From positions 1-58,111 of the forward strand of contig CALUVM010000013.1 in assembly GCA_944324255.1 (NCBI GenBank): a stretch of 58,111 nucleotides of DNA, in the 5' to 3' direction. Positions 1 through 58,111 of the stretch are shown here, piece after piece. Below the pieces are notes generated by a model that worked only from the letters and a program-made list of their open reading frames with translations, was not told where the DNA came from and searched no databases. Made by a program: the position numbers and the translations under genes. How positions within the stretch are numbered: position 1 is the stretch's first letter; every line of letters starts with the position of its first letter. The DNA comes from Candidatus Gastranaerophilales bacterium. GTDB lineage: Bacteria; Cyanobacteriota; Vampirovibrionia; Gastranaerophilales; Gastranaerophilaceae.

Positions 1-2
1 GT

Positions 3-341
3 GGTATTGCAGATATGCTCGCTGAGCGTGATGCTATACAAGCTCAATTAAACGAAAAAATCTTAGACAAAGCTGACGGTACAAAAATAGCAAGAACAAC
101 AGCAAAAGAATTTAGCAAAATGTATAATTTTAAAGAAAAAGATTTTAATACCGGATTTAACGCTTCCAATGTCAGCAAAAGTGACTTAAGATACATTATA
201 AGCCAGTACAGAACAAGTGAGGACACTGAGTCAAAGAATAAATGGGCAGAGATTATGAAGAAAATTTATAATGATCCAAATCTTGACAGTAGTGTAAAAA
301 GTGATAATATCAGAGCTGCATATAAATTGATGTGCGAATAG
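3..341 (+). CDS. C-terminal part of an unknown helical protein (5' end outside window)
   Basis: The frame is open from the first bases of the window (Gly-Ile-Ala-Asp before the first Met), so this is probably the end of a longer gene rather than a 108-residue protein starting at base 15. The visible part is hydrophilic, lysine-rich and mostly predicted helical, without a membrane segment. I do not recognise a domain. It ends 24 bases before a strong terminator and is followed by another unknown coiled-coil gene, so it may belong to the same class of proteins. Function unknown. Confidence 0.6.
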   Translation, partial: GIADMLAERDAIQAQLNEKILDKADGTKIARTTAKEFSKMYNFKEKDFNTGFNASNVSKSDLRYIISQYRTSEDTESKNKWAEIMKKIYNDPNLDSSVKSDNIRAAYKLMCE

Positions 342-364
342 TCTTAAATATTAAGAAATGTTAC

Positions 365-397
365 AAAAAAGCCCGAATCTGAAATCGGGCTTTTTTT
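365..397 (+). terminator. Rho-independent terminator
   Basis: A 12-bp perfect stem (AAAAAAGCCCGA / TCGGGCTTTTTT) with an 8-nt loop and a T-run closes the transcript of the partial gene. It insulates the next gene, whose promoter box starts only a few bases downstream. Confidence 0.9.
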
Positions 398-401
398 ATT
401 G

Positions 402-419
402 ACTTTATATATATGTAAG
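402..419 (+). promoter_or_regulatory. Shared upstream box (ACTTTATATATATGTAAG)
   Basis: This 18-mer lies immediately after a terminator and 22 bases before the ATG of the coiled-coil gene. The same box occurs upstream of other unknown genes near 16.14, 24.22, 45.30 and (variant) 49.69 kb. Its ends form a partial dyad CTTWA...GTAAG, so it could be a promoter -10 region, an operator, or both. Role inferred from recurrence only. Confidence 0.6.
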
Positions 420-441
420 ATATAAGAAGAAAGACAGAGCT

Positions 442-1290
442 ATGGGTGCTATTTCAGACGGAAGCTTTAATTATCTAAAAGAATACAGCAGAGAACAACG
501 TGCGCAGTATACTTATTTGAATGGCGGCGGATATGAAACTCATTCAACATGGGGTTCTGCATTAGCAACTGCACTGCCTTCTCTTTTTATGACTCTCAGT
601 TCTAAACTTGAAGGAGCAGAGGTTGATACCCCTGTCACATCTGATAAAACGGATTTATCTCCAGAAGCTGTTGATATACAAAAAGATATAGATAATGTGT
701 TGCAAGCAGCCGGCTGTGCTGATATTTCAGAGGTGCAAACCAAGCTTCAAACATCGCAGTCTGAATTAAAGGATATTAACTCACAAATTACATCTAACTC
801 CAGAGAGATTAGAACCTTAAATTCAACTATATCAGACTTGGAGAAAGCCGTTAAAGCAGTCGGAAATGACAGTCTTGATGTAAATGAGATTAACAAACAG
901 ATTGTCGATTTAAAGAAAAAAGTAGAGAAACTAGAGGCTGAAAAAGAGAAATTAGAAACTAAACAAGAAGAAAAAGTATCTGAAGTTGAAAAATACAGTC
1001 AAGCTCTAGAAAATCTTAAAACTCTGCAAAAGCAGTTAAAAAAAGTTGAAGGCAGAGATGCAATTGAGGAGCTGGTAAACAATGAATCAAAGGATTTTTC
1101 AAAAGCTTTCAAAGAGTTACGTGATGCTATTCAATCCGGAAATCAAGATGTCATCGATGAAAAAGCTTTGGCATTGAAAACATCCTATGATAACTATGTC
1201 AGTGCCCATCCGCACACGCATAATTCAATGGTTGAAAAGGGTTATAATTCAATGAAGAAGTATGTAAATGCCGCAAAGAAAGCTGTATAG
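442..1290 (+). CDS. Unknown coiled-coil protein
   Basis: A 282-residue cytoplasmic-looking protein with no signal peptide. Residues 1-50 are Tyr/Gly-rich with a short hydrophobic patch around 40-55 (ALATALPSLFMTLSS). Residues about 85-205 form a long heptad-rich coiled coil full of Glu/Lys/Leu. The C-terminus is basic (KKYVNAAKKAV) after a His-rich HPHTHN. No enzymatic motif is visible. It is a single-gene unit between a terminator and a pilin promoter and carries the shared CTTTATATATATGTAAG box just upstream. That places it with other orphan helical proteins here. A structural or exported role is a guess; function unknown. Confidence 0.75.
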   Translation: MGAISDGSFNYLKEYSREQRAQYTYLNGGGYETHSTWGSALATALPSLFMTLSSKLEGAEVDTPVTSDKTDLSPEAVDIQKDIDNVLQAAGCADISEVQTKLQTSQSELKDINSQITSNSREIRTLNSTISDLEKAVKAVGNDSLDVNEINKQIVDLKKKVEKLEAEKEKLETKQEEKVSEVEKYSQALENLKTLQKQLKKVEGRDAIEELVNNESKDFSKAFKELRDAIQSGNQDVIDEKALALKTSYDNYVSAHPHTHNSMVEKGYNSMKKYVNAAKKAV

Positions 1291-1296
1291 TACTTG

Positions 1297-1326
1297 TTGC
1301 ATATAATGGATATAATATGCTATAAT
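1297..1326 (+). promoter_or_regulatory. Sigma-70-type promoter of pilin-like gene
   Basis: TTGCAT and TATAAT separated by 18 nt lie 32 bases before the ATG of the pilin-like gene. A GAGG Shine-Dalgarno follows. Confidence 0.65.
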
Positions 1327-1357
1327 ACCCCTGTACTATTTTTTAAGAGGTGTTTAT

Positions 1358-2062
1358 ATGATAAGAAGAGGTTTTACTCTTGTCGAAGTGTTGGTTACCC
1401 TTGCTATAATCGGGATTGTAGCGGCTATTATGTCGCCTATTGTTGAAGGGCTTATTCCTGATAAGAACAAATCAATGGTGTTGAAATTGTCTAAAGTATT
1501 AGAAGAAACGAACACTGACTTATTGAGTAATCCTACATTATATAGCACAGACGGGTCTTGCGAAGGTTTTGCTTGCCAGTCACTTCCGCTGGATTCTCCG
1601 TATAACAGTGATACAAATTATCAAGGTACCACAAAATATCCGTACTTACTTGCTGCTCATCTTCAAATTGTTGACACGCCGGATGTTTCGGGTCAGGATG
1701 TTACTTTTAGAACGGTTGATAATGTAGATTGGACTGTAACATCAGTAAGTACAGGATTGTCGATGATAGTTTTTGATTTGAACGGTACTGATGAAGGTGA
1801 AAATTGTATTTACTCATCTTCCTGCAAAAAACCTGATAGATTTCGCTTTTTAGTAACTCCGGACGGGAATCTGCTTCCTGATGATGCGCTGACGGAAGCT
1901 TATATAAATAATTCAACAAAGCTTAATGATAAGAAAAAAGATTTATTAACGGCTAAAAATTCTACAAAAACTTATATAACTTCTATAAGTTCATCAACAG
2001 ATTTGGATAGTTTTGTAAAAGCTGATTCTGATGCTGATTACAGTTCTATTTTTAAAGATTAG
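1358..2062 (+). CDS. Type IV pilin-like / pseudopilin protein with prepilin leader
   Basis: Residues 1-5 (MIRRG) followed by FTLVEVLVTLAIIG give a class III prepilin signal. A prepilin peptidase would cut after Gly5 and N-methylate Phe6, and Glu10 is the conserved Glu5 of the mature pilin. The hydrophobic helix runs to about residue 30. The remaining ~200 residues are a soluble head with few cysteines. It would be assembled in the inner membrane into a type IV pilus or type II secretion pseudopilus. It has its own promoter and a GAGG ribosome site. gmhA follows 17 bases later, possibly by read-through. Major versus minor pilin cannot be told. Confidence 0.85.
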   Translation: MIRRGFTLVEVLVTLAIIGIVAAIMSPIVEGLIPDKNKSMVLKLSKVLEETNTDLLSNPTLYSTDGSCEGFACQSLPLDSPYNSDTNYQGTTKYPYLLAAHLQIVDTPDVSGQDVTFRTVDNVDWTVTSVSTGLSMIVFDLNGTDEGENCIYSSSCKKPDRFRFLVTPDGNLLPDDALTEAYINNSTKLNDKKKDLLTAKNSTKTYITSISSSTDLDSFVKADSDADYSSIFKD

Positions 2063-2079
2063 TTAAGGATAATTTAATT

Positions 2080-2655
2080 TTGAATAAGATTCTTGAATAT
2101 ATAAAGAGTTCTATAGAAACAAAAAAAAATATATTAGAGGATGCTTTATTGCTGGAAAGTACGGAGAGGCTTGCCGTAATTGTTTCAGAAGCCCTCCTTA
2201 ATTCAGGTAAAGTCTTAGTCGCCGGAAATGGCGGGTCTGCTGCTGATGCTCAGCATTTTGCAGGAGAGCTGATGTGCAAGCTTTATAAAAATCGTTCACC
2301 ACTGCCCGTTTTAGCTCTTACGACAGATTCTTCCGTAATAACAGCCATTTCGAATGATATAGATTACAAGTACTGTTTTGCCCGTCAAATTGAGGCTCTC
2401 GGACATAAAGGGGACGTATTTGTCGGAATTTCTACATCGGGCAATTCTGCCAATATAATAGAAGCATTAAAAATATCCCGTTCAAAAGGCTTAATTACAG
2501 CAGGATTAACCGGTTCCGAAACTACAGAAATGGATAAATACTGCGATTATCTAATAAAAATTCCTGCAAAAGATGTTCCGCATATTCAGGAATCACATAT
2601 TATGATAGTTCATATTTTAGCAATGTTAATAGAGGATAAAGTTTTTAAAGCTTAA
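2080..2655 (+). CDS. gmhA: Phosphoheptose isomerase (sedoheptulose 7-phosphate isomerase)
   Basis: A 191-residue single SIS-domain protein of normal GmhA length. [12 protein letters not shown] at residues 49-60 is the hallmark sugar-phosphate loop, and a later STSGNSANI segment is the second phosphate-binding loop. GmhA converts sedoheptulose 7-phosphate to D-glycero-D-manno-heptose 7-phosphate, the first step of ADP-heptose synthesis for LPS core. The start is TTG, chosen because AAGGA sits at good spacing and no ATG fits. Its 3' end overlaps the convergent epimerase gene by 11 bp. DiaA-like SIS proteins are the main alternative. Confidence 0.85.
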
Positions 2656-3580
2656 GTCTGTTTTTAAAATATTCTATTGTGGAATTTAAGCCGTCTTTAA
2701 TATCGACTTTTGGAGTCCATTTCAATTTATCTTTTGCGAGTGTAATATCAGGCTTTCTTTTTACAGGATCATCAGAAGGCAGTTCTTTGTATACGATTTT
2801 TGATTTTGATTCTGTTAAATTTATTATAAGTGAAGCCAAATCTTTAATAGTTCTTTCTTCAGGATTCCCGAGGTTTACCGGTCCTGTAAAATTCGGCGTG
2901 TTCATCATTCGTATCATTCCTTCAATAAGGTCAGAAACGTAGCAGAAAGATCTGGTTTGGTTTCCGCCGCCATAAATGGTTATATCTTCGCCTTTTAGAG
3001 CCTGAACTATAAAATTAGATACTACTCTGCCGTCGTTAGGATGCATATTAGGTCCGTATGTGTTAAAAATACGAATAATTTTTATATCAGTCCCAAACTG
3101 GCGTCTGTAATCTGTCATGAGGGTTTCTGCACATCGTTTGCCCTCATCATAACAGCTTCTTACTCCGATAGGATTGACATTACCCCAGTAAGATTCTATC
3201 TGCGGATGCACCAAAGGATCTCCGTATACTTCGCTGGTGGATGCTTGAAGAATAGTTGCTCCGTATTTATTTGCCAGTTCAAGCATATTTATTATACCCA
3301 TAACCGAAGTGCGTATTGTTTTAACAGGATTGTATTGATAATGCGGGGGGCTTGCCGGACAGGCGAGGTTATATATCTGGTCGATTACCGTAAAATACTC
3401 CTCTGTAATATCATGTTCAACCAGTTCAAAATTAGGATGGGTGCAAAATGATTCAATGTTTTCCATTGATCCTGTGAAAAAGTTATCAACACAGATTACA
3501 TAATTTCCCTCATCAAGCAGTCTTTTACAAAGATGAGAGCCTATAAATCCTGCTCCGCCGGTTACTAAAATTCTTTTCAT
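2645..3580 (-). CDS. UDP-glucuronate decarboxylase (UDP-xylose synthase)-like NAD-dependent epimerase
   Basis: An extended short-chain dehydrogenase/reductase of 311 residues. GGAGFIGS at 8-15 binds [11 protein letters not shown] at 115-121 holds the catalytic Ser/Thr, and Tyr144-x3-Lys148 is the catalytic pair. The CPASPPHYQ stretch near 74-82 and the [13 protein letters not shown] context are characteristic of UXS enzymes, which oxidise and decarboxylate UDP-glucuronate to UDP-xylose. This fits surface polysaccharide synthesis alongside gmhA and the later glycosyltransferases. GGGAG precedes the ATG. The gene is convergent with gmhA. Confidence 0.88.
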
Positions 3581-3614
3581 TAATATCTCCCTGTTTTCAT
3601 TTTAACATAAAAAC

Positions 3615-3643
3615 TTGATATATAACCGGCAATATTATATAAT
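3615..3643 (+). promoter_or_regulatory. Sigma-70-type promoter of second pilin-like gene
   Basis: TTGATA and TATAAT are separated by exactly 17 nt, and AGAGGG follows before the ATG. Confidence 0.7.
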
Positions 3644-3679
3644 TCTTATGTGGTTTAGTTAATTGAAAGAGGGTTTTAT

Positions 3680-4345
3680 ATGATGAAATTAAAAGGCTTT
3701 ACCCTGGCGGAAGTATTGGTTACGCTTGCAATAGTAGGTACTGTTGCGTCTTTGACGCTGCCTGCACTTATGAATAATGTTTCGAAGTCCAGTGTTGGAC
3801 CTTCTCTTGCAAAGGCTGTTAATACCCTGGAAACTGCTAATAAAACGATTCTGGCTGATAACACTGCAAGACAGCTTCATACAGTTTGCGGGGATGATTA
3901 TATTGCATGTTTAAGAAATTATGTTACAGGCAGTTTTGTAGATCAAGAAGTTGATTACTTGCAATATTCTCTTACAGAAGCAGCATTTTCTGCCGGAGGA
4001 GAAGACGGAAGTACCGGTCTTGCTACAAATGACGGGATAATCTATTATCAATCAGGCGCACCTGCTACACTGGAAACTGTTCCTAATAATTATTACGGCA
4101 GATATTATACAGTTTATATTGATACCAACGGAACGGCAAAGGGTCCGAATGCATTGGGAAGAGATACTTTTGAAGTTCTGATAGATTATAATGGAGCAGT
4201 TATCCCTTATGGCGGACAAATGTATAAAGACTATACAAGCGGAGAATCTGTATTGTGGGAAACCGGCTGCTTAAGAACCGGTCCTACAGACGGAGCTTCT
4301 TGTACAGGTTCGGTCGCTGATAACGGTTGGAAAGTTGTTTATTAA
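3680..4345 (+). CDS. Type IV pilin-like protein with prepilin leader
   Basis: A 221-residue protein starting MMKLKG followed by FTLAEVLVTLAIVG, a prepilin peptidase site with the conserved Glu at mature position 5 and a hydrophobic helix to about residue 30. The head contains paired cysteines (CGDDYIAC near 70; CLRTGPTDGASC near the C-terminus), as in pilins with a disulfide-bonded loop. It ends ...GWKVVY, and many minor pilins have an aromatic C-terminus. It has its own promoter and a terminator, so it is monocistronic. It is related in leader sequence to the pilin-like gene near 1.4 kb but has a different head. Confidence 0.87.
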   Translation: MMKLKGFTLAEVLVTLAIVGTVASLTLPALMNNVSKSSVGPSLAKAVNTLETANKTILADNTARQLHTVCGDDYIACLRNYVTGSFVDQEVDYLQYSLTEAAFSAGGEDGSTGLATNDGIIYYQSGAPATLETVPNNYYGRYYTVYIDTNGTAKGPNALGRDTFEVLIDYNGAVIPYGGQMYKDYTSGESVLWETGCLRTGPTDGASCTGSVADNGWKVVY

Positions 4346-4350
4346 TATAT

Positions 4351-4382
4351 AAAAAATGCGGGTTTAACACCCGCATTTTTTA
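4351..4382. terminator. Bidirectional terminator shared by pilin and pyk
   Basis: AAAAAATGCGGGT - TTAAC - ACCCGCATTTTTT is symmetrical and gives a U-run in both directions. Its right half lies inside the pyk reading frame and encodes the last residues of that protein. Confidence 0.9.
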
Positions 4383-5818
4383 TTCTGTTCATCTTCTGCA
4401 CCGATTCTGTGAACTCTTATAAAGTTTGTTCTTCCTGTAATCAGTTTAGGAATTGAACCGATAATTATAATTCTTTCATCCTTTTTAAATGATGTATTTT
4501 CCAGAATATATTTATCTATTTCTTTAAGGATTGTTGTATCTAATACTGCATCCCAGTCTTTGCAGCTTGGAGTGATTCCCCAGTATAAATTTAATTTACG
4601 GCAGGTTTTTTCCATATCTGAAATTGCGATAATAGGAACTGACGGTCTGAGCTTTGCCAGTAATTTAGGGGTGTAACCTGTATGACTGAATGCAAGTATA
4701 GCTTTTGCATGCAAATCTTGAGCCATTTTTACTGCTGCATTTGATATGGCTTGAGGAGAAAGCTCATAGTGTTCGTTTATATCTAAGATTAGATTTGATA
4801 AACAGAACTTACAGTTTTCTGTATTATTTGCAATTTCTCTCATCATAGCAACAGCTTCTACAGGATATTTGCCCATCGCTGTTTCTCCTGATAACATTAC
4901 AGCATCAGCTCCATCGACGATAGCGTTAGCAATATCACTGGCTTCTGCTCTGGTCGGGATTGGCTCTTCTATCATTGATTCAAGCATCTGGGTTGCTACA
5001 ATACAAACACGTCTTTGTTTTATTGTTTTATCAATAATATTTTTTTGTATTATAGGAACTTCAGCCGGTGACATTTCTATACCCAAATCTCCTCTTGCTA
5101 CCATTATACCGTCTGCTTCGTATATAATTTCATCAAGATTTTTAACAGCTTGAGGCTTTTCAATTTTTGCAATAACAGGAATATCTCCACCGCAGGCTCT
5201 TATATATTTTTTTGCCATAATTACATCTGTAGCTTCTCTCACAAATGATTGTGCAATATAATCAGCTCCATTTTCTACTGCAAATTTGATAAACTCTTTG
5301 TCCCTTTTAGTTACTGCATCAAGACTGGCTGTTGACCCCGGAAGGTTTATACCTTTTCTTGGCTTAATTTCTTCTCCATAAAGAACTTCGGCATAGATTT
5401 TTTCATCTTTGATATCTAAGACTTGCAAACCAACTTTTCCATCGTCCAGTAAAATTCTGTCACCTGCCATAACGTCATCGGCTATTCCGTCATAGTCAAC
5501 AGGAATAATATCAGAGTCCTCTTCGTAGGCTCCGGCTTTTAAAATTATTTTATCTCCGCATTTTATTTCAATAGGAAACGGAATATTTCCAACACGGATT
5601 TTAGGACCTTGCAGGTCAATCATATATGGAATGTAAAGCCCGAGTTCTTCTGATACTTTTCTTATATTTTTAATGTTTTCAAGATGCCCTTCCATAGTGC
5701 CGTGTGATGTGTTTAATCTAAACATTGATGCTCCGGCAAGAGTTAATTTCTTTATCATTTCGTATGATGATGTTGCAGGACCTAATGTCGCAACTATTTT
5801 TGTTTTACCTTTTTTCAT
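4364..5818 (-). CDS. pyk: Pyruvate kinase
   Basis: Full-length 484-residue enzyme that makes pyruvate and ATP from phosphoenolpyruvate and ADP in glycolysis. Visible signatures are TLGPA (11-15), RLNTSHG (34-40), the catalytic lysine in AKIEKP (217-222), ARGDLG (241-246) binding the metal and PEP, and ATQMLESM (275-282). A C-terminal alpha/beta regulatory domain follows. The gene is a monocistron between a LysM gene (divergent) and a pilin (convergent). The final KKCGC is encoded by the stem of the shared terminator, so the tail was probably acquired by drift of the stop codon. Regulation is not visible. Confidence 0.96.
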   Translation of the reverse strand: MKKGKTKIVATLGPATSSYEMIKKLTLAGASMFRLNTSHGTMEGHLENIKNIRKVSEELGLYIPYMIDLQGPKIRVGNIPFPIEIKCGDKIILKAGAYEEDSDIIPVDYDGIADDVMAGDRILLDDGKVGLQVLDIKDEKIYAEVLYGEEIKPRKGINLPGSTASLDAVTKRDKEFIKFAVENGADYIAQSFVREATDVIMAKKYIRACGGDIPVIAKIEKPQAVKNLDEIIYEADGIMVARGDLGIEMSPAEVPIIQKNIIDKTIKQRRVCIVATQMLESMIEEPIPTRAEASDIANAIVDGADAVMLSGETAMGKYPVEAVAMMREIANNTENCKFCLSNLILDINEHYELSPQAISNAAVKMAQDLHAKAILAFSHTGYTPKLLAKLRPSVPIIAISDMEKTCRKLNLYWGITPSCKDWDAVLDTTILKEIDKYILENTSFKKDERIIIIGSIPKLITGRTNFIRVHRIGAEDEQNKKCGC

Positions 5819-5900
5819 GCTATTTATCTCCTCGTAAAATCTTCAAACATCCTAATTATATGTGAAAAAAATTTTTATGTATACAATTCTTAATAATCAA

Positions 5901-5940
5901 CGCAATTTTTTTTACACAAAATACTTTAATTAATTATATG
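5901..5940 (+). promoter_or_regulatory. Shared bipartite upstream element (GCAATT-N15-ACTTTA)
   Basis: CGCAATT begins 22 bases before ACTTTAAT, the same spacing seen upstream of the unknown genes at 16.10 (minus), 42.64 and 45.33 kb. The right half is a weaker match to the CTTTATATATATGTAAG box (CTTTAATTAATTATATG). It lies 29 bases before the LysM gene. Confidence 0.5.
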
Positions 5941-5968
5941 GGGAAAATATTTTAATAGGAGATTTGTT

Positions 5969-6709
5969 ATGGTGGATATTGCTGCAGAAAACAAATATAT
6001 CAGCTATATGATGGGGAAAATTTCGACTGATAATGTTGAAAAAGAATCCTATACAGTCAAAAAAGGTGATAATTTATGGAATTTAGCTAAAAAAGAACTG
6101 GGTTCCGGTGCAACTAATCAGGAAATCAGTCAATACATGCTTCTGATTGCTAAAATGAACGGGCTTGATACTTATGAAAAAATGAATAATATCAAATACG
6201 GTCAGTCAATCTTTATGCCTGATACAGGTACAATATCTGCCAGAGAATATATAAGTTCGCAAAAAGATAAAAAAGAAATAACAGCAGCAGAAAAAAGCAT
6301 GTATGAAATTTTGAAACAGATAGAAAATAATGAACTAAATATTGAAAAATGTTACAGCGGAACAACGGGTGTTGAAGTATATCTTGCAACTAAGTATGAT
6401 GATGAATTAGGTTATCCGATAACCCGTGCATCTATTAAAACATCTGGCAGCGGAGAAAATAGAAGAATTAGAGAATTCTCATTTGAAGATTCTGAAAAAA
6501 ATCTCCAGCCTGAGCGTCTTGATTACGCTTTATATCCTGACGGAAACCTTACGAAAGGTTCTTATTCCGAGTATACAGCTAAACAAAATGGTCATATAAC
6601 AACTTTACCTGCCGTTGAAGTACAAAAGGTTAACAACAGTTTAAAAAACTTACTTAATGTAAAAGCAGAAAGCGGAAATTCAGGAAAAGAAATTTCAATC
6701 TATATGTAA
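5969..6709 (+). CDS. LysM-domain protein without signal peptide
   Basis: A 246-residue protein with one LysM module at about residues 27-80: SYTVKKGDNLWNLAKK opens it and YGQSIFMPD closes it. LysM binds N-acetylglucosamine polymers such as peptidoglycan. The N-terminus has no Sec signal, so the protein is either cytoplasmic or exported by another route, as with phage-tail and flagellar LysM proteins. The C-terminal 130 residues match nothing I know. An AGGAG site precedes the ATG and a strong terminator follows, so it is monocistronic. The upstream element groups it with the orphan helical-protein genes. Confidence 0.8.
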   Translation: MVDIAAENKYISYMMGKISTDNVEKESYTVKKGDNLWNLAKKELGSGATNQEISQYMLLIAKMNGLDTYEKMNNIKYGQSIFMPDTGTISAREYISSQKDKKEITAAEKSMYEILKQIENNELNIEKCYSGTTGVEVYLATKYDDELGYPITRASIKTSGSGENRRIREFSFEDSEKNLQPERLDYALYPDGNLTKGSYSEYTAKQNGHITTLPAVEVQKVNNSLKNLLNVKAESGNSGKEISIYM

Positions 6710-6722
6710 ATAATATTAGAAA

Positions 6723-6757
6723 AAACAAGCATACAGTATTTTCTGTATGCTTGTTTT
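6723..6757 (+). terminator. Rho-independent terminator
   Basis: AAACAAGCATACAG / CTGTATGCTTGTTT is a perfect 14-bp stem with a 6-nt loop, directly after the LysM gene and before the oppositely oriented tRNA-Pro. It probably also ends the tRNA transcript. Confidence 0.9.
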
Positions 6758-6770
6758 GTATTTAAAATAT

Positions 6771-6843
6771 CGGGATGACAGGATTTGAACCTGCGACCCC
6801 TTCGTCCCGAACGAAGTACGCTACCAAGCTGCGCTACATCCCG
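6771..6843 (-). tRNA. tRNA-Pro (anticodon CGG)
   Basis: Read on the minus strand this folds into a complete cloverleaf. The acceptor is CGGGATG/CATCCCG, the anticodon stem CTTCG/CGAAG holds loop TTCGGGA, and the T-loop is TTCAAAT. CCA is not encoded. Its first 18 nt recur exactly in the tandem repeats upstream. Confidence 0.95.
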
Positions 6844-6880
6844 AAAAGTAAAGGTATTAAATTGTCAAACGGGTTGTTGA

Positions 6881-6965
6881 GCGTACTTGAACGAAGTACT
6901 ACCTCTCCTCAAACGTGACATTTAGTCACGTTTTCGTCGGCAGAGTCAAGCTGCGCTACATCCCG
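6881..6965 (-). pseudogene. Pseudo-tRNA-Pro, copy 1, with 44-nt insert in the D region
   Basis: Minus-strand order: exact tRNA 5' segment (18 nt), then a 44-nt insert carrying GTGACTAAATGTCAC, then GGTAGTACTTCGTTC, which matches the D-stem/anticodon part of the tRNA minus two bases. The 3' half (anticodon 3' arm, T-arm, acceptor) is missing, so it cannot be a functional tRNA. Confidence 0.7.
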
Positions 6966-7002
6966 AAAAGTAAAGGTATTAAATTGTCAAACGGGTTGTT
7001 GA

Positions 7003-7087
7003 GCGTACTTGAACGAAGTACTACCTCTCCTCAAACGTGACATTTAGTCACGTTTTCGTCGGCAGAGTCAAGCTGCGCTACATCCCG
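7003..7087 (-). pseudogene. Pseudo-tRNA-Pro, copy 2
   Basis: Identical to copy 1, displaced by 122 bp. The identity argues for a recent tandem duplication or gene conversion. Confidence 0.7.
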
Positions 7088-7210
7088 AAAAGTAAAGGTA
7101 TTAAGTTGTCAGGAGGGTTTATTAATTACCCCACTATTTAATTTTATTATCAAAAAATATACTTTCAAGACTCTTTTTAAAAATCAGTTAAGTTATTTGC
7201 GATAATTTAC

Positions 7211-7240
7211 AAAAGCTGTCATAATATTATGACAGCTTTT
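7211..7240. promoter_or_regulatory. 30-bp perfect palindrome before Cys-cluster gene
   Basis: AAAAGCTGTCATAAT and its exact reverse complement abut with no spacer. It ends 15 bases before the preferred start of the next gene. It could be an operator, or a bidirectional terminator for transcripts from the pseudo-tRNA region. Transcribed, it would fold with the middle bases as loop. Confidence 0.5.
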
Positions 7241-7255
7241 GTATGGGGATTAGGA

Positions 7256-7852
7256 ATGCTAGAAAACTATATTAAATATTTAAAGTTTCTGGATGAAAAA
7301 CTGGATAAGTTTTTTAGGATACAAAAACCATATATTGTTTGCCATAAAGGATGCTCCGGATGCTGCAAGAATTCTCAATTCCCATATACAGCTCTTGAAA
7401 TGTCTTATTTGTTAAAAGGGTTGTTAACCTTAGATAAAGATACTCTGGATAAAATTACAAAGAATGTAGATAAAATACTGGAAAAGAAAAAACAATTTAC
7501 GGGTGAAAGATTCCGATATAATTGTCCTCTGTTAATTGATGACTGCTGCGCCCTTTATGAATACAGGGGAATTGTATGCAGGACTTTCGGATTGCCGGTT
7601 CAGGCACCTGACGGAGCATTGTTGATTCCATTTTGCTGTTATGAGGGTTTGAATTACTCAAATGTTTTTGATATAGATAAAAATGAGGTTTCAGAAGAAA
7701 AGGTTAAAGAATTAGGGTCAGAATTTGAACCTCTCGGGTTTAATATAAGTTATCAGTATTTAACAAATCCTGAGTTTGAAAAAGGATTTAATATAGTTTT
7801 CGGGGAGAGAAAACCGCTGATAGAATGGCTTACAAGTAATGAAAGGGTATAA
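7256..7852 (+). CDS. YkgJ-type cysteine-cluster protein (putative Fe/Zn-chelating)
   Basis: About 198 residues from the chosen start. The N-terminal CHKGCSGCCKNS, the CPLLIDDCC motif and CRTFGLP form the cysteine pattern of the CxxCxxCC (YkgJ) family, thought to bind a metal or Fe-S cluster. Molecular function is not established for the family. I start at 7256 because GGGG lies at Shine-Dalgarno distance. The in-frame ATG at 7229 lies inside the 30-bp palindrome. The MFS gene follows after 12 bases, so the two are probably co-transcribed. Confidence 0.75.
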   Translation: MLENYIKYLKFLDEKLDKFFRIQKPYIVCHKGCSGCCKNSQFPYTALEMSYLLKGLLTLDKDTLDKITKNVDKILEKKKQFTGERFRYNCPLLIDDCCALYEYRGIVCRTFGLPVQAPDGALLIPFCCYEGLNYSNVFDIDKNEVSEEKVKELGSEFEPLGFNISYQYLTNPEFEKGFNIVFGERKPLIEWLTSNERV

Positions 7853-7864
7853 AAGAATTAAATA

Positions 7865-9097
7865 ATGAACAGAATTACGGCAGCATTTCGTTCTCTAAAA
7901 TATCGAAATTTCAGACTTTTTTTCCCGGGGCTTGTTACGACTCAGGTTGGTATATGGATTCAAAACGTTGCAATAAGCTGGGTTGTTTATGAGATGACAA
8001 ATTCTCCTTTTGTAATGGGTTTGATTACTTTTTTTAATACACTGCCGCTCTTTCTTGTTACGCCGTTTGCAGGTGTGATTATTGATAAATTTAACAGACG
8101 TAAGCTTTTAATGATGATTCAAATCCTTTTTGCTCTGCAGGCTTTTTTCATAGCATTGTTTGCACTTAGCGGTCATCTTCGTATCTGGAATATTGTTCTG
8201 CTCGGAGTATTTTTGAATACAATAGCTGCTATTGATACACCTCTCAGACAATCAACATATATTCATCTTGTGGATGATAAGAGTGATTTAAGTAATGCTA
8301 TTTCATTAAATTCTACCTGCTTTAACGTTGCAAGACTTGTCGGACCTGCTATTGCCGGAATTCTGTTATCACTGGTAGGTGCCGGCGGTTGTTTTGCAAT
8401 AAATTTTATCTGTATTTTTCCTTCGGTAATTCTTGTATCAATGATGGATTTTGAGGATGTTAAGTCTGAAGAAGTAAAGAAAATAACAATTATTCAGGGG
8501 CTAAAAGAAGGTTGGGAATATGCTTTTAGTTCGGAACAAATTCTTACATTACTTTCAATTGTTGCTTTGTTTACATCTATTGCTTTAACCTATCCGATGC
8601 TTATGCCGATTTATACCAAAGATGTTTTACACAGCGGTACTCAGGTCTTAGGATATGTGATGAGTTCTGCCGGTATAGGAGCGCTTACAATTTCTATAAT
8701 GCTTGCAGCAAAAACGACTTTAAGGGGGTTAAAGTATATCTTATGCCTCGGAACATTTTTGCTGAGTCTGGCTTTTATTTGTCTGGGATTTACGAAAAAT
8801 ATTATACCGGCATGCGTTTTTATGTTTTGTATAGGTTTTGGTATGACATCCTCCATGACTCCGGAAAATATGCTTCTCCAGTCTATTGTGGATGATGATA
8901 AAAGGGGAAGAATAATGAGTATTCATACAATCTGCTTTTTGGGAGCTACTTCATTAAGCAATTTTATGGCAGGTTCTATTGCGCAGATTATTGGAATATC
9001 AAATGCAATGAAGCTATTTGGAGTGATTCTTTTTGCCGCCTCTTTATTTTATACAATAAAGCTTTATAGGATGCAGTTTAAATCCAAATTGTTTTAA
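7865..9097 (+). CDS. Major facilitator superfamily transporter (EntS/MFS_3 type)
   Basis: A 410-residue protein with about 12 hydrophobic segments. DKFNRRKLL in the loop after TM2 is the MFS motif A region (DxxxRRR), and TPLRQS with NAISLNSTCFNVARLVGPAIAG is typical of the MFS_3 branch that includes the enterobactin exporter EntS. Substrate cannot be deduced. It would sit in the inner membrane as a proton-coupled exporter. It follows the Cys-cluster gene closely, and its last 4 bases overlap the convergent beta-propeller gene. Confidence 0.88.
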   Translation: MNRITAAFRSLKYRNFRLFFPGLVTTQVGIWIQNVAISWVVYEMTNSPFVMGLITFFNTLPLFLVTPFAGVIIDKFNRRKLLMMIQILFALQAFFIALFALSGHLRIWNIVLLGVFLNTIAAIDTPLRQSTYIHLVDDKSDLSNAISLNSTCFNVARLVGPAIAGILLSLVGAGGCFAINFICIFPSVILVSMMDFEDVKSEEVKKITIIQGLKEGWEYAFSSEQILTLLSIVALFTSIALTYPMLMPIYTKDVLHSGTQVLGYVMSSAGIGALTISIMLAAKTTLRGLKYILCLGTFLLSLAFICLGFTKNIIPACVFMFCIGFGMTSSMTPENMLLQSIVDDDKRGRIMSIHTICFLGATSLSNFMAGSIAQIIGISNAMKLFGVILFAASLFYTIKLYRMQFKSKLF

Positions 9098-9960
9098 TTG
9101 TTTTCAATTTCTTTTACGGAGTAATTCTTTAAATCAAGAATAATAATTCTATGATTAAGCAAATCTGGAATATATAGTTTGTTTCCATTAAGTGCAATAT
9201 CACCAGGTCCCATGCCCGATTGCTGATAAATTATTTTTTCTTTACGGGTTTTTATATCAATGGATTTAACAGCTTGATGAGCCCAGTCGGAAACGTATAT
9301 TTTTTTACCGGTTACTGCAATTCCGTCGTACATTCCCGGAGTTTTTGTGAACTTTTCTACTACTGGATTATCTTTGTTTTTTATTATATAGATAATGTTT
9401 TCATCTTTTATATGTGTATAATCGGCAGGAATTGACGCAACATAAATGGTCTTTCCTTTATTGGCAATTCCGTTCGGAGAAGGTATGTCAATCCATTTTT
9501 CAGGTTTTAGGTCTTTGGATTTCAAGTTAATTTTATATATTCTGTTTGTATTTGTAACCGTTACATACAGTTCATCTTTTATGAGTAGAATGTCATTAAC
9601 GGCTTTGTCGTCTTTGTTAAACATAATTTTCTGCGGAGTGTCTTTGAGTTTTTTTAGATTATAGACCCAGAGCCTGTCCCCGTCGCAGACAAAAAGTTTT
9701 TTCTTATATACGGCTGTAGCCGTAGGTGTTTTTAAATTGCCGTCTGCTGAAATAAATGACCTGATTTTGTTGTTTTTGTAATATAGAATGTATCCGTTAT
9801 TTTCATCTTCGCTTTTAACCCTGTGGCTAACAGAGCCAAAATTAGATATTAATAATCCTCCTTTATAAGGCAAAACGCTTTCCGAAAACTTTATAACAGA
9901 TGATGCAAAGACCGGATAAACAAGTAATAGCACAGCTAAGGTAATAAAAAACCTCTTCAT
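9094..9960 (-). CDS. Exported beta-propeller (NHL/SMP-30-like) protein
   Basis: A 288-residue protein with a Sec signal peptide (MKRF + hydrophobic core to VYPVFA). Repeating units such as SPNGIANKGKTIYVA, MYDGIAVTGKKIYVS and GPGDIALNGNKLYIP are beta-propeller blades of the NHL or gluconolactonase type. It is probably periplasmic or envelope-located. Such folds bind ligands or partners, and no catalytic residue is assignable. It is transcribed alone and convergent with the MFS gene; AGGAG precedes the start. Confidence 0.75.
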   Translation of the reverse strand: MKRFFITLAVLLLVYPVFASSVIKFSESVLPYKGGLLISNFGSVSHRVKSEDENNGYILYYKNNKIRSFISADGNLKTPTATAVYKKKLFVCDGDRLWVYNLKKLKDTPQKIMFNKDDKAVNDILLIKDELYVTVTNTNRIYKINLKSKDLKPEKWIDIPSPNGIANKGKTIYVASIPADYTHIKDENIIYIIKNKDNPVVEKFTKTPGMYDGIAVTGKKIYVSDWAHQAVKSIDIKTRKEKIIYQQSGMGPGDIALNGNKLYIPDLLNHRIIILDLKNYSVKEIENN

Positions 9961-10058
9961 ATCTCCTCCTGATAGTATTTTATAAGTTTTTAATTAAATA
10001 TGCAAAAACTTAACATTGACAGCAGGCAAAAAAAGTTTTCAGGAGTTTTTGTTGATAT

Positions 10059-10817
10059 ATGAAAATTCTTCCTCCAAAATTATATACTCCGCCGTCAATT
10101 CTCCAAAAGGTAGAATTAAAGACCATTTCACATAACGACGGCAGAAGAATATTTAAACCTTACGGTATAGATAATCAATTATTCGGCAGGCTTGATATTT
10201 CGTTTGAGCAGTGTGTTGACGATTTAAATAACTGGATAATAAAGATAAAGAATTCATTAGGGAAGCTAATGGGTTTTGAGATTGTCAAAATGGCTCCGCA
10301 GGAGGATGTAATTAAGGGTTTGACAATGGAGGTTTCACCGGAATACAGACATAAGGGTTTCAGGTTTGGAGAGCTTTTAAGGCTGTTTAGTATAATTGAG
10401 ATGAATGAGAACAAAAATTCATGTCTGAATTTATATTCCCGTCCGGGGGCGATATATTTCCATTCAAAATACAAATTTGAACCGAATAACTTTTATCTGC
10501 CGGAAAGAGATATGATGCTGATGACAATTTCTAAGGATGAAGGATTCCCGGAATTGGCAGAGAGGGCAAAAGACCTGCAGGAAAGAATTATGACACAATA
10601 TTCGGATACGGATGCGCAGCAAATTTTTTGTCAGGAGGCAAACCTTCTTGCAAAAGAGTATATATCTAAAGCACTTGCGCAGGATAGAGAACTGGCATAT
10701 CTGGAACACCCGTTTGAGCAGGGTTTTAGCATGACATTGACCCGGGAAAATCTACTTAAGAACAAAGATTTCTTTAATCAATGTTTTAAAAAGTATGGTA
10801 TTGATTATAAGGTATAG
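10059..10817 (+). CDS. GNAT-like acetyltransferase, substrate unknown
   Basis: A 252-residue protein. GLTMEVSPEYRHKGFRFGE at about residues 87-105 resembles GNAT motif A (strand, then R/Q-x-x-G-x-G/A binding acetyl-CoA pyrophosphate). SRPGAIYFHSKYKFE resembles the GNAT motif B region. The C-terminal 100 residues are extra helical sequence. The acceptor is unknown. A CAGGAG site lies rather far (about 14 nt) before the ATG. It is monocistronic, before the glycosyltransferase cluster. Confidence 0.65.
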   Translation: MKILPPKLYTPPSILQKVELKTISHNDGRRIFKPYGIDNQLFGRLDISFEQCVDDLNNWIIKIKNSLGKLMGFEIVKMAPQEDVIKGLTMEVSPEYRHKGFRFGELLRLFSIIEMNENKNSCLNLYSRPGAIYFHSKYKFEPNNFYLPERDMMLMTISKDEGFPELAERAKDLQERIMTQYSDTDAQQIFCQEANLLAKEYISKALAQDRELAYLEHPFEQGFSMTLTRENLLKNKDFFNQCFKKYGIDYKV

Positions 10818-10924
10818 AAATTATTAATTTGTAGTATAATTATTAAATCAAGCTTTTAAAATATTAAGACTAAAAATAGTCTAATTTAATTAAGTGTATT
10901 TTAATTAAGGACTTTATTAGCATA

Positions 10925-11746
10925 ATGAAATTATCTGTAGTACTACCGGTATACAATACCAAAGAATGTTATTTAAGAGAAGCTATAGAAAGTATACTTA
11001 ATCAAACTTTTACTGATTTTGAATTTATTATTATAAATGATGGGTCAACAGATAATTCTGTTGAAAAAGTTATTTTATCCTATACAGATAATCGTATAAG
11101 ATATATAAAACAAGAAAATCAAGGTATAGCCAGAAGTTTAAACAATGGATTTGCTTTAGCTCAAGGAGAATATATAGCTCGAATGGATGCAGATGACATA
11201 TCCTTACCAGAGAGGTTTGCAAAACAAATTGCATTTCTGGATGCTCATCAAGATATATCATTATGCGGTACTGCGATAACAAAATTCCGCAAGGATAAAA
11301 CCCGGGTCATCATATATCCTTCCGAACCTAGAATATTGGATTGTTTACAAATGACCTGCGTAGCTCATCCAACTGTAATGTTGAGAATAACTGATTTTAG
11401 GAAATATAATCTTGAATATAATCCTGATTATAAATGTGAGGATTATGAACTCTGGTCAAGAGCTCTCAGATATCTTAAATTTTATAATATATCTGAGCCA
11501 TTGCTGCGCTATCGTATACACGAAAACAATTTGAGCGTACAAACAAATATCATGACTGAATCTGAAATCCGTGTCCGTGAAAATATAATAAATTTTCTAA
11601 CTGAAAATGAAAATTTAAGAAATAAGTTAAGGAAAAAATATATAGAGCGGCGGAATATTTGGCGTACGGTATTTTCTATATATAATGTACCTGGAAAGAA
11701 AATGCTTAAAATTTTAGGTATTAGTATAACTTTACGAAGATTTTAA
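10925..11746 (+). CDS. Family 2 glycosyltransferase
   Basis: A 273-residue GT-A enzyme. LSVVLPVYNTKE at the N-terminus and NDGSTDNS (38-45) bind the nucleotide sugar, and RMDADD (86-91) supplies the metal-binding DXD. It transfers a sugar from an NDP donor in LPS O-antigen or exopolysaccharide assembly at the inner face of the membrane. It is the first of three genes (gaps of 18 and 1 bp) forming a glycosyltransferase operon that is visibly more AT-rich than its flanks. Donor and acceptor are unknown. Confidence 0.9.
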   Translation: MKLSVVLPVYNTKECYLREAIESILNQTFTDFEFIIINDGSTDNSVEKVILSYTDNRIRYIKQENQGIARSLNNGFALAQGEYIARMDADDISLPERFAKQIAFLDAHQDISLCGTAITKFRKDKTRVIIYPSEPRILDCLQMTCVAHPTVMLRITDFRKYNLEYNPDYKCEDYELWSRALRYLKFYNISEPLLRYRIHENNLSVQTNIMTESEIRVRENIINFLTENENLRNKLRKKYIERRNIWRTVFSIYNVPGKKMLKILGISITLRRF

Positions 11747-11764
11747 AAATATAGGAGTAGTTTA

Positions 11765-13666
11765 ATGAATATTATTTTTGCAATAAATAGGAATTATATT
11801 TCACAGCTTTTATGTACTATTGTTTCTATATTGGAGAATAATGGCGGTAATATAGATTTTTATATTTTACATTCAGATTTATCGGAAGATGATGAAACCT
11901 CTTTTTATGTGTTAAATAAAAAATATTCTAATTTTAAATTACATTTTATTTCTGTTGATAATGCAAATATCAAAGCACTGCCTGTTACAATAGATTATAT
12001 AAGTCAGGTAACTTATTATAGATATATTGCAGCGGATCTCATTCCTGCAGAGAAAGCTCTTTACTTAGATGCTGATATTGTAGTGAACGGTTCTTTAGAG
12101 AATTTGTATAAAACTGATATTGAAAATTATTGTTGTGCCGGGGTACGAGATTTATACATAGAAAAAATCGGATACAAGGATAAAATAGAATTTTCAGGTA
12201 CAGATTTATATGTTAATGCTGGAGTTTTATTATTAAACTTAAAAAAATTAAGAGAAATTAAGGCTTCCGAGTCGTTGATAAAAAATACACAGGAGTTTGG
12301 ACGTGCAATTGAATATCAAGACCAGGATATCATTAATATAACATTTAAAAATAAGATTAAAGAAATAGATAGTATTTATAATTTTGCAGCAGAGAATATT
12401 GCAGCAGAACCGGAGAAGATTTCAAAAGCTGTAATAATACATTATACAGGAGTCCGTAAACCTTGGCTGCAAAAATGTAAAAATAAACTGGCTAAAATAT
12501 GGAATAAATATAATAAAATTCTAAAAAAGATTAGTAATAAAAAGATAAAAATCGGTTTAATTATTGATGAGTTTTTTGGCGGAGCTGGAACTGCATACGG
12601 CGGGTATGGGTTTCTTGCAAGGAATTACATTTGTAAATATATACCGGATAAAAATATACAGATTGATGTTCTTTTAGGGCGTGGAAGAAAATTGTTTGCG
12701 CAGAAATACAAAGTTGACAATGTCAACTTATACAGATTGCCCAAATACAAAATCCTTTCCAGACTCTGGTTAAAAAAACAGAACTATGATAAATATCTTT
12801 CAATTGAATTAGTTGATGATTATGTGCTGCGGATGGAACCGGATAAAAAGAAAAAACTTATTTTGTGGATTCAAGACCCAAGACCTTGGGGAGATTGGAG
12901 GGAAATTGAAACTGTAAATTTATTCAGGGAATATTGTTACTATAATCAAAGAATATATGATTGTGTAAATAAATTGTATAATAAAGATGGTGTTAAGTTC
13001 CTTTCCCAAGGTTATTTCCTTAATGATAAAGCAAAAGACTTGTATCGTTTACACAACAATGTCGATATTCAATATTTACCAAACCCGGTAGATATCGATT
13101 TTAGCTTTGATGTGCAATCTTATGCGAAAAATAATTCAATTATATATTTAGGGAGAATTGAATCTGTAAAAAGAGGGTGGCTATTCTGTGAAATAGCAAA
13201 GAGGATGCCAGAATATACATTTTATGTTTTAGGACAAAGTTTTAGAGAAAAAGAAAAAAACGATGCAATTATGTCTAAATACAAAAATATTCCCAATCTT
13301 ATTTTTGCCGGACATGTTGATGGTGAAGAAAAAAACAATTATATAAAAAATGCGAAAATCCTTGTAAATACATCCATACATGAAGCATTGCCAATTTCTT
13401 TTCTTGAAGCATTAGCGTTTGGGACTTTACTCGTAAGTAACAGAAACCCTGAAAACTTAACTTCAAAATTCGGAATTTGGGTAGGCGATGTTCTAGGGGA
13501 TGGTTTTGAACATATAGATAAATATGTTAATGCAATAAAAGAGCTAATGGAAAATGAGAATAAACGCAAACAACTTTCAATAGAAGCACGCAAATATGTT
13601 GAAGAAATCCATAATGTTACCAATTTTAAGAGAAATTTATATGAGGTTTTAGTAAAGGAGAAGTAG
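11765..13666 (+). CDS. Bifunctional glycosyltransferase: GT8 domain fused to GT4 domain
   Basis: A 633-residue fusion. Residues 1-250 are a GT8 domain (RfaJ/WaaJ type): FAINRNY start, then YLDADIVV at 100-107 with the DXD, and YQDQDIIN and HYTGVRKPW near its end. After a lysine-rich linker (about 250-262) a GT4 domain begins (IGLIIDEFFGGAGTAYGG). Its Rossmann half carries YLGRIESVKRG and the donor site HEALPISFLEALAFG. Single-domain versions are common, so the fusion may couple two successive sugar additions. It is co-transcribed with GT2 genes on both sides, and GGAG near its 3' end serves the next gene. Confidence 0.9.
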   Translation: MNIIFAINRNYISQLLCTIVSILENNGGNIDFYILHSDLSEDDETSFYVLNKKYSNFKLHFISVDNANIKALPVTIDYISQVTYYRYIAADLIPAEKALYLDADIVVNGSLENLYKTDIENYCCAGVRDLYIEKIGYKDKIEFSGTDLYVNAGVLLLNLKKLREIKASESLIKNTQEFGRAIEYQDQDIINITFKNKIKEIDSIYNFAAENIAAEPEKISKAVIIHYTGVRKPWLQKCKNKLAKIWNKYNKILKKISNKKIKIGLIIDEFFGGAGTAYGGYGFLARNYICKYIPDKNIQIDVLLGRGRKLFAQKYKVDNVNLYRLPKYKILSRLWLKKQNYDKYLSIELVDDYVLRMEPDKKKKLILWIQDPRPWGDWREIETVNLFREYCYYNQRIYDCVNKLYNKDGVKFLSQGYFLNDKAKDLYRLHNNVDIQYLPNPVDIDFSFDVQSYAKNNSIIYLGRIESVKRGWLFCEIAKRMPEYTFYVLGQSFREKEKNDAIMSKYKNIPNLIFAGHVDGEEKNNYIKNAKILVNTSIHEALPISFLEALAFGTLLVSNRNPENLTSKFGIWVGDVLGDGFEHIDKYVNAIKELMENENKRKQLSIEARKYVEEIHNVTNFKRNLYEVLVKEK

Positions 13667-13667
13667 A

Positions 13668-14561
13668 ATGGCTTTAATCTCTATCGTTTTACCAACATAC
13701 AATGGTGAAAAATATATAAGACAATCTATTGAAAGTATTATAAATCAAAGTTTCACGGATTGGGAACTAATAATCGTAAATGATTGTTCTACTGATTCTA
13801 CTCCTAAAATAATAAAAGAATATGCTAATTCTGATGCAAGGATTAAGATTATTGATAATAAAACAAATAAAAAATTACCCGCTTCTTTAAATATCGGATT
13901 TGATATTGCTACCGGTGATTATTTAACCTGGACATCTGATGACAATCAATATAAACCCAATGCTTTAAAAACGATGTATGATTACTTGAAATCTAATCCT
14001 GATGTTGATTTTGTGTCTTGTGATATGGATTGGGTTGATGAAAATCAAGTTAAATTAGGTGTCCACTCTGATTGGGGTATTAGAACGACACCATTGACTT
14101 TAGCCTGGCTTTGTAATGTGGGTGCTTGCTTTATGTACAAAAAAGAGGTTATTGAAATTATAGGGAAATATGACGAATCAACATTTTGTGCAGAGGACTA
14201 TGATTATTGGTGTAAAATGGCATTAAATTGTAAAATGGCATATCTCCCTTCTAATGAATATATTTATCTTTCTAACAAAAATAATCTTTCTCACACTCAT
14301 AGAAATCAAGTAGATGAAATGGGGAATAAAGTAAGAGTTAAGTATGCTGATAAGATTATAAAAAGATATTCTAAATCTTATCTTGAAACAATAATTACAT
14401 ATGGACGTCTAAAAGATAAATTCAATACATATCCGCTAAAGTTGAAATATAAAGTAGCAGTATTTCTAATCTATAGAACAAGTAAAATGTTAATAGGTTT
14501 AATTCCTATAAAAACATATAGAAAGAATCTGCGCAATAAATTGTGTGGGTGCTGCGGTTAA
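13668..14561 (+). CDS. Family 2 glycosyltransferase
   Basis: A 297-residue GT-A enzyme. ISIVLPTYNGEK, NDCSTDST (39-46) and TSDDN (89-93) replace the usual DGS and DXD motifs with conservative variants. AEDYDYWCKMA (about residues 170-180) fits the acceptor-side ED motif. The N-terminus is close to that of the first GT2 gene of this operon. The ATG lies one base after the stop of the GT8-GT4 gene, with its Shine-Dalgarno inside that gene, so translation is probably coupled. The C-terminal ends in cysteines (LCGCCG). Confidence 0.9.
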   Translation: MALISIVLPTYNGEKYIRQSIESIINQSFTDWELIIVNDCSTDSTPKIIKEYANSDARIKIIDNKTNKKLPASLNIGFDIATGDYLTWTSDDNQYKPNALKTMYDYLKSNPDVDFVSCDMDWVDENQVKLGVHSDWGIRTTPLTLAWLCNVGACFMYKKEVIEIIGKYDESTFCAEDYDYWCKMALNCKMAYLPSNEYIYLSNKNNLSHTHRNQVDEMGNKVRVKYADKIIKRYSKSYLETIITYGRLKDKFNTYPLKLKYKVAVFLIYRTSKMLIGLIPIKTYRKNLRNKLCGCCG

Positions 14562-14604
14562 CTTAATTAAACTTTTTTCTTCTTGTATATTTTTTAGAAA
14601 AGAA

Positions 14605-14818
14605 AATGTCTGTGACGGTAAGGACTGTGCCGAAGATAAGGTGACTAAATGTCACATTACCTGAGCGGGGCGAATCCGGTCAAAGAGCAATGCACTGTTT
14701 TGAAAATTCTGATTAAAGAGTCAGACCTGGCGCAAAACTTGAATTAGGGAGTTGAATAACTGTCTGACGACAAAAATTTGAAAGTCTTTTTGGATACTTT
14801 TTCTACAGAAAAAATATC
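14605..14818. other. Non-coding, structured intergenic stretch; possible ncRNA
   Basis: I see no reading frame of note between the glycosyltransferase operon and the tRNAs. The stretch contains the palindrome GTGACTAAATGTCAC shared with the tRNA-Pro repeats, an arm pair GTCAGAC...GTCTGAC enclosing about 45 nt, and a terminator-like hairpin GGATACTTTTTCT/AGAAAAAATATCC at its right end. It could encode a small RNA or be a decayed element. No known family (tmRNA, RNase P, SRP, 6S) is recognised. Confidence 0.35.
14622..14671 (+). repeat. Diverged copy of the palindromic insert found in the pseudo-tRNAs
   Basis: On the plus strand this reads GACTGTGCCGA, a short gap, GTGACTAAATGTCAC, then GAG-rich sequence. 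The minus strand of the inserts near 6.92 and 7.04 kb reads GACTCTGCCGA, GTGACTAAATGTCAC and GAGGAGAGG in the same order. The palindrome is identical and the flanks are similar. Confidence 0.5.
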
Positions 14819-14890
14819 CGGCGGTAAGGGGAATTGAACCCCTGTTTGGAGAATGAGAATCTCCCGTCCTAACCACTAGACGATACCGCT
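14819..14890 (-). tRNA. tRNA-Glu (anticodon CTC)
   Basis: Minus strand begins AGCGGTATCGTCTAGTGG, the TCGTCTAG D-arm typical of tRNA-Glu. The anticodon stem GGAGA/TCTCC encloses TTCTCAT, and the T-loop is TTCAATT. The first acceptor pair would be an A-C mismatch unless the end is placed one base differently. CCA is not encoded. Confidence 0.85.
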
Positions 14891-14920
14891 ATATTTTAAT
14901 AAAAAACAATAAAAAATGGC

Positions 14921-14992
14921 TGGGACGGAAGGATTCGAACCTCCGGAATGGCGGGACCAAAACCCGCTGCCTTACCACTTGGCGACGTCCCA
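14921..14992 (-). tRNA. tRNA-Gln (anticodon TTG)
   Basis: A complete cloverleaf on the minus strand. Acceptor TGGGACG/CGTCCCA includes the weak U1-A72 pair typical of tRNA-Gln. The anticodon stem GCGGG/CCCGC encloses TTTTGGT, and the T-loop is TTCGAAT. It lies 30 bases upstream of tRNA-Glu and is probably co-transcribed. Confidence 0.95.
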
Positions 14993-15095
14993 TCAGCCAC
15001 CATACTATAATAAAATATCAAGCTAAAATGTCAAGACTTTGGGGAAATGGAGAATAGAAGTGATTGATTGAGTGAATAGGGGAATAATTTCCAAA

Positions 15096-15125
15096 ATAAA
15101 AAGGCTAATCATAATATGACTAGCC
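15096..15125 (-). terminator. Rho-independent terminator of the glycine-rich gene
   Basis: On the minus strand GGCTAGTCAT - ATT - ATGATTAGCC is followed by TTTTTATTTT. The stem has one G-T pair. Confidence 0.8.
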
Positions 15126-15189
15126 CGAAATATTTACACTACACACAACTTCTACACCATATATTATCAGAGTCGTTATGTCGCTTTAT

Positions 15190-16098
15190 TTATGCGTTGC
15201 TTGGTTTTGCTATCTGCCAGATTGCATCACCTATAATACCAACAATCAATCCTGCCATTGCAGCTTTTCCAGCCCATTTTGTTTTAATTGGCACCTTGCC
15301 TCCTTGACCTGCAATACCTGCAGCAGCTTTAACAAGACCATTAGCTGCAAGCATTGCACCTCCGGCACCTACTGCGCCGTAAGCTCCGTACTTAATTGCG
15401 TGAGCTGCACCGCCGCCTATTGCACCCAGAGTTTTAGCTGTATCCTGACTGCCCTTTTGGTCGATTCTCAGTCCGAAGCAGTGGTTAAGAGTTTGATCCA
15501 CATATTTTTCTGAAGAACCCGGCTTGAATTGCTGCTTAAATCCGGTTGCCATTGCATTATCGCCGTATTTTTTAATATCGTTTCTCAAATCACTTGAGCA
15601 AACTTTGTTATAAACAGCTTCAATCAATTCTGATGCTGATGTTTTAGGATTGTTGAACCCGTTTCTTTCATTAAGTTCTGCACTGTAAGTTTGATAGATT
15701 GCATTTTTTAATTTATCAAATTCCTGACAGATACCGTCTTGATCACCTTCAACAACTTTATCTCGCAAGTTTTGGATTCCCTGCATAACATCAGAGTTAG
15801 TTAAAACTTTTCTGATAAGAGCAGAGTCGGTTTCTCTGTTTGCTCTAACATCGTTATACAACATCATTGAATGCATATCACCGGAATGAAGCATCTGCGA
15901 AGCTTCAATGTTTTGCTGCATTTCTGCCATGATTTGCGGATAATACATTCCCATCATACCGTATCCGTATGGTGAATACATTCCATTCATACCATACATC
16001 ATAGGATCATATGAAGTATATGTCCCCGGTGCGCTTAATCCTAAGTACCCGAGTCCGCCCATTGAACCTAAACCTATTCCTGCTATTGGCAATGTCAT
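15190..16098 (-). CDS. Unknown protein: Met/Tyr/Gly-rich N-terminus, helical middle, hydrophobic C-terminus
   Basis: A 302-residue protein. Residues 1-55 are rich in Gly, Met, Tyr and Pro (GMNGMYSPYGYGMMGMYYP) with no cleavable signal. Residues about 56-205 are helical with three cysteines (GICQEF, KVCSSD, HCFGL). Residues about 215-302 are Gly/Ala-rich with two membrane-length segments (AVGAGGAMLAANGLVKAAAG and AGLIVGIIGDAIW). No domain is recognised. It has its own promoter element, an AGGAGG ribosome site and a terminator. Absence of a signal peptide with a hydrophobic C-terminus resembles specialised-secretion substrates or membrane-active proteins, but this is speculative. Confidence 0.75.
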   Translation of the reverse strand: MTLPIAGIGLGSMGGLGYLGLSAPGTYTSYDPMMYGMNGMYSPYGYGMMGMYYPQIMAEMQQNIEASQMLHSGDMHSMMLYNDVRANRETDSALIRKVLTNSDVMQGIQNLRDKVVEGDQDGICQEFDKLKNAIYQTYSAELNERNGFNNPKTSASELIEAVYNKVCSSDLRNDIKKYGDNAMATGFKQQFKPGSSEKYVDQTLNHCFGLRIDQKGSQDTAKTLGAIGGGAAHAIKYGAYGAVGAGGAMLAANGLVKAAAGIAGQGGKVPIKTKWAGKAAMAGLIVGIIGDAIWQIAKPSNA

Positions 16099-16135
16099 AA
16101 TGACCTCCTACCAAAATTTAACTAACCTTTTTTAC

Positions 16136-16175
16136 CTTACATATAGATAAAGTATTTCTATCTTTATAAATTGCC
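16136..16175 (-). promoter_or_regulatory. Shared bipartite element (GGCAATT-N15-ACTTTATCTATATGTAAG)
   Basis: On the minus strand GGCAATT lies exactly 15 nt before ACTTTATCTATATGTAAGG, 37 bases upstream of the glycine-rich gene's ATG. It combines both shared elements and is one of the two clearest copies in the window; the other is near 45.3 kb. Confidence 0.65.
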
Positions 16176-16268
16176 TGTTTTTTAGGTTTTTCTTAATAAA
16201 AGTTTACAATTGTAACATAAGTCTTTTTGCCTGTTTTGTTGTATCATATAGTATAAAAGGGGAGTGCT

Positions 16269-16994
16269 ATGAGGATTGAAGCAAAAAATCTTATTAAAAT
16301 ATATGGTGACAGAAGTGTTGTAAATGATATTTCTTTTTATATGGACAAAGGAGAAGTTGTTTGTCTTTTAGGTCCGAACGGAGCCGGTAAAACTACTACC
16401 TTTTATATGATAGTAGGGCTTGTTAAGCCTAATAAAGGAAATGTTTATATTGACGGAAAAGATATTACAACCTGGCCGATGAACTTGAGAGCAAAAGCCG
16501 GTATCGGATATTTACCTCAAGAAAATTCTATTTTCAGAAAATTAACGGTAGAGGAAAATATTCAGCTTGTATTGGAGATGAATGATAAATTAACTGTTAA
16601 TGAAAAAAAATCAAAACTCGAAGAACTTCTTGATGAATTCGGGGTGACAAGATTAAGGAAATATCCTGCAGTAGCTCTTTCAGGCGGTGAAAGACGAAGA
16701 GTAGAAATCGCACGGGCGCTTGCTGCAAGTCCTGATTTTATGCTTCTTGACGAACCTTTTGCCGGTATTGACCCGATTGCTATCGGAGAAATTAAAGATA
16801 ATATCAGAAAGATTTCTGCAGAGAAAGGGTTAGGGGTTCTTATAACTGACCACAATCCTAAGGCTACTCTTTCTATTACCGATAGAGCCTATGTAATCTT
16901 TGACGGAAAGATTAAAATACAGGGAAAAAGTACGGATGTAGCTAATGACCCTGTAGCTAAAGAATTTTATCTCGGAAAGGACTTCAAGCTCTAG
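16269..16994 (+). CDS. lptB: LPS export ABC transporter ATPase LptB
   Basis: A 241-residue ABC ATPase. Walker A GPNGAGKTTT (35-44), the Q-loop in YLPQENSIF, signature LSGGERRR (137-144), Walker B FMLLDEP (157-163) and switch His195 are all present. The LPQE and GGERRRVEIARALA wording is that of LptB, which powers LPS extraction from the inner membrane by LptFG. The permease gene follows after one base, confirming the assignment. GGGGAG precedes the ATG. This is evidence for a true outer membrane. Confidence 0.95.
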   Translation: MRIEAKNLIKIYGDRSVVNDISFYMDKGEVVCLLGPNGAGKTTTFYMIVGLVKPNKGNVYIDGKDITTWPMNLRAKAGIGYLPQENSIFRKLTVEENIQLVLEMNDKLTVNEKKSKLEELLDEFGVTRLRKYPAVALSGGERRRVEIARALAASPDFMLLDEPFAGIDPIAIGEIKDNIRKISAEKGLGVLITDHNPKATLSITDRAYVIFDGKIKIQGKSTDVANDPVAKEFYLGKDFKL

Positions 16995-16995
16995 T

Positions 16996-18120
16996 ATGAA
17001 AAAACTTTTCACCGTATATGACAGGTATATTTTTACTCAGGTTCTTATAACGACAATTGTTGCAATCCTATTGTTTACGATTGTCTGGATAGCTCCTGAA
17101 ATGCTTTTGAATACGATTAAAAAAGTTTTAGCCGGAGAATTTGGACCTAAAACGGGAATTCTTATCCTGTTTTATGAGATTCCGAAAATCCTTGGGAAAG
17201 CCTTTCCCGTCGGATTATTACTGGGTTCTTTGTTTACTTTTGATAAGTTGAGTAAGGATTCAGAGCTTACTATTTTCCGTGCAGTAGGTATGTCGTTTCA
17301 CAGAATTCTGGCTCCGGTTCTTGTTTTGAGCTTTATTGTTACGTACTTATGTTTTGTAACTTATGATAAGCTGATTCCGTATTCTTGTCAGAAACTTCTG
17401 GATATAAAAGGCGGAAGAACTTTAACCCAGTACATTTACACCCAGAAAGATGAAAATAATAATCCGCAGCAGGCAGTTGTTGTTTCTCGTTTCTTGAACG
17501 GGAAGATGTCGAATATTATTGTGATGAATTTTTCAAAACAAATATTTGATGATTTACATGGACTATCAAATGTCCTTGTCGCCGAAACCGGTTATAAAGG
17601 GGTTAGTCCTAACGGTTTGTCAAGCTGGGTTTTGAATGATGTAACATCTTATGATATTAACGAAGAGGGTATTTTTAAATCTATTAAAAAGCTTGACAGG
17701 GTGGATATATTGGAAGGCGAAGATGCTGAAAACGCTTATACAATTATGATTAATTCCACAAAGCGTGACAGGGATATCAATAATAAAGATTTAAAACACT
17801 ATGTATCGCTATTAAAGAAAGAAAATTTGGACGAAGATTACAGATTGATGCTTAATAAATACCTTCAAAGATTCTTCCATCCGTTTGTATGTGTTCTTCT
17901 TGCCGTGATGGGTTGTCTGCTCGGTTTTAGTAAGCCGAGAGAACAAAGACTAATCGGATTTACAATTGCAATAGGCTGTATATTTGTTTATTATATAACA
18001 TTGCCATTTTTTGATTTGTTAGCGGAAAAAGGAGTCTTGCATCCTCTTATTACGGCAGCATTTCCGCCGCTGGCATTTTTATGTGCTATAATTGCATTCT
18101 ACAAGTCGAGGGATTTATAA
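16996..18120 (+). CDS. LPS export permease, LptF/LptG (YjgP/YjgQ) family
   Basis: A 374-residue inner-membrane protein. Two or three hydrophobic segments lie in the first 125 residues, a soluble jellyroll region spans about 130-290, and three segments close the C-terminus, the LptF/G layout. IPKILGKAFPVGLLLGSLF is the conserved TM2 region. Its partner is LptB just upstream (1-bp gap). Only one permease gene is here, while LptF and LptG normally pair, so the second copy must be elsewhere or this lineage uses a homodimer. F versus G cannot be assigned. Confidence 0.93.
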   Translation: MKKLFTVYDRYIFTQVLITTIVAILLFTIVWIAPEMLLNTIKKVLAGEFGPKTGILILFYEIPKILGKAFPVGLLLGSLFTFDKLSKDSELTIFRAVGMSFHRILAPVLVLSFIVTYLCFVTYDKLIPYSCQKLLDIKGGRTLTQYIYTQKDENNNPQQAVVVSRFLNGKMSNIIVMNFSKQIFDDLHGLSNVLVAETGYKGVSPNGLSSWVLNDVTSYDINEEGIFKSIKKLDRVDILEGEDAENAYTIMINSTKRDRDINNKDLKHYVSLLKKENLDEDYRLMLNKYLQRFFHPFVCVLLAVMGCLLGFSKPREQRLIGFTIAIGCIFVYYITLPFFDLLAEKGVLHPLITAAFPPLAFLCAIIAFYKSRDL

Positions 18121-18121
18121 T

Positions 18122-18934
18122 ATGAAGAAAATTTTATTTGTTATGCTATTGATGCTTACCGGTACTGCATTTGCAGCTCCTGTTGATCTAACGTATGATG
18201 ACGGTATTTATCATATTGTATTGAGCGGAGATAAAATGAAAAAACAGGTAGAATTCGTTTCTTCATCCAATTTGATTACCAATAAAGAAGCTCATAATAA
18301 TGCGGATGCCCTTCTGACCATTAACGCAGGATTTTTCGACCCTGAAAATCAAAAAACGGCTTCTTATATTGTAAACGATTACCAGACGGTAGAAGATCCT
18401 ATATTTAATGAAAATCTAATGTTAAATCCGGTCACAAGAAAACATATGAGAGCTATATTGAATCGTACGGAATTCAGGGTTCTCGACTGCGACAGTAAGC
18501 TCAAGTATGAAATAGCTCCTCATAATGCAAAATTGGATTTTTTATGCTCGGTAAAGACTTCTGCGCAGGCAGGTCCGCAACTCTTACCCCAGATGAAATT
18601 AGAAGAAGAATTTTTTATTGTAAAAGATTCGGAGGGAAATGTTATAAGAGAGTCTGCGTCTGTTTTACATAAGACTGCAAGAACTTTAATAGGAATTAAA
18701 TCCCTTGAAAAAGGTGCTCAGGAGATACATATTTTTATTGTAACCAATGAACATCCGATGGATATATATGAAGCAAGGGACTTGTGCGCTAAATATGGTT
18801 TAGATAGTGCTATGGCTATGGACGGCGGAAGTTCAACTTCTCTGGATTATAAAAAAATACATGTTGTATCCACTCAAGAATCCGGTGATACAGGACGAGC
18901 ATTAAAATCTTTTATGATAGTTAAGAAGAAATAG
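18122..18934 (+). CDS. Exported phosphodiester glycosidase (NAGPA)-family protein
   Basis: 270 residues from the ATG one base after the permease stop, chosen because it begins a proper Sec signal (MKKILFVMLLMLTGTAFAAP). The mature part has LTINAGFFDP near residues 70-80 and AMAMDGGSSTSLDY near 235-250, the paired motifs of the NAGPA domain. That domain uncovers or cleaves sugar phosphodiesters (mannose-6-phosphate uncovering enzyme, YigE, SpoIID-linked relatives). It is in operon with the LPS export genes, so a role in periplasmic glycan or lipid trimming is plausible but unproven. Confidence 0.85.
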   Translation: MKKILFVMLLMLTGTAFAAPVDLTYDDGIYHIVLSGDKMKKQVEFVSSSNLITNKEAHNNADALLTINAGFFDPENQKTASYIVNDYQTVEDPIFNENLMLNPVTRKHMRAILNRTEFRVLDCDSKLKYEIAPHNAKLDFLCSVKTSAQAGPQLLPQMKLEEEFFIVKDSEGNVIRESASVLHKTARTLIGIKSLEKGAQEIHIFIVTNEHPMDIYEARDLCAKYGLDSAMAMDGGSSTSLDYKKIHVVSTQESGDTGRALKSFMIVKKK

Positions 18935-18956
18935 GGATTACTAATATAATTAATAT

Positions 18957-19000
18957 AAAAAAGGCTCCGGACGGTATTTGATTCAGTCCGGAGTCTTTTC
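18957..19000. terminator. Bidirectional terminator between the lpt operon and rplL
   Basis: GGCTCCGGAC/GTCCGGAGTC is a 10-bp stem (one G-T pair) with a 13-nt loop. It has TTTT on the plus side and a TTTTTT tract on the minus side. Confidence 0.85.
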
Positions 19001-19020
19001 ATTAACAAATAAATGTCAAA

Positions 19021-19401
19021 CTATTTGATTTCAACAGTAGCACCAGCAGCTTCAAGCTGTTTTTTAATAGCTTCAGCGTCTTCTTTCTTAACGCCTTCTT
19101 TAATAGCCTTAGGAGCACCATCAACTAAATCTTTAGCTTCTTTTAAGCCAAGACCTGTGATAGTTCTAACTTCTTTTAATACAGCGATTTTCTTATCAGC
19201 AGGAACTGATGCTAAGATAACGTTAACTTCAGAAGCTTCTTCTTCACCAGCAGGAGCAGCGCCGGCAGCAGCAGGAGCAGCAGCTACAGCAACTGGAGCA
19301 GCAGCTGATACGCCGAATTTTTCTTCCATAGCTTTAACTAATTCAGCAGCTTCTAATAAAGTTAATTTTTCAATTGATTCTAAAATTGCTTCTACACTCA
19401 T
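19021..19401 (-). CDS. rplL: Ribosomal protein bL12 (L7/L12)
   Basis: A 126-residue stalk protein: N-terminal dimerisation helices ([21 protein letters not shown]), an Ala/Pro/Glu-rich hinge at about 34-56, and the C-terminal factor-binding domain with [20 protein letters not shown]. It recruits GTPase factors to the ribosome. It follows rplJ by about 100 bases, the standard order. Stop lies next to the bidirectional terminator. Confidence 0.97.
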
Positions 19402-19501
19402 GATTTTCTCCTTTTATTTGTTTTTTAATTGTAATACGTTTTAATTTTATCTGTTAGATGGGTAATAGATATTTTACCTGTGGGTTATTCCCGTTTACCC
19501 T

Positions 19502-20023
19502 CTAAGCGGATTTCTGATCTCTGACAGCTGCAACAGCTCTAACAAGAGATGACATAACAGCATTGACAGAGTTTGCGATACCGGAAGCCGGTGAGTTGAT
19601 ACAGCCAAGCATTTTTGCGTAGATTTCTTCTTTTGAAGGAAGAGTTGCCAATGCTTTTGCTTCTGCAGCTGACATAAGTCTGCCATCCATAGCTGCTGCT
19701 ATAATTTCACCTTTTTTGGTATCTTTAATAAATTTAGACAAAGCTTTTGCCGGTGCTACCTGATCTTTGAACCCGAATGCTATAGCAATAGGTCCTTTGA
19801 AGGTTTCAGAAAGAACTTCATAAGGAGTTCCTTTAATTGCAATCTTTGCAAGAGTGTTTTTGGTAACCATATAGTCGCCGTCTTCTTTTTGAAGAGCTCT
19901 TCTAAGGTTAGTAATTTCCTCTACTGAAAGACCTTTGTATTCGGTAACAATAGCAACTTGAGCTTTATCAATTTTTTCCTTGATAAGTGCAACCTTATCT
20001 TCTTTAAAAGCTTTTGTTGACAT
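19502..20023 (-). CDS. rplJ: Ribosomal protein uL10
   Basis: 173 residues of normal length. The N-terminal rRNA-binding domain shows KIDKAQVAIVTEYKGLSVEE and the TLAKIAIKGTPYE segment, and the C-terminal helix binds L12 dimers. It forms the P-stalk base with rplL. rplJ and rplL are normally directly downstream of rplK-rplA, but here those genes are about 35 kb away. AAAGGAG precedes the ATG, after a long structured leader. Confidence 0.96.
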   Translation of the reverse strand: MSTKAFKEDKVALIKEKIDKAQVAIVTEYKGLSVEEITNLRRALQKEDGDYMVTKNTLAKIAIKGTPYEVLSETFKGPIAIAFGFKDQVAPAKALSKFIKDTKKGEIIAAAMDGRLMSAAEAKALATLPSKEEIYAKMLGCINSPASGIANSVNAVMSSLVRAVAAVRDQKSA

Positions 20024-20035
20024 TTTTTGCTCCTT

Positions 20036-20215
20036 TATATATTTATTTTCGACCTGTTTTCATACTAAAAAGATTTTGCAATCTTCTTTTAATCGCAAAA
20101 TCTACACAAATCTAAGCTATTTATATTTTTGCTTCCGGAGTATTTTAAACTCCCGCCCTTTCGGACCCCTGTGTAATCTCGGCTAGCTTGGTTTTATTTA
20201 AATCCTAACATAAGG
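20036..20215 (-). promoter_or_regulatory. Putative L10 leader (autoregulatory 5' UTR of rplJL)
   Basis: A non-coding stretch of about 200 bases upstream of rplJ contains, on the minus strand, GCCGAGATTACACAGG, a GTCCGAAAGGGC segment and a hairpin GGAGT-TTAAAAT-ACTCC. A second pairing AGATTTTGCGAT...ATTGCAAAATCT lies near the gene. Position and shape fit the L10 leader, where L10-L12 binds its own mRNA. The family assignment is by context, not by alignment. Confidence 0.55.
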
Positions 20216-20284
20216 ATACTAACTGTCTGCGATTATAAAGTCAATTTAGCAGAAGCATATCTTTATGTCAAGTGTTTTGTAAAG

Positions 20285-21745
20285 TTATTTAACCTTAGTG
20301 GCGGTAATAACTGTCCAGCTTCCTTTATGTTGAAGGTCGAAATCTTCGTAGTTATCATTCAGAGTTTTAATTAAAGAATTTCTAATTTTTGAAAAAGTAA
20401 TAAACATTTCCGGAATGTTTCTGTTTTCAGCTTCATTAATATAGTTTGGAGGGATAAAACTCACGCTGTCAAGGAAAACAACAGAAATTTTTTCTCCTGA
20501 TTTTACTGTGTTAAGTATTTTTGCCGGATTGTCCAGATATTCAAAGCGGTTAATTTTACTGATATAAAGAGTTGCCGCATCTGTTGACATGTATCTGTAA
20601 AATCTGTCAGGCTCATAGTAGGTATAAAGAATTATATCCGGTCTAACTGAATTTAAAATCTCGCCGGGAATTTTATGCCCTTCTACTCTTGGTAATTTTG
20701 CCGGATAGTACGGGGTGAATATTCCTAAAATATAAAATATTAAAAGAATAATTACTGGAGCCAAGAGTTTTTCATATCCGGCTGCAATTAACAGAATCAA
20801 CGCCGGTAAAATTTCTATAGAATATTTTGTAATAAATACAATTGTTCCTCCGGATGCAAGGACGCACATAGTGAGCAATGTTAATAATACGGTTATAGAG
20901 ATGCCTTTAAGACTTTTGCTGCCAGTAATCACTCCGGTAAACCCTATGAGGGTCGGAATTGTAATTAAAATTATAAATAAAATGCTTTTATTGTAGAAAA
21001 ATACAGCCGGTGCATTAATATTGTTGGTAAGCACAGGGGAAAAGAAATCGCTGAATAAAAATAATATATTACTATAAGAAAATCTTCCCCACCATTGTGA
21101 TGACGGGAGCATCTTTAAAATATTAATTCCGAAAAATATAAGTAATATAATGATAACGGATAGCGGAATTAATATTTTTAATGAGAATTTCTTTTTTTTA
21201 TAAATTAAGTATGCGGTATTAAAAAACAGATAAATAAAACCCAGAACATGCGTTGTGACAAGTAGAAAGGCAGATAAAATGTATCCTGTCAGATTTACTT
21301 TATTAGTGGTTTTTAGCAACTTAAGGGTAAATAAAAGTATTAAAGCTGTAAACAGGAATACCAGAGAATAGAATCGTACTTCCTGTGCATAATAGACAAG
21401 AAATGGTAGTGCTGCGGTTATTGATGCAGAAATAAATCCGATTCTTTTAGATATTTCATTCCCTGCAAGATACATTACAGGGATTGCCAGAAGTGACGGA
21501 ACAACAGAAGTCAGGCGTAATACTATGTCATTATAATTACAGAAGGGTTTAAGATATAGATAATAAAATGGCATATGGCATTGCTTTAAAATTTCTTCCC
21601 AGAAACCTTTATTAAAAGGAACAGAGGATACAAACCAGCTTACATATTCATCGTTCCAGAGCCCTTCAGGTTTGTCTATATTAATGAGTCTTAAAATGAA
21701 ACCTAATATAATAATTAAAATAAGAAATATTTTTTCGTGCTTCAT
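20285..21745 (-). CDS. Membrane glycosyltransferase, GT39/ArnT-like (PMT_2)
   Basis: 486 residues from the ATG at 21745. A TTG twelve codons earlier is rejected because TTGTATAAT there looks like the -10 box, and GAGGGAG then serves as ribosome site. After TM1, WNDEYVS (30-36) provides the acidic pair typical of GT-C polyprenyl-phosphate-sugar transferases. There are about 10-12 membrane segments and a soluble periplasmic C-terminal domain. It would move a sugar from polyprenyl phosphate to a periplasmic acceptor such as lipid A or LPS. The divergent neighbour is a likely donor-making enzyme. Confidence 0.8.
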   Translation of the reverse strand: MKHEKIFLILIIILGFILRLINIDKPEGLWNDEYVSWFVSSVPFNKGFWEEILKQCHMPFYYLYLKPFCNYNDIVLRLTSVVPSLLAIPVMYLAGNEISKRIGFISASITAALPFLVYYAQEVRFYSLVFLFTALILLFTLKLLKTTNKVNLTGYILSAFLLVTTHVLGFIYLFFNTAYLIYKKKKFSLKILIPLSVIIILLIFFGINILKMLPSSQWWGRFSYSNILFLFSDFFSPVLTNNINAPAVFFYNKSILFIILITIPTLIGFTGVITGSKSLKGISITVLLTLLTMCVLASGGTIVFITKYSIEILPALILLIAAGYEKLLAPVIILLIFYILGIFTPYYPAKLPRVEGHKIPGEILNSVRPDIILYTYYEPDRFYRYMSTDAATLYISKINRFEYLDNPAKILNTVKSGEKISVVFLDSVSFIPPNYINEAENRNIPEMFITFSKIRNSLIKTLNDNYEDFDLQHKGSWTVITATKVK

Positions 21746-21800
21746 TATTTGACCAAACTCCCTCTTTTTTTTATTATACAATAAAGAACAGATAGGAGTT

Positions 21801-22748
21801 ATGATATTGACTAAACTTGTTATCCAGATACCTTGTTTTAACGAAGAGAAAACTTTACTGACGACCCTGAATGCATTGCCAGAAGCAATAGATGGTATAG
21901 ATGAGATTGAAGTTCTTGTTATTAATGACGGTTCAACTGATAATTCCGGAAAAATAGCTGAAGAGTGGGGGGCTAAAGTTCTGGAGATAAAGCCAAATAA
22001 AGGACTGGCAAATGCTTTTCGTTCAGGACTTCAAGAATGTTTAAATCTGGGTGCTGATATTATTGTAAATACTGATGCCGATAACCAGTACAATGCTGAT
22101 GATATAAAAGAAATTGTAAAGCCGGTATTGGATAAGAAAGCTGATATTGTAGTAGGGGCAAGAGATATATTTAGTATTAAAGAATTTTCTCCGATAAAGA
22201 AATTATTACAAAAAACCGGCTCTGCGGTTTTGCGTTTGTTATCTTCTACTAAAGTACAAGATGCTCCCAGCGGTTTTAGAGCTTTTTCAAGAGAGGCTGC
22301 TTTAAAAATTAATGTATTTGATAATTACACATATACTATGGAGACTCTTATTCAAGCGGGTGCAAAAGGCTTAACCGTTCTGTCAGTCCCTGTAAGAGTC
22401 AATTCAAAACTAAGAGATTCAAAACTTGTAAAAAATATTTTCAACTATGTTTTCAAATCTATGAAAACAACAATAAGAATGTTTATTGTTTACAGACCGT
22501 TTCGCTTTTTTATTACATTTGCAGCAATTTTGTTAGTTTTCGGGTTAACGCTGGTCGGCAGATTCTTATATTATTATTTTGCAGGTCAAGGCAACGGGCA
22601 TATTCAATCATTAATTCTGGCTGCCGTATTTTTGATTTCATCAGTTCAGCTCGGAATAGTTGCAATTATCGGAGATTTACTTTCTATAAACAGAAAGCTG
22701 CTTGAAGATATTCAAATAAGAGTAAAAAAAACAGAATTAAAAAAATAA
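21801..22748 (+). CDS. DPM1/GtrB-like polyprenyl-phosphate glycosyltransferase (GT2) with two TM helices
   Basis: A 315-residue protein. The GT-A domain has IPCFNEEKT (10-18), NDGSTDNSG, and NTDADNQY with DXD. Two TM helices follow at about 235-255 and 270-295 and a basic tail ends it. This layout makes polyprenyl-phosphate-linked sugars on the cytoplasmic face. It is divergent from the GT39 gene with a 55-bp shared control region, so it may supply that enzyme's donor. AGGAG precedes ATG. Confidence 0.87.
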   Translation: MILTKLVIQIPCFNEEKTLLTTLNALPEAIDGIDEIEVLVINDGSTDNSGKIAEEWGAKVLEIKPNKGLANAFRSGLQECLNLGADIIVNTDADNQYNADDIKEIVKPVLDKKADIVVGARDIFSIKEFSPIKKLLQKTGSAVLRLLSSTKVQDAPSGFRAFSREAALKINVFDNYTYTMETLIQAGAKGLTVLSVPVRVNSKLRDSKLVKNIFNYVFKSMKTTIRMFIVYRPFRFFITFAAILLVFGLTLVGRFLYYYFAGQGNGHIQSLILAAVFLISSVQLGIVAIIGDLLSINRKLLEDIQIRVKKTELKK

Positions 22749-22767
22749 AACCGCTTTGGGAAAAGCG
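22740..22767 (-). terminator. Rho-independent terminator (minus strand)
   Basis: CCGCTTT-TCCC-AAAGCGG followed by TTTTATTTTTTT on the minus strand ends transcription coming from the coiled-coil gene. The U-run overlaps the 3' end of the opposite gene. Confidence 0.8.
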
Positions 22768-22805
22768 GCTAAAGAAAAGGAAAAAGGAAAAAGGTTAGGT
22801 ATTTT

Positions 22806-22826
22806 AGGGGCGTCGTTCCCCTTTTA
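22806..22826 (+). terminator. Weak Rho-independent terminator (plus strand)
   Basis: AGGGG-CGTCGTT-CCCCTTTT after the GtrB-like gene. The stem is short. Confidence 0.5.
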
Positions 22827-22840
22827 AGGAAATCTTACAT

Positions 22841-24031
22841 CTAGCTGAATATGCCGAACGTTCTTTCGACATTATCATCTCTTACTTGTTTAAGAGAATC
22901 CATTTCTGTTGTTATGGAGCTTCTCTCTGTTTCAAGTTTGCTTAAATCTGTGTCATATTTTGAATCCTTTTGATTAATTTTATCAAGTTCATATTCATAT
23001 TCTGCTTCAGCTCTTTTTAAATCTGTTTCGTCCTGAACTTCCTGCAGATAATTTTCGTTTGTACTGGTTGCAACATTTGTGTCAATCCAGCCGGCGTCTG
23101 CACCGTCGCCTTCAAATACTTGAATAGTAATCAGTCCGGCTTCTACCATGTTTTTGAACCATTCTGTGCCTGATTCTCCGCTCTGATACTGCTTTTCAAT
23201 AGGCTGACAACCGCCTGCATCTTCGATTGCTTCAAACAATCGTACATAATAATTAAATTCTCTTTCAAAATCCTCCCAGCTTTTATCCGGATATTCTAAT
23301 GTTTCACTCTGAGATGTCGCTTCTTCGCCATTTTCTGTCGCTTCGGCTTCGACATCCCTGCTTGCATCTTTATCAATATTCATCTGAGCAAATATTTCTG
23401 AAGCGTATTTTTTATACAATAGATCTCTAAATGATTGTAAAGCTTCACGTTTTGCGTTATCACCTTCTGCGGATTCAATTTTCTCAAAAGCTTCTGTTAA
23501 TTCGGAATCATTAGTGTGAGCATCATATACTTTCTGTTCGCATTCTGTCATATATAAACTATGCCCGCTACCGCCTTCAGAATCATACCCGTAATTATCC
23601 AGAGCTGTACCAATACCAATTTCACTGCCCTGTTTCCACTCATCTCCCCATCCAAAATTCTCTTCAAAACCTATCATTGCATATGCAAAAGAATATTTGT
23701 CATTGTAGGATTGAGCTTTATTATAAACATCTTCCGGTACAATAAGATTCCCGCTCTTTGTATCTCTAAGTGCATACTGTTTAACTCTGCTGTTACTGTA
23801 TTCGCATAATGAATTAAAGTTTGCATCTACATATCTTACAGAAGCATCGTCATTTCTAAAGGCTACCTGAATTTTAGTTGCATCTAAAGCATCACAATAG
23901 TTCTGGTACAACTCATCTTTCTGAGTTGCCAAAGCTATCTTTTGAGACTCTATACTTTGCGCTTTTAGCTCAATATCGTGGAGTCTGCTGGTCAAAGATA
24001 GTAATCTAGCTTGTGACGCCGCCATTCCCAT
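22841..24031 (-). CDS. Unknown protein with paired N- and C-terminal coiled coils; FliA-type promoter
   Basis: A 396-residue protein with no signal peptide. The N-terminus MGMAASQARLLSLTSRLHD opens a helical region of about 55 residues (ELKAQSIESQKIALATQKDEL). The middle (about 60-325) is acidic and mixed, with a few cysteines. The last 65 residues return to a coiled coil (DLKRAEAEYEYELDKI ... LSKLETERSSITTEM) ending ERTFGIFS. Helices at both ends around a variable centre is the layout of flagellar axial proteins, though no flagellin signature is present. A near-consensus sigma-28 promoter lies just upstream and AAGGA precedes the ATG. Function unknown; a flagellum-linked or exported role is my inference. 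Confidence 0.75.
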   Translation of the reverse strand: MGMAASQARLLSLTSRLHDIELKAQSIESQKIALATQKDELYQNYCDALDATKIQVAFRNDDASVRYVDANFNSLCEYSNSRVKQYALRDTKSGNLIVPEDVYNKAQSYNDKYSFAYAMIGFEENFGWGDEWKQGSEIGIGTALDNYGYDSEGGSGHSLYMTECEQKVYDAHTNDSELTEAFEKIESAEGDNAKREALQSFRDLLYKKYASEIFAQMNIDKDASRDVEAEATENGEEATSQSETLEYPDKSWEDFEREFNYYVRLFEAIEDAGGCQPIEKQYQSGESGTEWFKNMVEAGLITIQVFEGDGADAGWIDTNVATSTNENYLQEVQDETDLKRAEAEYEYELDKINQKDSKYDTDLSKLETERSSITTEMDSLKQVRDDNVERTFGIFS

Positions 24032-24066
24032 TTTGATATAGTTCCTTTTTAGTTTTTCCTAACAAT

Positions 24067-24095
24067 ATTTACGGCATTTTTAACCGAAAACTTTA
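24067..24095 (-). promoter_or_regulatory. Sigma-28 (FliA)-like promoter
   Basis: Minus strand TAAAGTTT, a 12-nt spacer, then GCCGTAAA (consensus TAAAGTTT-N11-GCCGATAA). It would give a leader of about 30 nt to the coiled-coil gene, and it lies downstream of the preceding operon's terminator. Confidence 0.6.
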
Positions 24096-24127
24096 AACTT
24101 TATATCAAAATTGTTACAAATGTTTAC

Positions 24128-24155
24128 AAAAATAAAGCTTCTCATCTTGAGAAGC
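24128..24155 (-). terminator. Rho-independent terminator of the radical SAM operon
   Basis: Minus strand GCTTCTCA-AGA-TGAGAAGC followed by TTTATTTTTG. A transcript starting at the CTTTATATATATGTAAG box 60 bases upstream would also run into it. Confidence 0.8.
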
Positions 24156-24212
24156 GGGGAAAAGGTTATAGGAAGGGAATTTAGGATTAAAAATTTTTTT
24201 TTACATCTTGCA

Positions 24213-24230
24213 CTTACATATATATAAAGT
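24213..24230 (-). promoter_or_regulatory. Shared upstream box (ACTTTATATATATGTAAG)
   Basis: Exact repeat, on the minus strand, of the 18-mer upstream of the coiled-coil gene at 442. Here it is about 180 bases from the start codon, upstream of a terminator hairpin, so if it drives transcription the leader would be attenuated. Confidence 0.55.
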
Positions 24231-24277
24231 ATATACGGAATGCCTAATTTCATTTTTGAGTATATTTGTTACAAAAC

Positions 24278-25792
24278 TTAACTTAATGATTTTTTGATAA
24301 GTCTGTTGTATTCATTCATTAATAGCTGCTTAGAAGGGTAAATATCAATATAATCCCAGGGAAGTATGTCTGAAAATTCATACCCGTTAATTGCTTTATC
24401 AATGTTAATATTTAAATCTTTCAATAAAGCTTTATAGGCACCGTTTTTGCCGCCTTTTTTGTAGACTTCAATCAGATAAGGTGTCAGGGAAGAATCTCCT
24501 CTTGAAATAAGTGTCTGCCAGTAATCCCATTTTATACTTGAAAACTTCGTTTCAATTCCGAGTTTGGCGAGTTCTTTTTCCAGATACTTTTGTTTCATCT
24601 CTAAACTTTTGGACTCTTCTCGCTTGCACCACTGAAAAGGCGTATGAGGTTTGGGAACAAAAGTAGAAAAAGAAAATGTAATATTGAATCCTTTGTTTTC
24701 GGATTTTATTTTTTTAGCCAGAGTTATAAATTCTTCTATATCTTCTTGTGTTTCAGCAGGAATTCCTATCATCGAGTAAATCTTGAGACCCTTAAGTCCG
24801 TTTTCTCTTGATATTTTTACGGCATTTAATATTTGTTCTTCTTTAAGATTTTTGTTTATTACTTTGCGGAGCCTTTCACTTGCGGCTTCAATGGCTATAG
24901 TAGAGGTTCTTTGCCCTCCTTTTACAAGGGTTTTTACCATTTGCGGGGTGACAGAATCCGTTCTAAGAGATGATATACCCAGCTCAATATTTTCTCCGGA
25001 ATCAATTTTTTTCTCAATATATTCCATAATTTTGCAAAAATCAGGATGGGCACTTATTTGTGCTCCAAGAAGAGCAATTTTATTTGTGTATTTTAAACCT
25101 AAATTTATACTATCAATAATTTTTTCATAAGGATATGAGCGAAAAGGTAAGTTTAGATATGATGCTGTGCAAAATGCGCAGCGATTCATGCAGCCTCTGG
25201 CAACTTCAATTACAAAAGTATCCTTAAAATAGCTCTTGCTGCTAAGCACCGGTGTATATATAACATCGCTCAATTCAACCGTACTTTTTTTGACTGTTGT
25301 ATTAATACCCGGAACAAAAACACCTTCAATTTTTGATAAGTTTTCAAGGGTTTCAGCTCTGGGACGCTTTTCTTTTAGTATGTTAAGAATTTCTCTAAAA
25401 GAAGTTTCTCCATCTCCCATTGTAACAAAATCAAAGACTTGTCTCAGCGGTTCCGGATTTGTGGTAATAACAGGCCCCCCTGCAAAAATCAGCGGGTGGT
25501 TTTCATTTCTTTGTGATGCTAAAAGAGGAATTTTATATTTTTCTAAAATCTCAAAAACTCCCATAAAGTCAAAATCAAAAGAAAGCGAAAATGTTATGGC
25601 ATCAGGATAAAATACTCCGGATTCCGTATCCGTACAAACTCTTTCGACATTAATACCTTTAGTTGTATCGGCAATTTTTAAGAGCCACATATATCCTAGT
25701 GAAGAAAGTGCAAATTCTTCTTTAGCAGGATATGCCATCCATAATTTCAAGGCTCCTTTTTCTCTTGAAGGTGTATAAAGAAGTGTTTCCAT
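24278..25792 (-). CDS. B12-binding-like/radical SAM protein of unknown substrate
   Basis: 504 residues. The N-terminal 150 residues look like a cobalamin-binding-type Rossmann domain (IFAGGPVITTNPEP, FVTMGDGETSF). Cys201-x3-Cys205-x2-Cys208 in ARGCMNRCAFC ligates the radical SAM [4Fe-4S] cluster. LKIYSMIGIPAETQEDIEE is the SAM-side glycine-rich part. The architecture matches the uncharacterised B12-dependent radical SAM proteins often found near ribosomal or tRNA-modifying genes. The start is one base after the stop of the AI-2E-family gene, so they form an operon. Confidence 0.85.
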   Translation of the reverse strand: METLLYTPSREKGALKLWMAYPAKEEFALSSLGYMWLLKIADTTKGINVERVCTDTESGVFYPDAITFSLSFDFDFMGVFEILEKYKIPLLASQRNENHPLIFAGGPVITTNPEPLRQVFDFVTMGDGETSFREILNILKEKRPRAETLENLSKIEGVFVPGINTTVKKSTVELSDVIYTPVLSSKSYFKDTFVIEVARGCMNRCAFCTASYLNLPFRSYPYEKIIDSINLGLKYTNKIALLGAQISAHPDFCKIMEYIEKKIDSGENIELGISSLRTDSVTPQMVKTLVKGGQRTSTIAIEAASERLRKVINKNLKEEQILNAVKISRENGLKGLKIYSMIGIPAETQEDIEEFITLAKKIKSENKGFNITFSFSTFVPKPHTPFQWCKREESKSLEMKQKYLEKELAKLGIETKFSSIKWDYWQTLISRGDSSLTPYLIEVYKKGGKNGAYKALLKDLNINIDKAINGYEFSDILPWDYIDIYPSKQLLMNEYNRLIKKSLS

Positions 25793-25793
25793 A

Positions 25794-26819
25794 TCAGTTC
25801 ATAGTCTTTATATAAAGTTCTTCAATTAACACGCAGACAGTAGCCGCAATAGCCGGTGCAAAAATTACTCCTATGACACCAAGGTATTGAGCGGTTACAA
25901 AAAGGAAGAAATAAATAATCAGCGGATGTATATCCAGAAATTTACTGAATATGTATGGTCTGACAAGGTTATTTTCTGCCCACTGTGAAAAGATAAATAG
26001 TACGACAATAAGGGTAAGGATGATAGGTCCGCTCTTTATAGCACTTAAAAGACAAATAGCAAGAGCAATTCCAGGCCCTACAACCGGAACAATATCAAGG
26101 ATGGCAGAAATTAAACCTAAGAGAAGTGCATAATCGACTCTCATAAGCATAAGACCTATTGCCATAATAATACCGACGCTTGTCATTGTCGCAATTTGTG
26201 CAACAACATATCCGCCTATTTTCTGAGAAATTGTATCGATAATTTCGCCCGCACGTTCTTTCATTTGGCTTGGAAATAAACTCAAGTAGGCCTTTCTAAC
26301 AGTTTCTTTGTCTGATACGAAATAATAAATAATAATTATAGCCGCAAGAAAGTATACAATTGCTGATGCAAAGTTCATGCTAAAGCTGATGGAGCCGTTC
26401 ACAAATTTGGTTGTAAAATCAGAGGTTGAAGAAATAACTTCTCCTATATCCATCTGGGCAATTTGAGATTGGTTAATAAATGGAGTATTTATAATAAATG
26501 TTTTTATTGAGGCTATATATTGCGGAAGCATACCGACAAAAGATTTAATTTCATGACCTGCCATTACTATTAAAGGGATAAAAAATGCTCCTATAATCAG
26601 TACTGACACTGTAACAACAATGCTTGATGCAACGGTTCGGTTCATTTTCTTTGAAAGTTTATCAACAATCGGATTGAGTGAACATGCTATAACATATGAC
26701 GCAAAGAAAAGTATTGCAATATCCTTAATCTTAGTTATAAAAATAATAAAAAGTATAGTAATAATAAAGAATACGATATTTTTAGCACTTATGTATTTTT
26801 GAAAAAAAGCATCAAACAT
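25794..26819 (-). CDS. AI-2E family transporter (PerM/YdiK type)
   Basis: A 341-residue integral membrane protein with about eight hydrophobic segments. ASYVIACSLNPIVDKLSKKMNR near residue 40 and the C-terminal GLISAILDIVPVVGPGIA segment are the family's conserved regions. Members export autoinducer-2 or act as Na+/H+ antiporters; the substrate here is unknown. AAGGAGA precedes the ATG. It is first gene of a two-gene operon with the radical SAM protein. Confidence 0.87.
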   Translation of the reverse strand: MFDAFFQKYISAKNIVFFIITILFIIFITKIKDIAILFFASYVIACSLNPIVDKLSKKMNRTVASSIVVTVSVLIIGAFFIPLIVMAGHEIKSFVGMLPQYIASIKTFIINTPFINQSQIAQMDIGEVISSTSDFTTKFVNGSISFSMNFASAIVYFLAAIIIIYYFVSDKETVRKAYLSLFPSQMKERAGEIIDTISQKIGGYVVAQIATMTSVGIIMAIGLMLMRVDYALLLGLISAILDIVPVVGPGIALAICLLSAIKSGPIILTLIVVLFIFSQWAENNLVRPYIFSKFLDIHPLIIYFFLFVTAQYLGVIGVIFAPAIAATVCVLIEELYIKTMN

Positions 26820-26904
26820 TTAGTTCTCCTTAATAAATCCCTCTGTTAATTTTAGCATAAAATTTAATACCCTGTTATATATTCATTTTATTTGTAATAA
26901 ATGT

Positions 26905-26910
26905 TAAAAT
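26905..26910 (+). promoter_or_regulatory. -10 box placed for a leaderless start
   Basis: TAAAAT ends 6 bases before the ATG of the ABC ATPase gene. TTCATT lies 17 nt further upstream. No Shine-Dalgarno is present. Confidence 0.45.
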
Positions 26911-26916
26911 ACATCT

Positions 26917-27696
26917 ATGGAAATTTTACTTGAAACGAAAAATCTTACAATTGAATACAAGAGTATAAATGAAGGGGATAATTCCTATCTAAGGGCTGTT
27001 AGTGAGGTGTCTTTAAAAATTCAGCGTGGGGAAATCTATGCTCTTGCCGGAGAATCCGGCTGCGGGAAATCAACACTTGCCAAGGCTGTAACAAAACTTG
27101 TCAGTCCAAAATCCGGAGAGATTCTCTTTGACGGGAAAAATATATATAATCAAACTCAGCTTGAAAAAAAAGAGTATCCTAAACAGGTGCAAATGGTTTT
27201 TCAAAACCCGTATTCAAGTCTTAATCCAAAGATGAAGATTTATGATATTTTAAAGGAACCGCTTGATATAAATACAAAACTCAAAAAATCTGAAAAGGAT
27301 GAACTTATTGCAGAAGTTCTGCAAGAAACCGGTTTGCAGCAGGATTGTTTAACTCTTTATCCCCATGAATTTTCCGGCGGACAAAGACAGAGAATTGCTA
27401 TAGCGAGAGCTTTAATTTTGAATCCTAAACTTCTTATTGCGGATGAACCGGTTAGCGCACTTGATGCCAGTATTCAAGCTCAGATAATAAACCTGCTTAA
27501 GGAGCTAAAGTTTAAAAGAGATTTAACGATTCTCTTTATATCCCATGATATGAATGTTATAAAATATCTGGCTGACAGAGTCGGAATAATGAATAAAGGT
27601 AAATTAATAGAAGAAAACTATACCGGTACGGTTTTTCGCTATCCAAAAGAAGAGTATACAAAAGTCTTACTGTCGTCCGTCCCCTCTCTTAAATGA
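26917..27696 (+). CDS. ABC transporter ATP-binding protein, OppF/DppF type (orphan)
   Basis: 259 residues. Walker A GESGCGKST (45-53), FQNPYSSLNP after the Q-loop, signature FSGGQRQR, Walker B LLIADEPVSALDAS and a switch His in ISHDMN are intact. The FQNPYSSLNPKMK wording is typical of oligopeptide or nickel ABC ATPases. No permease, binding protein or OppD partner lies nearby, so it either pairs with proteins encoded elsewhere or has another role. The -10 box sits directly before the ATG, suggesting a leaderless mRNA. Its 3' end overlaps the convergent TPR gene by 30 bp. Confidence 0.9.
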   Translation: MEILLETKNLTIEYKSINEGDNSYLRAVSEVSLKIQRGEIYALAGESGCGKSTLAKAVTKLVSPKSGEILFDGKNIYNQTQLEKKEYPKQVQMVFQNPYSSLNPKMKIYDILKEPLDINTKLKKSEKDELIAEVLQETGLQQDCLTLYPHEFSGGQRQRIAIARALILNPKLLIADEPVSALDASIQAQIINLLKELKFKRDLTILFISHDMNVIKYLADRVGIMNKGKLIEENYTGTVFRYPKEEYTKVLLSSVPSLK

Positions 27697-29013
27697 TTTT
27701 TCCGGTACGGCAAATTCTGCGGCAAGGGTTTTATATTTTTCATCTTTATACAGATAGATTCTTATAGTGTATCTGTTAAGTTCTTTTCTAGTATAAATAT
27801 TTTTCTTAAATTTAATTTTTACAATCGGGGGCTCAGAACCGTCTGCCAGCAACGGAGTCTGCTTGTTTGAAATCGTTTTTGTGACGGTTTCAATTTCTTT
27901 TCCTTTATTTGTTAAGACAAAATCTCCGTACAAATTAACAATATCCGTATTTGATACATTGGCAAATCTGAATTTAGCTTTAACAGGATAGGTAAACCAG
28001 AGTTTTCGTACTTTAAATTCTTCAAGGATTGTATCAATATCGTTTCTGTATACAACTTTTCTTTCTACAAATAAATCTACAGAATGAATTTTATATCTGT
28101 AGTACTTAGCTTGAGTCGGTCTGTTATCCAAATCCGCTATTGTTGCGGATTTCATAAGCGCATTACAATATACTCCATAATCTATTTGCTGCGGAATTTT
28201 ATCCAGTAACTCTTCAAAATATGCAACTGACTGTTCCGGATCAGAATCCGACAGTATGATAGCTAATTTATATTTAAGTTTAAGATTGTCAGGTTCATAT
28301 TTTTCAGCTTTTTTCAGAAATCTTACGGCATCACTGTTTAAACCGCTTTTTACCATAATATCAGCAGTTTGCATATAAGCACCGACAATTCTTTCTTTAA
28401 TAGACTTATCTACAATAGGATCTTTTTTGCTGAATTTGTTATAGTAGAAGTTCGCCCTTTCGTAAGACTTGGCACCGCTAAGGAATTTACCTATAGAATA
28501 ATACTTATCTCCCATTTCTATATATGCCCGGGTCTTGTATTTTATAAGGGCTTTATTATGTGTATCTTTTAAGTGTTTTAAAACACTTTTGGCATCTTCA
28601 AATTTACCCTGCGCAATAAGTACACTTGCAAGTTTATAGTATGGTTTGTACATCCCCGGCTTAGCACGCATTACAGCATATTCATAAGCTGTTTGTGCAC
28701 TGGCATAATCGTGAACGGTTTCATATAATTGTCCTACATGCATACATACGGCATATTTTTCTTTTTTTAAATCTTTTGCAAAATCAGTCTGAGTTATAAT
28801 TTCTTTAGCAATTTTTTCGTCAAGCTGCTCCATAGCTTCAATATTGGCATAGAAGTTCCGTATCATTTCATTTCTGGCATGAATTGCAAGAAGGGTTGTA
28901 AATACTATAGCAGCAAGAAAAGAGATACCTACTGTTCTTACGTATCCCATAATAATTTGAGTTTTTGTTTTTCTCCTGTTGTATTTTGTTATTCGTTTAT
29001 GTTCTTTAATCAT
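27667..29013 (-). CDS. Membrane-anchored TPR-repeat protein
   Basis: 448 residues. A basic N-terminus (KRRKTKTQ region) and a TM helix at about 27-46 anchor it with the rest outside the cytoplasm. Residues about 65-300 contain tetratricopeptide units (VCMHVGQLYETVHDYASAQ, PYYKLASVLIAQGKFEDA, DNLKLKYKLAIILSDSD). The last 110 residues look like a beta-sandwich. It is probably an assembly scaffold in the envelope. The start overlaps the mgtC-like gene by 8 bp (ATGATTAA), so translation is coupled. Confidence 0.8.
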   Translation of the reverse strand: MIKEHKRITKYNRRKTKTQIIMGYVRTVGISFLAAIVFTTLLAIHARNEMIRNFYANIEAMEQLDEKIAKEIITQTDFAKDLKKEKYAVCMHVGQLYETVHDYASAQTAYEYAVMRAKPGMYKPYYKLASVLIAQGKFEDAKSVLKHLKDTHNKALIKYKTRAYIEMGDKYYSIGKFLSGAKSYERANFYYNKFSKKDPIVDKSIKERIVGAYMQTADIMVKSGLNSDAVRFLKKAEKYEPDNLKLKYKLAIILSDSDPEQSVAYFEELLDKIPQQIDYGVYCNALMKSATIADLDNRPTQAKYYRYKIHSVDLFVERKVVYRNDIDTILEEFKVRKLWFTYPVKAKFRFANVSNTDIVNLYGDFVLTNKGKEIETVTKTISNKQTPLLADGSEPPIVKIKFKKNIYTRKELNRYTIRIYLYKDEKYKTLAAEFAVPEKSFKRGDGRQ

Positions 29014-29725
29014 TCAATTCCTGCAGTGTTACAGAATCAGGAGTGCATAGTTCTGTTAACTTATCATATATTTCATTCATAAGCTTTTTATGACTTAATT
29101 CAAAGGTTGATGAAATTTTAGCTTTATCAGGATTTTCAATTAATCTTTTAGCGGAAAAATCAACCATATTTTCTACTGCGTGTGCAAGGTATTCATGAAC
29201 TTTGTCTGCGTCTATCCTGTTACAGTATACGGTAACTTTAAACCGTTTGGTTCGTTTAATTCCGCCCGGCAAAATTCTTCTTTCAAATATACGAATAAGG
29301 GTTAGCACTGCAACACTTAGTACAGTTGCAAGGATTGCAATGTCGAAACAGCCTACGCCGCATGCCATACCGATGCTTGCACTTATCCATAATGTAGCGG
29401 CAGTAGTTAAGCCGATGACCATGGGACCGTTCCTGAGAACAGTACCTGCGCCGATAAATCCGATACCGGTTACAATTTGTGCTGCTACACGTGCGGTATC
29501 TCTGACGCCGGTTGCATTATCTACTATAACGTTATCTCCGGTTGCGTAAGTAGGAAACCCGTAGATTGATATTATTGTAAATACACAAGCTCCCAGGCAA
29601 ACTAAAATATGGGTTCTTAATCCGGCATATTTATTTGTGAGTTCTCTTTCCAGACCCAGTAAGAATCCCAACACCAGTGCGGCTAATAATCTTATAACAA
29701 TATCGGAATTAACTAAAAAGTCCAT
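29006..29725 (-). CDS. MgtC/SapB family membrane protein
   Basis: 239 residues. Four or five TM segments with RLLAALVLGFLLGLERE and KYAGLRTHILVCLGA are the MgtC signatures, and TGIGFIGAGTVLR is the family's conserved glycine segment. A soluble ACT-like C-terminal domain of about 80 residues follows. MgtC proteins affect Mg2+ homeostasis and F-ATPase, and many non-pathogen members are uncharacterised. GGGAG precedes ATG. It leads the operon with the TPR gene. Confidence 0.92.
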   Translation of the reverse strand: MDFLVNSDIVIRLLAALVLGFLLGLERELTNKYAGLRTHILVCLGACVFTIISIYGFPTYATGDNVIVDNATGVRDTARVAAQIVTGIGFIGAGTVLRNGPMVIGLTTAATLWISASIGMACGVGCFDIAILATVLSVAVLTLIRIFERRILPGGIKRTKRFKVTVYCNRIDADKVHEYLAHAVENMVDFSAKRLIENPDKAKISSTFELSHKKLMNEIYDKLTELCTPDSVTLQELND

Positions 29726-29777
29726 CTATTCTCTCCCTTTATCTATATATAATACAATATCTGCCGTCTTTTGACAA

Positions 29778-30359
29778 TTATTTATCAAAACGGAACTTGT
29801 CTTTTTCTGTAATTTCTCTTATTACTTTACATGGATTTCCTGCTGCAATAACATTTGCCGGAATGTCTTTAGTTATAACGCTGCCTGCCCCGATTACTGA
29901 ATTATCTCCAATAGTTACTCCAGAAAGAACAACAACGTTACCGCCAAACCAGACATTATTGCCGATATTTATCGGAAATGCATACTCATAACCTTTAATT
30001 CTGCTTTCTGCATCCAGAGGGTGTTCGGGGGTATAAAATCCGCAATTAGGACCTATAAATACGTTATTTCCGAATTTAACTTTTGCAGGGTCAAGGATAA
30101 TTAATCCGTGGTTTGCATAAAAGTTTTCGCCGATTTCAATATTGCAGCCGTAATCACATTGAAAGGGCTGTTCTATTAAAAAGGTTTCTCCTGTTTTTGA
30201 TAATATTTTTTTTAGAAGTTCTTTTCTTTTTTTAGACTCAGAAGGCGGCAAATTATTGTATTTGTAACAAAGTGTTTTTGCATATTCCCTATCTTTCAAC
30301 AAAGTTTTATCAGCAGGATTATATCTTTCACCATTAAGCATCTTTTCTCTTTCTTCCAT
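29778..30359 (-). CDS. Maltose/galactoside O-acetyltransferase family protein (Maa/LacA/NodL)
   Basis: 193 residues. The N-terminal Mac domain (EKMLNGERYNPADKTLLKDRE) precedes a left-handed beta-helix of hexapeptide repeats. FYTPEHPLDAESR includes the catalytic His, and NIGNNVWFGGNVVVLSGVTIG shows the repeats. It transfers acetyl from CoA to a sugar hydroxyl. Substrate unknown. AGGAGG precedes ATG. Monocistronic, between the mgtC-like gene (same strand, downstream) and the divergent dGTPase gene. Confidence 0.92.
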   Translation of the reverse strand: MEEREKMLNGERYNPADKTLLKDREYAKTLCYKYNNLPPSESKKRKELLKKILSKTGETFLIEQPFQCDYGCNIEIGENFYANHGLIILDPAKVKFGNNVFIGPNCGFYTPEHPLDAESRIKGYEYAFPINIGNNVWFGGNVVVLSGVTIGDNSVIGAGSVITKDIPANVIAAGNPCKVIREITEKDKFRFDK

Positions 30360-30404
30360 ACAAACCTCCTAAATTTTATCTTATCACAAAATTTATCCCC
30401 GAAC

Positions 30405-30433
30405 TTGGACAAAATCGGCTAATTGTGTATAAT
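30405..30433 (+). promoter_or_regulatory. Promoter of dgt giving a probably leaderless mRNA
   Basis: TTGGAC, a 17-nt spacer and TATAAT. The -10 ends exactly at an in-frame ATG, and the next in-frame ATG (30440) is at the usual start-site distance of 7 nt. No Shine-Dalgarno exists. Confidence 0.7.
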
Positions 30434-30439
30434 ATGACT

Positions 30440-31474
30440 ATGACAATTGATTTAAAAACAATTAAAGATGAACTTGAACAGAGGGAATTTGACCTCTTAA
30501 GTCCTTATGCTACAAAATGCGCAGAATCAAAAGGAAGAAAACGCCCAAGAGTGGATGAGTATCCTATAAGAACAGAGTTTCAAAGGGACAGGGATAAAAT
30601 TATTCATTCAAAGTCATTTAGACGTTTAAAACATAAAACTCAAGTCTTTTTGTCCCCATATAATGACCATTTTAGAACAAGATTGACTCATACTCTTGAA
30701 GTTGCACAAATTGCCAGAACAATGGCGAGAGCTTTAAAATTAAATGAGGATTTAGTAGAGGCGATTTCTCTGGGGCATGATTTAGGTCATACTGCTTTCG
30801 GGCATTGCGGAGAGGCTACTCTTAACGAACTTCTGCCTGACGGATTTTATCATAACTTGCAGAGTGTGAGAGTGGTGGAAGTTCTTGAAGATATGAATTT
30901 ATGTCAGGAAACAGTTGACGGAATTTTAACACATTCCTGGGGATACAAACCTAAAACTCCCGAGGCTCAAATAGTGCAATACGCCGATAAAATCGCTTAT
31001 ATCAATCACGATATTGAAGATTCCGTGCGTGCTGGTGTTATTGCGGAATCTGATTTACCAAAGGATTGTACTGAATATTTTTCATCTAATCAGTCTGACA
31101 GATTGGGAAAAATGATAGCTGATGTAATAACTACTTCTATCGGAAAACCTAAAGTCAGTATGTCGGAAGAAGGCTGGTTTTATGTGACAAAGCTTAGAGA
31201 ATGGATGTTTGAAAATGTTTATCTTGACCCGACAACTAAAGCTGAAGAATCAAAAGCCAGAAATATCATAAAATCACTATATGAATATTATTCTGAAAAA
31301 CTGCAGGCATACTGTGATAAAGAAGAAATTCCGCAGCTTGTTGCCGATTATATTTCAGGTATGTCCGACCAATATGCAATAAGAAGATATAAAGATTTGT
31401 TTATACCAAAACCTCTGGCAGAAAGCACTAATGATGAGGCTCTTTTAAGAAAGATTCAAAATGAAATACATTAA
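30440..31474 (+). CDS. dgt: Deoxyguanosinetriphosphate triphosphohydrolase-like HD protein
   Basis: 344 residues. RLTHTLEVAQIARTMAR supplies the first HD histidine, and GHDLGHTAFGHCGE supplies the His-Asp pair and a further His. Short dGTPase type 2 of normal length. It hydrolyses dNTPs to nucleoside and triphosphate, helping control dNTP pools. Starts at GTG 30425 or ATG 30434 are possible, but the promoter overlaps them, so I prefer 30440 as a leaderless start. Its 3' end overlaps the lipoate-family gene by 14 bp. Confidence 0.93.
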   Translation: MTIDLKTIKDELEQREFDLLSPYATKCAESKGRKRPRVDEYPIRTEFQRDRDKIIHSKSFRRLKHKTQVFLSPYNDHFRTRLTHTLEVAQIARTMARALKLNEDLVEAISLGHDLGHTAFGHCGEATLNELLPDGFYHNLQSVRVVEVLEDMNLCQETVDGILTHSWGYKPKTPEAQIVQYADKIAYINHDIEDSVRAGVIAESDLPKDCTEYFSSNQSDRLGKMIADVITTSIGKPKVSMSEEGWFYVTKLREWMFENVYLDPTTKAEESKARNIIKSLYEYYSEKLQAYCDKEEIPQLVADYISGMSDQYAIRRYKDLFIPKPLAESTNDEALLRKIQNEIH

Positions 31475-32102
31475 ATTCGGTACTTATACCGGAAAAGAAA
31501 ATATGCAGATTGATAGTGATATTCTGGATGAAGCTGTAGAAAGCAACGCTTCGGAACCTGTATTTCGTCTGTATGCCTGGGCACCTAAGTGTATTTCTCT
31601 CGGCAGAAACCAGAAGGATGATTTTTTAACCGGAGTAAATATTGATGTAGTGCGCAGACTAACCGGCGGAAGGGCTCTTTTGCATGATGATGAAATAACT
31701 TATAGCTGTGTATTCCCTGTATCGGTAATTCCGGACGGAGAAAGCGTAACTCTTTCTTATAAGTATATTTCAGGTATTTTAATAGACTTTTTTAAAACAC
31801 TGGGTGTTGAGCTTGATTTTGGTGAAAACAAACACCATAATACAACTTTTGATTACTGTATGCTTCTTTCAACCGGTGCTGATGTTTGTTATCAAGGTAA
31901 AAAGATTATTGGTTCGGCTCAGTGCCGCAAACACGGGTATATTCTGCAGCACGGCTCAATATTGTTCGGGTATGATAAAGACCTTTTAGAAAACCTTTTC
32001 CATGAAAAAGTTCAGGGAATAACAACCGTAAATGAAATTTTGCCTGATATGACAAAAGAAGAGTTTGTAAAAAGGTTTGAAAAATTCATCCTAGACTTAT
32101 AA
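31461..32102 (+). CDS. Lipoate/biotin ligase-fold protein, probable octanoyltransferase LipM
   Basis: 213 residues. RRLTGGRALLHDDEITYS at about 70-87 is the RRxTGGG-H motif of the LplA/LipM/BPL fold (the third Gly is Arg here). FDYCMLLSTG, 12 residues before KKIIGSAQCR, places a cysteine where LipM has its catalytic Cys, and LQHGSILF follows. LipM moves octanoyl from acyl carrier protein to GcvH or E2 domains; a lipoate ligase is the alternative. It is translated from within dgt (14-bp overlap) and converges on the RNA methylase gene (17-bp overlap). Confidence 0.75.
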   Translation: MKYIKFGTYTGKENMQIDSDILDEAVESNASEPVFRLYAWAPKCISLGRNQKDDFLTGVNIDVVRRLTGGRALLHDDEITYSCVFPVSVIPDGESVTLSYKYISGILIDFFKTLGVELDFGENKHHNTTFDYCMLLSTGADVCYQGKKIIGSAQCRKHGYILQHGSILFGYDKDLLENLFHEKVQGITTVNEILPDMTKEEFVKRFEKFILDL

Positions 32103-33456
32103 TGGCGGCGTTTTCTATATGATATGTATGCGGAAACATATCAAACGGCTGAATGGAGTCTACTTTACAGCCCTTTGATATAAGATACTTTAAATCTCTT
32201 GCAAGAGTTGCGGGGTTGCAGGACACATAGATAATTTTTTTAGCCGTTAGTTTGAGGATATAATCTAAAGTCTTTTCGCTGCACCCTTTCCTTGGCGGGT
32301 CAAGAACCGTAATATCAAATAATGAATGATTTTTACTGTCTGCAAAATCTTCCATAGATTGGTTAACTAGTTCAATATTTTTAATGTTGTTTTCTTTTAT
32401 AATAGTACCCGCTAAATCAATTGATTCTTTTACTTCTTCAACACTTGTAACCTGAGATGCTGTATCTGAAAGACAAATTCCAAATGCTGCAATACCTGCG
32501 TAAGCATCAAGAATAGAAGGATTTGAAAAGTTTTTTGAAATATATTTTTTAACATAATTAAAAATATTTTCTGCGCTTGCGGGATTCACTTGAAAAAAGG
32601 TATTGCATCCTATTTTAAATATTTTATCGCAGAGTTTTTCTTCTATAAACTCTTCCCCTTGAATAATTCGGGTGTCTTTCCCCAGTATAAGGTTTGTTTT
32701 TGCAGGGTTAAGGTTAACTCCGACTCCTGAAACTTCTTCAAAATTATCAAAGATTCTTTTAGCAAGTTCTCTGGATTCATTTGTCACTGTTTTAGAATTC
32801 ACTACAAGAATAACAAGGTTTTGCCCGTTATATTTAGAAGAGCGGATTAGAACATGTCTTAAATCTCCTGAATGTTTCTTTTCGTAATATCCGCTGACTT
32901 TGCATTTAGGAGCTTCTTCCCTTATAAAATCTATTATTTTGTCGCAGATATCCGGTTGAATCGGGCAGTATTTAATATTTACAAGCTCATGGGAAGAGTG
33001 TTTGAAATATCCTGCAATAATTCTTTTAGAATCCTTAGTTTCGCTTACCGGATACTGAATCTTATGTCTGAAAGCTTTGATGTCTGGACTCGGTATAACA
33101 TCTTTTATATTAATTTCAGCGCCGCAAATATTCCAGATAGTGTCTTCTACAATCTGTTTTTTTAGTTCTAATTGGTAGTTATAATCAATAAACTGCAGCT
33201 GACAGGAGCCGCAAACCTTGTTCATCGGACAAAAAGGTTGCACACGGTGAGGAGATGGAGTAATAATTTCTTCAATTTTTGCATTTGCAAAATTCTTGTT
33301 TTTCTTAGTAATTTTTATTTTGGCTCTGTCACCCGGGCAAGCTCCTTCTACAAAAATTACATATCCGTCAAGTTTTGCAATCCCGAATCCGAGATTGGAC
33401 AGTTTTTCAATATCTGTAACAAGTTCCTGCGGAATATCTTTAATATTTGTAGTCAT
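32086..33456 (-). CDS. rlmD: 23S rRNA uracil-C5 methyltransferase (RlmD/RumA, TrmA family)
   Basis: 456 residues. An N-terminal TRAM OB-fold (about 1-65) is followed by Fe-S cysteines Cys76, Cys82 and Cys85 (CPMNKVCGSCQ), with YCPIQ as the fourth. The SAM domain has ILDAYAGIAAFGI, VLDPPRKGCSE and the catalytic Cys in YVSCNPATLARDL. It makes 5-methyluridine in 23S rRNA. The paralogue RlmCD is a possible alternative. The gene lies 3 bases after the upstream exonuclease gene, so they are co-transcribed. Confidence 0.9.
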   Translation of the reverse strand: MTTNIKDIPQELVTDIEKLSNLGFGIAKLDGYVIFVEGACPGDRAKIKITKKNKNFANAKIEEIITPSPHRVQPFCPMNKVCGSCQLQFIDYNYQLELKKQIVEDTIWNICGAEINIKDVIPSPDIKAFRHKIQYPVSETKDSKRIIAGYFKHSSHELVNIKYCPIQPDICDKIIDFIREEAPKCKVSGYYEKKHSGDLRHVLIRSSKYNGQNLVILVVNSKTVTNESRELAKRIFDNFEEVSGVGVNLNPAKTNLILGKDTRIIQGEEFIEEKLCDKIFKIGCNTFFQVNPASAENIFNYVKKYISKNFSNPSILDAYAGIAAFGICLSDTASQVTSVEEVKESIDLAGTIIKENNIKNIELVNQSMEDFADSKNHSLFDITVLDPPRKGCSEKTLDYILKLTAKKIIYVSCNPATLARDLKYLISKGCKVDSIQPFDMFPHTYHIENAAIISLG

Positions 33457-33459
33457 AGC

Positions 33460-34377
33460 TTACTTAACAGGTTTTATTACCTGAATGTTTCTTGTTTCTG
33501 AAAGTTCTTGCCTTGCATCACGGATAATTTGTTTGTATTCTTCCGAAAGGCTCAATCCGTTGCATAATCTGTCTATAAATCCGTTGTTTAACTTAACGGC
33601 TTTTTCAAGGGCACCTACGCTTTCAAGAACATCCTTGACTTCTGCAAAATCGTATCCGAAAGACTGTTTTGATTGATAAACCATAATTTCTCCGGTTTCA
33701 GCTTCAAGAGGTTCTCCTCCGAGTTCAAAATGGAGCTTAAAGATTGATTTCAAATCCTGCAGTTCTGCCTGCATTGTCTGGATACTCTGCTGAATTCTTA
33801 AATATCTGTCAAAGAGATAATCAACATTATCAAGCTGTTTTCTTTGCCAGTCCAGACGCTGAAGATAGAGCTTTTTTAGTTTAGGATACGCAAGAGCCAG
33901 CCCCATAGCATCAGCCATTGCCCTGTGATGATTGGTTAAATCTACATTAAATCTGTTGGTTAAAGCTTCTAGCCCGTGAGATTCTAAATCCGGTGCTATT
34001 TCTTTAAACATAATCTGGGTATCAATTCTCGGGTTAGTTAATTCTTCTCCGTAAACCCGTTTTTTAGCTTCATTTAAAAATGAATAGTCAAAAATTGCAT
34101 TATGAGCAACAATAGGATAGTCCCCTATAAATTCAAGGATTTTAGGGAGAGCTTCTTCTTCTGTAGGGGCATCTTCCACCATCTCCTGAGTTATGCCGTG
34201 AACAGCCATACTTGATTTTCTGATATGATGATGAGGGTTAATTAATGTTTGGAATTCTTCTTTAATCTTTCCGTTTTCAAGTCTTACACCGGCGAATTCA
34301 ATAATTCTTTCTCTTGTGTAGTCCAAACCGGTCGTTTCAGTATCAAGTACGATTTCTATTTCTTTTTTCCTTGGCAT
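33460..34377 (-). CDS. DEDDh exonuclease (DnaQ/PolIII-epsilon-like) with C-terminal extension
   Basis: 305 residues. IVLDTETTGLD gives catalytic Asp12 and Glu14, AHNAIFDYSFL gives the second Asp, and HRAMADAMG gives the His and last Asp of DEDDh. It degrades single strands 3' to 5', as proofreader or in repair. Residues about 180-305 are an unfamiliar helical extension (QQSIQTMQAELQDLK) found neither in epsilon nor in RNase T. It is upstream of rlmD in the same transcript. Confidence 0.88.
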   Translation of the reverse strand: MPRKKEIEIVLDTETTGLDYTRERIIEFAGVRLENGKIKEEFQTLINPHHHIRKSSMAVHGITQEMVEDAPTEEEALPKILEFIGDYPIVAHNAIFDYSFLNEAKKRVYGEELTNPRIDTQIMFKEIAPDLESHGLEALTNRFNVDLTNHHRAMADAMGLALAYPKLKKLYLQRLDWQRKQLDNVDYLFDRYLRIQQSIQTMQAELQDLKSIFKLHFELGGEPLEAETGEIMVYQSKQSFGYDFAEVKDVLESVGALEKAVKLNNGFIDRLCNGLSLSEEYKQIIRDARQELSETRNIQVIKPVK

Positions 34378-34497
34378 ATCCTATCCCTTATTATTTCTCT
34401 CAGGGCAAATATTTTCTTCTCCCTGATAGTATAATAGCATAAATATAATTTATGTGGTAATATTTAAGGGTGAATCGGGAAATATAAGGAGTTTAAT

Positions 34498-34815
34498 ATG
34501 GTACAGGAAATAAATGTTTCAAATTTTGACAGTGAAGTCGTAAATCATTCCGGTGTTGCTGTTGTAGATTTCTTTGCTAACTGGTGCGGCCCTTGCAGAA
34601 AACTCTCTCCGATTTTGGATGAAGTTGCTGACGAATTAGCTTCTAAAGTTAAGTTTGCTAAAATTGATACCGATGAGAATCTGGATGCCGCTAAAAAATA
34701 TCAGGTAAGCGGACTCCCGACGTTATTAGTTTTTAAAAACGGAGAAGTGGTTGAGAGAATGGTAGGCTTGATGCCAAAGTCTTCAATTATAACTAATATT
34801 GAAAAACATTTGTAA
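34498..34815 (+). CDS. trxA: Thioredoxin
   Basis: 105 residues, the full thioredoxin fold. FFANWCGPCRK holds the redox pair Cys30 and Cys33, and SGLPTLLVF includes the cis-proline. It reduces cytoplasmic disulfides with electrons from thioredoxin reductase. AAGGAG precedes ATG. Monocistronic. Confidence 0.97.
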   Translation: MVQEINVSNFDSEVVNHSGVAVVDFFANWCGPCRKLSPILDEVADELASKVKFAKIDTDENLDAAKKYQVSGLPTLLVFKNGEVVERMVGLMPKSSIITNIEKHL

Positions 34816-34818
34816 TAA

Positions 34819-36357
34819 TTATCTTTTCCGGACTTCTTTACTCATTAAAAAGGCAACTGGAACTAATATAAAAGCAAACAACGCAGAAATTGCAAATACG
34901 TCAACATAGGACATTAACCTTGCCTGAACGAGCATTTGTTTGTAGACAAAAGCATTAGCTTTCGTTTGTGCATATGAGCTTGAGGCATTGGTAATAAAAG
35001 TGCTAATATAGTTTGCCATTTTTTGTTGGAAAACTATATTAAAATTGGAAAGATTATCGACTAAATAAGTTTGATGCACCTGCGAATGCCTTGCAACAAT
35101 AGTTGAAGAAATTGATACAACAACTGCCGAACCTATTGTTTTACAGAAGTTATGCAGGCTCGCTCCGCTTGTAAGCTCTTCTTTAGGAAGGGTTCCTAGT
35201 GCCAGTGCTGATACTGGAATAAACGTTAAGATTACCCCTACTCCTAAGAATACATTCGGTATTGCAACGTACCAGAAGGATACAGAGAGGTTTACGAGCG
35301 TAAACATAAATGTCGCACCCCCTAAAAATAAAAATCCGATTGAGATAAGGAGTCTGTTATCATAAAGCTTCATAAGCGGGGTTATTACAAGGAGCATAAA
35401 AACACAGGAAATAACCCTCGGTGCCAGAGCGTACCCGCTTAGGAGTGCTGTGTAGCCTAAAATGTTCTGCAAAAATTGCGGAGCAAGAAACATTGTAGTA
35501 AACATAATCATAGAAACTCCTGTGGATATTATTGTTCCGAACAAAAAGTTTCTGTCTTTGAAGAGCCTGAGTTTCATAAAAGAGTTTTTGCAGTCACTTT
35601 CCCAGGCAAGCAGAAATGAAAACATAATAAGAGAAAAAACGCTAAGCCAGAAAATCCAGGCGCAGTCAAACCAGTTATACTGTTGACCTTTATCAAGAAC
35701 TATCTGCATTGATAATAGCCATAGAATAAGTGCACTCATCCCGACAAAATCTACATGAATATTTTTAGAATCATGTTTAGTATCTTTTATATTTTTGCTG
35801 ACAAGGATTAATGATATAATTCCGACTGGAATGTTAACGGAATAAATATACTGCCAGCTTAAGTTATCAACAAGAAAACCTCCAAACGAAGGCCCTAGAA
35901 TTGCAAAAACCATAACTGCAAGCCCGAACAGCGACATTCCGACTCCTTTTTTTTCAGGAGGAAATGCCGATAATAAAACTGTCTGCGCAATCGGAGTCAT
36001 CGGTCCTCCTCCTATACCCTGTATAAATCTGCCCAGAACCATTACGTTTAATGACGGAGCAGAAACACAAATAAATGCACCTATTGTGAAAATTATAATT
36101 GAAAGTTTAAGGAATGCTTTTCTTCCCAAAATACTTTCAATCCAACCAGAAAGCATGATTAGACAGGCATTTGATATCATATAAGAAGTAACAACCCATT
36201 TAACTTCATCTGATGTTGCGGCAAAGAATCCAGAAATATGAGGAATTGCGACATTTGTTGCAGATGTTGCCAGCGCTGAAAACGAGGTCGGTAAAAGTAT
36301 TGATATTGCGACAAGCCATAAAGGAACTGTTCTTTCTTCTTTTACACCTTCTGCCAT
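34819..36357 (-). CDS. emrB: EmrB/QacA (DHA2) family drug:H+ antiporter
   Basis: 512 residues with 14 predicted TM segments. GRKAFLKLSIIIFTIGAF is the loop 2-3 motif A region and GGPMTPIAQTVLL / LGPSFGGFLVD carry the antiporter motif C. It forms the inner-membrane pump of a tripartite efflux system with the EmrA-like protein three bases upstream and the TolC-like protein encoded divergently. The Shine-Dalgarno is within the end of emrA. Confidence 0.92.
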   Translation of the reverse strand: MAEGVKEERTVPLWLVAISILLPTSFSALATSATNVAIPHISGFFAATSDEVKWVVTSYMISNACLIMLSGWIESILGRKAFLKLSIIIFTIGAFICVSAPSLNVMVLGRFIQGIGGGPMTPIAQTVLLSAFPPEKKGVGMSLFGLAVMVFAILGPSFGGFLVDNLSWQYIYSVNIPVGIISLILVSKNIKDTKHDSKNIHVDFVGMSALILWLLSMQIVLDKGQQYNWFDCAWIFWLSVFSLIMFSFLLAWESDCKNSFMKLRLFKDRNFLFGTIISTGVSMIMFTTMFLAPQFLQNILGYTALLSGYALAPRVISCVFMLLVITPLMKLYDNRLLISIGFLFLGGATFMFTLVNLSVSFWYVAIPNVFLGVGVILTFIPVSALALGTLPKEELTSGASLHNFCKTIGSAVVVSISSTIVARHSQVHQTYLVDNLSNFNIVFQQKMANYISTFITNASSSYAQTKANAFVYKQMLVQARLMSYVDVFAISALFAFILVPVAFLMSKEVRKR

Positions 36358-36360
36358 TTT

Positions 36361-37350
36361 TTATTTCACCTTAACTGTCGGAACCACGGACATTCCAGGT
36401 ATAATATTATAGTTTGAAATATCATCTGTAAATAATATTTTTACAGGGATTCTCTGAACTATTTTTACATAACTTCCGACAGCGTTTTCAGGAGGGAAAA
36501 GGCTAGCCTTAGCTCCTGATGCCATCTGTAGACTGTCGACAACTCCGTTAAACCTTTTGTGTCCGTATGTATCAATTTTGATTTTTACGGGCTGTCCTTT
36601 TTTCATTTTTGCAACCTGTGTTTCTTTAAAATTAGCAACTACCCAGACTTTCCTCGGAACTATTGCAAACATCGGCTGAGCTGTTTGAACATAATTCCCC
36701 TGTTCAACAGTCCTATTTGTAATCAAGCCGTCTTCAGGTGCATAAATCTTTGTATATGAAAGATTTAATTTATCTTGTTCAACTTCCGCTTCAAGCCTTT
36801 TTATAGCTGCTTCAATTTCTGCATGCTTAGATTTTGAAGCATTATTGTTTGATTTGGCTGCTGTCAGGTTGTTCCTGCTCGAATCATAATCCTGTTTTGA
36901 AGAAATTCCCTTTTCATACATTGCGGAATACCTTTGATAATCTCCTTCTGCGTAATCAAGAGCTGAATAAGTTTTTACAATATCGTCTTTAGCACTGTTA
37001 AGAGCTGCTTTAGCTTCTTCAAGCTTGGCTTCTGTCTGCTCCAGCTTAACTTTATAATCATTCGGGTCGATTTCAAGGAGTAAATCTCCTTTTTTTACTT
37101 CCTGATTGTCATCTATATTGAGTTTGATAACAGGTCCTGAAACTCTCGGAGCTATTGTAATTATATGTCCTTCAACAAAAGCGTCATCCGTCGATTTATA
37201 AAAAGCTGAATGAATTGAAACAATTGCTCCTAAAAAGATTGTTATAGTTGCAACAATTCCCGGTATAACTACACGTTTTTTCAGGTAAAAGGGGCGTGTG
37301 TCTTCATCATCTTCTATTGTTATTTTATTTTCGGCTTTCTTTTCTTCCAA
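36361..37350 (-). CDS. emrA: EmrA/HlyD-type membrane fusion protein
   Basis: 329 residues starting at TTG with AAAGGAGAG at good distance. One TM helix (about 28-48), then a lipoyl half-motif (GPVIKLNIDDNQEVKKGDLLLEIDP), a long coiled-coil hairpin (about 95-200), the second lipoyl half (IYAPEDGLITNRTVEQGNYV) and a beta-barrel. It bridges EmrB to the outer-membrane channel. Second gene of the marR-emrA-emrB operon. Confidence 0.93.
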   Translation of the reverse strand: MEEKKAENKITIEDDEDTRPFYLKKRVVIPGIVATITIFLGAIVSIHSAFYKSTDDAFVEGHIITIAPRVSGPVIKLNIDDNQEVKKGDLLLEIDPNDYKVKLEQTEAKLEEAKAALNSAKDDIVKTYSALDYAEGDYQRYSAMYEKGISSKQDYDSSRNNLTAAKSNNNASKSKHAEIEAAIKRLEAEVEQDKLNLSYTKIYAPEDGLITNRTVEQGNYVQTAQPMFAIVPRKVWVVANFKETQVAKMKKGQPVKIKIDTYGHKRFNGVVDSLQMASGAKASLFPPENAVGSYVKIVQRIPVKILFTDDISNYNIIPGMSVVPTVKVK

Positions 37351-37361
37351 TTTTCTCTCCT

Positions 37362-37820
37362 TTAAATCTGTAATTTAACTTTATCTCTTATATTTATATT
37401 CATTTTTTCCAGTGTATTAAATGTAGTTGTTAGTTCCTCTTCTGTAATATCTTTTGTTATTTCATTTCTTAAAACTATATCTGTTTTAAAAATTTTATCT
37501 TTAATTTTTCTACCTTCTTCAGTCACAATGAGCTTGTATATTCTTCTTCCGTTTGAATCCGGCACCTTTTTTATCAAATTCTTCCGGCACATGCCGTCTA
37601 TAATTCTTGAGATATTTGACCTGTCTTTAAACATAATTTCAGCAATTTGCCGCTGATACATTATTTCTTCGTTTTCAATCAAAAGAGAGAGTATTACATA
37701 CTGATCCGGTGTTAAGCCAAACTTCTTTTCCGCAAATGTTTGGGTAGATAATCCCCTTATCAGAGTACCGGTAATATAGATTAGTGAACCAATTCTTCCG
37801 TTTAAATACTTCCTGTACAT
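37362..37820 (-). CDS. MarR family regulator of the efflux operon
   Basis: 152 residues. The winged helix covers about 38-110: QRQIAEIMFKDRSNISRIIDGMCRK is the recognition helix and NGRRIYKLIVTEEGRK the wing. MarR proteins bind palindromes as dimers and release on ligand binding. It is first in the efflux operon, 11 bases before emrA, and divergent from the TolC-like gene, with a strong palindrome between them. It probably represses both directions. Confidence 0.93.
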   Translation of the reverse strand: MYRKYLNGRIGSLIYITGTLIRGLSTQTFAEKKFGLTPDQYVILSLLIENEEIMYQRQIAEIMFKDRSNISRIIDGMCRKNLIKKVPDSNGRRIYKLIVTEEGRKIKDKIFKTDIVLRNEITKDITEEELTTTFNTLEKMNINIRDKVKLQI

Positions 37821-37841
37821 TTTTCTCTTGTTTATATTAAA

Positions 37842-37875
37842 ATATTCTTGTGTTGTAATTATAGCACAAGAATAT
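37842..37875. promoter_or_regulatory. Palindromic operator between marR and tolC
   Basis: ATATTCTTGTG and CACAAGAATAT are perfect 11-bp arms separated by 12 nt. The intergenic gap is only 72 bp, so occupancy would block both promoters. Likely MarR site by position. Confidence 0.75.
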
Positions 37876-37892
37876 CACACCGGATATAAAGT

Positions 37893-39266
37893 ATGAAAAA
37901 AATATTTTTTATTATATTAGTAATTATATTAGCCCTGCCATCACCTGTTTTTGCTAAAAAACAGCCGGAGAAAATCGACCGTATGGCATATATAAATCTT
38001 GCATGGTGGGAAAGATATAATGATGAACATCTGACAAATAATTTGCTAAAACTCTATGAAAATAACTATGATTTAAAAAATGCTGCACTCAAAGTTAAAG
38101 AAAATGAGCAGATTGTAAAAATGCAATTTGCAAACGAGCTTCCGCAGCTGGGATTATCGGGACAGTTATACAGGGATTTACGCTCTTCTTCAAAACAATA
38201 CGGCAGTATGCAGATTCCGAGCTACTCTCAATATAACTACTATTTACCGCTGACTGCAGCTTATGAAGTCGATATCTGGGGTTCAAACCGGCTAAAAACG
38301 AAAAGTATAAAACAGCAGCTTGAAATTGTTAAACAGGCTGAACGTGCGACATATATTTCTCTAACCTCCGATTTTGTATCTGATTACTTAAATCTTATTC
38401 GGGCTGATGAATTTTTAAAAATCCAAAATGAACTTATAAAAACTCAAGAAGAAATTGTATCAAAGACTAAAGATAAGTATGAGATAGGATTGAGCACTAT
38501 TAATGATCTGTTAGCTGAACAAAGTATGTTAACTACTCTTAAGGAAGAAAGAAACAGACATATAAAAACCCGTGATATTTTAATAGATTCATTAAGGACA
38601 TATTTATCAGATTCATCTGCAAGTATTGACAGGAATACTTATGATAATATAACTCTTTTATCCGGTATACCTCCGGAATTTAATGCTGATATTGTTCAAA
38701 ACAGACCGGATTATCTTCAAGACGAGTCTAATATAAAAAGAATAGGCTTTGATGTAAAAATAGCAAGACGGGAATTTTTGCCAAAATTCATAATATTCGG
38801 ACAAATCGGATTGAATGCATATCATCTGGATACACTATTTAATTCTTCTTCGCAAATGTTTAGCGCCGGGGTCTTGCCATCTATTGATTTATTTACAGGC
38901 GGCAGGAAAAAAGCAATGCTAAAGATGAAAAAATTTGAGTATGAAGAAGCTTTAAACAGTTACCATAAAACTATTCTAACCGGAATAAAAGAAGTTAATT
39001 CAAGCCTCGTTGAATATAAAGAAGCGCAGGAAAATTATAAAGAAAGTTCTGAACGTTTAAAAATGCAAGAACAAACATATTCGCTAATGCAGGATAAATC
39101 TCTTATAGGTTCTGCAAGTGATTTAAATGTGTTCTATGCAAAGGAAGCTTATTTGATGGTTAGAAAAGATGAGGTTTCTAATAAAATAAACGTTTTATTA
39201 TCAACAATAGGACTCTATAGGGCAGCCGGCGGAGTCGATTTATGCAAATTGAATGAAGACATATAA
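37893..39266 (+). CDS. TolC-like outer membrane efflux protein
   Basis: 457 residues. A Sec signal peptide (MKKIFFIILVIILALPSPVFA) without a lipobox, then two OEP repeats dominated by long helices (about 60-240 and 270-450). PPEFNADIVQNRPDYLQDE between the repeats and the DLFTGGRKKAML segment resemble the NodT/CusC type. It forms the outer-membrane channel for EmrAB. Divergent from the marR-emrAB operon across the shared operator. Confidence 0.9.
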   Translation: MKKIFFIILVIILALPSPVFAKKQPEKIDRMAYINLAWWERYNDEHLTNNLLKLYENNYDLKNAALKVKENEQIVKMQFANELPQLGLSGQLYRDLRSSSKQYGSMQIPSYSQYNYYLPLTAAYEVDIWGSNRLKTKSIKQQLEIVKQAERATYISLTSDFVSDYLNLIRADEFLKIQNELIKTQEEIVSKTKDKYEIGLSTINDLLAEQSMLTTLKEERNRHIKTRDILIDSLRTYLSDSSASIDRNTYDNITLLSGIPPEFNADIVQNRPDYLQDESNIKRIGFDVKIARREFLPKFIIFGQIGLNAYHLDTLFNSSSQMFSAGVLPSIDLFTGGRKKAMLKMKKFEYEEALNSYHKTILTGIKEVNSSLVEYKEAQENYKESSERLKMQEQTYSLMQDKSLIGSASDLNVFYAKEAYLMVRKDEVSNKINVLLSTIGLYRAAGGVDLCKLNEDI

Positions 39267-39274
39267 TGGTTATT

Positions 39275-39312
39275 AAAAGGGCGGTTTGGCTTTAGCCAAA
39301 CCGCCCTTTTTA
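39275..39312. terminator. Bidirectional terminator between tolC-like gene and rpsU
   Basis: AAAAGGGCGGTTTGGC - TTTA - GCCAAACCGCCCTTTT, a perfect 16-bp stem with A/T tracts on both sides. Confidence 0.93.
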
Positions 39313-39327
39313 AGAAATTCTATTATA

Positions 39328-39501
39328 TTAAACCTTGCGTTTGCGAGCTGCTTCAGATTTGCGTTTTCTCTTTACGCTAGGCTTTTCATATCTTTCGCGT
39401 TTTTTTACTTCAGAAAGGATTCCAGCTTTTTGGATTTTCTTTTTGAATCTTCTTAAAGCGCTTTCGATACTTTCGTTTTCGCCTACTTTAACTTCTGGCA
39501 T
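39328..39501 (-). CDS. rpsU: Ribosomal protein bS21
   Basis: 57 residues: [19 protein letters not shown] begins it, and a strongly basic tail ([14 protein letters not shown]) ends it, as in bS21. It contacts the anti-Shine-Dalgarno region of the small subunit during initiation. Flanked by the shared terminator; lepB lies about 75 bases downstream of its start on the same strand, so lepB could run into it. The upstream region holds AAGGTGGTGAA as ribosome site. Confidence 0.95.
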
Positions 39502-39577
39502 TCTTTTTTCACCACCTTTACTGCCTTTTGTACTGAAATTATGATAGCTGAAACATTTTTTTATTTCAAGGGGTGTG

Positions 39578-40231
39578 TTAATTAAGTGTTTTTATATGAT
39601 TAACAGGCCAGAATACGAAAACAGCACGACCTATAAATCTTTCTTTTGATAGAGGTCCCCAGAAACGACTGTCAAGAGAGCTTCCCCGGTTATCACCCAT
39701 CATAAAATAATTGTTTTTAGGAATAACAAAAGGTCCGCAGAACATATTTTCTTTACATTTATGGTAATCATATTCGCTCATTATATACTCTTCTTCAAGG
39801 GGAGTATCATTGATATAAACCTTATAAGCCCCATTATCACCCTGTTTTATTTCTATCTTTTCCCCCGGCAATCCTACAACTCTTTTAATATATGCCACAT
39901 CCTTGCAGAAGAATCCTGTAAGACGGCTAAATATTGCCCATGGAGTTGTTTTAAGTTTAACAAACGGCGGGTAGAAAATCATAATATCCCCTCGTTCAGG
40001 GGTGTTTTCAAAATTATGCTCTCTTAAAATATTCGGAAATTTTGTAAGTTTCTCAACTACAATTCTATCTCCTTCAACAAGGGTTGGCTTCATAGATCCG
40101 GATGGAATCCAGCGCAATTCTGCTATAAAAAATCTTATTAGTATAACAGCTACAACTACAAAAACTATTGTATCAATTGTTTCTTTTAAATTAGCCTTAA
40201 AGCCAGCTTTAAATTTTTCTTTATCAAACAT
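39578..40231 (-). CDS. lepB: Signal peptidase I
   Basis: 217 residues. One N-terminal TM (about 20-37), [10 protein letters not shown] with catalytic Ser46, [11 protein letters not shown] with catalytic Lys116, and [15 protein letters not shown] near the C-terminus. It removes Sec signal peptides outside the inner membrane. Its start overlaps the end of the prenyl synthase gene by 8 bp. Confidence 0.96.
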
Positions 40232-41012
40232 AAGCTGTTATTAACTCCTCCAGAGCTTTTTTGTATGAGTTCTCTGAAATTTCTTTGAGTAAATTATTCA
40301 TCTCTTCCAGGTAATTATCTAATAAAAGTTGTGTATTTTCAACACCCAAAATACTTTTTGCAGTATAAATTTCATTTTTTGAATCTATAGATGCAGAGCT
40401 TTCTTCCATATCATTTTTTATTTGAAAAACTATACCGAAAGCCTGTGCAAATTTATGAGCCTTCTCAATATCAAGTCCGCTTAATAATACTGCACTTGTT
40501 AGGATTGCTTCAAACAGAGATGCGGTCTTTCCTGCGCAAATTTCTATATATTCTTTTTTAGAAGGTTTTTTACCTCTCAGGAAGTATTGTTTAATTTCTG
40601 CGGTACTCATTTTTATTGTACAGTCTTTAAATATTTCCAAAATTTCTTTATTATCTAACTTTAATAGTTTTTCCATAGCTCCGGATAAAAGATAATCGGC
40701 GGATAAAATTGATATTTTCGGGTTAAATTTATGGGCAATTGTGGATTCTTTTCTTCTTAGTTCTGCTTCATCCAGAACGTCATCCTGCAGAAGTGAAGCA
40801 TCATGAATCATTTCTCCAGCTGCAAGAAGGGGGTAAATATCAGGAGATAGGCTAACTCCATGAGCTTTTATATATAAAATAGCAAGTGTGGAACGAATTC
40901 TTTTAGATGATCCTGATATAAAGTTTAAAAGAGCATTGTTAGAAAGAGGGTCCTTAAAATTCCTCGTTATCTCCTCTTTTACAGTTTTTAATTCTGGTTC
41001 AATAATTTTCAT
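40224..41012 (-). CDS. Polyprenyl synthetase-family protein with degenerate second Asp motif
   Basis: 262 residues from ATG 41012. A longer frame to 41105 is rejected because it would translate a terminator hairpin. The first Asp-rich motif DDVLD is at 77-81 with RR following, and KRIRSTL replaces the usual GKRxRP. The second motif, normally DDxxD, reads FQIKNDMEES (N200-D201), lacking the canonical pair. It may still make polyprenyl diphosphate, be a small subunit of a heteromeric synthase, or be inactive. A -10 TATTAT lies 7 nt before the ATG, so the mRNA is probably leaderless. Confidence 0.75.
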   Translation of the reverse strand: MKIIEPELKTVKEEITRNFKDPLSNNALLNFISGSSKRIRSTLAILYIKAHGVSLSPDIYPLLAAGEMIHDASLLQDDVLDEAELRRKESTIAHKFNPKISILSADYLLSGAMEKLLKLDNKEILEIFKDCTIKMSTAEIKQYFLRGKKPSKKEYIEICAGKTASLFEAILTSAVLLSGLDIEKAHKFAQAFGIVFQIKNDMEESSASIDSKNEIYTAKSILGVENTQLLLDNYLEEMNNLLKEISENSYKKALEELITAYV

Positions 41013-41019
41013 CTGTTCA

Positions 41020-41048
41020 ATAATATCACAAAATATACTTGGTGTAAT
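41020..41048 (-). promoter_or_regulatory. Promoter with extended -10 giving a leaderless start
   Basis: Minus strand ATTACA, 17-nt spacer ending in TGA, TATTAT, then 7 nt to the ATG of the prenyl synthase gene. Confidence 0.5.
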
Positions 41049-41055
41049 TAGTAAA

Positions 41056-41087
41056 CGTGGTGAAACAGTATTACCTGTTTCACCACG
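41056..41087 (-). terminator. Hairpin terminator after flagellin gene 1
   Basis: CGTGGTGAAACAG and its perfect 13-nt complement enclose 6 nt, followed by TTTACTAATT on the minus strand. It lies about 70 bases after the flagellin stop and upstream of the next promoter. Confidence 0.75.
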
Positions 41088-41153
41088 CATTTTATCCCTA
41101 ATCAAACAACCTGCATGATTTTATAATATTATCCTTCATAATCTTTTCCTATT

Positions 41154-42203
41154 CTAAATCAAGTTCAATGCAATACTAGGCAGCTGGTTAGCTGTAGACA
41201 ACAGTGTAGCAGAAGCCTGTTGTAAGATTGATGCTTGAATATAGGCAGAAGATTCTTCCGCAACATCCGTATCACGTAATGTTGATAAAGATGAAGTTAA
41301 GTTTTGTGATTGAACATCAAGTGCTGATACTGCTGATTCAACACGGTTTTGAACAGCACCGATTTTTGTTACTCTTGCAGAAATATCATCAATTGCTGTA
41401 TCTAAGAAAGCCAGCATTTCTTTCGGTTCGCAGTCTGCATCTGTTTGTAATACATATGTAGCTTGAGAAGCCGGATCCGCAGGATCATCAGGTGCGGTAT
41501 ATACCAGACCTGCGCAAGCGCAAGCAAATGCTTCAATATTATCAATGTCGCCAAGCTTAGTTACGTCCCCTCCGGCTGCAGTTATAAGTTGAGTAAGAGT
41601 TTTTCCGCTTTCAGCTTTCATTCCTACCATATCGTCTGTACCGAATAAACCGCTTAAGCTTGCGTTTGCAAATAAGTTGACTTTTAAATTAATAATACTG
41701 TTTTCATCAGCATATAAACCTACTTGAAGGTTGATGCCGGCTTCAGTCATACCAACTGCTTCATTATCATCACCGTCAAGGTTAAATGCCATAAGCTTAA
41801 TTCCGTTAAATTCAGCATTAGCAGCAATACGTGATACTTCTTGTAATCTTGCACTGATTTCTGATTGAATAGCTTTTTTAGAAGCTGAACCGTAAGTACC
41901 GTTAGCAGCTTGTTCTGTCAGGTCTCTTACACGCTGAAGGTGGCTTGTAAGGAGCTGATAAGTTTCTTCTGCTGTTGTTAAAAGGTCAATACCGGTAGCA
42001 GCGTTATCAGAAGCTACGTCTAATGAACTGATTTGTGTTTCCCACATGTTTGCAATAGAATAACCTGCTGCGTTATCCTTTGCATTGTTAATTTTAAACC
42101 CTGTTGTTAATCTTTCAAGTGACTGGTTCATAGAGTTTGTTGCACTTGTAAGGCTCCTCTGTGCAATTAATGAGGAAATGTTTGTGTTGATTGTGAGTGC
42201 CAT
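41154..42203 (-). CDS. Flagellin 1
   Basis: 349 residues. The N-terminal D0/D1 helices (ALTINTNISSLIAQRSL, LTTGFKINNAKDNAAGY, LQRVRDLTEQAANGTYG) and the C-terminal helices (IGAVQNRVESAVSALDV, ending LSTANQLPSIALNLI) are typical. The central variable domain is short (about 150-250), unusually acidic and contains cysteines (AFACACAG, DADCEP), which flagellins normally avoid. It would be exported through the flagellar type III apparatus and polymerised into the filament. GAAAGGAG precedes the ATG after a long structured leader with a CsrA-like hairpin. Named hag/fliC elsewhere. Confidence 0.96.
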   Translation of the reverse strand: MALTINTNISSLIAQRSLTSATNSMNQSLERLTTGFKINNAKDNAAGYSIANMWETQISSLDVASDNAATGIDLLTTAEETYQLLTSHLQRVRDLTEQAANGTYGSASKKAIQSEISARLQEVSRIAANAEFNGIKLMAFNLDGDDNEAVGMTEAGINLQVGLYADENSIINLKVNLFANASLSGLFGTDDMVGMKAESGKTLTQLITAAGGDVTKLGDIDNIEAFACACAGLVYTAPDDPADPASQATYVLQTDADCEPKEMLAFLDTAIDDISARVTKIGAVQNRVESAVSALDVQSQNLTSSLSTLRDTDVAEESSAYIQASILQQASATLLSTANQLPSIALNLI

Positions 42204-42360
42204 GGTTGTTTGATCTCCTTTCTCGATACGTACTTTTAGTTACACTCTCCGCACATCCTTGCGCAGGTATCTATAGGGACTTGTCCTTAGGGAAGACAGC
42301 CCTGTATAACCGGTCATGCTCCGGCGTATTTTCTCTCTCTAACGATATGTACTTTTTAAT
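42204..42360 (-). promoter_or_regulatory. Structured leader of flagellin 1 with CsrA-like hairpin
   Basis: On the minus strand CTGCGCA-AGGA-TGTGCGG (42249-42266) is a 7-bp hairpin presenting AGGA, embedding CAAGGATGT, which matches the CsrA consensus CARGGATGT. Upstream is a longer imperfect hairpin (AGGGCTGTCTT...AGGACAAGTCCCT). The direct repeat AAAAGTACRTATCG occurs at both ends of the leader (119 bp apart). In Bacillus, CsrA bound at such a leader blocks flagellin translation until FliW relieves it. A similar role here is inference. Confidence 0.6.
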
Positions 42361-42589
42361 CCTTAATCTTAATAAGTATCCCTGTACGACTACACCTGTA
42401 AGTTTTGATTCTCATCCTTTGAGATAATTAACTTACGAAATAAAACATACATTCCTTGTATTTACTTATTAGATTTGTGATATATACTTCTTACAATAAC
42501 ATTATTGCTACACTATATAACAAAAGTAAACTATTTCTTTTGATTTTTTTACAAATTTTAAAATAAGTTAATATTTCTTAATTAAAAAA
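42361..42589. other. AT-rich intergenic control region, flagellin 1 / helical gene
   Basis: No reading frame is supported. It must hold the flagellin 1 promoter, but I found no clear sigma-28 or sigma-70 match. Minus strand GCAATAATGTTATTGTAAG...TATATATC faintly resembles the shared GCAATT element. Confidence 0.4.
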
Positions 42590-42627
42590 GGCAATTTTTT
42601 ATAATTTAAATACTTTATATATACAAG
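42590..42627 (+). promoter_or_regulatory. Shared bipartite element (GGCAATT-N15-ACTTTATATATAC)
   Basis: GGCAATT lies exactly 15 nt before ACTTTAT, as in the copies near 16.15, 45.28 and 5.91 kb. The box right half is CTTTATATATACAAG, two bases shorter than the full 17-bp form. It ends 10 bases before the ATG, so it overlaps the AAGGAG ribosome site. Confidence 0.6.
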
Positions 42628-42637
42628 GAGTATAAAA

Positions 42638-43156
42638 ATGACCCACGGAATTACGTTTAAATACGGAGAAACTGTAAACTATAAAGGCAATCCTGCAGAA
42701 GTTGTCTTTGCAACAGGGTTATGCGATAAAATTACGATAAGACTTGAGGACGGAACAGTTATCGGTGTTGATAAGAATGATTTATTTGGAATGAATAGAG
42801 ATAAAGATGTGGAAACTTCTCTGGACAAAAGGATTGAGTATTATACTAAAGAAATAGAAGAAAATAAGAATTTTATAAAAGTCTGCCAGGAAAGATGGGC
42901 AGATGCTAAGGAAAATATTAAAGAAATGAAAAATAAAATGGCGACATATCTGTCATCTCTGGGACTTTCACATGCTTTTCAAATTACAGAAGCAAGCCAG
43001 AAAAAAGAATATAAAGCAATGAGAAATGAATGTTCTGATTACAGAATGGCACAAATCAGAGCTTCTGCTGATATCCTTCATACTGCCAATGATACAGTAT
43101 CTATGGCTTTAGCCCGGGGAGATATACAAAATCAGCAATTATTCACTTCGGGTTAG
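42638..43156 (+). CDS. Unknown helical protein with small beta N-terminal domain
   Basis: 172 residues, no signal peptide. Residues 1-50 (FKYGETVNYKGNPAEVVFATG, ITIRLEDGTVIGV) look like an SH3/KOW-type small barrel. Residues about 60-160 are helical with a coiled-coil stretch (RIEYYTKEIEENKNFIKV). No known family recognised. It is transcribed away from flagellin 1 from a shared control region and carries the bipartite element, which links it to the orphan set. AAGGAG precedes the ATG. It may be a cytoplasmic accessory or chaperone-type protein, by inference only. Confidence 0.75.
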   Translation: MTHGITFKYGETVNYKGNPAEVVFATGLCDKITIRLEDGTVIGVDKNDLFGMNRDKDVETSLDKRIEYYTKEIEENKNFIKVCQERWADAKENIKEMKNKMATYLSSLGLSHAFQITEASQKKEYKAMRNECSDYRMAQIRASADILHTANDTVSMALARGDIQNQQLFTSG

Positions 43157-43221
43157 GTTAATTGTAGAATAGCTAAATTTTATTCATCCGGAATACTTGA
43201 AAATAAAAGGAGAGTGTTCGG

Positions 43222-44232
43222 ATGAAAATGCTGTTGTTTGATTTCAGAGAATCTGAAAAAGAGTTCTTTGAAACAAGAGAATTTAAAGATATTGATATAA
43301 CTTTTATAAAAGCTCCTCTTAATGAAGATACAGAACTTACAGAAGAACAATTAAGAGAAACTGATGTTATAAGTGTTTTTATTAATTCAAATTTGACAGC
43401 GGAAGTCCTTGCAAGATTTAGCAACTTAAGAATAATAACAACCCGCTCAACCGGATATAATCATATTGATTTAATGTATTGTACAAGAAATCATATAGCA
43501 GTTTTTAATGTTGACCATTACGGGGAAGCCTCGGTTGCCCAATATACAACAGGTCTTATTATTACACTTGTAAGGAATCTTCTTCCCGCATATCTGGGGA
43601 TGAAAGAAAGTTCTATTAATCAAGTTCTTTACGAAGGTAGAACCCTGCAGAATTTGACAATAGGTATTATAGGCTGCGGGGCGATCGGGAGTGCTGTTGC
43701 AAAAACAGCCAACTTTTTCGGGATGAAAATACTTGTTAATACTTATATGAAAAATCCTGCGGTTAGTGATTTTGTTGAATATGTTGATTTGGAAAAACTA
43801 TTAAGAGAATCCGACATAATTACTCTTCATATCCCATACACTCCGGAAGTTTATCACCTTATTTCCTCTAAAGAATTTGAAAAAATGAAACAAGGAGTTT
43901 ATATAATTAATACGGCACGGGGAGAATTGGTTGATATTGTCGCTCTATATGAAAATCTAATAAGCGGTAAAGTTAAAGGAGCTGCTCTAGATGTGCTTGA
44001 ATGTGAGTATCTTGCTGTTAATAATGATAATCTTGCTGATGAAATACGAGATTCGGACGGTAAATGTATGGCGTCAGCTCTCCTTACTCAAAAACTTCTT
44101 GATATGGATAATGTAATAATTACTCCGCATATAGCATATAATACAAAAGAATCAGTTCACTATCTTTTAGAAGAAACTTTTAATAATATCAAAGATTTTT
44201 CAAAAGGTATGCACACAAATCAGGTATGTTAA
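43222..44232 (+). CDS. D-2-hydroxyacid dehydrogenase (D-lactate dehydrogenase-like)
   Basis: 336 residues. The NAD Rossmann motif GCGAIGS is at 151-157, INTARGELVD contains the catalytic Arg region, ALDVLE the Glu, and ITPHIAYNTKES the catalytic His. YNHIDL near 79-84 is also typical of the D-LDH branch. It reduces a 2-keto acid (pyruvate or an aryl pyruvate) to the D-hydroxy acid with NADH, fitting fermentation. AAAGGAG precedes ATG. Confidence 0.92.
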   Translation: MKMLLFDFRESEKEFFETREFKDIDITFIKAPLNEDTELTEEQLRETDVISVFINSNLTAEVLARFSNLRIITTRSTGYNHIDLMYCTRNHIAVFNVDHYGEASVAQYTTGLIITLVRNLLPAYLGMKESSINQVLYEGRTLQNLTIGIIGCGAIGSAVAKTANFFGMKILVNTYMKNPAVSDFVEYVDLEKLLRESDIITLHIPYTPEVYHLISSKEFEKMKQGVYIINTARGELVDIVALYENLISGKVKGAALDVLECEYLAVNNDNLADEIRDSDGKCMASALLTQKLLDMDNVIITPHIAYNTKESVHYLLEETFNNIKDFSKGMHTNQVC

Positions 44233-44259
44233 GTTTTGTAACAATTCTCCTTAAAACCC

Positions 44260-44286
44260 TAAAGTTTTAAGAAAAAATGCCGATAT
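44260..44286 (+). promoter_or_regulatory. Sigma-28 (FliA) promoter
   Basis: TAAAGTTT, an 11-nt spacer, then GCCGATAT: 15 of 16 bases match the flagellar sigma consensus TAAAGTTT-N11-GCCGATAA at the correct spacing. It would give a leader of about 30 nt to the next gene. Confidence 0.85.
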
Positions 44287-44323
44287 ATATATTACGAAAA
44301 GGGATTAAAAAAGGTATCGGAAA

Positions 44324-44722
44324 ATGGGAATCAATATCACACATACTATGGATTTATTCCAATTTGAGAACAAAGAAAATCTGAGAAACACCGCTAGAAA
44401 TATTCTAAATAAACAAGGTGCCTCAGAAGAAACTGCTCAAAAAATGGTTGAAAAAACAATCTTTGATTCTGATAAGCAAATCAAAGAAGTTTATTCTAAT
44501 CCGCAGCTTGCTGTTATAAAAGCTTCTTCTCAGATTTCTATGAATAATACCTTGAAAGAAACTTTAAAATATTTAAAAAGCCACGCTAATCAGAAGATTA
44601 CAAAAGAACCGGTGCTGGGAGAACTTTGGGAAAAATTAAATAGTACAAAAGAAGACTCTTATAAAGGAGAGCTTCTGGATTTTCAAATTGATGACTCGGC
44701 TGTCAATATCTTTGCTGCCTAA
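44324..44722 (+). CDS. Unknown small helical protein under FliA control
   Basis: 132 residues, no signal peptide, no cysteine. It is predominantly helical (NLRNTARNILNKQGASEETA, QMVEK-type segments) with a C-terminal hydrophobic-acidic end (FQIDDSAVNIFAA). I see no known flagellar protein signature (not FlgM, FliS, FliT or FliD). The canonical sigma-28 promoter just upstream marks it as a late flagellar gene. It could be an export chaperone, an anti-sigma factor or a minor filament part. It ends 4 bp inside the convergent YhcH gene. Confidence 0.75.
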   Translation: MGINITHTMDLFQFENKENLRNTARNILNKQGASEETAQKMVEKTIFDSDKQIKEVYSNPQLAVIKASSQISMNNTLKETLKYLKSHANQKITKEPVLGELWEKLNSTKEDSYKGELLDFQIDDSAVNIFAA

Positions 44723-45177
44723 TTTATAGCAGCTTTAACAACGACTTTCTTAACAGTCTTTGTTTCTCCCGGATTAATGGATGGTTTATGAGCATCATGA
44801 GGGTAGAATAAGAGAAACTCTCCCTCGTTTAATTCTTGATACTCCTCTTCTACAGTTGAATGCAGAAACTCAATATCTTTTTCCTGATTGTATTCGACTG
44901 TAGTCGTACAGTTTGTTATATCTGTAACTCCGACTATTTCGTTTCCTTCAATCATATATTGAATATCAACATATTTTCTGTGTGCTTCGTAATCAGCATC
45001 ACCCTTTGTATTGTATATTTGAACGTTAGCCCAGACATTATCACCGTCAATAATATATCTGTCCGGTTTAATATTTTTGAGGAATTCTTTATTTGCAAGC
45101 AGCCATTCAAAACCTTTCCTGATATTCTCAGATAAAGCAAAGTATACTTTTGAATTGTTTAATTTATCTTTTATCAT
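44719..45177 (-). CDS. YhcH/YjgK/YiaL (DUF386) family cupin protein
   Basis: 152 residues of the cupin-like family. ADYEAHRKYVDIQYMIEG carries conserved His and Asp/Glu ligands, and FLLFYPHDAHKPS provides the second His motif. Members include the sialic-acid anomerase NanQ and the evolved beta-galactosidase subunit EbgC, so sugar isomerisation is likely. No sialic acid genes are near. AGGAGAG precedes ATG. Monocistronic. Confidence 0.9.
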   Translation of the reverse strand: MIKDKLNNSKVYFALSENIRKGFEWLLANKEFLKNIKPDRYIIDGDNVWANVQIYNTKGDADYEAHRKYVDIQYMIEGNEIVGVTDITNCTTTVEYNQEKDIEFLHSTVEEEYQELNEGEFLLFYPHDAHKPSINPGETKTVKKVVVKAAIN

Positions 45178-45266
45178 AAAACTCTCCTAAACCTTCTCTA
45201 ATTCTAAATCTTAAACACTTTATTTACAAATTATCTTAACAAAACTTCACAAATAGAAGCCAAAAA

Positions 45267-45308
45267 GGCAATTATTGAATATAAAAAAACTTTATATCTA
45301 TGTAAGGT
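45267..45308 (+). promoter_or_regulatory. Shared bipartite element (GGCAATT-N15-ACTTTATATCTATGTAAG)
   Basis: Both shared elements are present: GGCAATT 15 nt before ACTTTATATCTATGTAAGGTTAG. The TTAG tail is also similar to the copy near 16.14 kb. It ends about 25 bases before the ATG. Confidence 0.65.
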
Positions 45309-45332
45309 TAGAAAAAGTTAGGTAGGTTCATT

Positions 45333-45845
45333 ATGTTAATGTCATTCTGGATGGTCCAGAGATTAACACGCGAAATAAATGCTCTCGAAAAGCAGGCGAT
45401 GATGAAACAGATAGAACTGACTCACCATCAAAAATATGCCAGCGTTTTGGGAGGGTCTTCCATAATGACTCTCGGTAATATCGCCGGATTGTCAGCAGAC
45501 CTTCTGCCGAGAGCAGCTTTATTTGCACAGTACTCAGATCAGGTAAGTTCAATGAGTGCTATGCAGAACCTGCAAGCAATGAAGTTTATGGGAAGAGTTC
45601 CATACACGGGTAATCCGATGATGCAGTATCAGATGGAGATGAGTGCCTTCCGCAGTTTCAAAGAACAGTCGATGAAGGCTCTAAAACAACAGGAAGCTCA
45701 AATTATGAATGAAAAAGAAAAGGAAATACAACTTGAACTTAATGATATAGAACAAAGGTTGAATATAAAACGTAATCAACTTAATTCAATGAAAGAACTC
45801 GCAAGCAAAGAGGCGCAGGACAGCGCACCTAGGTTCGGGTTATAA
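45333..45845 (+). CDS. Unknown Met/Gln-rich coiled-coil protein
   Basis: 170 residues, no signal peptide. An N-terminal helix (WMVQRLTREINALEKQAMM) is followed by a less polar middle rich in Met, Ala and Ser (GGSSIMTLGNIAGLSAD; PYTGNPMMQYQM). A C-terminal coiled coil (about 115-155) contains LNDIEQRLNIKRNQLNSMKE. That segment resembles, residue class by residue class, the C-terminal LSKLETERSSITTEMDSLKQ of the FliA-driven protein at 22.8-24.0 kb. A G-rich TAGGTAGG precedes the ATG and a terminator follows. Function unknown. Confidence 0.72.
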   Translation: MLMSFWMVQRLTREINALEKQAMMKQIELTHHQKYASVLGGSSIMTLGNIAGLSADLLPRAALFAQYSDQVSSMSAMQNLQAMKFMGRVPYTGNPMMQYQMEMSAFRSFKEQSMKALKQQEAQIMNEKEKEIQLELNDIEQRLNIKRNQLNSMKELASKEAQDSAPRFGL

Positions 45846-45917
45846 AATAGATTCCCCTATAGTTAAAACTCTAAAAACATAATGTGAAGTGTATACCTAT
45901 TAACTAAATTTCCCCTC

Positions 45918-45945
45918 GCCTCTTTCCCCGAAGAGGCTTTTTCTT
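45918..45945 (+). terminator. Rho-independent terminator
   Basis: GCCTCTT-TCCCCG-AAGAGGC then TTTTTCTTT, 72 bases after the coiled-coil gene. Confidence 0.88.
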
Positions 45946-45999
45946 TGGTTTAAATGTGTTCTGCCGGCAGAAAACCTTAAGCACGTTATATCCGGAAAG

Positions 46000-46614
46000 T
46001 TATGTGTTTTTTATTACAACAGCAAAACTGTTTTCCAGATGATACACCTTATCATCTGTCGCAATTACATTATATTTAAAATGATGGGCAAATTCTAAAA
46101 AAGTCTCAGTTGTCCATACGCTGTAATGCTTGTCAGGATATCTTAAGTGTTTATTATATTTTTTGTGACGTTCTTCAAACTCCTCAAGAGTAGTACAAGG
46201 TTTATCTTTATCAAACATTCTTTCTTTATGTGGAATCACGCATACAATATATTTGTTTTTCTTTACTACACGCAGCCACTCATTTATCGCAGATACCGGA
46301 TCATAAAAATGTTCTAAAACATGGCTCGAAAAAACAAAGTCAACTGAATTATCTGCAAGCGGAATATTATCGCCTGATGCAAGTATATCAACAGGTTTAA
46401 TTGAATGTCCGAGCGTCATTTGCTCTTTTGTATAACAATCCTCTTGCTCTGTATGGTTGGAAATATCTATATTTATAGCTTTGAATCTGAATGTTTGATG
46501 AGAAGCTCCGCCAATTTCTATTCCAAAACCTTTGCAGTATTTAGAAATAATTTTGGGGTCAGCATAAATAAGCTTCAATCCCAGTTTTTTTCGAATAAAA
46601 TTTGATATTGTCAT
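46000..46614 (-). CDS. Class I SAM-dependent methyltransferase (Methyltransf_11 type)
   Basis: 204 residues. IEIGGASHQTF near 31-41 replaces the usual GxGxG SAM loop, and SVDFVFSSHVLEHFYDP near 109-125 is the motif III/IV region of small-molecule methylases. RVVKKNKYIVCVIPHKE is the post-III strand. The substrate is unknown, possibly a sugar or lipid. It starts 11 bases after the upstream exported-protein gene, so they are likely co-transcribed, with a weak ribosome site. Confidence 0.82.
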   Translation of the reverse strand: MTISNFIRKKLGLKLIYADPKIISKYCKGFGIEIGGASHQTFRFKAINIDISNHTEQEDCYTKEQMTLGHSIKPVDILASGDNIPLADNSVDFVFSSHVLEHFYDPVSAINEWLRVVKKNKYIVCVIPHKERMFDKDKPCTTLEEFEERHKKYNKHLRYPDKHYSVWTTETFLEFAHHFKYNVIATDDKVYHLENSFAVVIKNT

Positions 46615-46625
46615 AAAAAATGGCT

Positions 46626-47309
46626 CTAGTATACAGGAATATCAATCGGAGTAAGCAGTTTGACGGTTAAAACATCTCCCGTATTAATATATACGTCTTG
46701 TCCTCTCCTGAACATATCTGCAATGCTGTCACCTATAAAATATCCAACTCCGCCTATAAATCCGCCTATTGCGCATACAGGTGCTGTCAAATATTGAATT
46801 CCGGGTGCTGACTCTCCAGCTTTCATTCCGTATTTGGTTGCGTTAACCGTTATATCAACACCTTTCTGGTAATTATTTTTAACAGCTTCTCCATATCCGA
46901 GGTTTTTGTATAGACTGCCGTCATAATAGATGTTTTCAAATTGGCATACAGCCATATCTAAAGGAATTTGTCTGCCGGTCGGTGTTACAACATGATCAAA
47001 ATCCAGATATAATTTTGCGCCTCTTGAAAACATCTTAGCTGTTTTAACATCTGCAACGCTGCCTCTAACTATAGTACCGGCAGGGAGTACAACACTTGCT
47101 CCGCTTATTTGATCATTTAAAAGTGTAGCAGTAAAAGAATCTCCCGTGCTGCCGGAGAATGTGCTGACAGGCTGTAGGAATTCTATCTTAAATAATGTTC
47201 CTTCAGGAATCCTTTTTGTTCTGGCATCAGCTTTAAATGCCGCAAAAGAGCTTGTTGTTGTTAAACAAAAAACTGCGGCTAATATAATTAACGATTTTAA
47301 ACTTTTCAT
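46626..47309 (-). CDS. Exported protein of unknown function
   Basis: 227 residues from the ATG with AGGAGAG upstream. A longer frame to 47357 has no ribosome site and would put 16 residues before the signal peptide. Signal: MKSLKSLIILAAVFCLTTTSSFA. The mature part has a beta-rich domain (GTLFKIEFLQPVSTFSG, VVLPAGTIVRGSV) like domains that modulate surface or conjugal proteins, then a glycine-rich hydrophobic helix (CAIGGFIGGVGYFIGD), and ends with another strand pair (DVLTVKLLTPIDIPV). It is probably in the periplasm or outer membrane. Confidence 0.7.
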   Translation of the reverse strand: MKSLKSLIILAAVFCLTTTSSFAAFKADARTKRIPEGTLFKIEFLQPVSTFSGSTGDSFTATLLNDQISGASVVLPAGTIVRGSVADVKTAKMFSRGAKLYLDFDHVVTPTGRQIPLDMAVCQFENIYYDGSLYKNLGYGEAVKNNYQKGVDITVNATKYGMKAGESAPGIQYLTAPVCAIGGFIGGVGYFIGDSIADMFRRGQDVYINTGDVLTVKLLTPIDIPVY

Positions 47310-47360
47310 AAAACTCTCCTCTAAAATGCACAATGAGTATAGCACATTCAAGTTCAAAAA

Positions 47361-48497
47361 TCAATTTTCGTCAATCTTGCTAAAATCTTGCTGTAAAACA
47401 GCTTCAGGCTTTATTTTAACTTTCCGTACAAGGTTAGCCGTAACAATTGCCGTTAACGGTACACATATTACAATAGCGCAGCTTCCAATAAGTGCAGAGG
47501 AAATCTCTGTTACTACCTGATTTAAATTTATGAACTTCTGAATATCAATATTAGAAGCTAACAGAAGAAGAGGTAAAGAGCCGCCTAAATAAACGAGTAT
47601 TAAGGTGTTTGCCATAGTGCCTATAATATCCCGTCCTACATTCATTCCTGAAATGAATAATTCTTTAATCGTTTTTGTATTATCAATAGAAAATATTTCA
47701 TTGATTGTACTTGCAATAGACATAGCAACGTCCATAACGGCTCCTAAAGTTGCGAGCATCATCGTTGAGATAACAATACTTATAAAATCCAATTCCGGAT
47801 GAGCTGAATATAGGAACATTGTATTCTCATTGCTAAATCCGTTCAATGATGCTGCTTTTACTGCTGCAAATGACAGTATTCCGGCGAATATCAAGCTTAA
47901 AGCACATCCTATAACAGCGGAGGTGCTTTTTTTATTAAATCCGCCAACAAGATACATTGTTACAGCGGTTGAGAGGATACTTATTATAATAGTTCCCAGA
48001 ATTGGATCAATTCCCATTAGTACTAAAGGACATAGAAAGTTATAAATTAGCATACAAGTAGCAACTATTGATATCAGGCTGTAAAACCCTTTTTTCCTTC
48101 CGACATAAATTAGCAATCCGCAAAAAATCAAAGAAAGCCACAATAAAACACCGGAACGATGTATATCTTCGATTGAATATTCAATTCCGCTGCCAGTATC
48201 TTCTACGTGCAAAATAACTTTACTGCCCTGCTTGAGTTTAATATCGTAGTATGGGTTACCTGTCAGGATGTTATCAAGAATGACGGTTTCGCCTTTATCA
48301 GCACCTTTAATTATTTTTATTTCCGCTGTCTGCTTAACCTGAGCTACTTCTGAATTTTCATTTAAATCAATATAGTCAACTCTTTGAACCAGACCCAGTT
48401 CAGAGGGGTAAATTTTACCTGTATCAATCGGGTTATCCGCAAATGCATAAGAAACAAAAGTGAAAAAACACATTAATATAAGTAAAAATCTTTTCAT
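47361..48497 (-). CDS. YibE/F family membrane protein
   Basis: 378 residues from the ATG preceded by AAGGA at 7 nt. The upstream extension to 48518 lacks one. A signal or anchor (MKRFLLILMCFFTFVSYAFA), a soluble region of about 90 residues, then seven or eight TM segments: GLLIYVGRKKG, TLGAVMDVAMSIASTINEI and GMNVGRDIIGTMANTLILVY are the family's conserved parts. Function is unknown beyond a reported link to stress or antibiotic tolerance in other bacteria. It begins 10 bases after the ruvB stop, on the same strand. Confidence 0.9.
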   Translation of the reverse strand: MKRFLLILMCFFTFVSYAFADNPIDTGKIYPSELGLVQRVDYIDLNENSEVAQVKQTAEIKIIKGADKGETVILDNILTGNPYYDIKLKQGSKVILHVEDTGSGIEYSIEDIHRSGVLLWLSLIFCGLLIYVGRKKGFYSLISIVATCMLIYNFLCPLVLMGIDPILGTIIISILSTAVTMYLVGGFNKKSTSAVIGCALSLIFAGILSFAAVKAASLNGFSNENTMFLYSAHPELDFISIVISTMMLATLGAVMDVAMSIASTINEIFSIDNTKTIKELFISGMNVGRDIIGTMANTLILVYLGGSLPLLLLASNIDIQKFINLNQVVTEISSALIGSCAIVICVPLTAIVTANLVRKVKIKPEAVLQQDFSKIDEN

Positions 48498-48507
48498 AAC
48501 AAAATCC

Positions 48508-49533
48508 TTATGAATCAAATAATGAAGTCTGGCAAGACGGCTGTTTTATACCAAGATGTCTGTAGCCTTCAGGAGAAACTTTTCTTCCTCTCGGAGTTCT
48601 TTGCAGAAAACCTGCTTGCAGAAGATAGGGTTCACATACATCTTCAATAGTTCTAACATCTTCACTTAAAGCGGCAGCAATTGTTTCAATCCCGACAGGT
48701 CCTCCGTCATATTTTTCAATAATTAGATTTAATAAAGCCCTGTCTGTGGTATCTAATCCGAATTTATCAATCTTCAGTATATCAAGGGATTCATTTGCGA
48801 CTATATCATTAATAACCCCGTCGTATTTTACTATAGCAAAATCGGAAACACGTTTCACCAGCCTATTTGCTATTCTCGGGGTTCCTCTTGAACGCATAGC
48901 AATGGCTTTAGCTCCGTCAGAAGTGATATCAATATCAAGAATACGTGCTGTTCGCATTACTACCCGAGAAAGCTCTTCTACAGTATAAAATTCTAATCTG
49001 TATATCATTCCAAAACGATCTCTAAGCGGTCCTGAAAGTTCTCCGGCTTTTGTTGTTGCTCCAATTAAAGTGAACTTTGGTATCGGTATGCGCAATGTTT
49101 TTGCGGTCTGACTTTTTCCGGTAGTCATATCAAGAGTAAAATCCTCCATTGCAGGATAGAGAATCTCTTCCGCTACTTTATTTAGACGGTGAATTTCATC
49201 TATAAATAGGATTTCTCCGCCTTTTAATGACATTAAAATTCCTATAATATCTCTGGGGCGTTCGAGAGCCGGTGCAGAAGTGATTTTTATATCAACACCC
49301 ATTTGAGCCGCAATAACTCCGGCTATAGTAGTTTTCCCCAATCCCGGCGGTCCGTAAAAGAGTAAATGGTCTAGAGGTTTATTCCTGCGTTTTGCAGCCT
49401 CAAGAGTTATCTTAAGAGTTTCTTTTAAAGCACTTTGCCCTATATAACTATCAAAATCTTTTGGCCGGATACTGTTTTCGAAGGTTTTGTCATACTCAAT
49501 ACTATCCGGTTTTATTACCGGATTTTTTTTCAT
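48508..49533 (-). CDS. ruvB: Holliday junction branch migration ATPase RuvB
   Basis: 341 residues from the ATG with AAAGGG in front; a 14-codon longer start at 49575 lacks a ribosome site. GPPGLGKTT (61-69) is Walker A, ILFIDEIHR Walker B, IGATTKAGELSGPLRDRFG sensor 1 with the arginine finger, and RGTPRIANRL sensor 2. The C-terminal winged helix includes GGPVGIETIAAALSED and ends QTSLFDS. RuvA and RuvC are not in the window. The YibE/F gene follows in the same direction. Confidence 0.97.
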   Translation of the reverse strand: MKKNPVIKPDSIEYDKTFENSIRPKDFDSYIGQSALKETLKITLEAAKRRNKPLDHLLFYGPPGLGKTTIAGVIAAQMGVDIKITSAPALERPRDIIGILMSLKGGEILFIDEIHRLNKVAEEILYPAMEDFTLDMTTGKSQTAKTLRIPIPKFTLIGATTKAGELSGPLRDRFGMIYRLEFYTVEELSRVVMRTARILDIDITSDGAKAIAMRSRGTPRIANRLVKRVSDFAIVKYDGVINDIVANESLDILKIDKFGLDTTDRALLNLIIEKYDGGPVGIETIAAALSEDVRTIEDVCEPYLLQAGFLQRTPRGRKVSPEGYRHLGIKQPSCQTSLFDS

Positions 49534-49685
49534 ATGTACCCTTTCCCTCTTATTATCGTCTGAAATAATTGCCATACAAAAATATTAGCATAAATCGCCG
49601 GGATTATAAAATATTTTCATTTTGATAACTTATGTAAAGTTTTGTAACAAATAAAACAAAGCGTGAAATTGAAGAAATTATATAT

Positions 49686-49703
49686 ACTTAATATATATAT
49701 AAG
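49686..49703 (+). promoter_or_regulatory. Variant of the shared upstream box (ACTTAATATATATATAAG)
   Basis: CTTA-N9-TAAG keeps the 17-bp length and dyad ends of the CTTTATATATATGTAAG box. It is 25 bases before the ATG of the glycine-rich gene. TAAAGTTTTGTAACAAATA lies about 50 bases further upstream. Confidence 0.5.
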
Positions 49704-49728
49704 ATGTAAATAAGATGAGGTAAAAATT

Positions 49729-50901
49729 ATGTCAGTAGGCAGATGTCATTCAGCTTTCGTACATTATGAAATGTTCCACGGTCATGGCGCATGTCATGGC
49801 GGCGGGAATAACTACGGAAGTATATTTAACATAAACTATAACTGCAACGGCAGACATGGCGGATTCTGGTCAGGCCTTGGCGCAGGACTTGGATACGGTA
49901 TTGGCGGCTGGTTAATGGGCGGTTTGAATATGCTGGGTGGATTGTTTGGCTTTGGCGGCATGGGCTTCGGCGGCGGCTTGCAAATGCCTTGGCTTAACTG
50001 GGGCGGCGGAAGTACCGGCAGATACGACGATTACAGCTCCAGACGTCATGATGCAACTTCCCGTTCTACTGAAAAAGTAGTAGAAAAACCTCAAGATGAC
50101 AGCGAATATGCTGATATTAATAAGGTTCAGGACGAAGTTACTAAATTATTAGAAAAAGATAGCATTACTCAAGAAGAATATAATACTATTAAAGGCAAAA
50201 TTGATAAATTAACCCATTCTAATGGTAACAATGATGCTAATAATGAAGATCAAATAGAAACACTAAAAGGAATGTTACCATCTTTAGAAAAGAAAATTAA
50301 ACAGGCTGCTGACGAGGACGCTGATGCTGATAGTGATTCTGACGGTATTATCGGAGGTACTCTCGGTTCAGAAGACCCGGGTGAGGTAAAAGACGGTACA
50401 GATCCTGCCGGACCAATAAACTATGATGGTATTACAGGGTTAACCGATGATGATAAAAAGACTTTGAATGAACTCGGTGTCAGAGTTATAAAAATCCAGG
50501 GTAAAAACGGCGAAATTAACGCTTTAAGCTTACCAAAAGCAATGTCACTTGATAATTTGAATAAATTAAAAGCTATCGCTGATAAGCATAACATCCCTGT
50601 AGCGGTCGCAAATAATAAAACTGCAACCCTTGACAAATGGATAGCCGGTAAAATAGATGATATAAAACTGGAAAACAACAAATTATCCTATACAGTTAAT
50701 TGTGATAACTATGGTGAACTTGAATACAAATATACAGTAACCCAAAAAGATGCAAACAGCAATGATTATAAAATAGACTTACACTCAGATAGCAATGATG
50801 AAGCTAAACGGGATGGTTATTCCAACAGAGCACAAGATTATGAATTTAAAGAAGAATTGCTAAGAAGAAATGGCAGCACAGTAATGTCAAAATGGTACTA
50901 A
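49729..50901 (+). CDS. Unknown modular protein: Gly/His-rich head, acidic linker, C-terminal beta domain
   Basis: 390 residues, no Sec signal. Residues 1-40 are rich in His, Cys, Gly and Asn (FHGHGACHGGGNNYG). Residues 41-90 are a glycine-rich hydrophobic stretch (GFWSGLGAGLGYGIGGWLMG). Residues about 115-200 are helical, then an Asp/Ser-rich linker (ADEDADADSDSDG) resembles calcium-binding or flexible surface linkers. The C-terminal 170 residues contain a small alpha/beta unit (DKKTLNELGVRVIKIQG) and beta strands. An exported surface protein is a reasonable guess; function unknown. GATGAGG precedes ATG and a terminator follows. Confidence 0.72.
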   Translation: MSVGRCHSAFVHYEMFHGHGACHGGGNNYGSIFNINYNCNGRHGGFWSGLGAGLGYGIGGWLMGGLNMLGGLFGFGGMGFGGGLQMPWLNWGGGSTGRYDDYSSRRHDATSRSTEKVVEKPQDDSEYADINKVQDEVTKLLEKDSITQEEYNTIKGKIDKLTHSNGNNDANNEDQIETLKGMLPSLEKKIKQAADEDADADSDSDGIIGGTLGSEDPGEVKDGTDPAGPINYDGITGLTDDDKKTLNELGVRVIKIQGKNGEINALSLPKAMSLDNLNKLKAIADKHNIPVAVANNKTATLDKWIAGKIDDIKLENNKLSYTVNCDNYGELEYKYTVTQKDANSNDYKIDLHSDSNDEAKRDGYSNRAQDYEFKEELLRRNGSTVMSKWY

Positions 50902-50910
50902 TAAATAAAG

Positions 50911-50935
50911 AAACTCCCTTAGGGGAGTTTTTTAT
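50911..50935 (+). terminator. Rho-independent terminator
   Basis: AAACTCCC-TTAG-GGGAGTTTTTTATT. Its T-run overlaps the stop codon of the small convergent gene. Confidence 0.85.
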
Positions 50936-51141
50936 TGCTTTATAAAAACATATTTTGTATCTTTTGTTTCAAATTTTGGAGGTTCTTTATATTCAGCTTC
51001 CGCATCCAGTAAGAAATCTCCAAGAGTATCTAACATCGGGTTGGAAATATAAAAATTTCCCTTTTTAGGTTTTAAAACTTCATTTGATATGAGTAATCTT
51101 GTTACGATTTCTTCGCTGGTTAATTCGGCTGTCATTTTCAT
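50932..51141 (-). CDS. Small unknown protein (69 residues)
   Basis: Hydrophilic 69-residue protein, MKMTAELTSEEIVTRLLIS at the start and a Lys-rich end (KFETKDTKYVFIKQ). A good AAGGAG lies 4 nt before the ATG, which supports it as real. No family recognised. It is convergent with the modular protein gene and divergent from flagellin 2. Confidence 0.6.
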   Translation of the reverse strand: MKMTAELTSEEIVTRLLISNEVLKPKKGNFYISNPMLDTLGDFLLDAEAEYKEPPKFETKDTKYVFIKQ

Positions 51142-51313
51142 ACTCCTTGGATTTATAGTTTAGCATTAAGATAAATTTGGTGCAACGTATGGGAAATATA
51201 AATCATCATCAAGATTTTGAGTTGTGAATAGAGTATTAATAATTTAAATTTATACTTAAGTTATAGAAAGTTCTAACTTATTGAGAATTTAATTATAAAG
51301 AAAAATGCTTTAG

Positions 51314-51450
51314 TATATTATTGTGAAGGTATAAAAGCCCCAACTCACAATTAGCAAAGCTGCCTGCGGATATAATTCGCAGGGCGTAGTTGGGTTGAAA
51401 ATTTAATAATTAAATATCAAGGATGAAACAAAATAAAAGGAGATTGAATT
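51314..51450 (+). promoter_or_regulatory. Structured leader of flagellin 2
   Basis: CCCAACT...AGTTGGG (7 bp) encloses CCTGCG...CGCAGG (6 bp) with AGCAAAGCTG on the left and GCGT on the right of the internal loop (51338-51394). CAAGGATG at 51418-51425 matches the CsrA core found in the flagellin 1 leader. TATATT at 51314 may be the -10. Upstream, 51142-51313 shows no gene. Confidence 0.55.
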
Positions 51451-52440
51451 ATGACTTCATCAATTACGATTAACACGAACCTTGCCTCATTGACGGCACA
51501 ACGAAACTTATCGCAGGCAACTGCGGGTATGAACACTGCAATGGAAAGATTATCAACAGGCTTCAGAATTAACTCCGGAGCTGACGATGCGGCAGGTTCT
51601 GCGGTATCCACTTTAATGGAAGCTCAAATATCCGGTTATGATGTAGCTGAATCAAATGCCCAAATGGGACTATCACTTCTGGATACAGAAGAAGGTGTTC
51701 TGGATATTGTAGGTAGTTACTTGCAGCGTATAAGAGATTTGACAGAACAAGCAGCTAACGGTACTTACGGTACCTCTTCGATGCAAGCAATTAGAGCGGA
51801 AGTTGAACAAAGAATGATGGAAATTAATCGTCTTTGCAGAGTTATAGATTATAACGGAATTCAACTGTTAGATGGTACGAGTAACGCTGCTCTTAGCGGA
51901 GAAGGTGTTAACCTCCAAGTAAGTAATAATGCAGGATTACCTAATATTATTAACTTGAATGCATCTCTATTTGAATCTGCTATGTGTACAGCTATCTTAG
52001 TCCCTGGCGGAACAGCTAATGATGCATGGTATACAAGAGATAATGCTGAAGAAACCACGGATCATCTGGCAGAAAGAGTAGCTGAACTTGATGCTGCAGA
52101 TTATGAAGACGGTACATTGTCTTGTATTACTGCAATTTGTGACGCTGTTTATACAACAGATTCAACAGCACGTGAATTTTTATACTTTATTGACGATGCA
52201 ATTGAAAACATTTCAGATAGAAGAACTTTAATCGGTGCTTATATGAACCGTGTAGAATCAGCTGTTGATGCAATAAGTGTACAAAAGGAGAATATCGTAT
52301 CAGCAAACTCATCAATTAAAGATGCGGATGTAGCTACAGAAGCTTCAAACTATATTAAATATCAGATTTTACAGCAGTCCTCTGCAACACTGCTATCAAC
52401 GGCGAACCAAACACCTAGTATAGCACTAAACTTGATTTAG
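51451..52440 (+). CDS. Flagellin 2
   Basis: 329 residues. D0/D1 N-terminus (ITINTNLASLTAQRNLSQA, MERLSTGFRINSGADDAAG, YLQRIRDLTEQAANGTYG) and C-terminus (IGAYMNRVESAVDAISV, ending STANQTPSIALNLI) are closely related to flagellin 1. The variable centre is short and again has cysteines (RLCRVI, AMCTAI, SCITAICDA). Two flagellins about 10 kb apart in opposite orientation suggest composite filaments or alternative expression. AAAGGAG precedes ATG after the structured leader; a terminator follows. Confidence 0.96.
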   Translation: MTSSITINTNLASLTAQRNLSQATAGMNTAMERLSTGFRINSGADDAAGSAVSTLMEAQISGYDVAESNAQMGLSLLDTEEGVLDIVGSYLQRIRDLTEQAANGTYGTSSMQAIRAEVEQRMMEINRLCRVIDYNGIQLLDGTSNAALSGEGVNLQVSNNAGLPNIINLNASLFESAMCTAILVPGGTANDAWYTRDNAEETTDHLAERVAELDAADYEDGTLSCITAICDAVYTTDSTAREFLYFIDDAIENISDRRTLIGAYMNRVESAVDAISVQKENIVSANSSIKDADVATEASNYIKYQILQQSSATLLSTANQTPSIALNLI

Positions 52441-52459
52441 ACGTGAAATCGTAATTGTA

Positions 52460-52490
52460 AAGCCTCCGGATTATATTCGGGGGCTTTTTT
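52460..52490 (+). terminator. Rho-independent terminator of flagellin 2
   Basis: AAGCCTCCGG-ATTATAT-TCGGGGGCTTTTTT, stem of about 9 bp with one G-T pair. Confidence 0.85.
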
Positions 52491-53231
52491 CTATATAAAA
52501 ATTTTATATAAAATAATACCTGCTGAAATGCTTAAATTAAGAGATTCTACTTTATCGGACATTTCAATTGTTATATTATCTGTTGCAAACATTTTTAATT
52601 CTTCGCTTAAACCATCGGCTTCTGACCCGAACATAACAAGAACTTTTTTAGATGGAATAAATTGATTAAGCGGAATTGCATCAGATGCCGGCAGTGTTGC
52701 GATTCTCTGAAAATCTTTAAAGTACAGCTTGAGCTTTTCAAAATCCTTTATTTCAAAAACTTTTGTTTTCCATAAGTTTCCGACAGCAGAGCGGACACAC
52801 TTCGGATTGTAAATATCAACTGTATCTCCGTATAAAACCACTCCTTCAATCCCAAAGGCAGCCGCTGTTCTTATAATTGTTCCCAGATTTCCCGGATCTT
52901 TAATTCCTTCAAAAAGAACAACTTTCTTCATATTCTTTAATTCTTTAAAATCATGTTTGGGCTGTTTCACAATTGCTGCAACTTTAGGCGGTGTTTTGGC
53001 TTCTGTTATTTTTGCCATTACAGATGCAGTTACTTCAATTGGGTTTATATCCTTAAACTCTTCATAACCTTCAAGAACAAAGATATTTGTTATCTCAAGT
53101 TTTGCTCTAATTCCTTCTTCTACTCCTTTTTCACCCTCTATTATAAAAAGTCCCGTATCTTCTCTGTACTTTTTTTGAAGGAGCTTGGCAGTTTCTTTAA
53201 TAAGCTCATTATTTACGCTTGTTATTTTCAT
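52491..53231 (-). CDS. SpoU/TrmH-family RNA 2'-O-methyltransferase
   Basis: 246 residues. An N-terminal substrate-binding domain precedes the SPOUT knot: EGIKDPGNLGTIIRTAAAFG is motif 1, VMFGSEADGLSEE motif 2 and MSDKVESLNLSISAGIILY motif 3. It probably methylates a ribose in 23S rRNA or tRNA. Its start overlaps the aminopeptidase stop (ATGA), so translation is coupled. Confidence 0.92.
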   Translation of the reverse strand: MKITSVNNELIKETAKLLQKKYREDTGLFIIEGEKGVEEGIRAKLEITNIFVLEGYEEFKDINPIEVTASVMAKITEAKTPPKVAAIVKQPKHDFKELKNMKKVVLFEGIKDPGNLGTIIRTAAAFGIEGVVLYGDTVDIYNPKCVRSAVGNLWKTKVFEIKDFEKLKLYFKDFQRIATLPASDAIPLNQFIPSKKVLVMFGSEADGLSEELKMFATDNITIEMSDKVESLNLSISAGIILYKIFI

Positions 53232-54706
53232 AGGACTTCAAACTCCTTCAACCATTCCTTTTCCTGTTCGTTTAAAAGGCTAAAATCAATTAATTTCCCT
53301 TCATAACCCATTTTAACAAAAGAGATATTTATTCCGTCTTTTCTATAGCAGGAGTTTTCAAGCCGCACTCCGAAATGGTCCGGATTGTAAAGACCCGGTT
53401 CTATTGTAAAACACATATTATCAAGAATTTCAACTTTTGCTATTTCGTTTTGGCTCAAATTTGGCGGGTATTCGTGAACATTAATTCCGATACCGTGCCC
53501 GAGTCCGTGTGAGAATGTAAATCCTTCTATTTTGTTATCAAGAAGTGAATGAGCGAGAGTATCAATCTCATAACCTGTAGATGCATTATTATGGTAAGTA
53601 TTTAAAAAGGCTTTTAATACAGTTGTGTAAACTCGTTTTTGTAATTCAGAGGGTTTCCCTTTTACAAAAACTCTTGTTATATCAGTAGCAAGACCGTTTT
53701 TATAATAAGCTCCGCAATCAATCAGCACTAAAGAACCTTCTTTTAAAAATACATTTTCAGCGTTTTTTGAATAATGTGCCAAAGCCGAATTTTTATCTAT
53801 TGCTACAATTGATTTAAAACTCAATGATTCAGCTCCGTAGTTTATAAATTCTTCTCTGAGTTTTTTTGCTATATCAAATTCACTCAGGTTATCATTTGAT
53901 TCAATATACTTGCGAATAGCCATTACAGCTTTATCTGTAGCTTCAAAATTCTTTTTGTATAATTCTATTTCTTCATCTGTTTTTACTGATTTAAGAATTT
54001 TTACTTCGGAAACTTTATGAACCGGATATTTAATTAAAGAATAATCATAAGCATTTATTGAATTTTTATCAACAACAAGTTCTTTATCAAAGTTCTTTAA
54101 AAATTCATCAGCAGGTTCTGTAAAAAGTATTTGTTTATCTCCGTCAATAAACAACTTTCCCCAGATTTTAGCGGAACCGTCCTCGGAAAAATCTCTTAAA
54201 CCCGTAAGATAAGAAACTTCTTCCAAATTAGTTATAAAAGTAGGGTTTTCTGGTGTAAATTTTCGCGGTTTATAACTGCAGTTTACCGGTTTTTCTGTAT
54301 GTGAGCAGGTGTAATCATTTACAGGGTCGTTTATGAGTAATTTAGTATTAACTTTCGTCTGAAATTTTTCGTATCGGCTTTGAGAGACCTTTTTAGATAC
54401 AATTCCGAGAACCTCCTCCGGCTTAATAAGCTTGCATATTTCATCATCCTGTTTTTGCCCGAGCCGGAGTTTTACTACATTTATACCCTTTTTTGCCTCC
54501 ATATCCGCCTGTGTATGGTATCTGCCGTCAACAAAGAGGTAAATTCCTCTACAGGTGATTAGAGCATCCCCCGTGGAGCCGGAAAAGCCTGTTAAAATAT
54601 ATCTTGCGTTTTCTTCAAGAGCAGAATATTCTGTTAAATACTCGTTAGTAGAGTTAACAAGCAGACAGTCAATATCCAAATTCTTTAGGACGGTATTGTA
54701 ATCCAT
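53228..54706 (-). CDS. Xaa-Pro aminopeptidase (M24B family)
   Basis: 492 residues. A creatinase-like N-terminal domain (about 1-240) precedes the pita-bread catalytic domain. Metal ligands are visible in LIDCGAYYKNGLATDITR (two Asp), FSHGLGHGIGINVHE (His), FTIEPGLY (Glu) and FGVRLENS (Glu). It removes N-terminal residues that precede proline. It is likely co-transcribed with the SpoU gene, and possibly with the parvulin gene 29 bases upstream. Confidence 0.93.
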   Translation of the reverse strand: MDYNTVLKNLDIDCLLVNSTNEYLTEYSALEENARYILTGFSGSTGDALITCRGIYLFVDGRYHTQADMEAKKGINVVKLRLGQKQDDEICKLIKPEEVLGIVSKKVSQSRYEKFQTKVNTKLLINDPVNDYTCSHTEKPVNCSYKPRKFTPENPTFITNLEEVSYLTGLRDFSEDGSAKIWGKLFIDGDKQILFTEPADEFLKNFDKELVVDKNSINAYDYSLIKYPVHKVSEVKILKSVKTDEEIELYKKNFEATDKAVMAIRKYIESNDNLSEFDIAKKLREEFINYGAESLSFKSIVAIDKNSALAHYSKNAENVFLKEGSLVLIDCGAYYKNGLATDITRVFVKGKPSELQKRVYTTVLKAFLNTYHNNASTGYEIDTLAHSLLDNKIEGFTFSHGLGHGIGINVHEYPPNLSQNEIAKVEILDNMCFTIEPGLYNPDHFGVRLENSCYRKDGINISFVKMGYEGKLIDFSLLNEQEKEWLKEFEVL

Positions 54707-54735
54707 TGTTCTCCTACATTTACTCCTTTACCCCT

Positions 54736-55017
54736 TTACCCCTCATCAATATCTGTGAGTTTAATTAAGTGCCAGCCGAATTGGGTTTCTACAGGTTTTG
54801 AGATTTCACCTTTTTTTAGTGCAAAAGCTGCATCTTCAAAAGGTTTAACCATCATTCCTTTACCAAACCATCTTAAATCTCCGCCGTTACGTCCGGACGG
54901 GCATTTAGAATATTCTTTAGCTAAGTCTTCAAAAGCTACTCCGTTTTCAATATCCAATAAAAGATTTTCTGCCTGTTCTTTTGTATCAACTAAAATGTGG
55001 CTTGCTCTAATTTTCAT
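54736..55017 (-). CDS. Parvulin-type peptidyl-prolyl isomerase
   Basis: 93 residues, a single cytoplasmic PpiC domain: RASHILVDTKEQAE begins it, KCPSGRNGGDLRWFGKG is the family signature and VETQFGWHLIKL ends it. It catalyses cis-trans isomerisation of Xaa-Pro bonds. No signal peptide, unlike SurA or PrsA. AAGGAG precedes the ATG and TACAAT (-10) lies just before, so it heads the ppiC-pepP-spoU unit. Confidence 0.93.
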   Translation of the reverse strand: MKIRASHILVDTKEQAENLLLDIENGVAFEDLAKEYSKCPSGRNGGDLRWFGKGMMVKPFEDAAFALKKGEISKPVETQFGWHLIKLTDIDEG

Positions 55018-55055
55018 ATTTAATACTCCTTATCTTTTTTTATTTATTGTAGCAT

Positions 55056-55094
55056 AAAGGGTGCGGAAATGATTACATCATTTCCGCACCCTTT
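55056..55094. terminator. Long perfect hairpin between rplA and the parvulin gene
   Basis: AAAGGGTGCGGAAATGA and its perfect 17-nt complement around TTACA. Together with the adjacent hairpin it forms a tandem barrier for rplA transcripts. The plus strand has an A-run, the minus strand only TTTATG. Confidence 0.65.
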
Positions 55095-55121
55095 AAAAAA
55101 AAGCTGACCGAGAGGTCAGCT
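55095..55121 (-). terminator. Rho-independent terminator of rplA
   Basis: Minus strand AGCTGACC-TCTC-GGTCAGCT followed by TTTTTTT, seven bases after the rplA stop. Confidence 0.92.
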
Positions 55122-55128
55122 ATAAATA

Positions 55129-55854
55129 TCAACCAACAATTTCTTTAACTTCGGCAGCAAGGTTTTTGGAATCGACCTTGATACTCGGTCCCATAGTTGT
55201 AGTCAGATAGACTGACTTAACATAGGTACCTTTAGCTGATGACGGTTTTGCTCTTAAAACGGCATCTGCTAATGTTCCGAAGTTTTTAACCAAATCTTCA
55301 TTGCTGAACTGGATTTTTCCGATAGGACAGTGAATCATACCCTGCTTATCTGCTCTGAATTCGACTTTACCAGCTTTAGCATCCTTAACGGCTTTAGCTA
55401 TATCAAGTGTAACAGTACCTGTTTTAGGGTTTGGCATTAAACCTTTTGGACCTAAAACTTTACCTAATTTACCTAACATACCCATGCAATCAGGAGTTGC
55501 AATTAATGTATCAAATTCAAACCAGCCGCCGGCGATTTTGTCTATAATATCTTCAGTTCCGTAGAAATCAGCACCTGCGTCTTTTGCTTCATTAACCTTT
55601 GGTCCTTTAGCTATAACACAAACACGAACTTCTTTACCTAATCCGGCAGGAAGAACAACAGTTGATCTAACCTGCTGGTCAGCGTGTTTAACTTCGATAC
55701 CTAATCTCATATGGCATTCAACTGTTTCATTGAATTTAGATACTTCTTTTGATATTTCTTGTAATTTAGTTAATGCTTCACGTCCGCTTACAGGTTGAGT
55801 ATAGTCAGCCAGTAATTCTTGAAGCTTCTTTTGTTTTTTAGTTACTTTTGACAT
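55129..55854 (-). CDS. rplA: Ribosomal protein uL1
   Basis: 241 residues, two-domain L1. [24 protein letters not shown] is its hallmark segment in domain 2 (about 125-148), and [21 protein letters not shown] lies in domain 1. It forms the mobile stalk for tRNA exit and represses its own operon. It lies 122 bases after rplK. An L1-operator-like RNA element ends in its AAAGGA ribosome site. Confidence 0.97.
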
Positions 55855-55863
55855 TTTTCTTTT

Positions 55864-55900
55864 CCTTTCATGGTGATAACGGACAAAAGTCCTTCCATTG
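55864..55900 (-). promoter_or_regulatory. L1-operator-like RNA element before rplA
   Basis: On the mRNA strand ATGG AAGGAC-TTTT-GTCC GTTATCA CCAT is followed by GAAAGGA. The outer helix, the inner helix and the unpaired GTTATCA match the element before rplK with compensating changes. Its 3' side merges with the Shine-Dalgarno, as expected for translational repression by L1. Confidence 0.6.
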
Positions 55901-55976
55901 TTTAATTACATTTATGTGCTTCGCCCTGCTTGTCTTGCTCTTGTGAGCCAACACCGGCTACGCACCGGGCTTACGC

Positions 55977-56402
55977 CTATTCTTTAACTGTAACACCCAT
56001 AGCTCTGCAAGAGCCTTTAATCATATTAACAGCTGCTTCCATAGTTGTAGCATTCAAGTCGTTCATCTTGATTTTAGCTATTTCTTCAAGCTGTTCTCTG
56101 GTAATTTCAGCTACCTTAGTTTTATTAGGCACAGCAGAACCTTTAGAAAGATTTAATGCCTTTTTAATCAAAACCGGAGCCGGAGGTGATTTAGTAACAA
56201 AAGTAAAACTTCTGTCTTCATAAACGTCAATAACAACAGGGATAATGTAACCAGCTTGAGATTCAGTCTTAGCATTGAACTGCTTACAAAAATCCATGAT
56301 GTTAACACCGTGTTGACCGAGAGCCGGACCAACCGGAGGTGACGGATTAGCTTTACCTGCTTCGATTTGCAGTTTAATTTTTCCTACTACTTTCTTTGCC
56401 AT
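55977..56402 (-). CDS. rplK: Ribosomal protein uL11
   Basis: 141 residues, standard length. [20 protein letters not shown] and [19 protein letters not shown] form the N-terminal domain; the C-terminal rRNA-binding domain has [23 protein letters not shown]. Part of the GTPase-associated centre. AAAGGAG ribosome site, embedded at the end of an L1-like RNA element. Confidence 0.97.
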
Positions 56403-56410
56403 TTTTTTCT

Positions 56411-56447
56411 CCTTTCGTGGTGCTAGCGGGATTTTATCCCTTCCACG
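56411..56447 (-). promoter_or_regulatory. L1-operator-like RNA element before rplK
   Basis: On the mRNA strand CGTGG AAGGGA-TAAAA-TCCC GCTAGCA CCACG is followed by GAAAGGAG. It has the same shape as the element before rplA. L1 normally represses its operon by binding a mimic of its 23S rRNA site, so this is the expected target. Confidence 0.65.
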
Positions 56448-56464
56448 CTATTTAGTGTAATTTA

Positions 56465-57079
56465 TTATAGTTTTTGAATCTGTTTGTATTCTAATTCAAC
56501 CGGAGTTTCACGTCCAAATATAGAAACCATTGCACGAAGCTTAGCTTTATCAGGGTAAACTTCTGTAATATCGCCGACAAATTCTGCAAATGGTCCTGAA
56601 ATAATTCTGACTTTTTCACCGACTTTAACATCCATTTCAACTTTTTGAGTTTGAGTGGTTGAGCGGTGAATAATCTTTTTAATTTCACTTTCTTTTGCCG
56701 GAATAGGTTTTTTTGCGGAACCAACAAATTTTGTTACTCCGGCAGTATGTCTGACAACATACCAGCTGTCTTCATCCATTATCATTTCAACAAGAACATA
56801 ACCCGGGAAGATTTTTTCTTCTTTTTCTTGTTTTCTTCCGCCTTTAATCTGGGTAACTGTTTTTTGCGGAACCTCAACTCTAAAAATTTTATCGGACATG
56901 TTCATATATTCAATACGTTTTTCAAGGTTGCTCTTAACCTTATTTTCGTAACCGGAATAAGTATGAACAATATACCAGCGTTTCTGGTTCTTTTTATCAG
57001 AAGATTTTGAAGAATCATTTGATTCTTCTGTTTCTTCAAAGTGTTCTTCGTTCACGATATTTTCGTCTTTTTCAGTCAT
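56465..57079 (-). CDS. nusG: Transcription elongation/termination factor NusG
   Basis: 204 residues. An acidic extension of about 30 residues precedes the NGN domain (RWYIVHTYSGYENKVKSNLE, VTKFVGSAKKPIP), and the C-terminal KOW domain has GEKVRIISGPFAEFVGDI. It binds RNA polymerase, and links to Rho or ribosomal S10. In the secE-nusG-rplK-rplA block. Confidence 0.96.
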   Translation of the reverse strand: MTEKDENIVNEEHFEETEESNDSSKSSDKKNQKRWYIVHTYSGYENKVKSNLEKRIEYMNMSDKIFRVEVPQKTVTQIKGGRKQEKEEKIFPGYVLVEMIMDEDSWYVVRHTAGVTKFVGSAKKPIPAKESEIKKIIHRSTTQTQKVEMDVKVGEKVRIISGPFAEFVGDITEVYPDKAKLRAMVSIFGRETPVELEYKQIQKL

Positions 57080-57111
57080 TATTCTTACCCTTTATTAAAG
57101 ATTCCAGTAAT

Positions 57112-57336
57112 CTAATGCAATGTTCGCATAAAAGCTTCTAGTTTGTCGACACCAAATTCAAATATTTTATCAGCGACAAAGATAAAAACTGTGAATATAA
57201 AAACTATAGCAACAACAAAAAAAGTTTCAACCACAACCTGGTGTTTTTCCGGCCAGGTAATTTTGCCCCATTCGGTGCGTACGCCTTTAAAATAAGTGAT
57301 AATACTATTTTTTATATTGTCTACAGTGTTATTCAT
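57112..57336 (-). CDS. secE: Preprotein translocase subunit SecE
   Basis: 74 residues with one TM. RTEWGKITWPEKHQVVVET just before the membrane helix (VVAIVFIFTVFIFVADKIF) is the SecE signature. It clamps SecY in the translocon. Followed by nusG after 32 bases. Confidence 0.95.
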   Translation of the reverse strand: MNNTVDNIKNSIITYFKGVRTEWGKITWPEKHQVVVETFFVVAIVFIFTVFIFVADKIFEFGVDKLEAFMRTLH

Positions 57337-57359
57337 TCTCTAAATCCTATTTATAAATC

Positions 57360-57431
57360 GCGCCCTGAAGGACTCGAACCCTCGACATCCGGTTTTGGAG
57401 ACCGACGTTCTACCAACTGAACTAAGGACGC
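57360..57431 (-). tRNA. tRNA-Trp (anticodon CCA)
   Basis: Minus strand: acceptor GCGTCCT/AGGGCGC (one G-T pair), D-arm GTTC...GAAC, anticodon stem TCGGT/ACCGG with loop CTCCAAA, T-loop TTCGAGT, discriminator G. It sits between rpmG and secE, the common bacterial arrangement. CCA is not encoded. Confidence 0.96.
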
Positions 57432-57509
57432 TCAAGTTAGTGATTTGTGAATAGTGATTGGTGAACAGGTTTTTGACTCCAGTCACTATTCACTAGTTAC
57501 GGGTCACTA

Positions 57510-57677
57510 TTACTTCGTTTCCTTATGAGTTGTGTGTTTTTTGCAGGTTGGGCAGTATTTGCTGAGTTCCAATCTGTCTTTTGTATTCTTTTTATTTTTA
57601 ACTGTAGTGTAGTTTCTTTCTTTGCAGTCTTCACAAGCAAGAACTACCATTCTGTCATTTTTACCTTTGATACCCAT
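57510..57677 (-). CDS. rpmG: Ribosomal protein bL33
   Basis: 55 residues: [20 protein letters not shown] at the start, then [12 protein letters not shown] and [15 protein letters not shown]. The two CxxC pairs mark the zinc-binding form of bL33. AAAGGAAC precedes the ATG. It heads the rpmG-tRNA-Trp-secE-nusG-rplK-rplA transcript. Confidence 0.95.
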
Positions 57678-58009
57678 TTTTAATGTTCCTTTATTTAATT
57701 TAAATGCTATTTAATATTTTGAAGGGGTTTTAAGTCTAAAATTTACCCCGCTTAAACCTTTTTAAAATAGAATGTGAAGTGAACACATTCTCTATAAATC
57801 GGCGTATGATGTAATGTTAAAATAAACATAATTAAATTGCAAACAGTTTGTGAAGATTTTTAAAGGAAAGGGATGGGAAGCAAAGCAAGCATATGTTAGC
57901 TGACAATATAGCTGTGTGCGAAAGATTAAAAAAATATAACATCAGAGGAACACCGTGCGGGAATTTTTTTAGAAATATGCTCTTCTGTCTTCTCCGATAT
58001 AAGGTTTGA
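57678..58009. other. Intergenic stretch upstream of rpmG
   Basis: No convincing gene. It must contain the promoter of the rpmG operon. AGAATGTG-AAGTGAA-CACATTCT (57769-57791) is a perfect 8-bp hairpin. A 38-codon plus-strand frame from about 57893 (MLADNIAVCERLKKYN) lacks support. Confidence 0.5.
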
Positions 58010-58043
58010 ATAAGAAAAAGCTTGAGTAAAAGAGAACTCAAGC
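58010..58043 (-). terminator. Rho-independent terminator for a gene beyond the window edge
   Basis: Minus strand GCTTGAGT-TCTCTTTT-ACTCAAGC followed by TTTTTCTTATT. It separates an unseen upstream minus-strand gene from the rpmG operon. Confidence 0.75.
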
Positions 58044-58111
58044 GGAAAAAGGGAAAAGGGATTAAAAATTAAGGTTGTATTTTAATATTTTGTTTATTTA
58101 TTTATTTATTT

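Follow-up and report, generated by a model that had tools for sequence, protein, structure and literature searches.

A Composite Promoter With an RpaB-Type Repeat in Gastranaerophilales and Its Candidate Regulon of Small Proteins and Small RNAs

Results

Promoters and Genes in the Window

The window, i.e., the whole 58,111-nt stretch of DNA analyzed here (contig CALUVM010000013.1), comes from the Gastranaerophilales, an order of non-photosynthetic gut Melainabacteria, from which photosynthetic machinery is reported to be absent in the accessible text of PMC3787301. By our own gene list, 89% of the window is coding. The initial annotation had described five copies of a 17-bp box, and all five are found where it placed them, on the same strands and each pointing to a downstream gene. 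The further claim that the box precedes at least five genes holds for four sites, whereas at 24213 the first unit is a terminated small RNA.

A rigidly spaced promoter of about 73 bp contains the box as its -10-like third, and two further parts lie upstream of it: a -35-like element (TGAAATT or GGCAATTT), at a distance of 15–16 nt, and a direct repeat that matches HLR1, described as the site of the photosynthesis regulator RpaB (KTTACAWWN2KTTACAWW, 18 bp, in the text available for PMC13421787). Within this composite promoter the box has the form TACTTTATATA(TATGTAAG) and is followed by a leader of ∼20–40 nt. The earlier reading captured this promoter-proximal third only; neither the two elements upstream of it nor the non-coding RNAs were recognized. 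Two promoter classes can be separated by their -35-like motif. The spacing of the three elements is fixed in class 1; their orientation and conservation were likewise observed, and the orientation of the HLR1 repeat is mostly opposite between the two classes.

Three of the window sites belong to class 1. The exact box at 403–419 (+; model match 348–419, 50.2 bits) is accompanied by an HLR1-like repeat with three mismatches at 347–364 (−), the weakest of the window sites, and by a -35-like TGAAATC at 380–386 (+), which overlaps a terminator-like hairpin (recognized by eye) after the ORF at 15–341; the ATG of a gene for a 282-aa coiled-coil protein (442–1290, +) lies 22 nt from the box. The second exact box, at 24213–24229 (−; model match 24213–24284, 56.2 bits), has a -35-like TGAAATT at 24246–24252 (−) and an HLR1-like repeat with two mismatches at 24268–24285 (+). 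At 49687–49703 (+; two mismatches; model match 49632–49703, 50.9 bits), the repeat is an exact HLR1, GTTACAAAACTTTACATA, at 49631–49648 (−), the -35-like element is TGAAATT at 49664–49670 (+), and the gene whose ATG lies 25 nt from the box encodes a 390-aa protein with a His/Gly-rich N-terminus (49729–50901, +). This last box had been set apart as a dyad variant, but it is of the same class as those at 403 and 24213. Only CTT...AAG is symmetric, and a dyad operator was rejected on that ground.

The two other boxes, each with one mismatch, are of class 2. The box at 16136–16152 (−; model match 16136–16209, 45.1 bits) follows a -35-like AGGCAATTT at 16168–16176 (−) and an HLR1-like repeat with two mismatches at 16193–16210 (+), and stands 37 nt from the ATG of a gene for a 302-aa protein with a Gly/Met/Tyr-rich N-terminus (15190–16098, −). 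At 45290–45306 (+; model match 45234–45306, 49.7 bits), the repeat is in forward orientation with two mismatches (45236–45253, +), the -35-like element is AGGCAATTA (45266–45274, +), and the ATG of a 170-aa protein (45333–45845, +) lies 26 nt from the box. Genome G019 encodes a protein, L077, that resembles it by eye and stands behind the same promoter. An additional class 2 promoter, overlooked earlier, was located at 42556–42623 (+; 31.0 bits); it reads GGCAATTTT, then CTTTATATATACAAGGA (about 42613–42629), without the GTAAG end, and stands before a gene for a 172-aa protein (42638–43156, +) with no family above cut-off. As to the GTAAG and CTTTA ends of the initial description, GTAAG is common to a core subset of sites only, and further sites keep CTTTATATA without it.

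The products of 442–1290, 15190–16098 and 49729–50901 match no family above cut-off in Pfam or NCBIfam, nor do the regulon proteins that were tested against these two collections; a PHROGs search with six proteins returned coiled-coil-type matches only, for 442–1290 alone. Given these search results, no function is named for the regulon proteins. In the loci read, the box stands mostly before genes of unknown function.

Recurrence of the Box in the Genome, Genus and Order

The copies in the window have zero (403, 24213), one (16136, 45290) or two (49687) mismatches. When up to three are allowed across the whole window, there are six matches against 0.74 expected, a number reached in 0 of 100 shuffles; the sixth match, at 29737 (three mismatches), was taken as chance given its class-1 promoter model score of only 3.9 bits. 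The proposal could be refuted by an equal frequency of the box in coding or shuffled intergenic DNA, and the frequencies are not equal: at ≤2 mismatches, the intergenic DNA of the window holds five matches, while 200 dinucleotide shuffles gave a mean of 0.01 and a maximum of one.

At the same threshold the host genome has 22 sites, compared with four for a reversed control pattern. The loci read comprise 16 boxes that lie 17–37 nt upstream of an ORF, four that precede terminated non-coding RNAs (one of them within the window), one at a contig end (L008) and one inside a 782-aa ORF (L019), the last probably by chance. The ORF behind the box of L005 has 47 codons only. All 22 same-genus genomes, including the host's own, carry the box at ≤1 mismatch, with 9–25 copies per genome against 0–1 each for the reversed control. 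Across the order, the class-1 promoter model (E ≤ 1e-6) has matches in 107 of 117 genomes. Known sites in relatives were retrieved in 20 of 25 cases for G019, 13 of 19 for G005 and 7 of 9 for family f7. The recurrence had been held to exceed what AT-richness would give, and the shuffles and reversed patterns uphold this, as does the strong enrichment in the host and related genomes. With both refutation tests passed, the proposal that the box serves an unrecognized regulon as binding site or promoter is supported. Flanks differ between most sites, and near-identical promoter copies occur at a few contig ends.

The HLR1 Repeat and Its Candidate Regulator

The box was the sole criterion for choosing sites, and HLR1 played no part in their selection. 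The class split assigned 58 of 60 sites, all but L005 and L105, and since it used the -35-like motif, the conservation of that motif inside a class is partly due to selection. L008 and L019 were removed before logos were made; the class-1 alignment holds 28 of 29 sites (L003, with a spacing one longer, was left out), and the class-2 alignment 26 of 29 (without L085, L086 and the second L108 copy).

At a single register, 12 of the 28 class-1 sites match HLR1 exactly, six with one mismatch, eight with two and two with three, although these sites are not independent, being orthologous promoters drawn from three genomes of the genus and from three of family f7. At the next-best register the mismatches average 3.5; as background, ≤2 mismatches are reached at 0.014% of the positions in the window and in 0.036% of shuffles matched for composition. 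For the ten class-1 sites of the host genome, the counts are two exact, two with one mismatch, five with two and one with three. The second half of the repeat frequently reads TTAACA or TTAATA. Class 2 fits the repeat less tightly: HLR1 occurs at ≤2 mismatches in 16 of 26 sites, at any place and on either strand, and at the best common register the mismatches average 4.0. The window has 16 HLR1-like places at ≤2 mismatches, 12 of them intergenic, and the box promoters own just four. If transcription starts at box position 12–14, the repeat would lie at about -70 to -51; the available text of PMC13421787 places HLR1 at about -45 to -66 in cyanobacterial promoters activated by RpaB.

The genome encodes a single protein above the NCBI equivalog cut-off for RpaB (L041:14480–15262; NF045944, 355 bits vs. 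330). C7 is the only one of its three PF00486 proteins to pass; the remaining OmpR-family regulators, C6 and C29, score 209 and 205 against the cut-off of 330. RpaA, RpaB and NblS are kept by non-photosynthetic Melainabacteria, where they "may have another function" in the words of the authors, as far as the accessible text goes (PMC3787301).

Small RNAs Behind the Promoter

The unit downstream of the box at 24213 is a small RNA of ∼90 nt, S4 (24128–24217, −, with a predicted 5' end), which has a C-rich core and a hairpin, GCTTCTC/GAGAAGC, at 24137–24155, then a U tract. Given this terminated RNA in between, the box was rejected as the promoter of the gene at 22841–24031, 181 nt away. The window S4 aligns to the S4 of L072, L226 and L239 with scores of 33.5–41, compared with no more than 11.5 across 200 shuffles each; the core of the window copy has diverged, and the S4 search pattern has no match there.

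Two further families, S1 and S2, are present in 57 and 54 of 58 genus genomes, with zero matches for reversed controls. For the S4 pattern, 35 of 58 genomes yielded 53 matches in total, none of them in the host genome, and there were 28 reversed-control matches; because of this noise, later work on S4 was restricted to the 23 of 30 loci with a strict core. The box lies upstream of S1 at 28 of 28 testable loci (0–5 mismatches; 0–1 in 20 of the 28), of S2 at 29 of 29 (0–2 mismatches) and of S4 at all 23 strict matches (0–1 mismatches). In public genomes, a box with ≤3 mismatches occurs at 88 of 100 S2 places, vs. 4 of 99 random stretches. A search of the window and ten loci against Rfam 15 (cmscan at gathering scores) returned four tRNAs only and none of S1, S2 and S4, and these are three small-RNA families new relative to those scores. 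A tandem RNA pair was seen in family f7, and short terminated RNAs with target-like sequence occur at L152 (AGAGAGAGAG, for S2) and at L078 and L100 (GGTTAG, for S1).

Both sides of the S2 terminator stem appear to change together. In the GTTGC form, pair 6 is CG in 48, TA in 13 and AT in two of 63 hairpins; in the GTTTGC form, pair 7 is CG in 21, TA in seven, TG in three and AT in one of 32, the arms in both cases being anchored by our own rules, which were fitted to the hairpin under test. The shift between the forms amounts to one insertion per side, and for this reason only within-form pairs are quoted. RNAalifold found no covarying pair in MAFFT alignments of 23 S1 and 29 S2 loci, which we ascribe to misalignment of the variable hairpin arms.

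Pairing Between the RNAs and Co-regulated Leaders

The longest match of S2 to 53 leaders averages 6.74 nt, compared with 6.07 nt for shuffles (0 of 200 as high). An anti-Shine-Dalgarno control string also beats shuffles on the leaders (0 of 200), so the shuffles cannot separate pairing from ordinary ribosome-binding sequence. Twelve leaders match S2 by ≥8 nt, a number equaled by at least one shuffle set. For S1 and S4, shuffles were as high in 196 and 190 of 200 cases. Own vs. control leaders gave p = 0.076 for S2, 0.84 for S1 and 0.45 for S4. In duplex energy, the best of four RNAs has a median of -17.0 for 34 regulon leaders vs. -13.7 for 44 control leaders (p = 0.007; p = 0.024 for the 16 strict leaders), and among single RNAs S2 is marginal (0.051 and 0.046) and the others range from 0.2 to 0.7. 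These comparisons are only suggestive of pairing between S2 and co-regulated leaders, and do not support it for S1 and S4. None of 37 genomes gave a match to Pfam Hfq (PF17209), but neither did the Synechococcus control.

Discussion

The best explanation, to which we give a probability of about 0.7, is a composite promoter with a repeat read by RpaB, controlling a regulon of proteins and small RNAs, with possible pairing of S2 to leaders of that regulon. The box would be the -10 region and start-site tail, and RpaB, a response regulator retained by these non-photosynthetic relatives of cyanobacteria and whose binding we infer from the motif, would recruit RNA polymerase from the HLR1-type repeat as at cyanobacterial promoters. 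The output would comprise small uncharacterized proteins together with terminated small RNAs of three or more families. S2 may pair with co-regulated mRNA leaders carrying UUAAGAGAG, in which case part of the regulon could be controlled by one regulator in transcription as well as translation; this is the least secure step.

An alternative sigma factor could instead read the box and define the regulon, with HLR1 as a secondary modulator. Eight sigma-70-family proteins, among which one FliA/WhiG type and two short ECF-like proteins were recognized by reading, and -35-like elements that differ from TTGACA make this a possible, if doubtful, reading. The box element does not resemble the sigma-28 consensus, however, and the flagellin genes of the window, at 42203 (−) and 51451 (+), have no box before them, on which ground a sigma-28 (FliA) flagellar regulon was rejected. 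It is quite unlikely that the box is itself the operator of another regulator, with the real -10 elsewhere. Although it is longer than a -10 hexamer and a large subset of sites retains its GTAAG end, the box is asymmetric, keeps one orientation at 15–16 nt from the -35-like element, and lies 17–37 nt before start codons; further sites keep CTTTATATA only, and no other conserved -10-like element was seen in either class logo.

Members of the OmpR family bind similar direct repeats, and the repeat of this same composite promoter might be read by C6 or C29 rather than by RpaB. The presence of three PF00486 proteins is compatible with this, as is the retention of RpaA in Gastranaerophilales given in the accessible parts of PMC3787301 and PMC4040986; still, 12 of 28 class-1 sites carry the exact RpaB consensus and C7 alone passes the RpaB cut-off, and we regard the substitution as unlikely. 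An origin in AT-rich chance or a dispersed repeat element would suit an AT-rich box and the near-identical copies at a few contig ends, but is refuted by the shuffle, reversed-pattern and genus-wide controls and by the differing flanks of most sites, and is exceedingly improbable.

Beyond the RpaB reading itself, we tentatively raise the possibility that in Gastranaerophilales an ancestral RpaB system, a system otherwise known from the control of photosynthesis and the clock, has a large regulon under one stereotyped promoter, with uncharacterized proteins and with ultra-conserved small RNAs (S1, S2, S4 and the tandem pair of f7) tuning co-regulated leaders, for which the L152, L078 and L100 RNAs may be sponges. 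If true, the combination of RpaB and small RNAs would predate the control of photosynthesis in the phylum. The promoters, proteins and small RNAs offer concrete targets for the question, posed since 2013, of another function for RpaA, RpaB and NblS in Melainabacteria, and the promoter signature makes it possible to identify members of the regulon across this gut order using only sequence. The papers screened, at the level of titles and abstract openings and with no preprints and few subscription journals among them, include none that describes a promoter motif in Gastranaerophilales, a regulon of RpaB there or any small RNAs of the order, and nothing on these appears in the accessible text of PMC9025218.

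Sigma-70-type promoters are alike in having two elements ∼17 bp apart before a short leader. They differ in that the elements here are GAAATT or GCAATT and TTTATA/TTATAT, with longer conserved edges (CTT, GTAAG) and an upstream repeat. Cyanobacterial RpaB/HLR1 promoters share the 18-bp repeat, an RpaB above cut-off and an inferred repeat position near the activating range, but the targets here are uncharacterized small proteins and new RNAs instead of photosynthesis genes, the class-1 repeat is locked at one distance to the -35-like and -10-like elements, and there are two promoter classes with the repeat mostly in opposite orientation. PsrR1, which has an Rfam entry, offers the closest parallel for the RNAs, in that a small RNA lies behind an RpaB-type site and may pair with mRNAs of the same regulon; in contrast, several RNA families occur here instead of one, and S1, S2 and S4 reach no Rfam gathering score. 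In Synechocystis, PsrR1 and RpaB together form a feed-forward loop (Kadowaki 2016, cited in the available text of PMC13421787); PsrR1 targets PSI and phycobilisome mRNAs, whereas Melainabacteria are reported, in the accessible text of PMC3787301, to be without photosynthetic machinery.

A Recurrent Box and Its Composite Promoters

The window derives from a gut bacterium whose class is the non-photosynthetic sister of the photosynthetic cyanobacteria. All five copies of the 17-bp box reported there by the initial annotation (403 (+), 16136 (-), 24213 (-), 45290 (+), and 49687 (+)) were found in place, and its claim that the box recurs beyond chance is borne out: 200 dinucleotide shuffles of the intergenic DNA gave a mean of 0.01 copies and a maximum of 1, against these five (≤2 mismatches). 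At the same threshold, the genome of this organism (1.89 Mb, 43 contigs) holds 22 sites, vs. 4 for the reversed pattern. When these loci were read, an ORF was found 17-37 nt downstream of the box at 16 of the 22; the remainder lie before a non-coding RNA (4), at a contig end (1), or within a long ORF (1).

When upstream DNA is aligned on the box alone, two further elements appear, and the resulting three-part promoter, like the box and its statistics, is evident at the level of sequence. In class 1 promoters the order is TGTTAAGTTTTGTAACAAA, TGAAATT, and CTTTATATATATGTAAG, gapless over 28 sites; class 2 promoters have a looser repeat, mostly in the opposite orientation to that of class 1, followed by GGCAATTT and the same box. 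The joint pattern of all three class 1 elements (≤3 mismatches) has 11 matches in this genome and 0 when reversed. Models of both classes recovered further members, including one at 42556-42623 in the window; across these added members the CTTTATATA core is kept and the GTAAG end is mostly gone.

The Upstream Repeat and RpaB

The published binding site of RpaB is KTTACAWW-N2-KTTACAWW (PMC13421787), and by its sequence the upstream repeat of class 1 is this element, HLR1. It occurs in one register, on the strand opposite to transcription, exactly in 12 of the 28 sites and within two mismatches in 26 (background, 0.014% of window positions); these sites include orthologous promoters, and among the ten from this genome, HLR1 is exact in 2 and within two mismatches in 9. 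For class 2, with strand and position left free, an HLR1-type repeat (≤2 mismatches) occurs in 16/26 sites. The window has HLR1-like repeats at 16 places (≤2 mismatches), 12 of them intergenic, and only four belong to box promoters, so some stand without a box. An exact match lies at 49631-49648. Another (24113-24130 (+)), which lacks a box at the spacing seen elsewhere, lies upstream of the gene at 22841-24031 (MGMAASQARLL... protein); at L078, in a different genome, a gene encoding a similar N-terminus comes after a short RNA driven by the box. A one-mismatch copy at 44225-44242 (-), without a clear box, is upstream of a 132-aa gene (44324-44722).

One protein of this genome scores above the NCBI equivalog cut-off for RpaB, which identifies its gene by sequence, and two other OmpR-family regulators fall well below. 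RpaA, RpaB, and NblS are already known in Melainabacteria from reports that leave their function there open (PMC3787301, PMC4040986), and RpaA and RpaB also from PMC5877343. Directly upstream of the rpaB start codon is an HLR1 with one mismatch (L041:14444-14461), a position that suggests autoregulation.

Conservation Across the Order

The box survey covered 37 genomes: 22 of the same genus (this one included), with 9-25 copies each (≤1 mismatch), and 15 from other families of the order, with 0-4 each, including three in each of three family f7 genomes. Of 117 genomes from the order, 107 contain class 1 model matches (E ≤ 1e-6). Six genomes of the same genus have 13-17 each, those from the family's other genera 0-15, and those elsewhere 0-5, with none in either family f2 genome. 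The promoter is conserved genus- and order-wide. In f7, the spacing of the three elements is unchanged and the proteins behind them differ (L107, L110, L111).

Several contigs end inside or just past near-identical promoter copies (L008 at the end of C16, C7:1-71, C34:1-71, L084, L085), which suggests duplicated promoter-plus-leader segments. Regulon-like promoters also precede short ribbon-helix-helix-like genes, possibly antitoxins to judge by sequence only (L186, L189).

Small RNAs Behind the Box

Four boxes of this genome (L003, L007, L016, L021) are followed by a short RNA and terminator instead of an ORF. The S1 core (L003, L021) is present in 57/58 genus genomes, 39 of which have two copies; a box-like element lies upstream at all 28 testable loci, with 0-1 mismatches at 20 and 2-5 at the others (random stretches mostly have 6-8). 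S2 (L016) occurs in 54/58 genus genomes, with a box (0-2 mismatches) upstream at 29/29 testable loci, and both sides of its predicted terminator stem change jointly. In public genomes the box is within three mismatches at 88 of 100 S2 places, and an exact 30-mer from S2 occurs in at least 119 stretches. Among the 80 matches listed, 43 are named Gastranaerophilales, Melainabacteria, Cyanobacteria (UBA6984, SIG26), or Candidatus Scatousia, and 32 only "bacterium"; the other five (Fusobacterium, Acinetobacter (two), Heliobacteriaceae, Muribaculaceae) are taken for misnamed assemblies.

S4 lies on the minus strand of the window at about 24128-24217. This copy has a diverged core that the S4 pattern does not find, and it aligns with S4 of L072, L226, and L239 far above shuffles. 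In relatives, all 23 strict core matches have a box (0-1 mismatch), and 22 then have an nCTTCTC/GAGAAG terminator. Against Rfam, only tRNAs reached the gathering score in the window and ten loci. Separately, f7 genomes G027 and G032 have two tandem boxes ~450 bp apart (L105-L109); each drives a short RNA in which CCTAAC repeats abound, and no ORF is apparent downstream of it.

Pairing of these RNAs with leaders (the 5' stretches of box-driven mRNAs) is suggestive only. The S2 core is complementary to leaders carrying UUAAGAGAG (12 nt in L001); its matches to 53 leaders exceed shuffles (0/200 as high), but an anti-Shine-Dalgarno control string exceeds them too, and own vs. control leaders give p = 0.076. 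S1 fits a small set of leaders (AAGGUUAG in L014, L015, L077, and L087) and is not significant overall; for S4, no group of fitting leaders was found among those compared. Three box-driven short terminated RNAs (L152, L078, L100) carry target-like sequence (AGAGAGAGAG or GGTTAG) and are possible sponges for S2 and S1.

Proposed Mechanism

The -10 element would be TTTATA or TTATAT, separated by 17-18 nt from GAAATT or GCAATT; this placement and spacing would put the transcription start at box position 12-14. The ribosome-binding sequences of L191 and L195, which begin within the box, would fit such an early start. HLR1 would then lie at about -70 to -51. RpaB is described as activating from HLR1 at about -45 to -66 and repressing where HLR1 overlaps the start (PMC13421787); because the predicted position is near the activating range, RpaB would be expected to bind and activate the box promoters. 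NblS or another kinase would sense the signal in the gut. The arrangement parallels in design the RpaB-PsrR1 loop as described for Synechocystis; the RNAs here gave no Rfam family match.

Follow-up and report, generated by a model that had tools for sequence, protein, structure and literature searches.

The window analyzed here is a stretch of 58,111 nucleotides (contig CALUVM010000013.1, positions 1 to 58,111, of assembly GCA_944324255.1) from a Candidatus Gastranaerophilales bacterium, a gut-dwelling, non-photosynthetic relative of the cyanobacteria. On its forward strand, an ORF at 44324-44722 encodes a protein of 132 amino acids, hereinafter P0001, which homologue alignments and an AlphaFold2 model mark out as a mostly helical member of an uncharacterised, order-wide family. 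Upstream of it lies a predicted sigma-28 (FliA) core promoter at 44260-44286 (+), comprising the -35 element TAAAGTTT at 44260-44267 and the -10 element GCCGATAT at 44279-44286, separated by a spacer of 11 bases. This is followed by AAAGG at 44310-44314 (+), a probable ribosome-binding site, as an A/G-rich stretch also precedes the ATG in homologues. Farther upstream, at 44225-44242 (+), motif searches recover an HLR1-like direct repeat of the form WWTGTAAM-NN-WWTGTAAM with one mismatch, which is conserved in phase at homologues and is proposed below to be an activator site. The neighbours of P0001 are retained within the genus, with a convergent DUF386 gene present in 33 of 42 loci and a gene for a 170-aa protein in 29 of the 42. 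The latter gene (45333-45845, +), downstream of both P0001 and the DUF386 gene, encodes a protein of no known family and has no sigma-28 box.

Sigma-28 reads a TAAAGTTT-N11-GCCGATAA-type consensus for the late (class III) flagellar genes. The box ahead of P0001, TAAAGTTTtaagaaaaaatGCCGATAT (44260-44286, +), agrees with this consensus at 15 of 16 bases and is separated by 37 bases from the ATG at 44324, which bears out the earlier note on this DNA as to match, spacing and distance. When up to three mismatches are allowed, a search of the window returns three matches against 1.57 expected, i.e., chance level, and the only one-mismatch match among them is that at 44260-44286. The same tolerance applied to the organism's own genome (G000; 1.89 Mb in 43 contigs) gives 99 matches as against 73 for the reversed pattern. 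This excess is modest; therefore, only the near-perfect boxes are informative by themselves. There are 13 such boxes with at most one mismatch in G000 (three perfect and ten with one mismatch), as compared with an expectation per genome of 0.13 from base composition or 0.17 from a third-order Markov simulation, and most have an ORF starting a short distance behind them. The earlier note had taken the lack of a sigma-28 gene as evidence that would count against its reading; G000 encodes FliA, with a score of 228.8 bits to TIGR02479 that exceeds the curated cut-off of 189.6, and FliA is found above this cut-off in 184 of 191 genomes of the same family.

The upstream regions of homologues were compared as well. 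A box with at most three mismatches (spacer 10-13) is present in 59 of 70 such regions, 50 of these having no more than two, whereas among 1197 windows taken as controls at the same loci only ten contain one (nine with three mismatches and one with none). A separate set of 42 P0001 homologues, retrieved from named genomes, shows the box in nearly every case. Within the genus, the spacer nearly always measures 11 bases; a spacer of 12 is seen in many other genera. Like the box, the start codon of P0001 is conserved among homologues; since the sequence from the box to the start codon has diverged, the box itself is under selection. Overall, 44260-44286 is almost certainly a genuine sigma-28 promoter.

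The second element of this region has a similarly rigid placement. In the 60 bases upstream of 19 credible sigma-28 boxes of G000, a TGTWA-N5-TGTWA direct repeat is found at a fixed place; 13 of the 19 boxes, and most of the homologues, carry the repeat in phase, whereas the remaining six boxes do not. The downstream half-site, TGTAA, starts exactly at -23 from the -35 element at 12 of the 19 boxes, against a background of 0.0022 per position (p ~7e-28), and does so at 32 of 39 loci of the P0001 family, with most of the distant loci showing a shifted or a TGTTA form. The second half-site lies 10 bases farther upstream. On the opposite strand this repeat reads KTTACAWW-N2-KTTACAWW, the HLR1 sequence of the cyanobacterial response regulator RpaB, and at P0001 17 bases separate it from the sigma-28 box. 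Within the window there are four HLR1-like boxes with at most one mismatch against 0.53 expected, a number reached in 0 of 100 shuffles; two of these are perfect, and neither of the perfect ones is that of P0001. In the reverse approach, 8 of 20 HLR1-like matches in G000 were accompanied by a sigma-28-like box (up to four mismatches) at an offset of 14-15. Together, these observations give good support to a composite promoter architecture in which the repeat and the sigma-28 box would act at a fixed spacing.

The identity of the regulator is suggested by the resemblance of the repeat to a known operator. HLR1 has been described as an 18-bp direct repeat, KTTACAWW-N2-KTTACAWW, from which RpaB activates when it is placed at about -66 to -45 (PMC13421787), and its consensus is also given in PMC11633204. 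If the transcription start is placed about 7 bases past the -10 box, the repeat at 44225-44242 would span approximately -68 to -51. G000 encodes an RpaB orthologue recognized by the NF045944 equivalog model (355 bits, cut-off 330), along with two further OmpR-type regulators that are distant RpaB paralogues, scoring 208 and 205 bits against the same model. These paralogues leave some room for a different view, namely that a regulator other than RpaB binds the repeat, or that the repeat serves the promoter as a structural element, and the degeneracy of some TGTWA half-sites in other genera could be seen in the same light. However, the repeat agrees with the published HLR1 consensus in its sequence, 10-base period and position. 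Moreover, the HLR1-like motif also occurs ahead of genes with a different promoter class and therefore behaves as expected of a regulator site. This alternative thus appears to be the less likely one, and the upstream repeat probably functions as a site for RpaB or for one of its close paralogues, with RpaB itself being the most likely binding protein and, by its position, most likely an activator. The available portion of the literature that names RpaB in this bacterial group reports its presence alone, and among the papers searched none connects sigma-28 to the Melainabacteria or FliA to the Gastranaerophilales.

The composite architecture is not confined to P0001. On the reverse strand of the window, a perfect HLR1-like box (24113-24130, -) and a sigma-28-like box, TAAAGTTT-N12-GCCGTAAA with two mismatches (derived coordinates 24068-24095, -), are arranged as at P0001, with 17 bases between them and 36 bases from the latter to the start of a gene (22841-24031, -). 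This second composite-promoter gene of the window has a promoter spacer of 12 and encodes a 396-aa protein (MGMAASQARLLSL...; N-terminus MGMAASQARLL...) of no known family and with no NCBIfam match. In the genome at large, the genes behind the best sigma-28 boxes of G000 encode small proteins of 137, 154, 113 and 57 aa, a 331-aa protein with the N-terminus MGLACSQIRLL, and several large products of at least 473 aa, which are cut by the end of the locus. One of the products has an EF-hand-like sequence, and there is also an HD-domain protein. This regulon list derives from spacer-11 pattern searches and is incomplete for spacer 12. Larger proteins of no known family are found behind the sigma-28 boxes of loci L002, L007, L013, L016, L017, L021 and L024, most of which carry the HLR1-like repeat in phase. 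By eye, these large proteins have no evident N-terminal signal peptide, and it is possible that they are type III substrates.

A further perfect HLR1-like box in the window (49631-49648, +), upstream of a gene for a 390-aa protein of no known family (49729-50901), is not accompanied by a sigma-28 box. Here, at 49631-49729 (+), and at L119, L129, L130 and L133, we discern a second promoter-like class behind HLR1-like boxes, roughly TGAAATT ... CTTTATATATATGTAAG, on genes of no known family. The delineation of this class is our own reading; the presence of HLR1-like boxes before it suggests that a second sigma factor might operate under the same regulator.

Turning to the protein, the P0001 family is characterized by an N-terminal MGxNxS motif, a core containing SLKETLKYL (helical core QITLNNSLKETLKYLK) and a C-terminal NIFAA. 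The clade containing P0001 shows full-length homology to a clade of 165-175-aa proteins from other genera (hhalign probability 98.8%, E 6.7e-17). When P0001 and the alignments A1 and A3 were scanned against Pfam and NCBIfam, the matches were scattered and at chance level (e.g., Yuri_gagarin), with none to flagellins or other axial proteins, and PDB sequence searches with profiles recovered nothing credible. The AlphaFold2 model, built from 43 sequences, is helical but of too low a quality to decide on a role (pLDDT 60.8, pTM 0.21) and has no match at E <= 0.001 among PDB folds; nor can an export signal be read from the sequence. Thus, the view that the product resembles none of the recognizable class III proteins holds after Pfam, NCBIfam and PDB comparisons. 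In the course of these searches, one candidate homologue (L050) was dropped as, by eye, an ATP-synthase b-type frame, and three others (L111, L116 and L118, from genera g34 and g40) were set aside as partial paralogues of the P0001 core (QHLALKNNVKETLKFLNTQAAK) without a sigma-28 box.

A first search by sequence detected P0001 homologues in 15 of 191 genomes of the same family, and a profile search did so in 125 of the 191. A 47-member profile, applied to 382 genomes across the class, identified the P0001 family in 275, mostly as one copy. By a hand count, these 275 comprise all but 11 of the genomes of the same family and all 10 sampled from four other families of the order, as against 0 of 96 genomes from other orders of the class. 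P0001 therefore represents an order-wide, near-universal and mostly single-copy family of the Gastranaerophilales, although 4 of 34 genomes of the same genus have no detectable homologue.

This distribution bears directly on the proposal of the earlier note that P0001 is a new late flagellar factor, such as a filament part. Canonical FliF, by its curated cut-off, occurs in 153 of the 382 class genomes, the same family accounting for about 108 of these and other orders for about 35 (hand count). In about 168 genomes of the same family there is at most a divergent FliF-like match, and about 164 of these genomes possess a P0001 family member; these genomes are mostly draft assemblies, and the lack of canonical FliF is judged by the cut-off of a single model. 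Conversely, the approximately 35 FliF-bearing genomes of other orders are devoid of P0001. Further, in genera without canonical FliF, 27 of the 33 homologues examined retain a sigma-28 box with at most three mismatches, so that the other finding named by the earlier note as refuting its reading, homologues without the promoter in non-flagellated relatives, is not borne out. P0001 is hence distributed independently of canonical FliF and is not tied to flagella: in most of the genera without canonical FliF, both the protein and its promoter persist. The sigma-28 promoter and the proximity of two flagellin genes, about 2.1 kb and 6.7 kb away, would fit a true late flagellar structural component, i.e., a filament, cap or junction protein. 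However, neither flagellin gene (41154-42203, -; 51451-52440, +) has a recognisable sigma-28 box, the best candidate in the 300 bases upstream having six mismatches, and the classical late gene is therefore no obvious member of the regulon. Given this, the distribution and the dissimilarity to axial proteins noted above, a structural role in the flagellum is highly improbable. Accordingly, the promoter call of the earlier note stands, while its label of late flagellar factor is too narrow. The leader of the second flagellin gene (51310-51455, +) contains a CCTGCG/CGCAGG hairpin within a CCCAACT/AGTTGGG inverted repeat; its folding energy is not significant (z -1.18) and it has no Rfam match, the Rfam search of the whole window having returned tRNAs only.

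A different possibility arises from the apparent lack of an anti-sigma-28 factor: although FliA is nearly universal in the order, none of the Gastranaerophilales genomes covered matches the Pfam FlgM model (PF04316), as against 12 of the 96 from other orders. With its complementary distribution, P0001 formally qualifies as a possible substitute for the anti-sigma factor, which would be made under sigma-28, bind FliA and be exported to release it. Like FlgM, P0001 is small, mostly single-copy and sigma-28-driven and co-occurs with FliA within the order, including in lineages without canonical FliF, and its low model confidence would fit a FlgM-like partial disorder. Unlike FlgM, it is order-specific and without sequence or profile similarity to that family: FlgM was rejected as a relative with an hhalign probability below 1%, and PF04316 is not among the families shown for the 47 members, so that the comparison proposed in the earlier note gave no support for kinship. 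Moreover, the model detects FlgM in so few genomes outside the order that its absence means little, the other small sigma-28-driven genes (those for the 137-, 154-, 113- and 57-aa proteins) are equally eligible, and the four same-genus genomes without P0001 do possess FliF. An anti-sigma role for P0001 is accordingly unlikely. A role for P0001 as a cytosolic chaperone serving type III substrates, akin to that of FliS, FliT or FlgN, is marginally less likely still. It would accord with a small, helical protein co-regulated with many larger ones that could be export substrates. Nevertheless, neither the Pfam/NCBIfam scans nor the Pfam scan of the 47 members showed FliS (which the earlier note had suggested comparing along with FliT), FliT or FlgN among the families displayed, and the strong conservation of both extreme termini would rather be expected of a protein that is exported or docked.

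What the order retains of the flagellar machinery offers an alternative context for P0001. In G000, canonical FliF is encoded beside flagellar-type genes (contig C6), including fliG, fliH and fliI as identified by eye, and a separate FliE/FliF-like pair is also present. This second pair, at L202:9490-11548 (contig C10), matches the Pfam models FliE and YscJ_FliF and falls below the fliF equivalog cut-off; most genera of the same family have the divergent FliF alone. One genome without canonical FliF, G073, encodes rod-type proteins (so identified by eye) near FliA. Incomplete flagellar gene sets have been reported in the order (PMC4040986, PMC3787301), in agreement with G073 and with the distribution of FliF.

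These strands could be drawn together in a single mechanism. RNA polymerase with sigma-28 would read TAAAGTTT-N11-GCCGATAT to express P0001, while the TGTTA-N5-TGTAA repeat would be bound by a response regulator of the OmpR type, in all likelihood the orthologue of RpaB, which would activate from the place upstream where activators usually act. This arrangement is also found on a regulon of mostly uncharacterised proteins, several of them large. P0001 would then be an exported substrate or a cytosolic partner of a type III export apparatus derived from the flagellum; the order keeps parts of this apparatus even where canonical FliF has been lost. We lean slightly toward this explanation as a whole, i.e., the composite promoter together with P0001 as an export substrate or partner; the role of P0001 as such is the likeliest of those considered but is put forward tentatively.

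Sigma-28 promoters are usually thought to work without an activator; hence, a conserved activator box at such promoters would be unusual. In comparison to the class III promoters of enterobacteria and others, those described here share the near-perfect TAAAGTTT-N11-GCCGATAA sequence and an accompanying FliA gene, but differ in having a fixed upstream activator-type repeat and mostly uncharacterised targets, in leaving the flagellins of the window uncovered, in the common occurrence of N12 in other genera and in their retention without canonical FliF. Similarly, the direct repeat, its 10-base period, its distance from the predicted start and the RpaB gene recall the RpaB/HLR1 system of cyanobacterial photosynthesis genes (PMC13421787), whereas here the candidate sites are on sigma-28 promoters of a non-photosynthetic lineage, with the box on the opposite strand relative to the published consensus. 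The FliE/FliF-like pair, the rod-type proteins and FliA without canonical FliF likewise recall flagellum-derived type III secretion without motility, with uncharacterised proteins as the presumed cargo here.

We raise, as a still doubtful proposition, that in the Gastranaerophilales RpaB co-activates the sigma-28 regulon as an AND-gate for order-specific proteins of an export apparatus that outlived the flagellum. The fixed HLR1-sigma-28 architecture offers a concrete, testable answer, and points to a set of co-regulated, unannotated proteins in gut bacteria that have FliA and a partial flagellar apparatus but lack canonical FliF. Such bacteria would be the place to seek a flagellum turned secretion machine. 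If this proposition is true, RpaB would have an ancient role outside photosynthesis, that of controlling a programme of secretion or of the cell surface.
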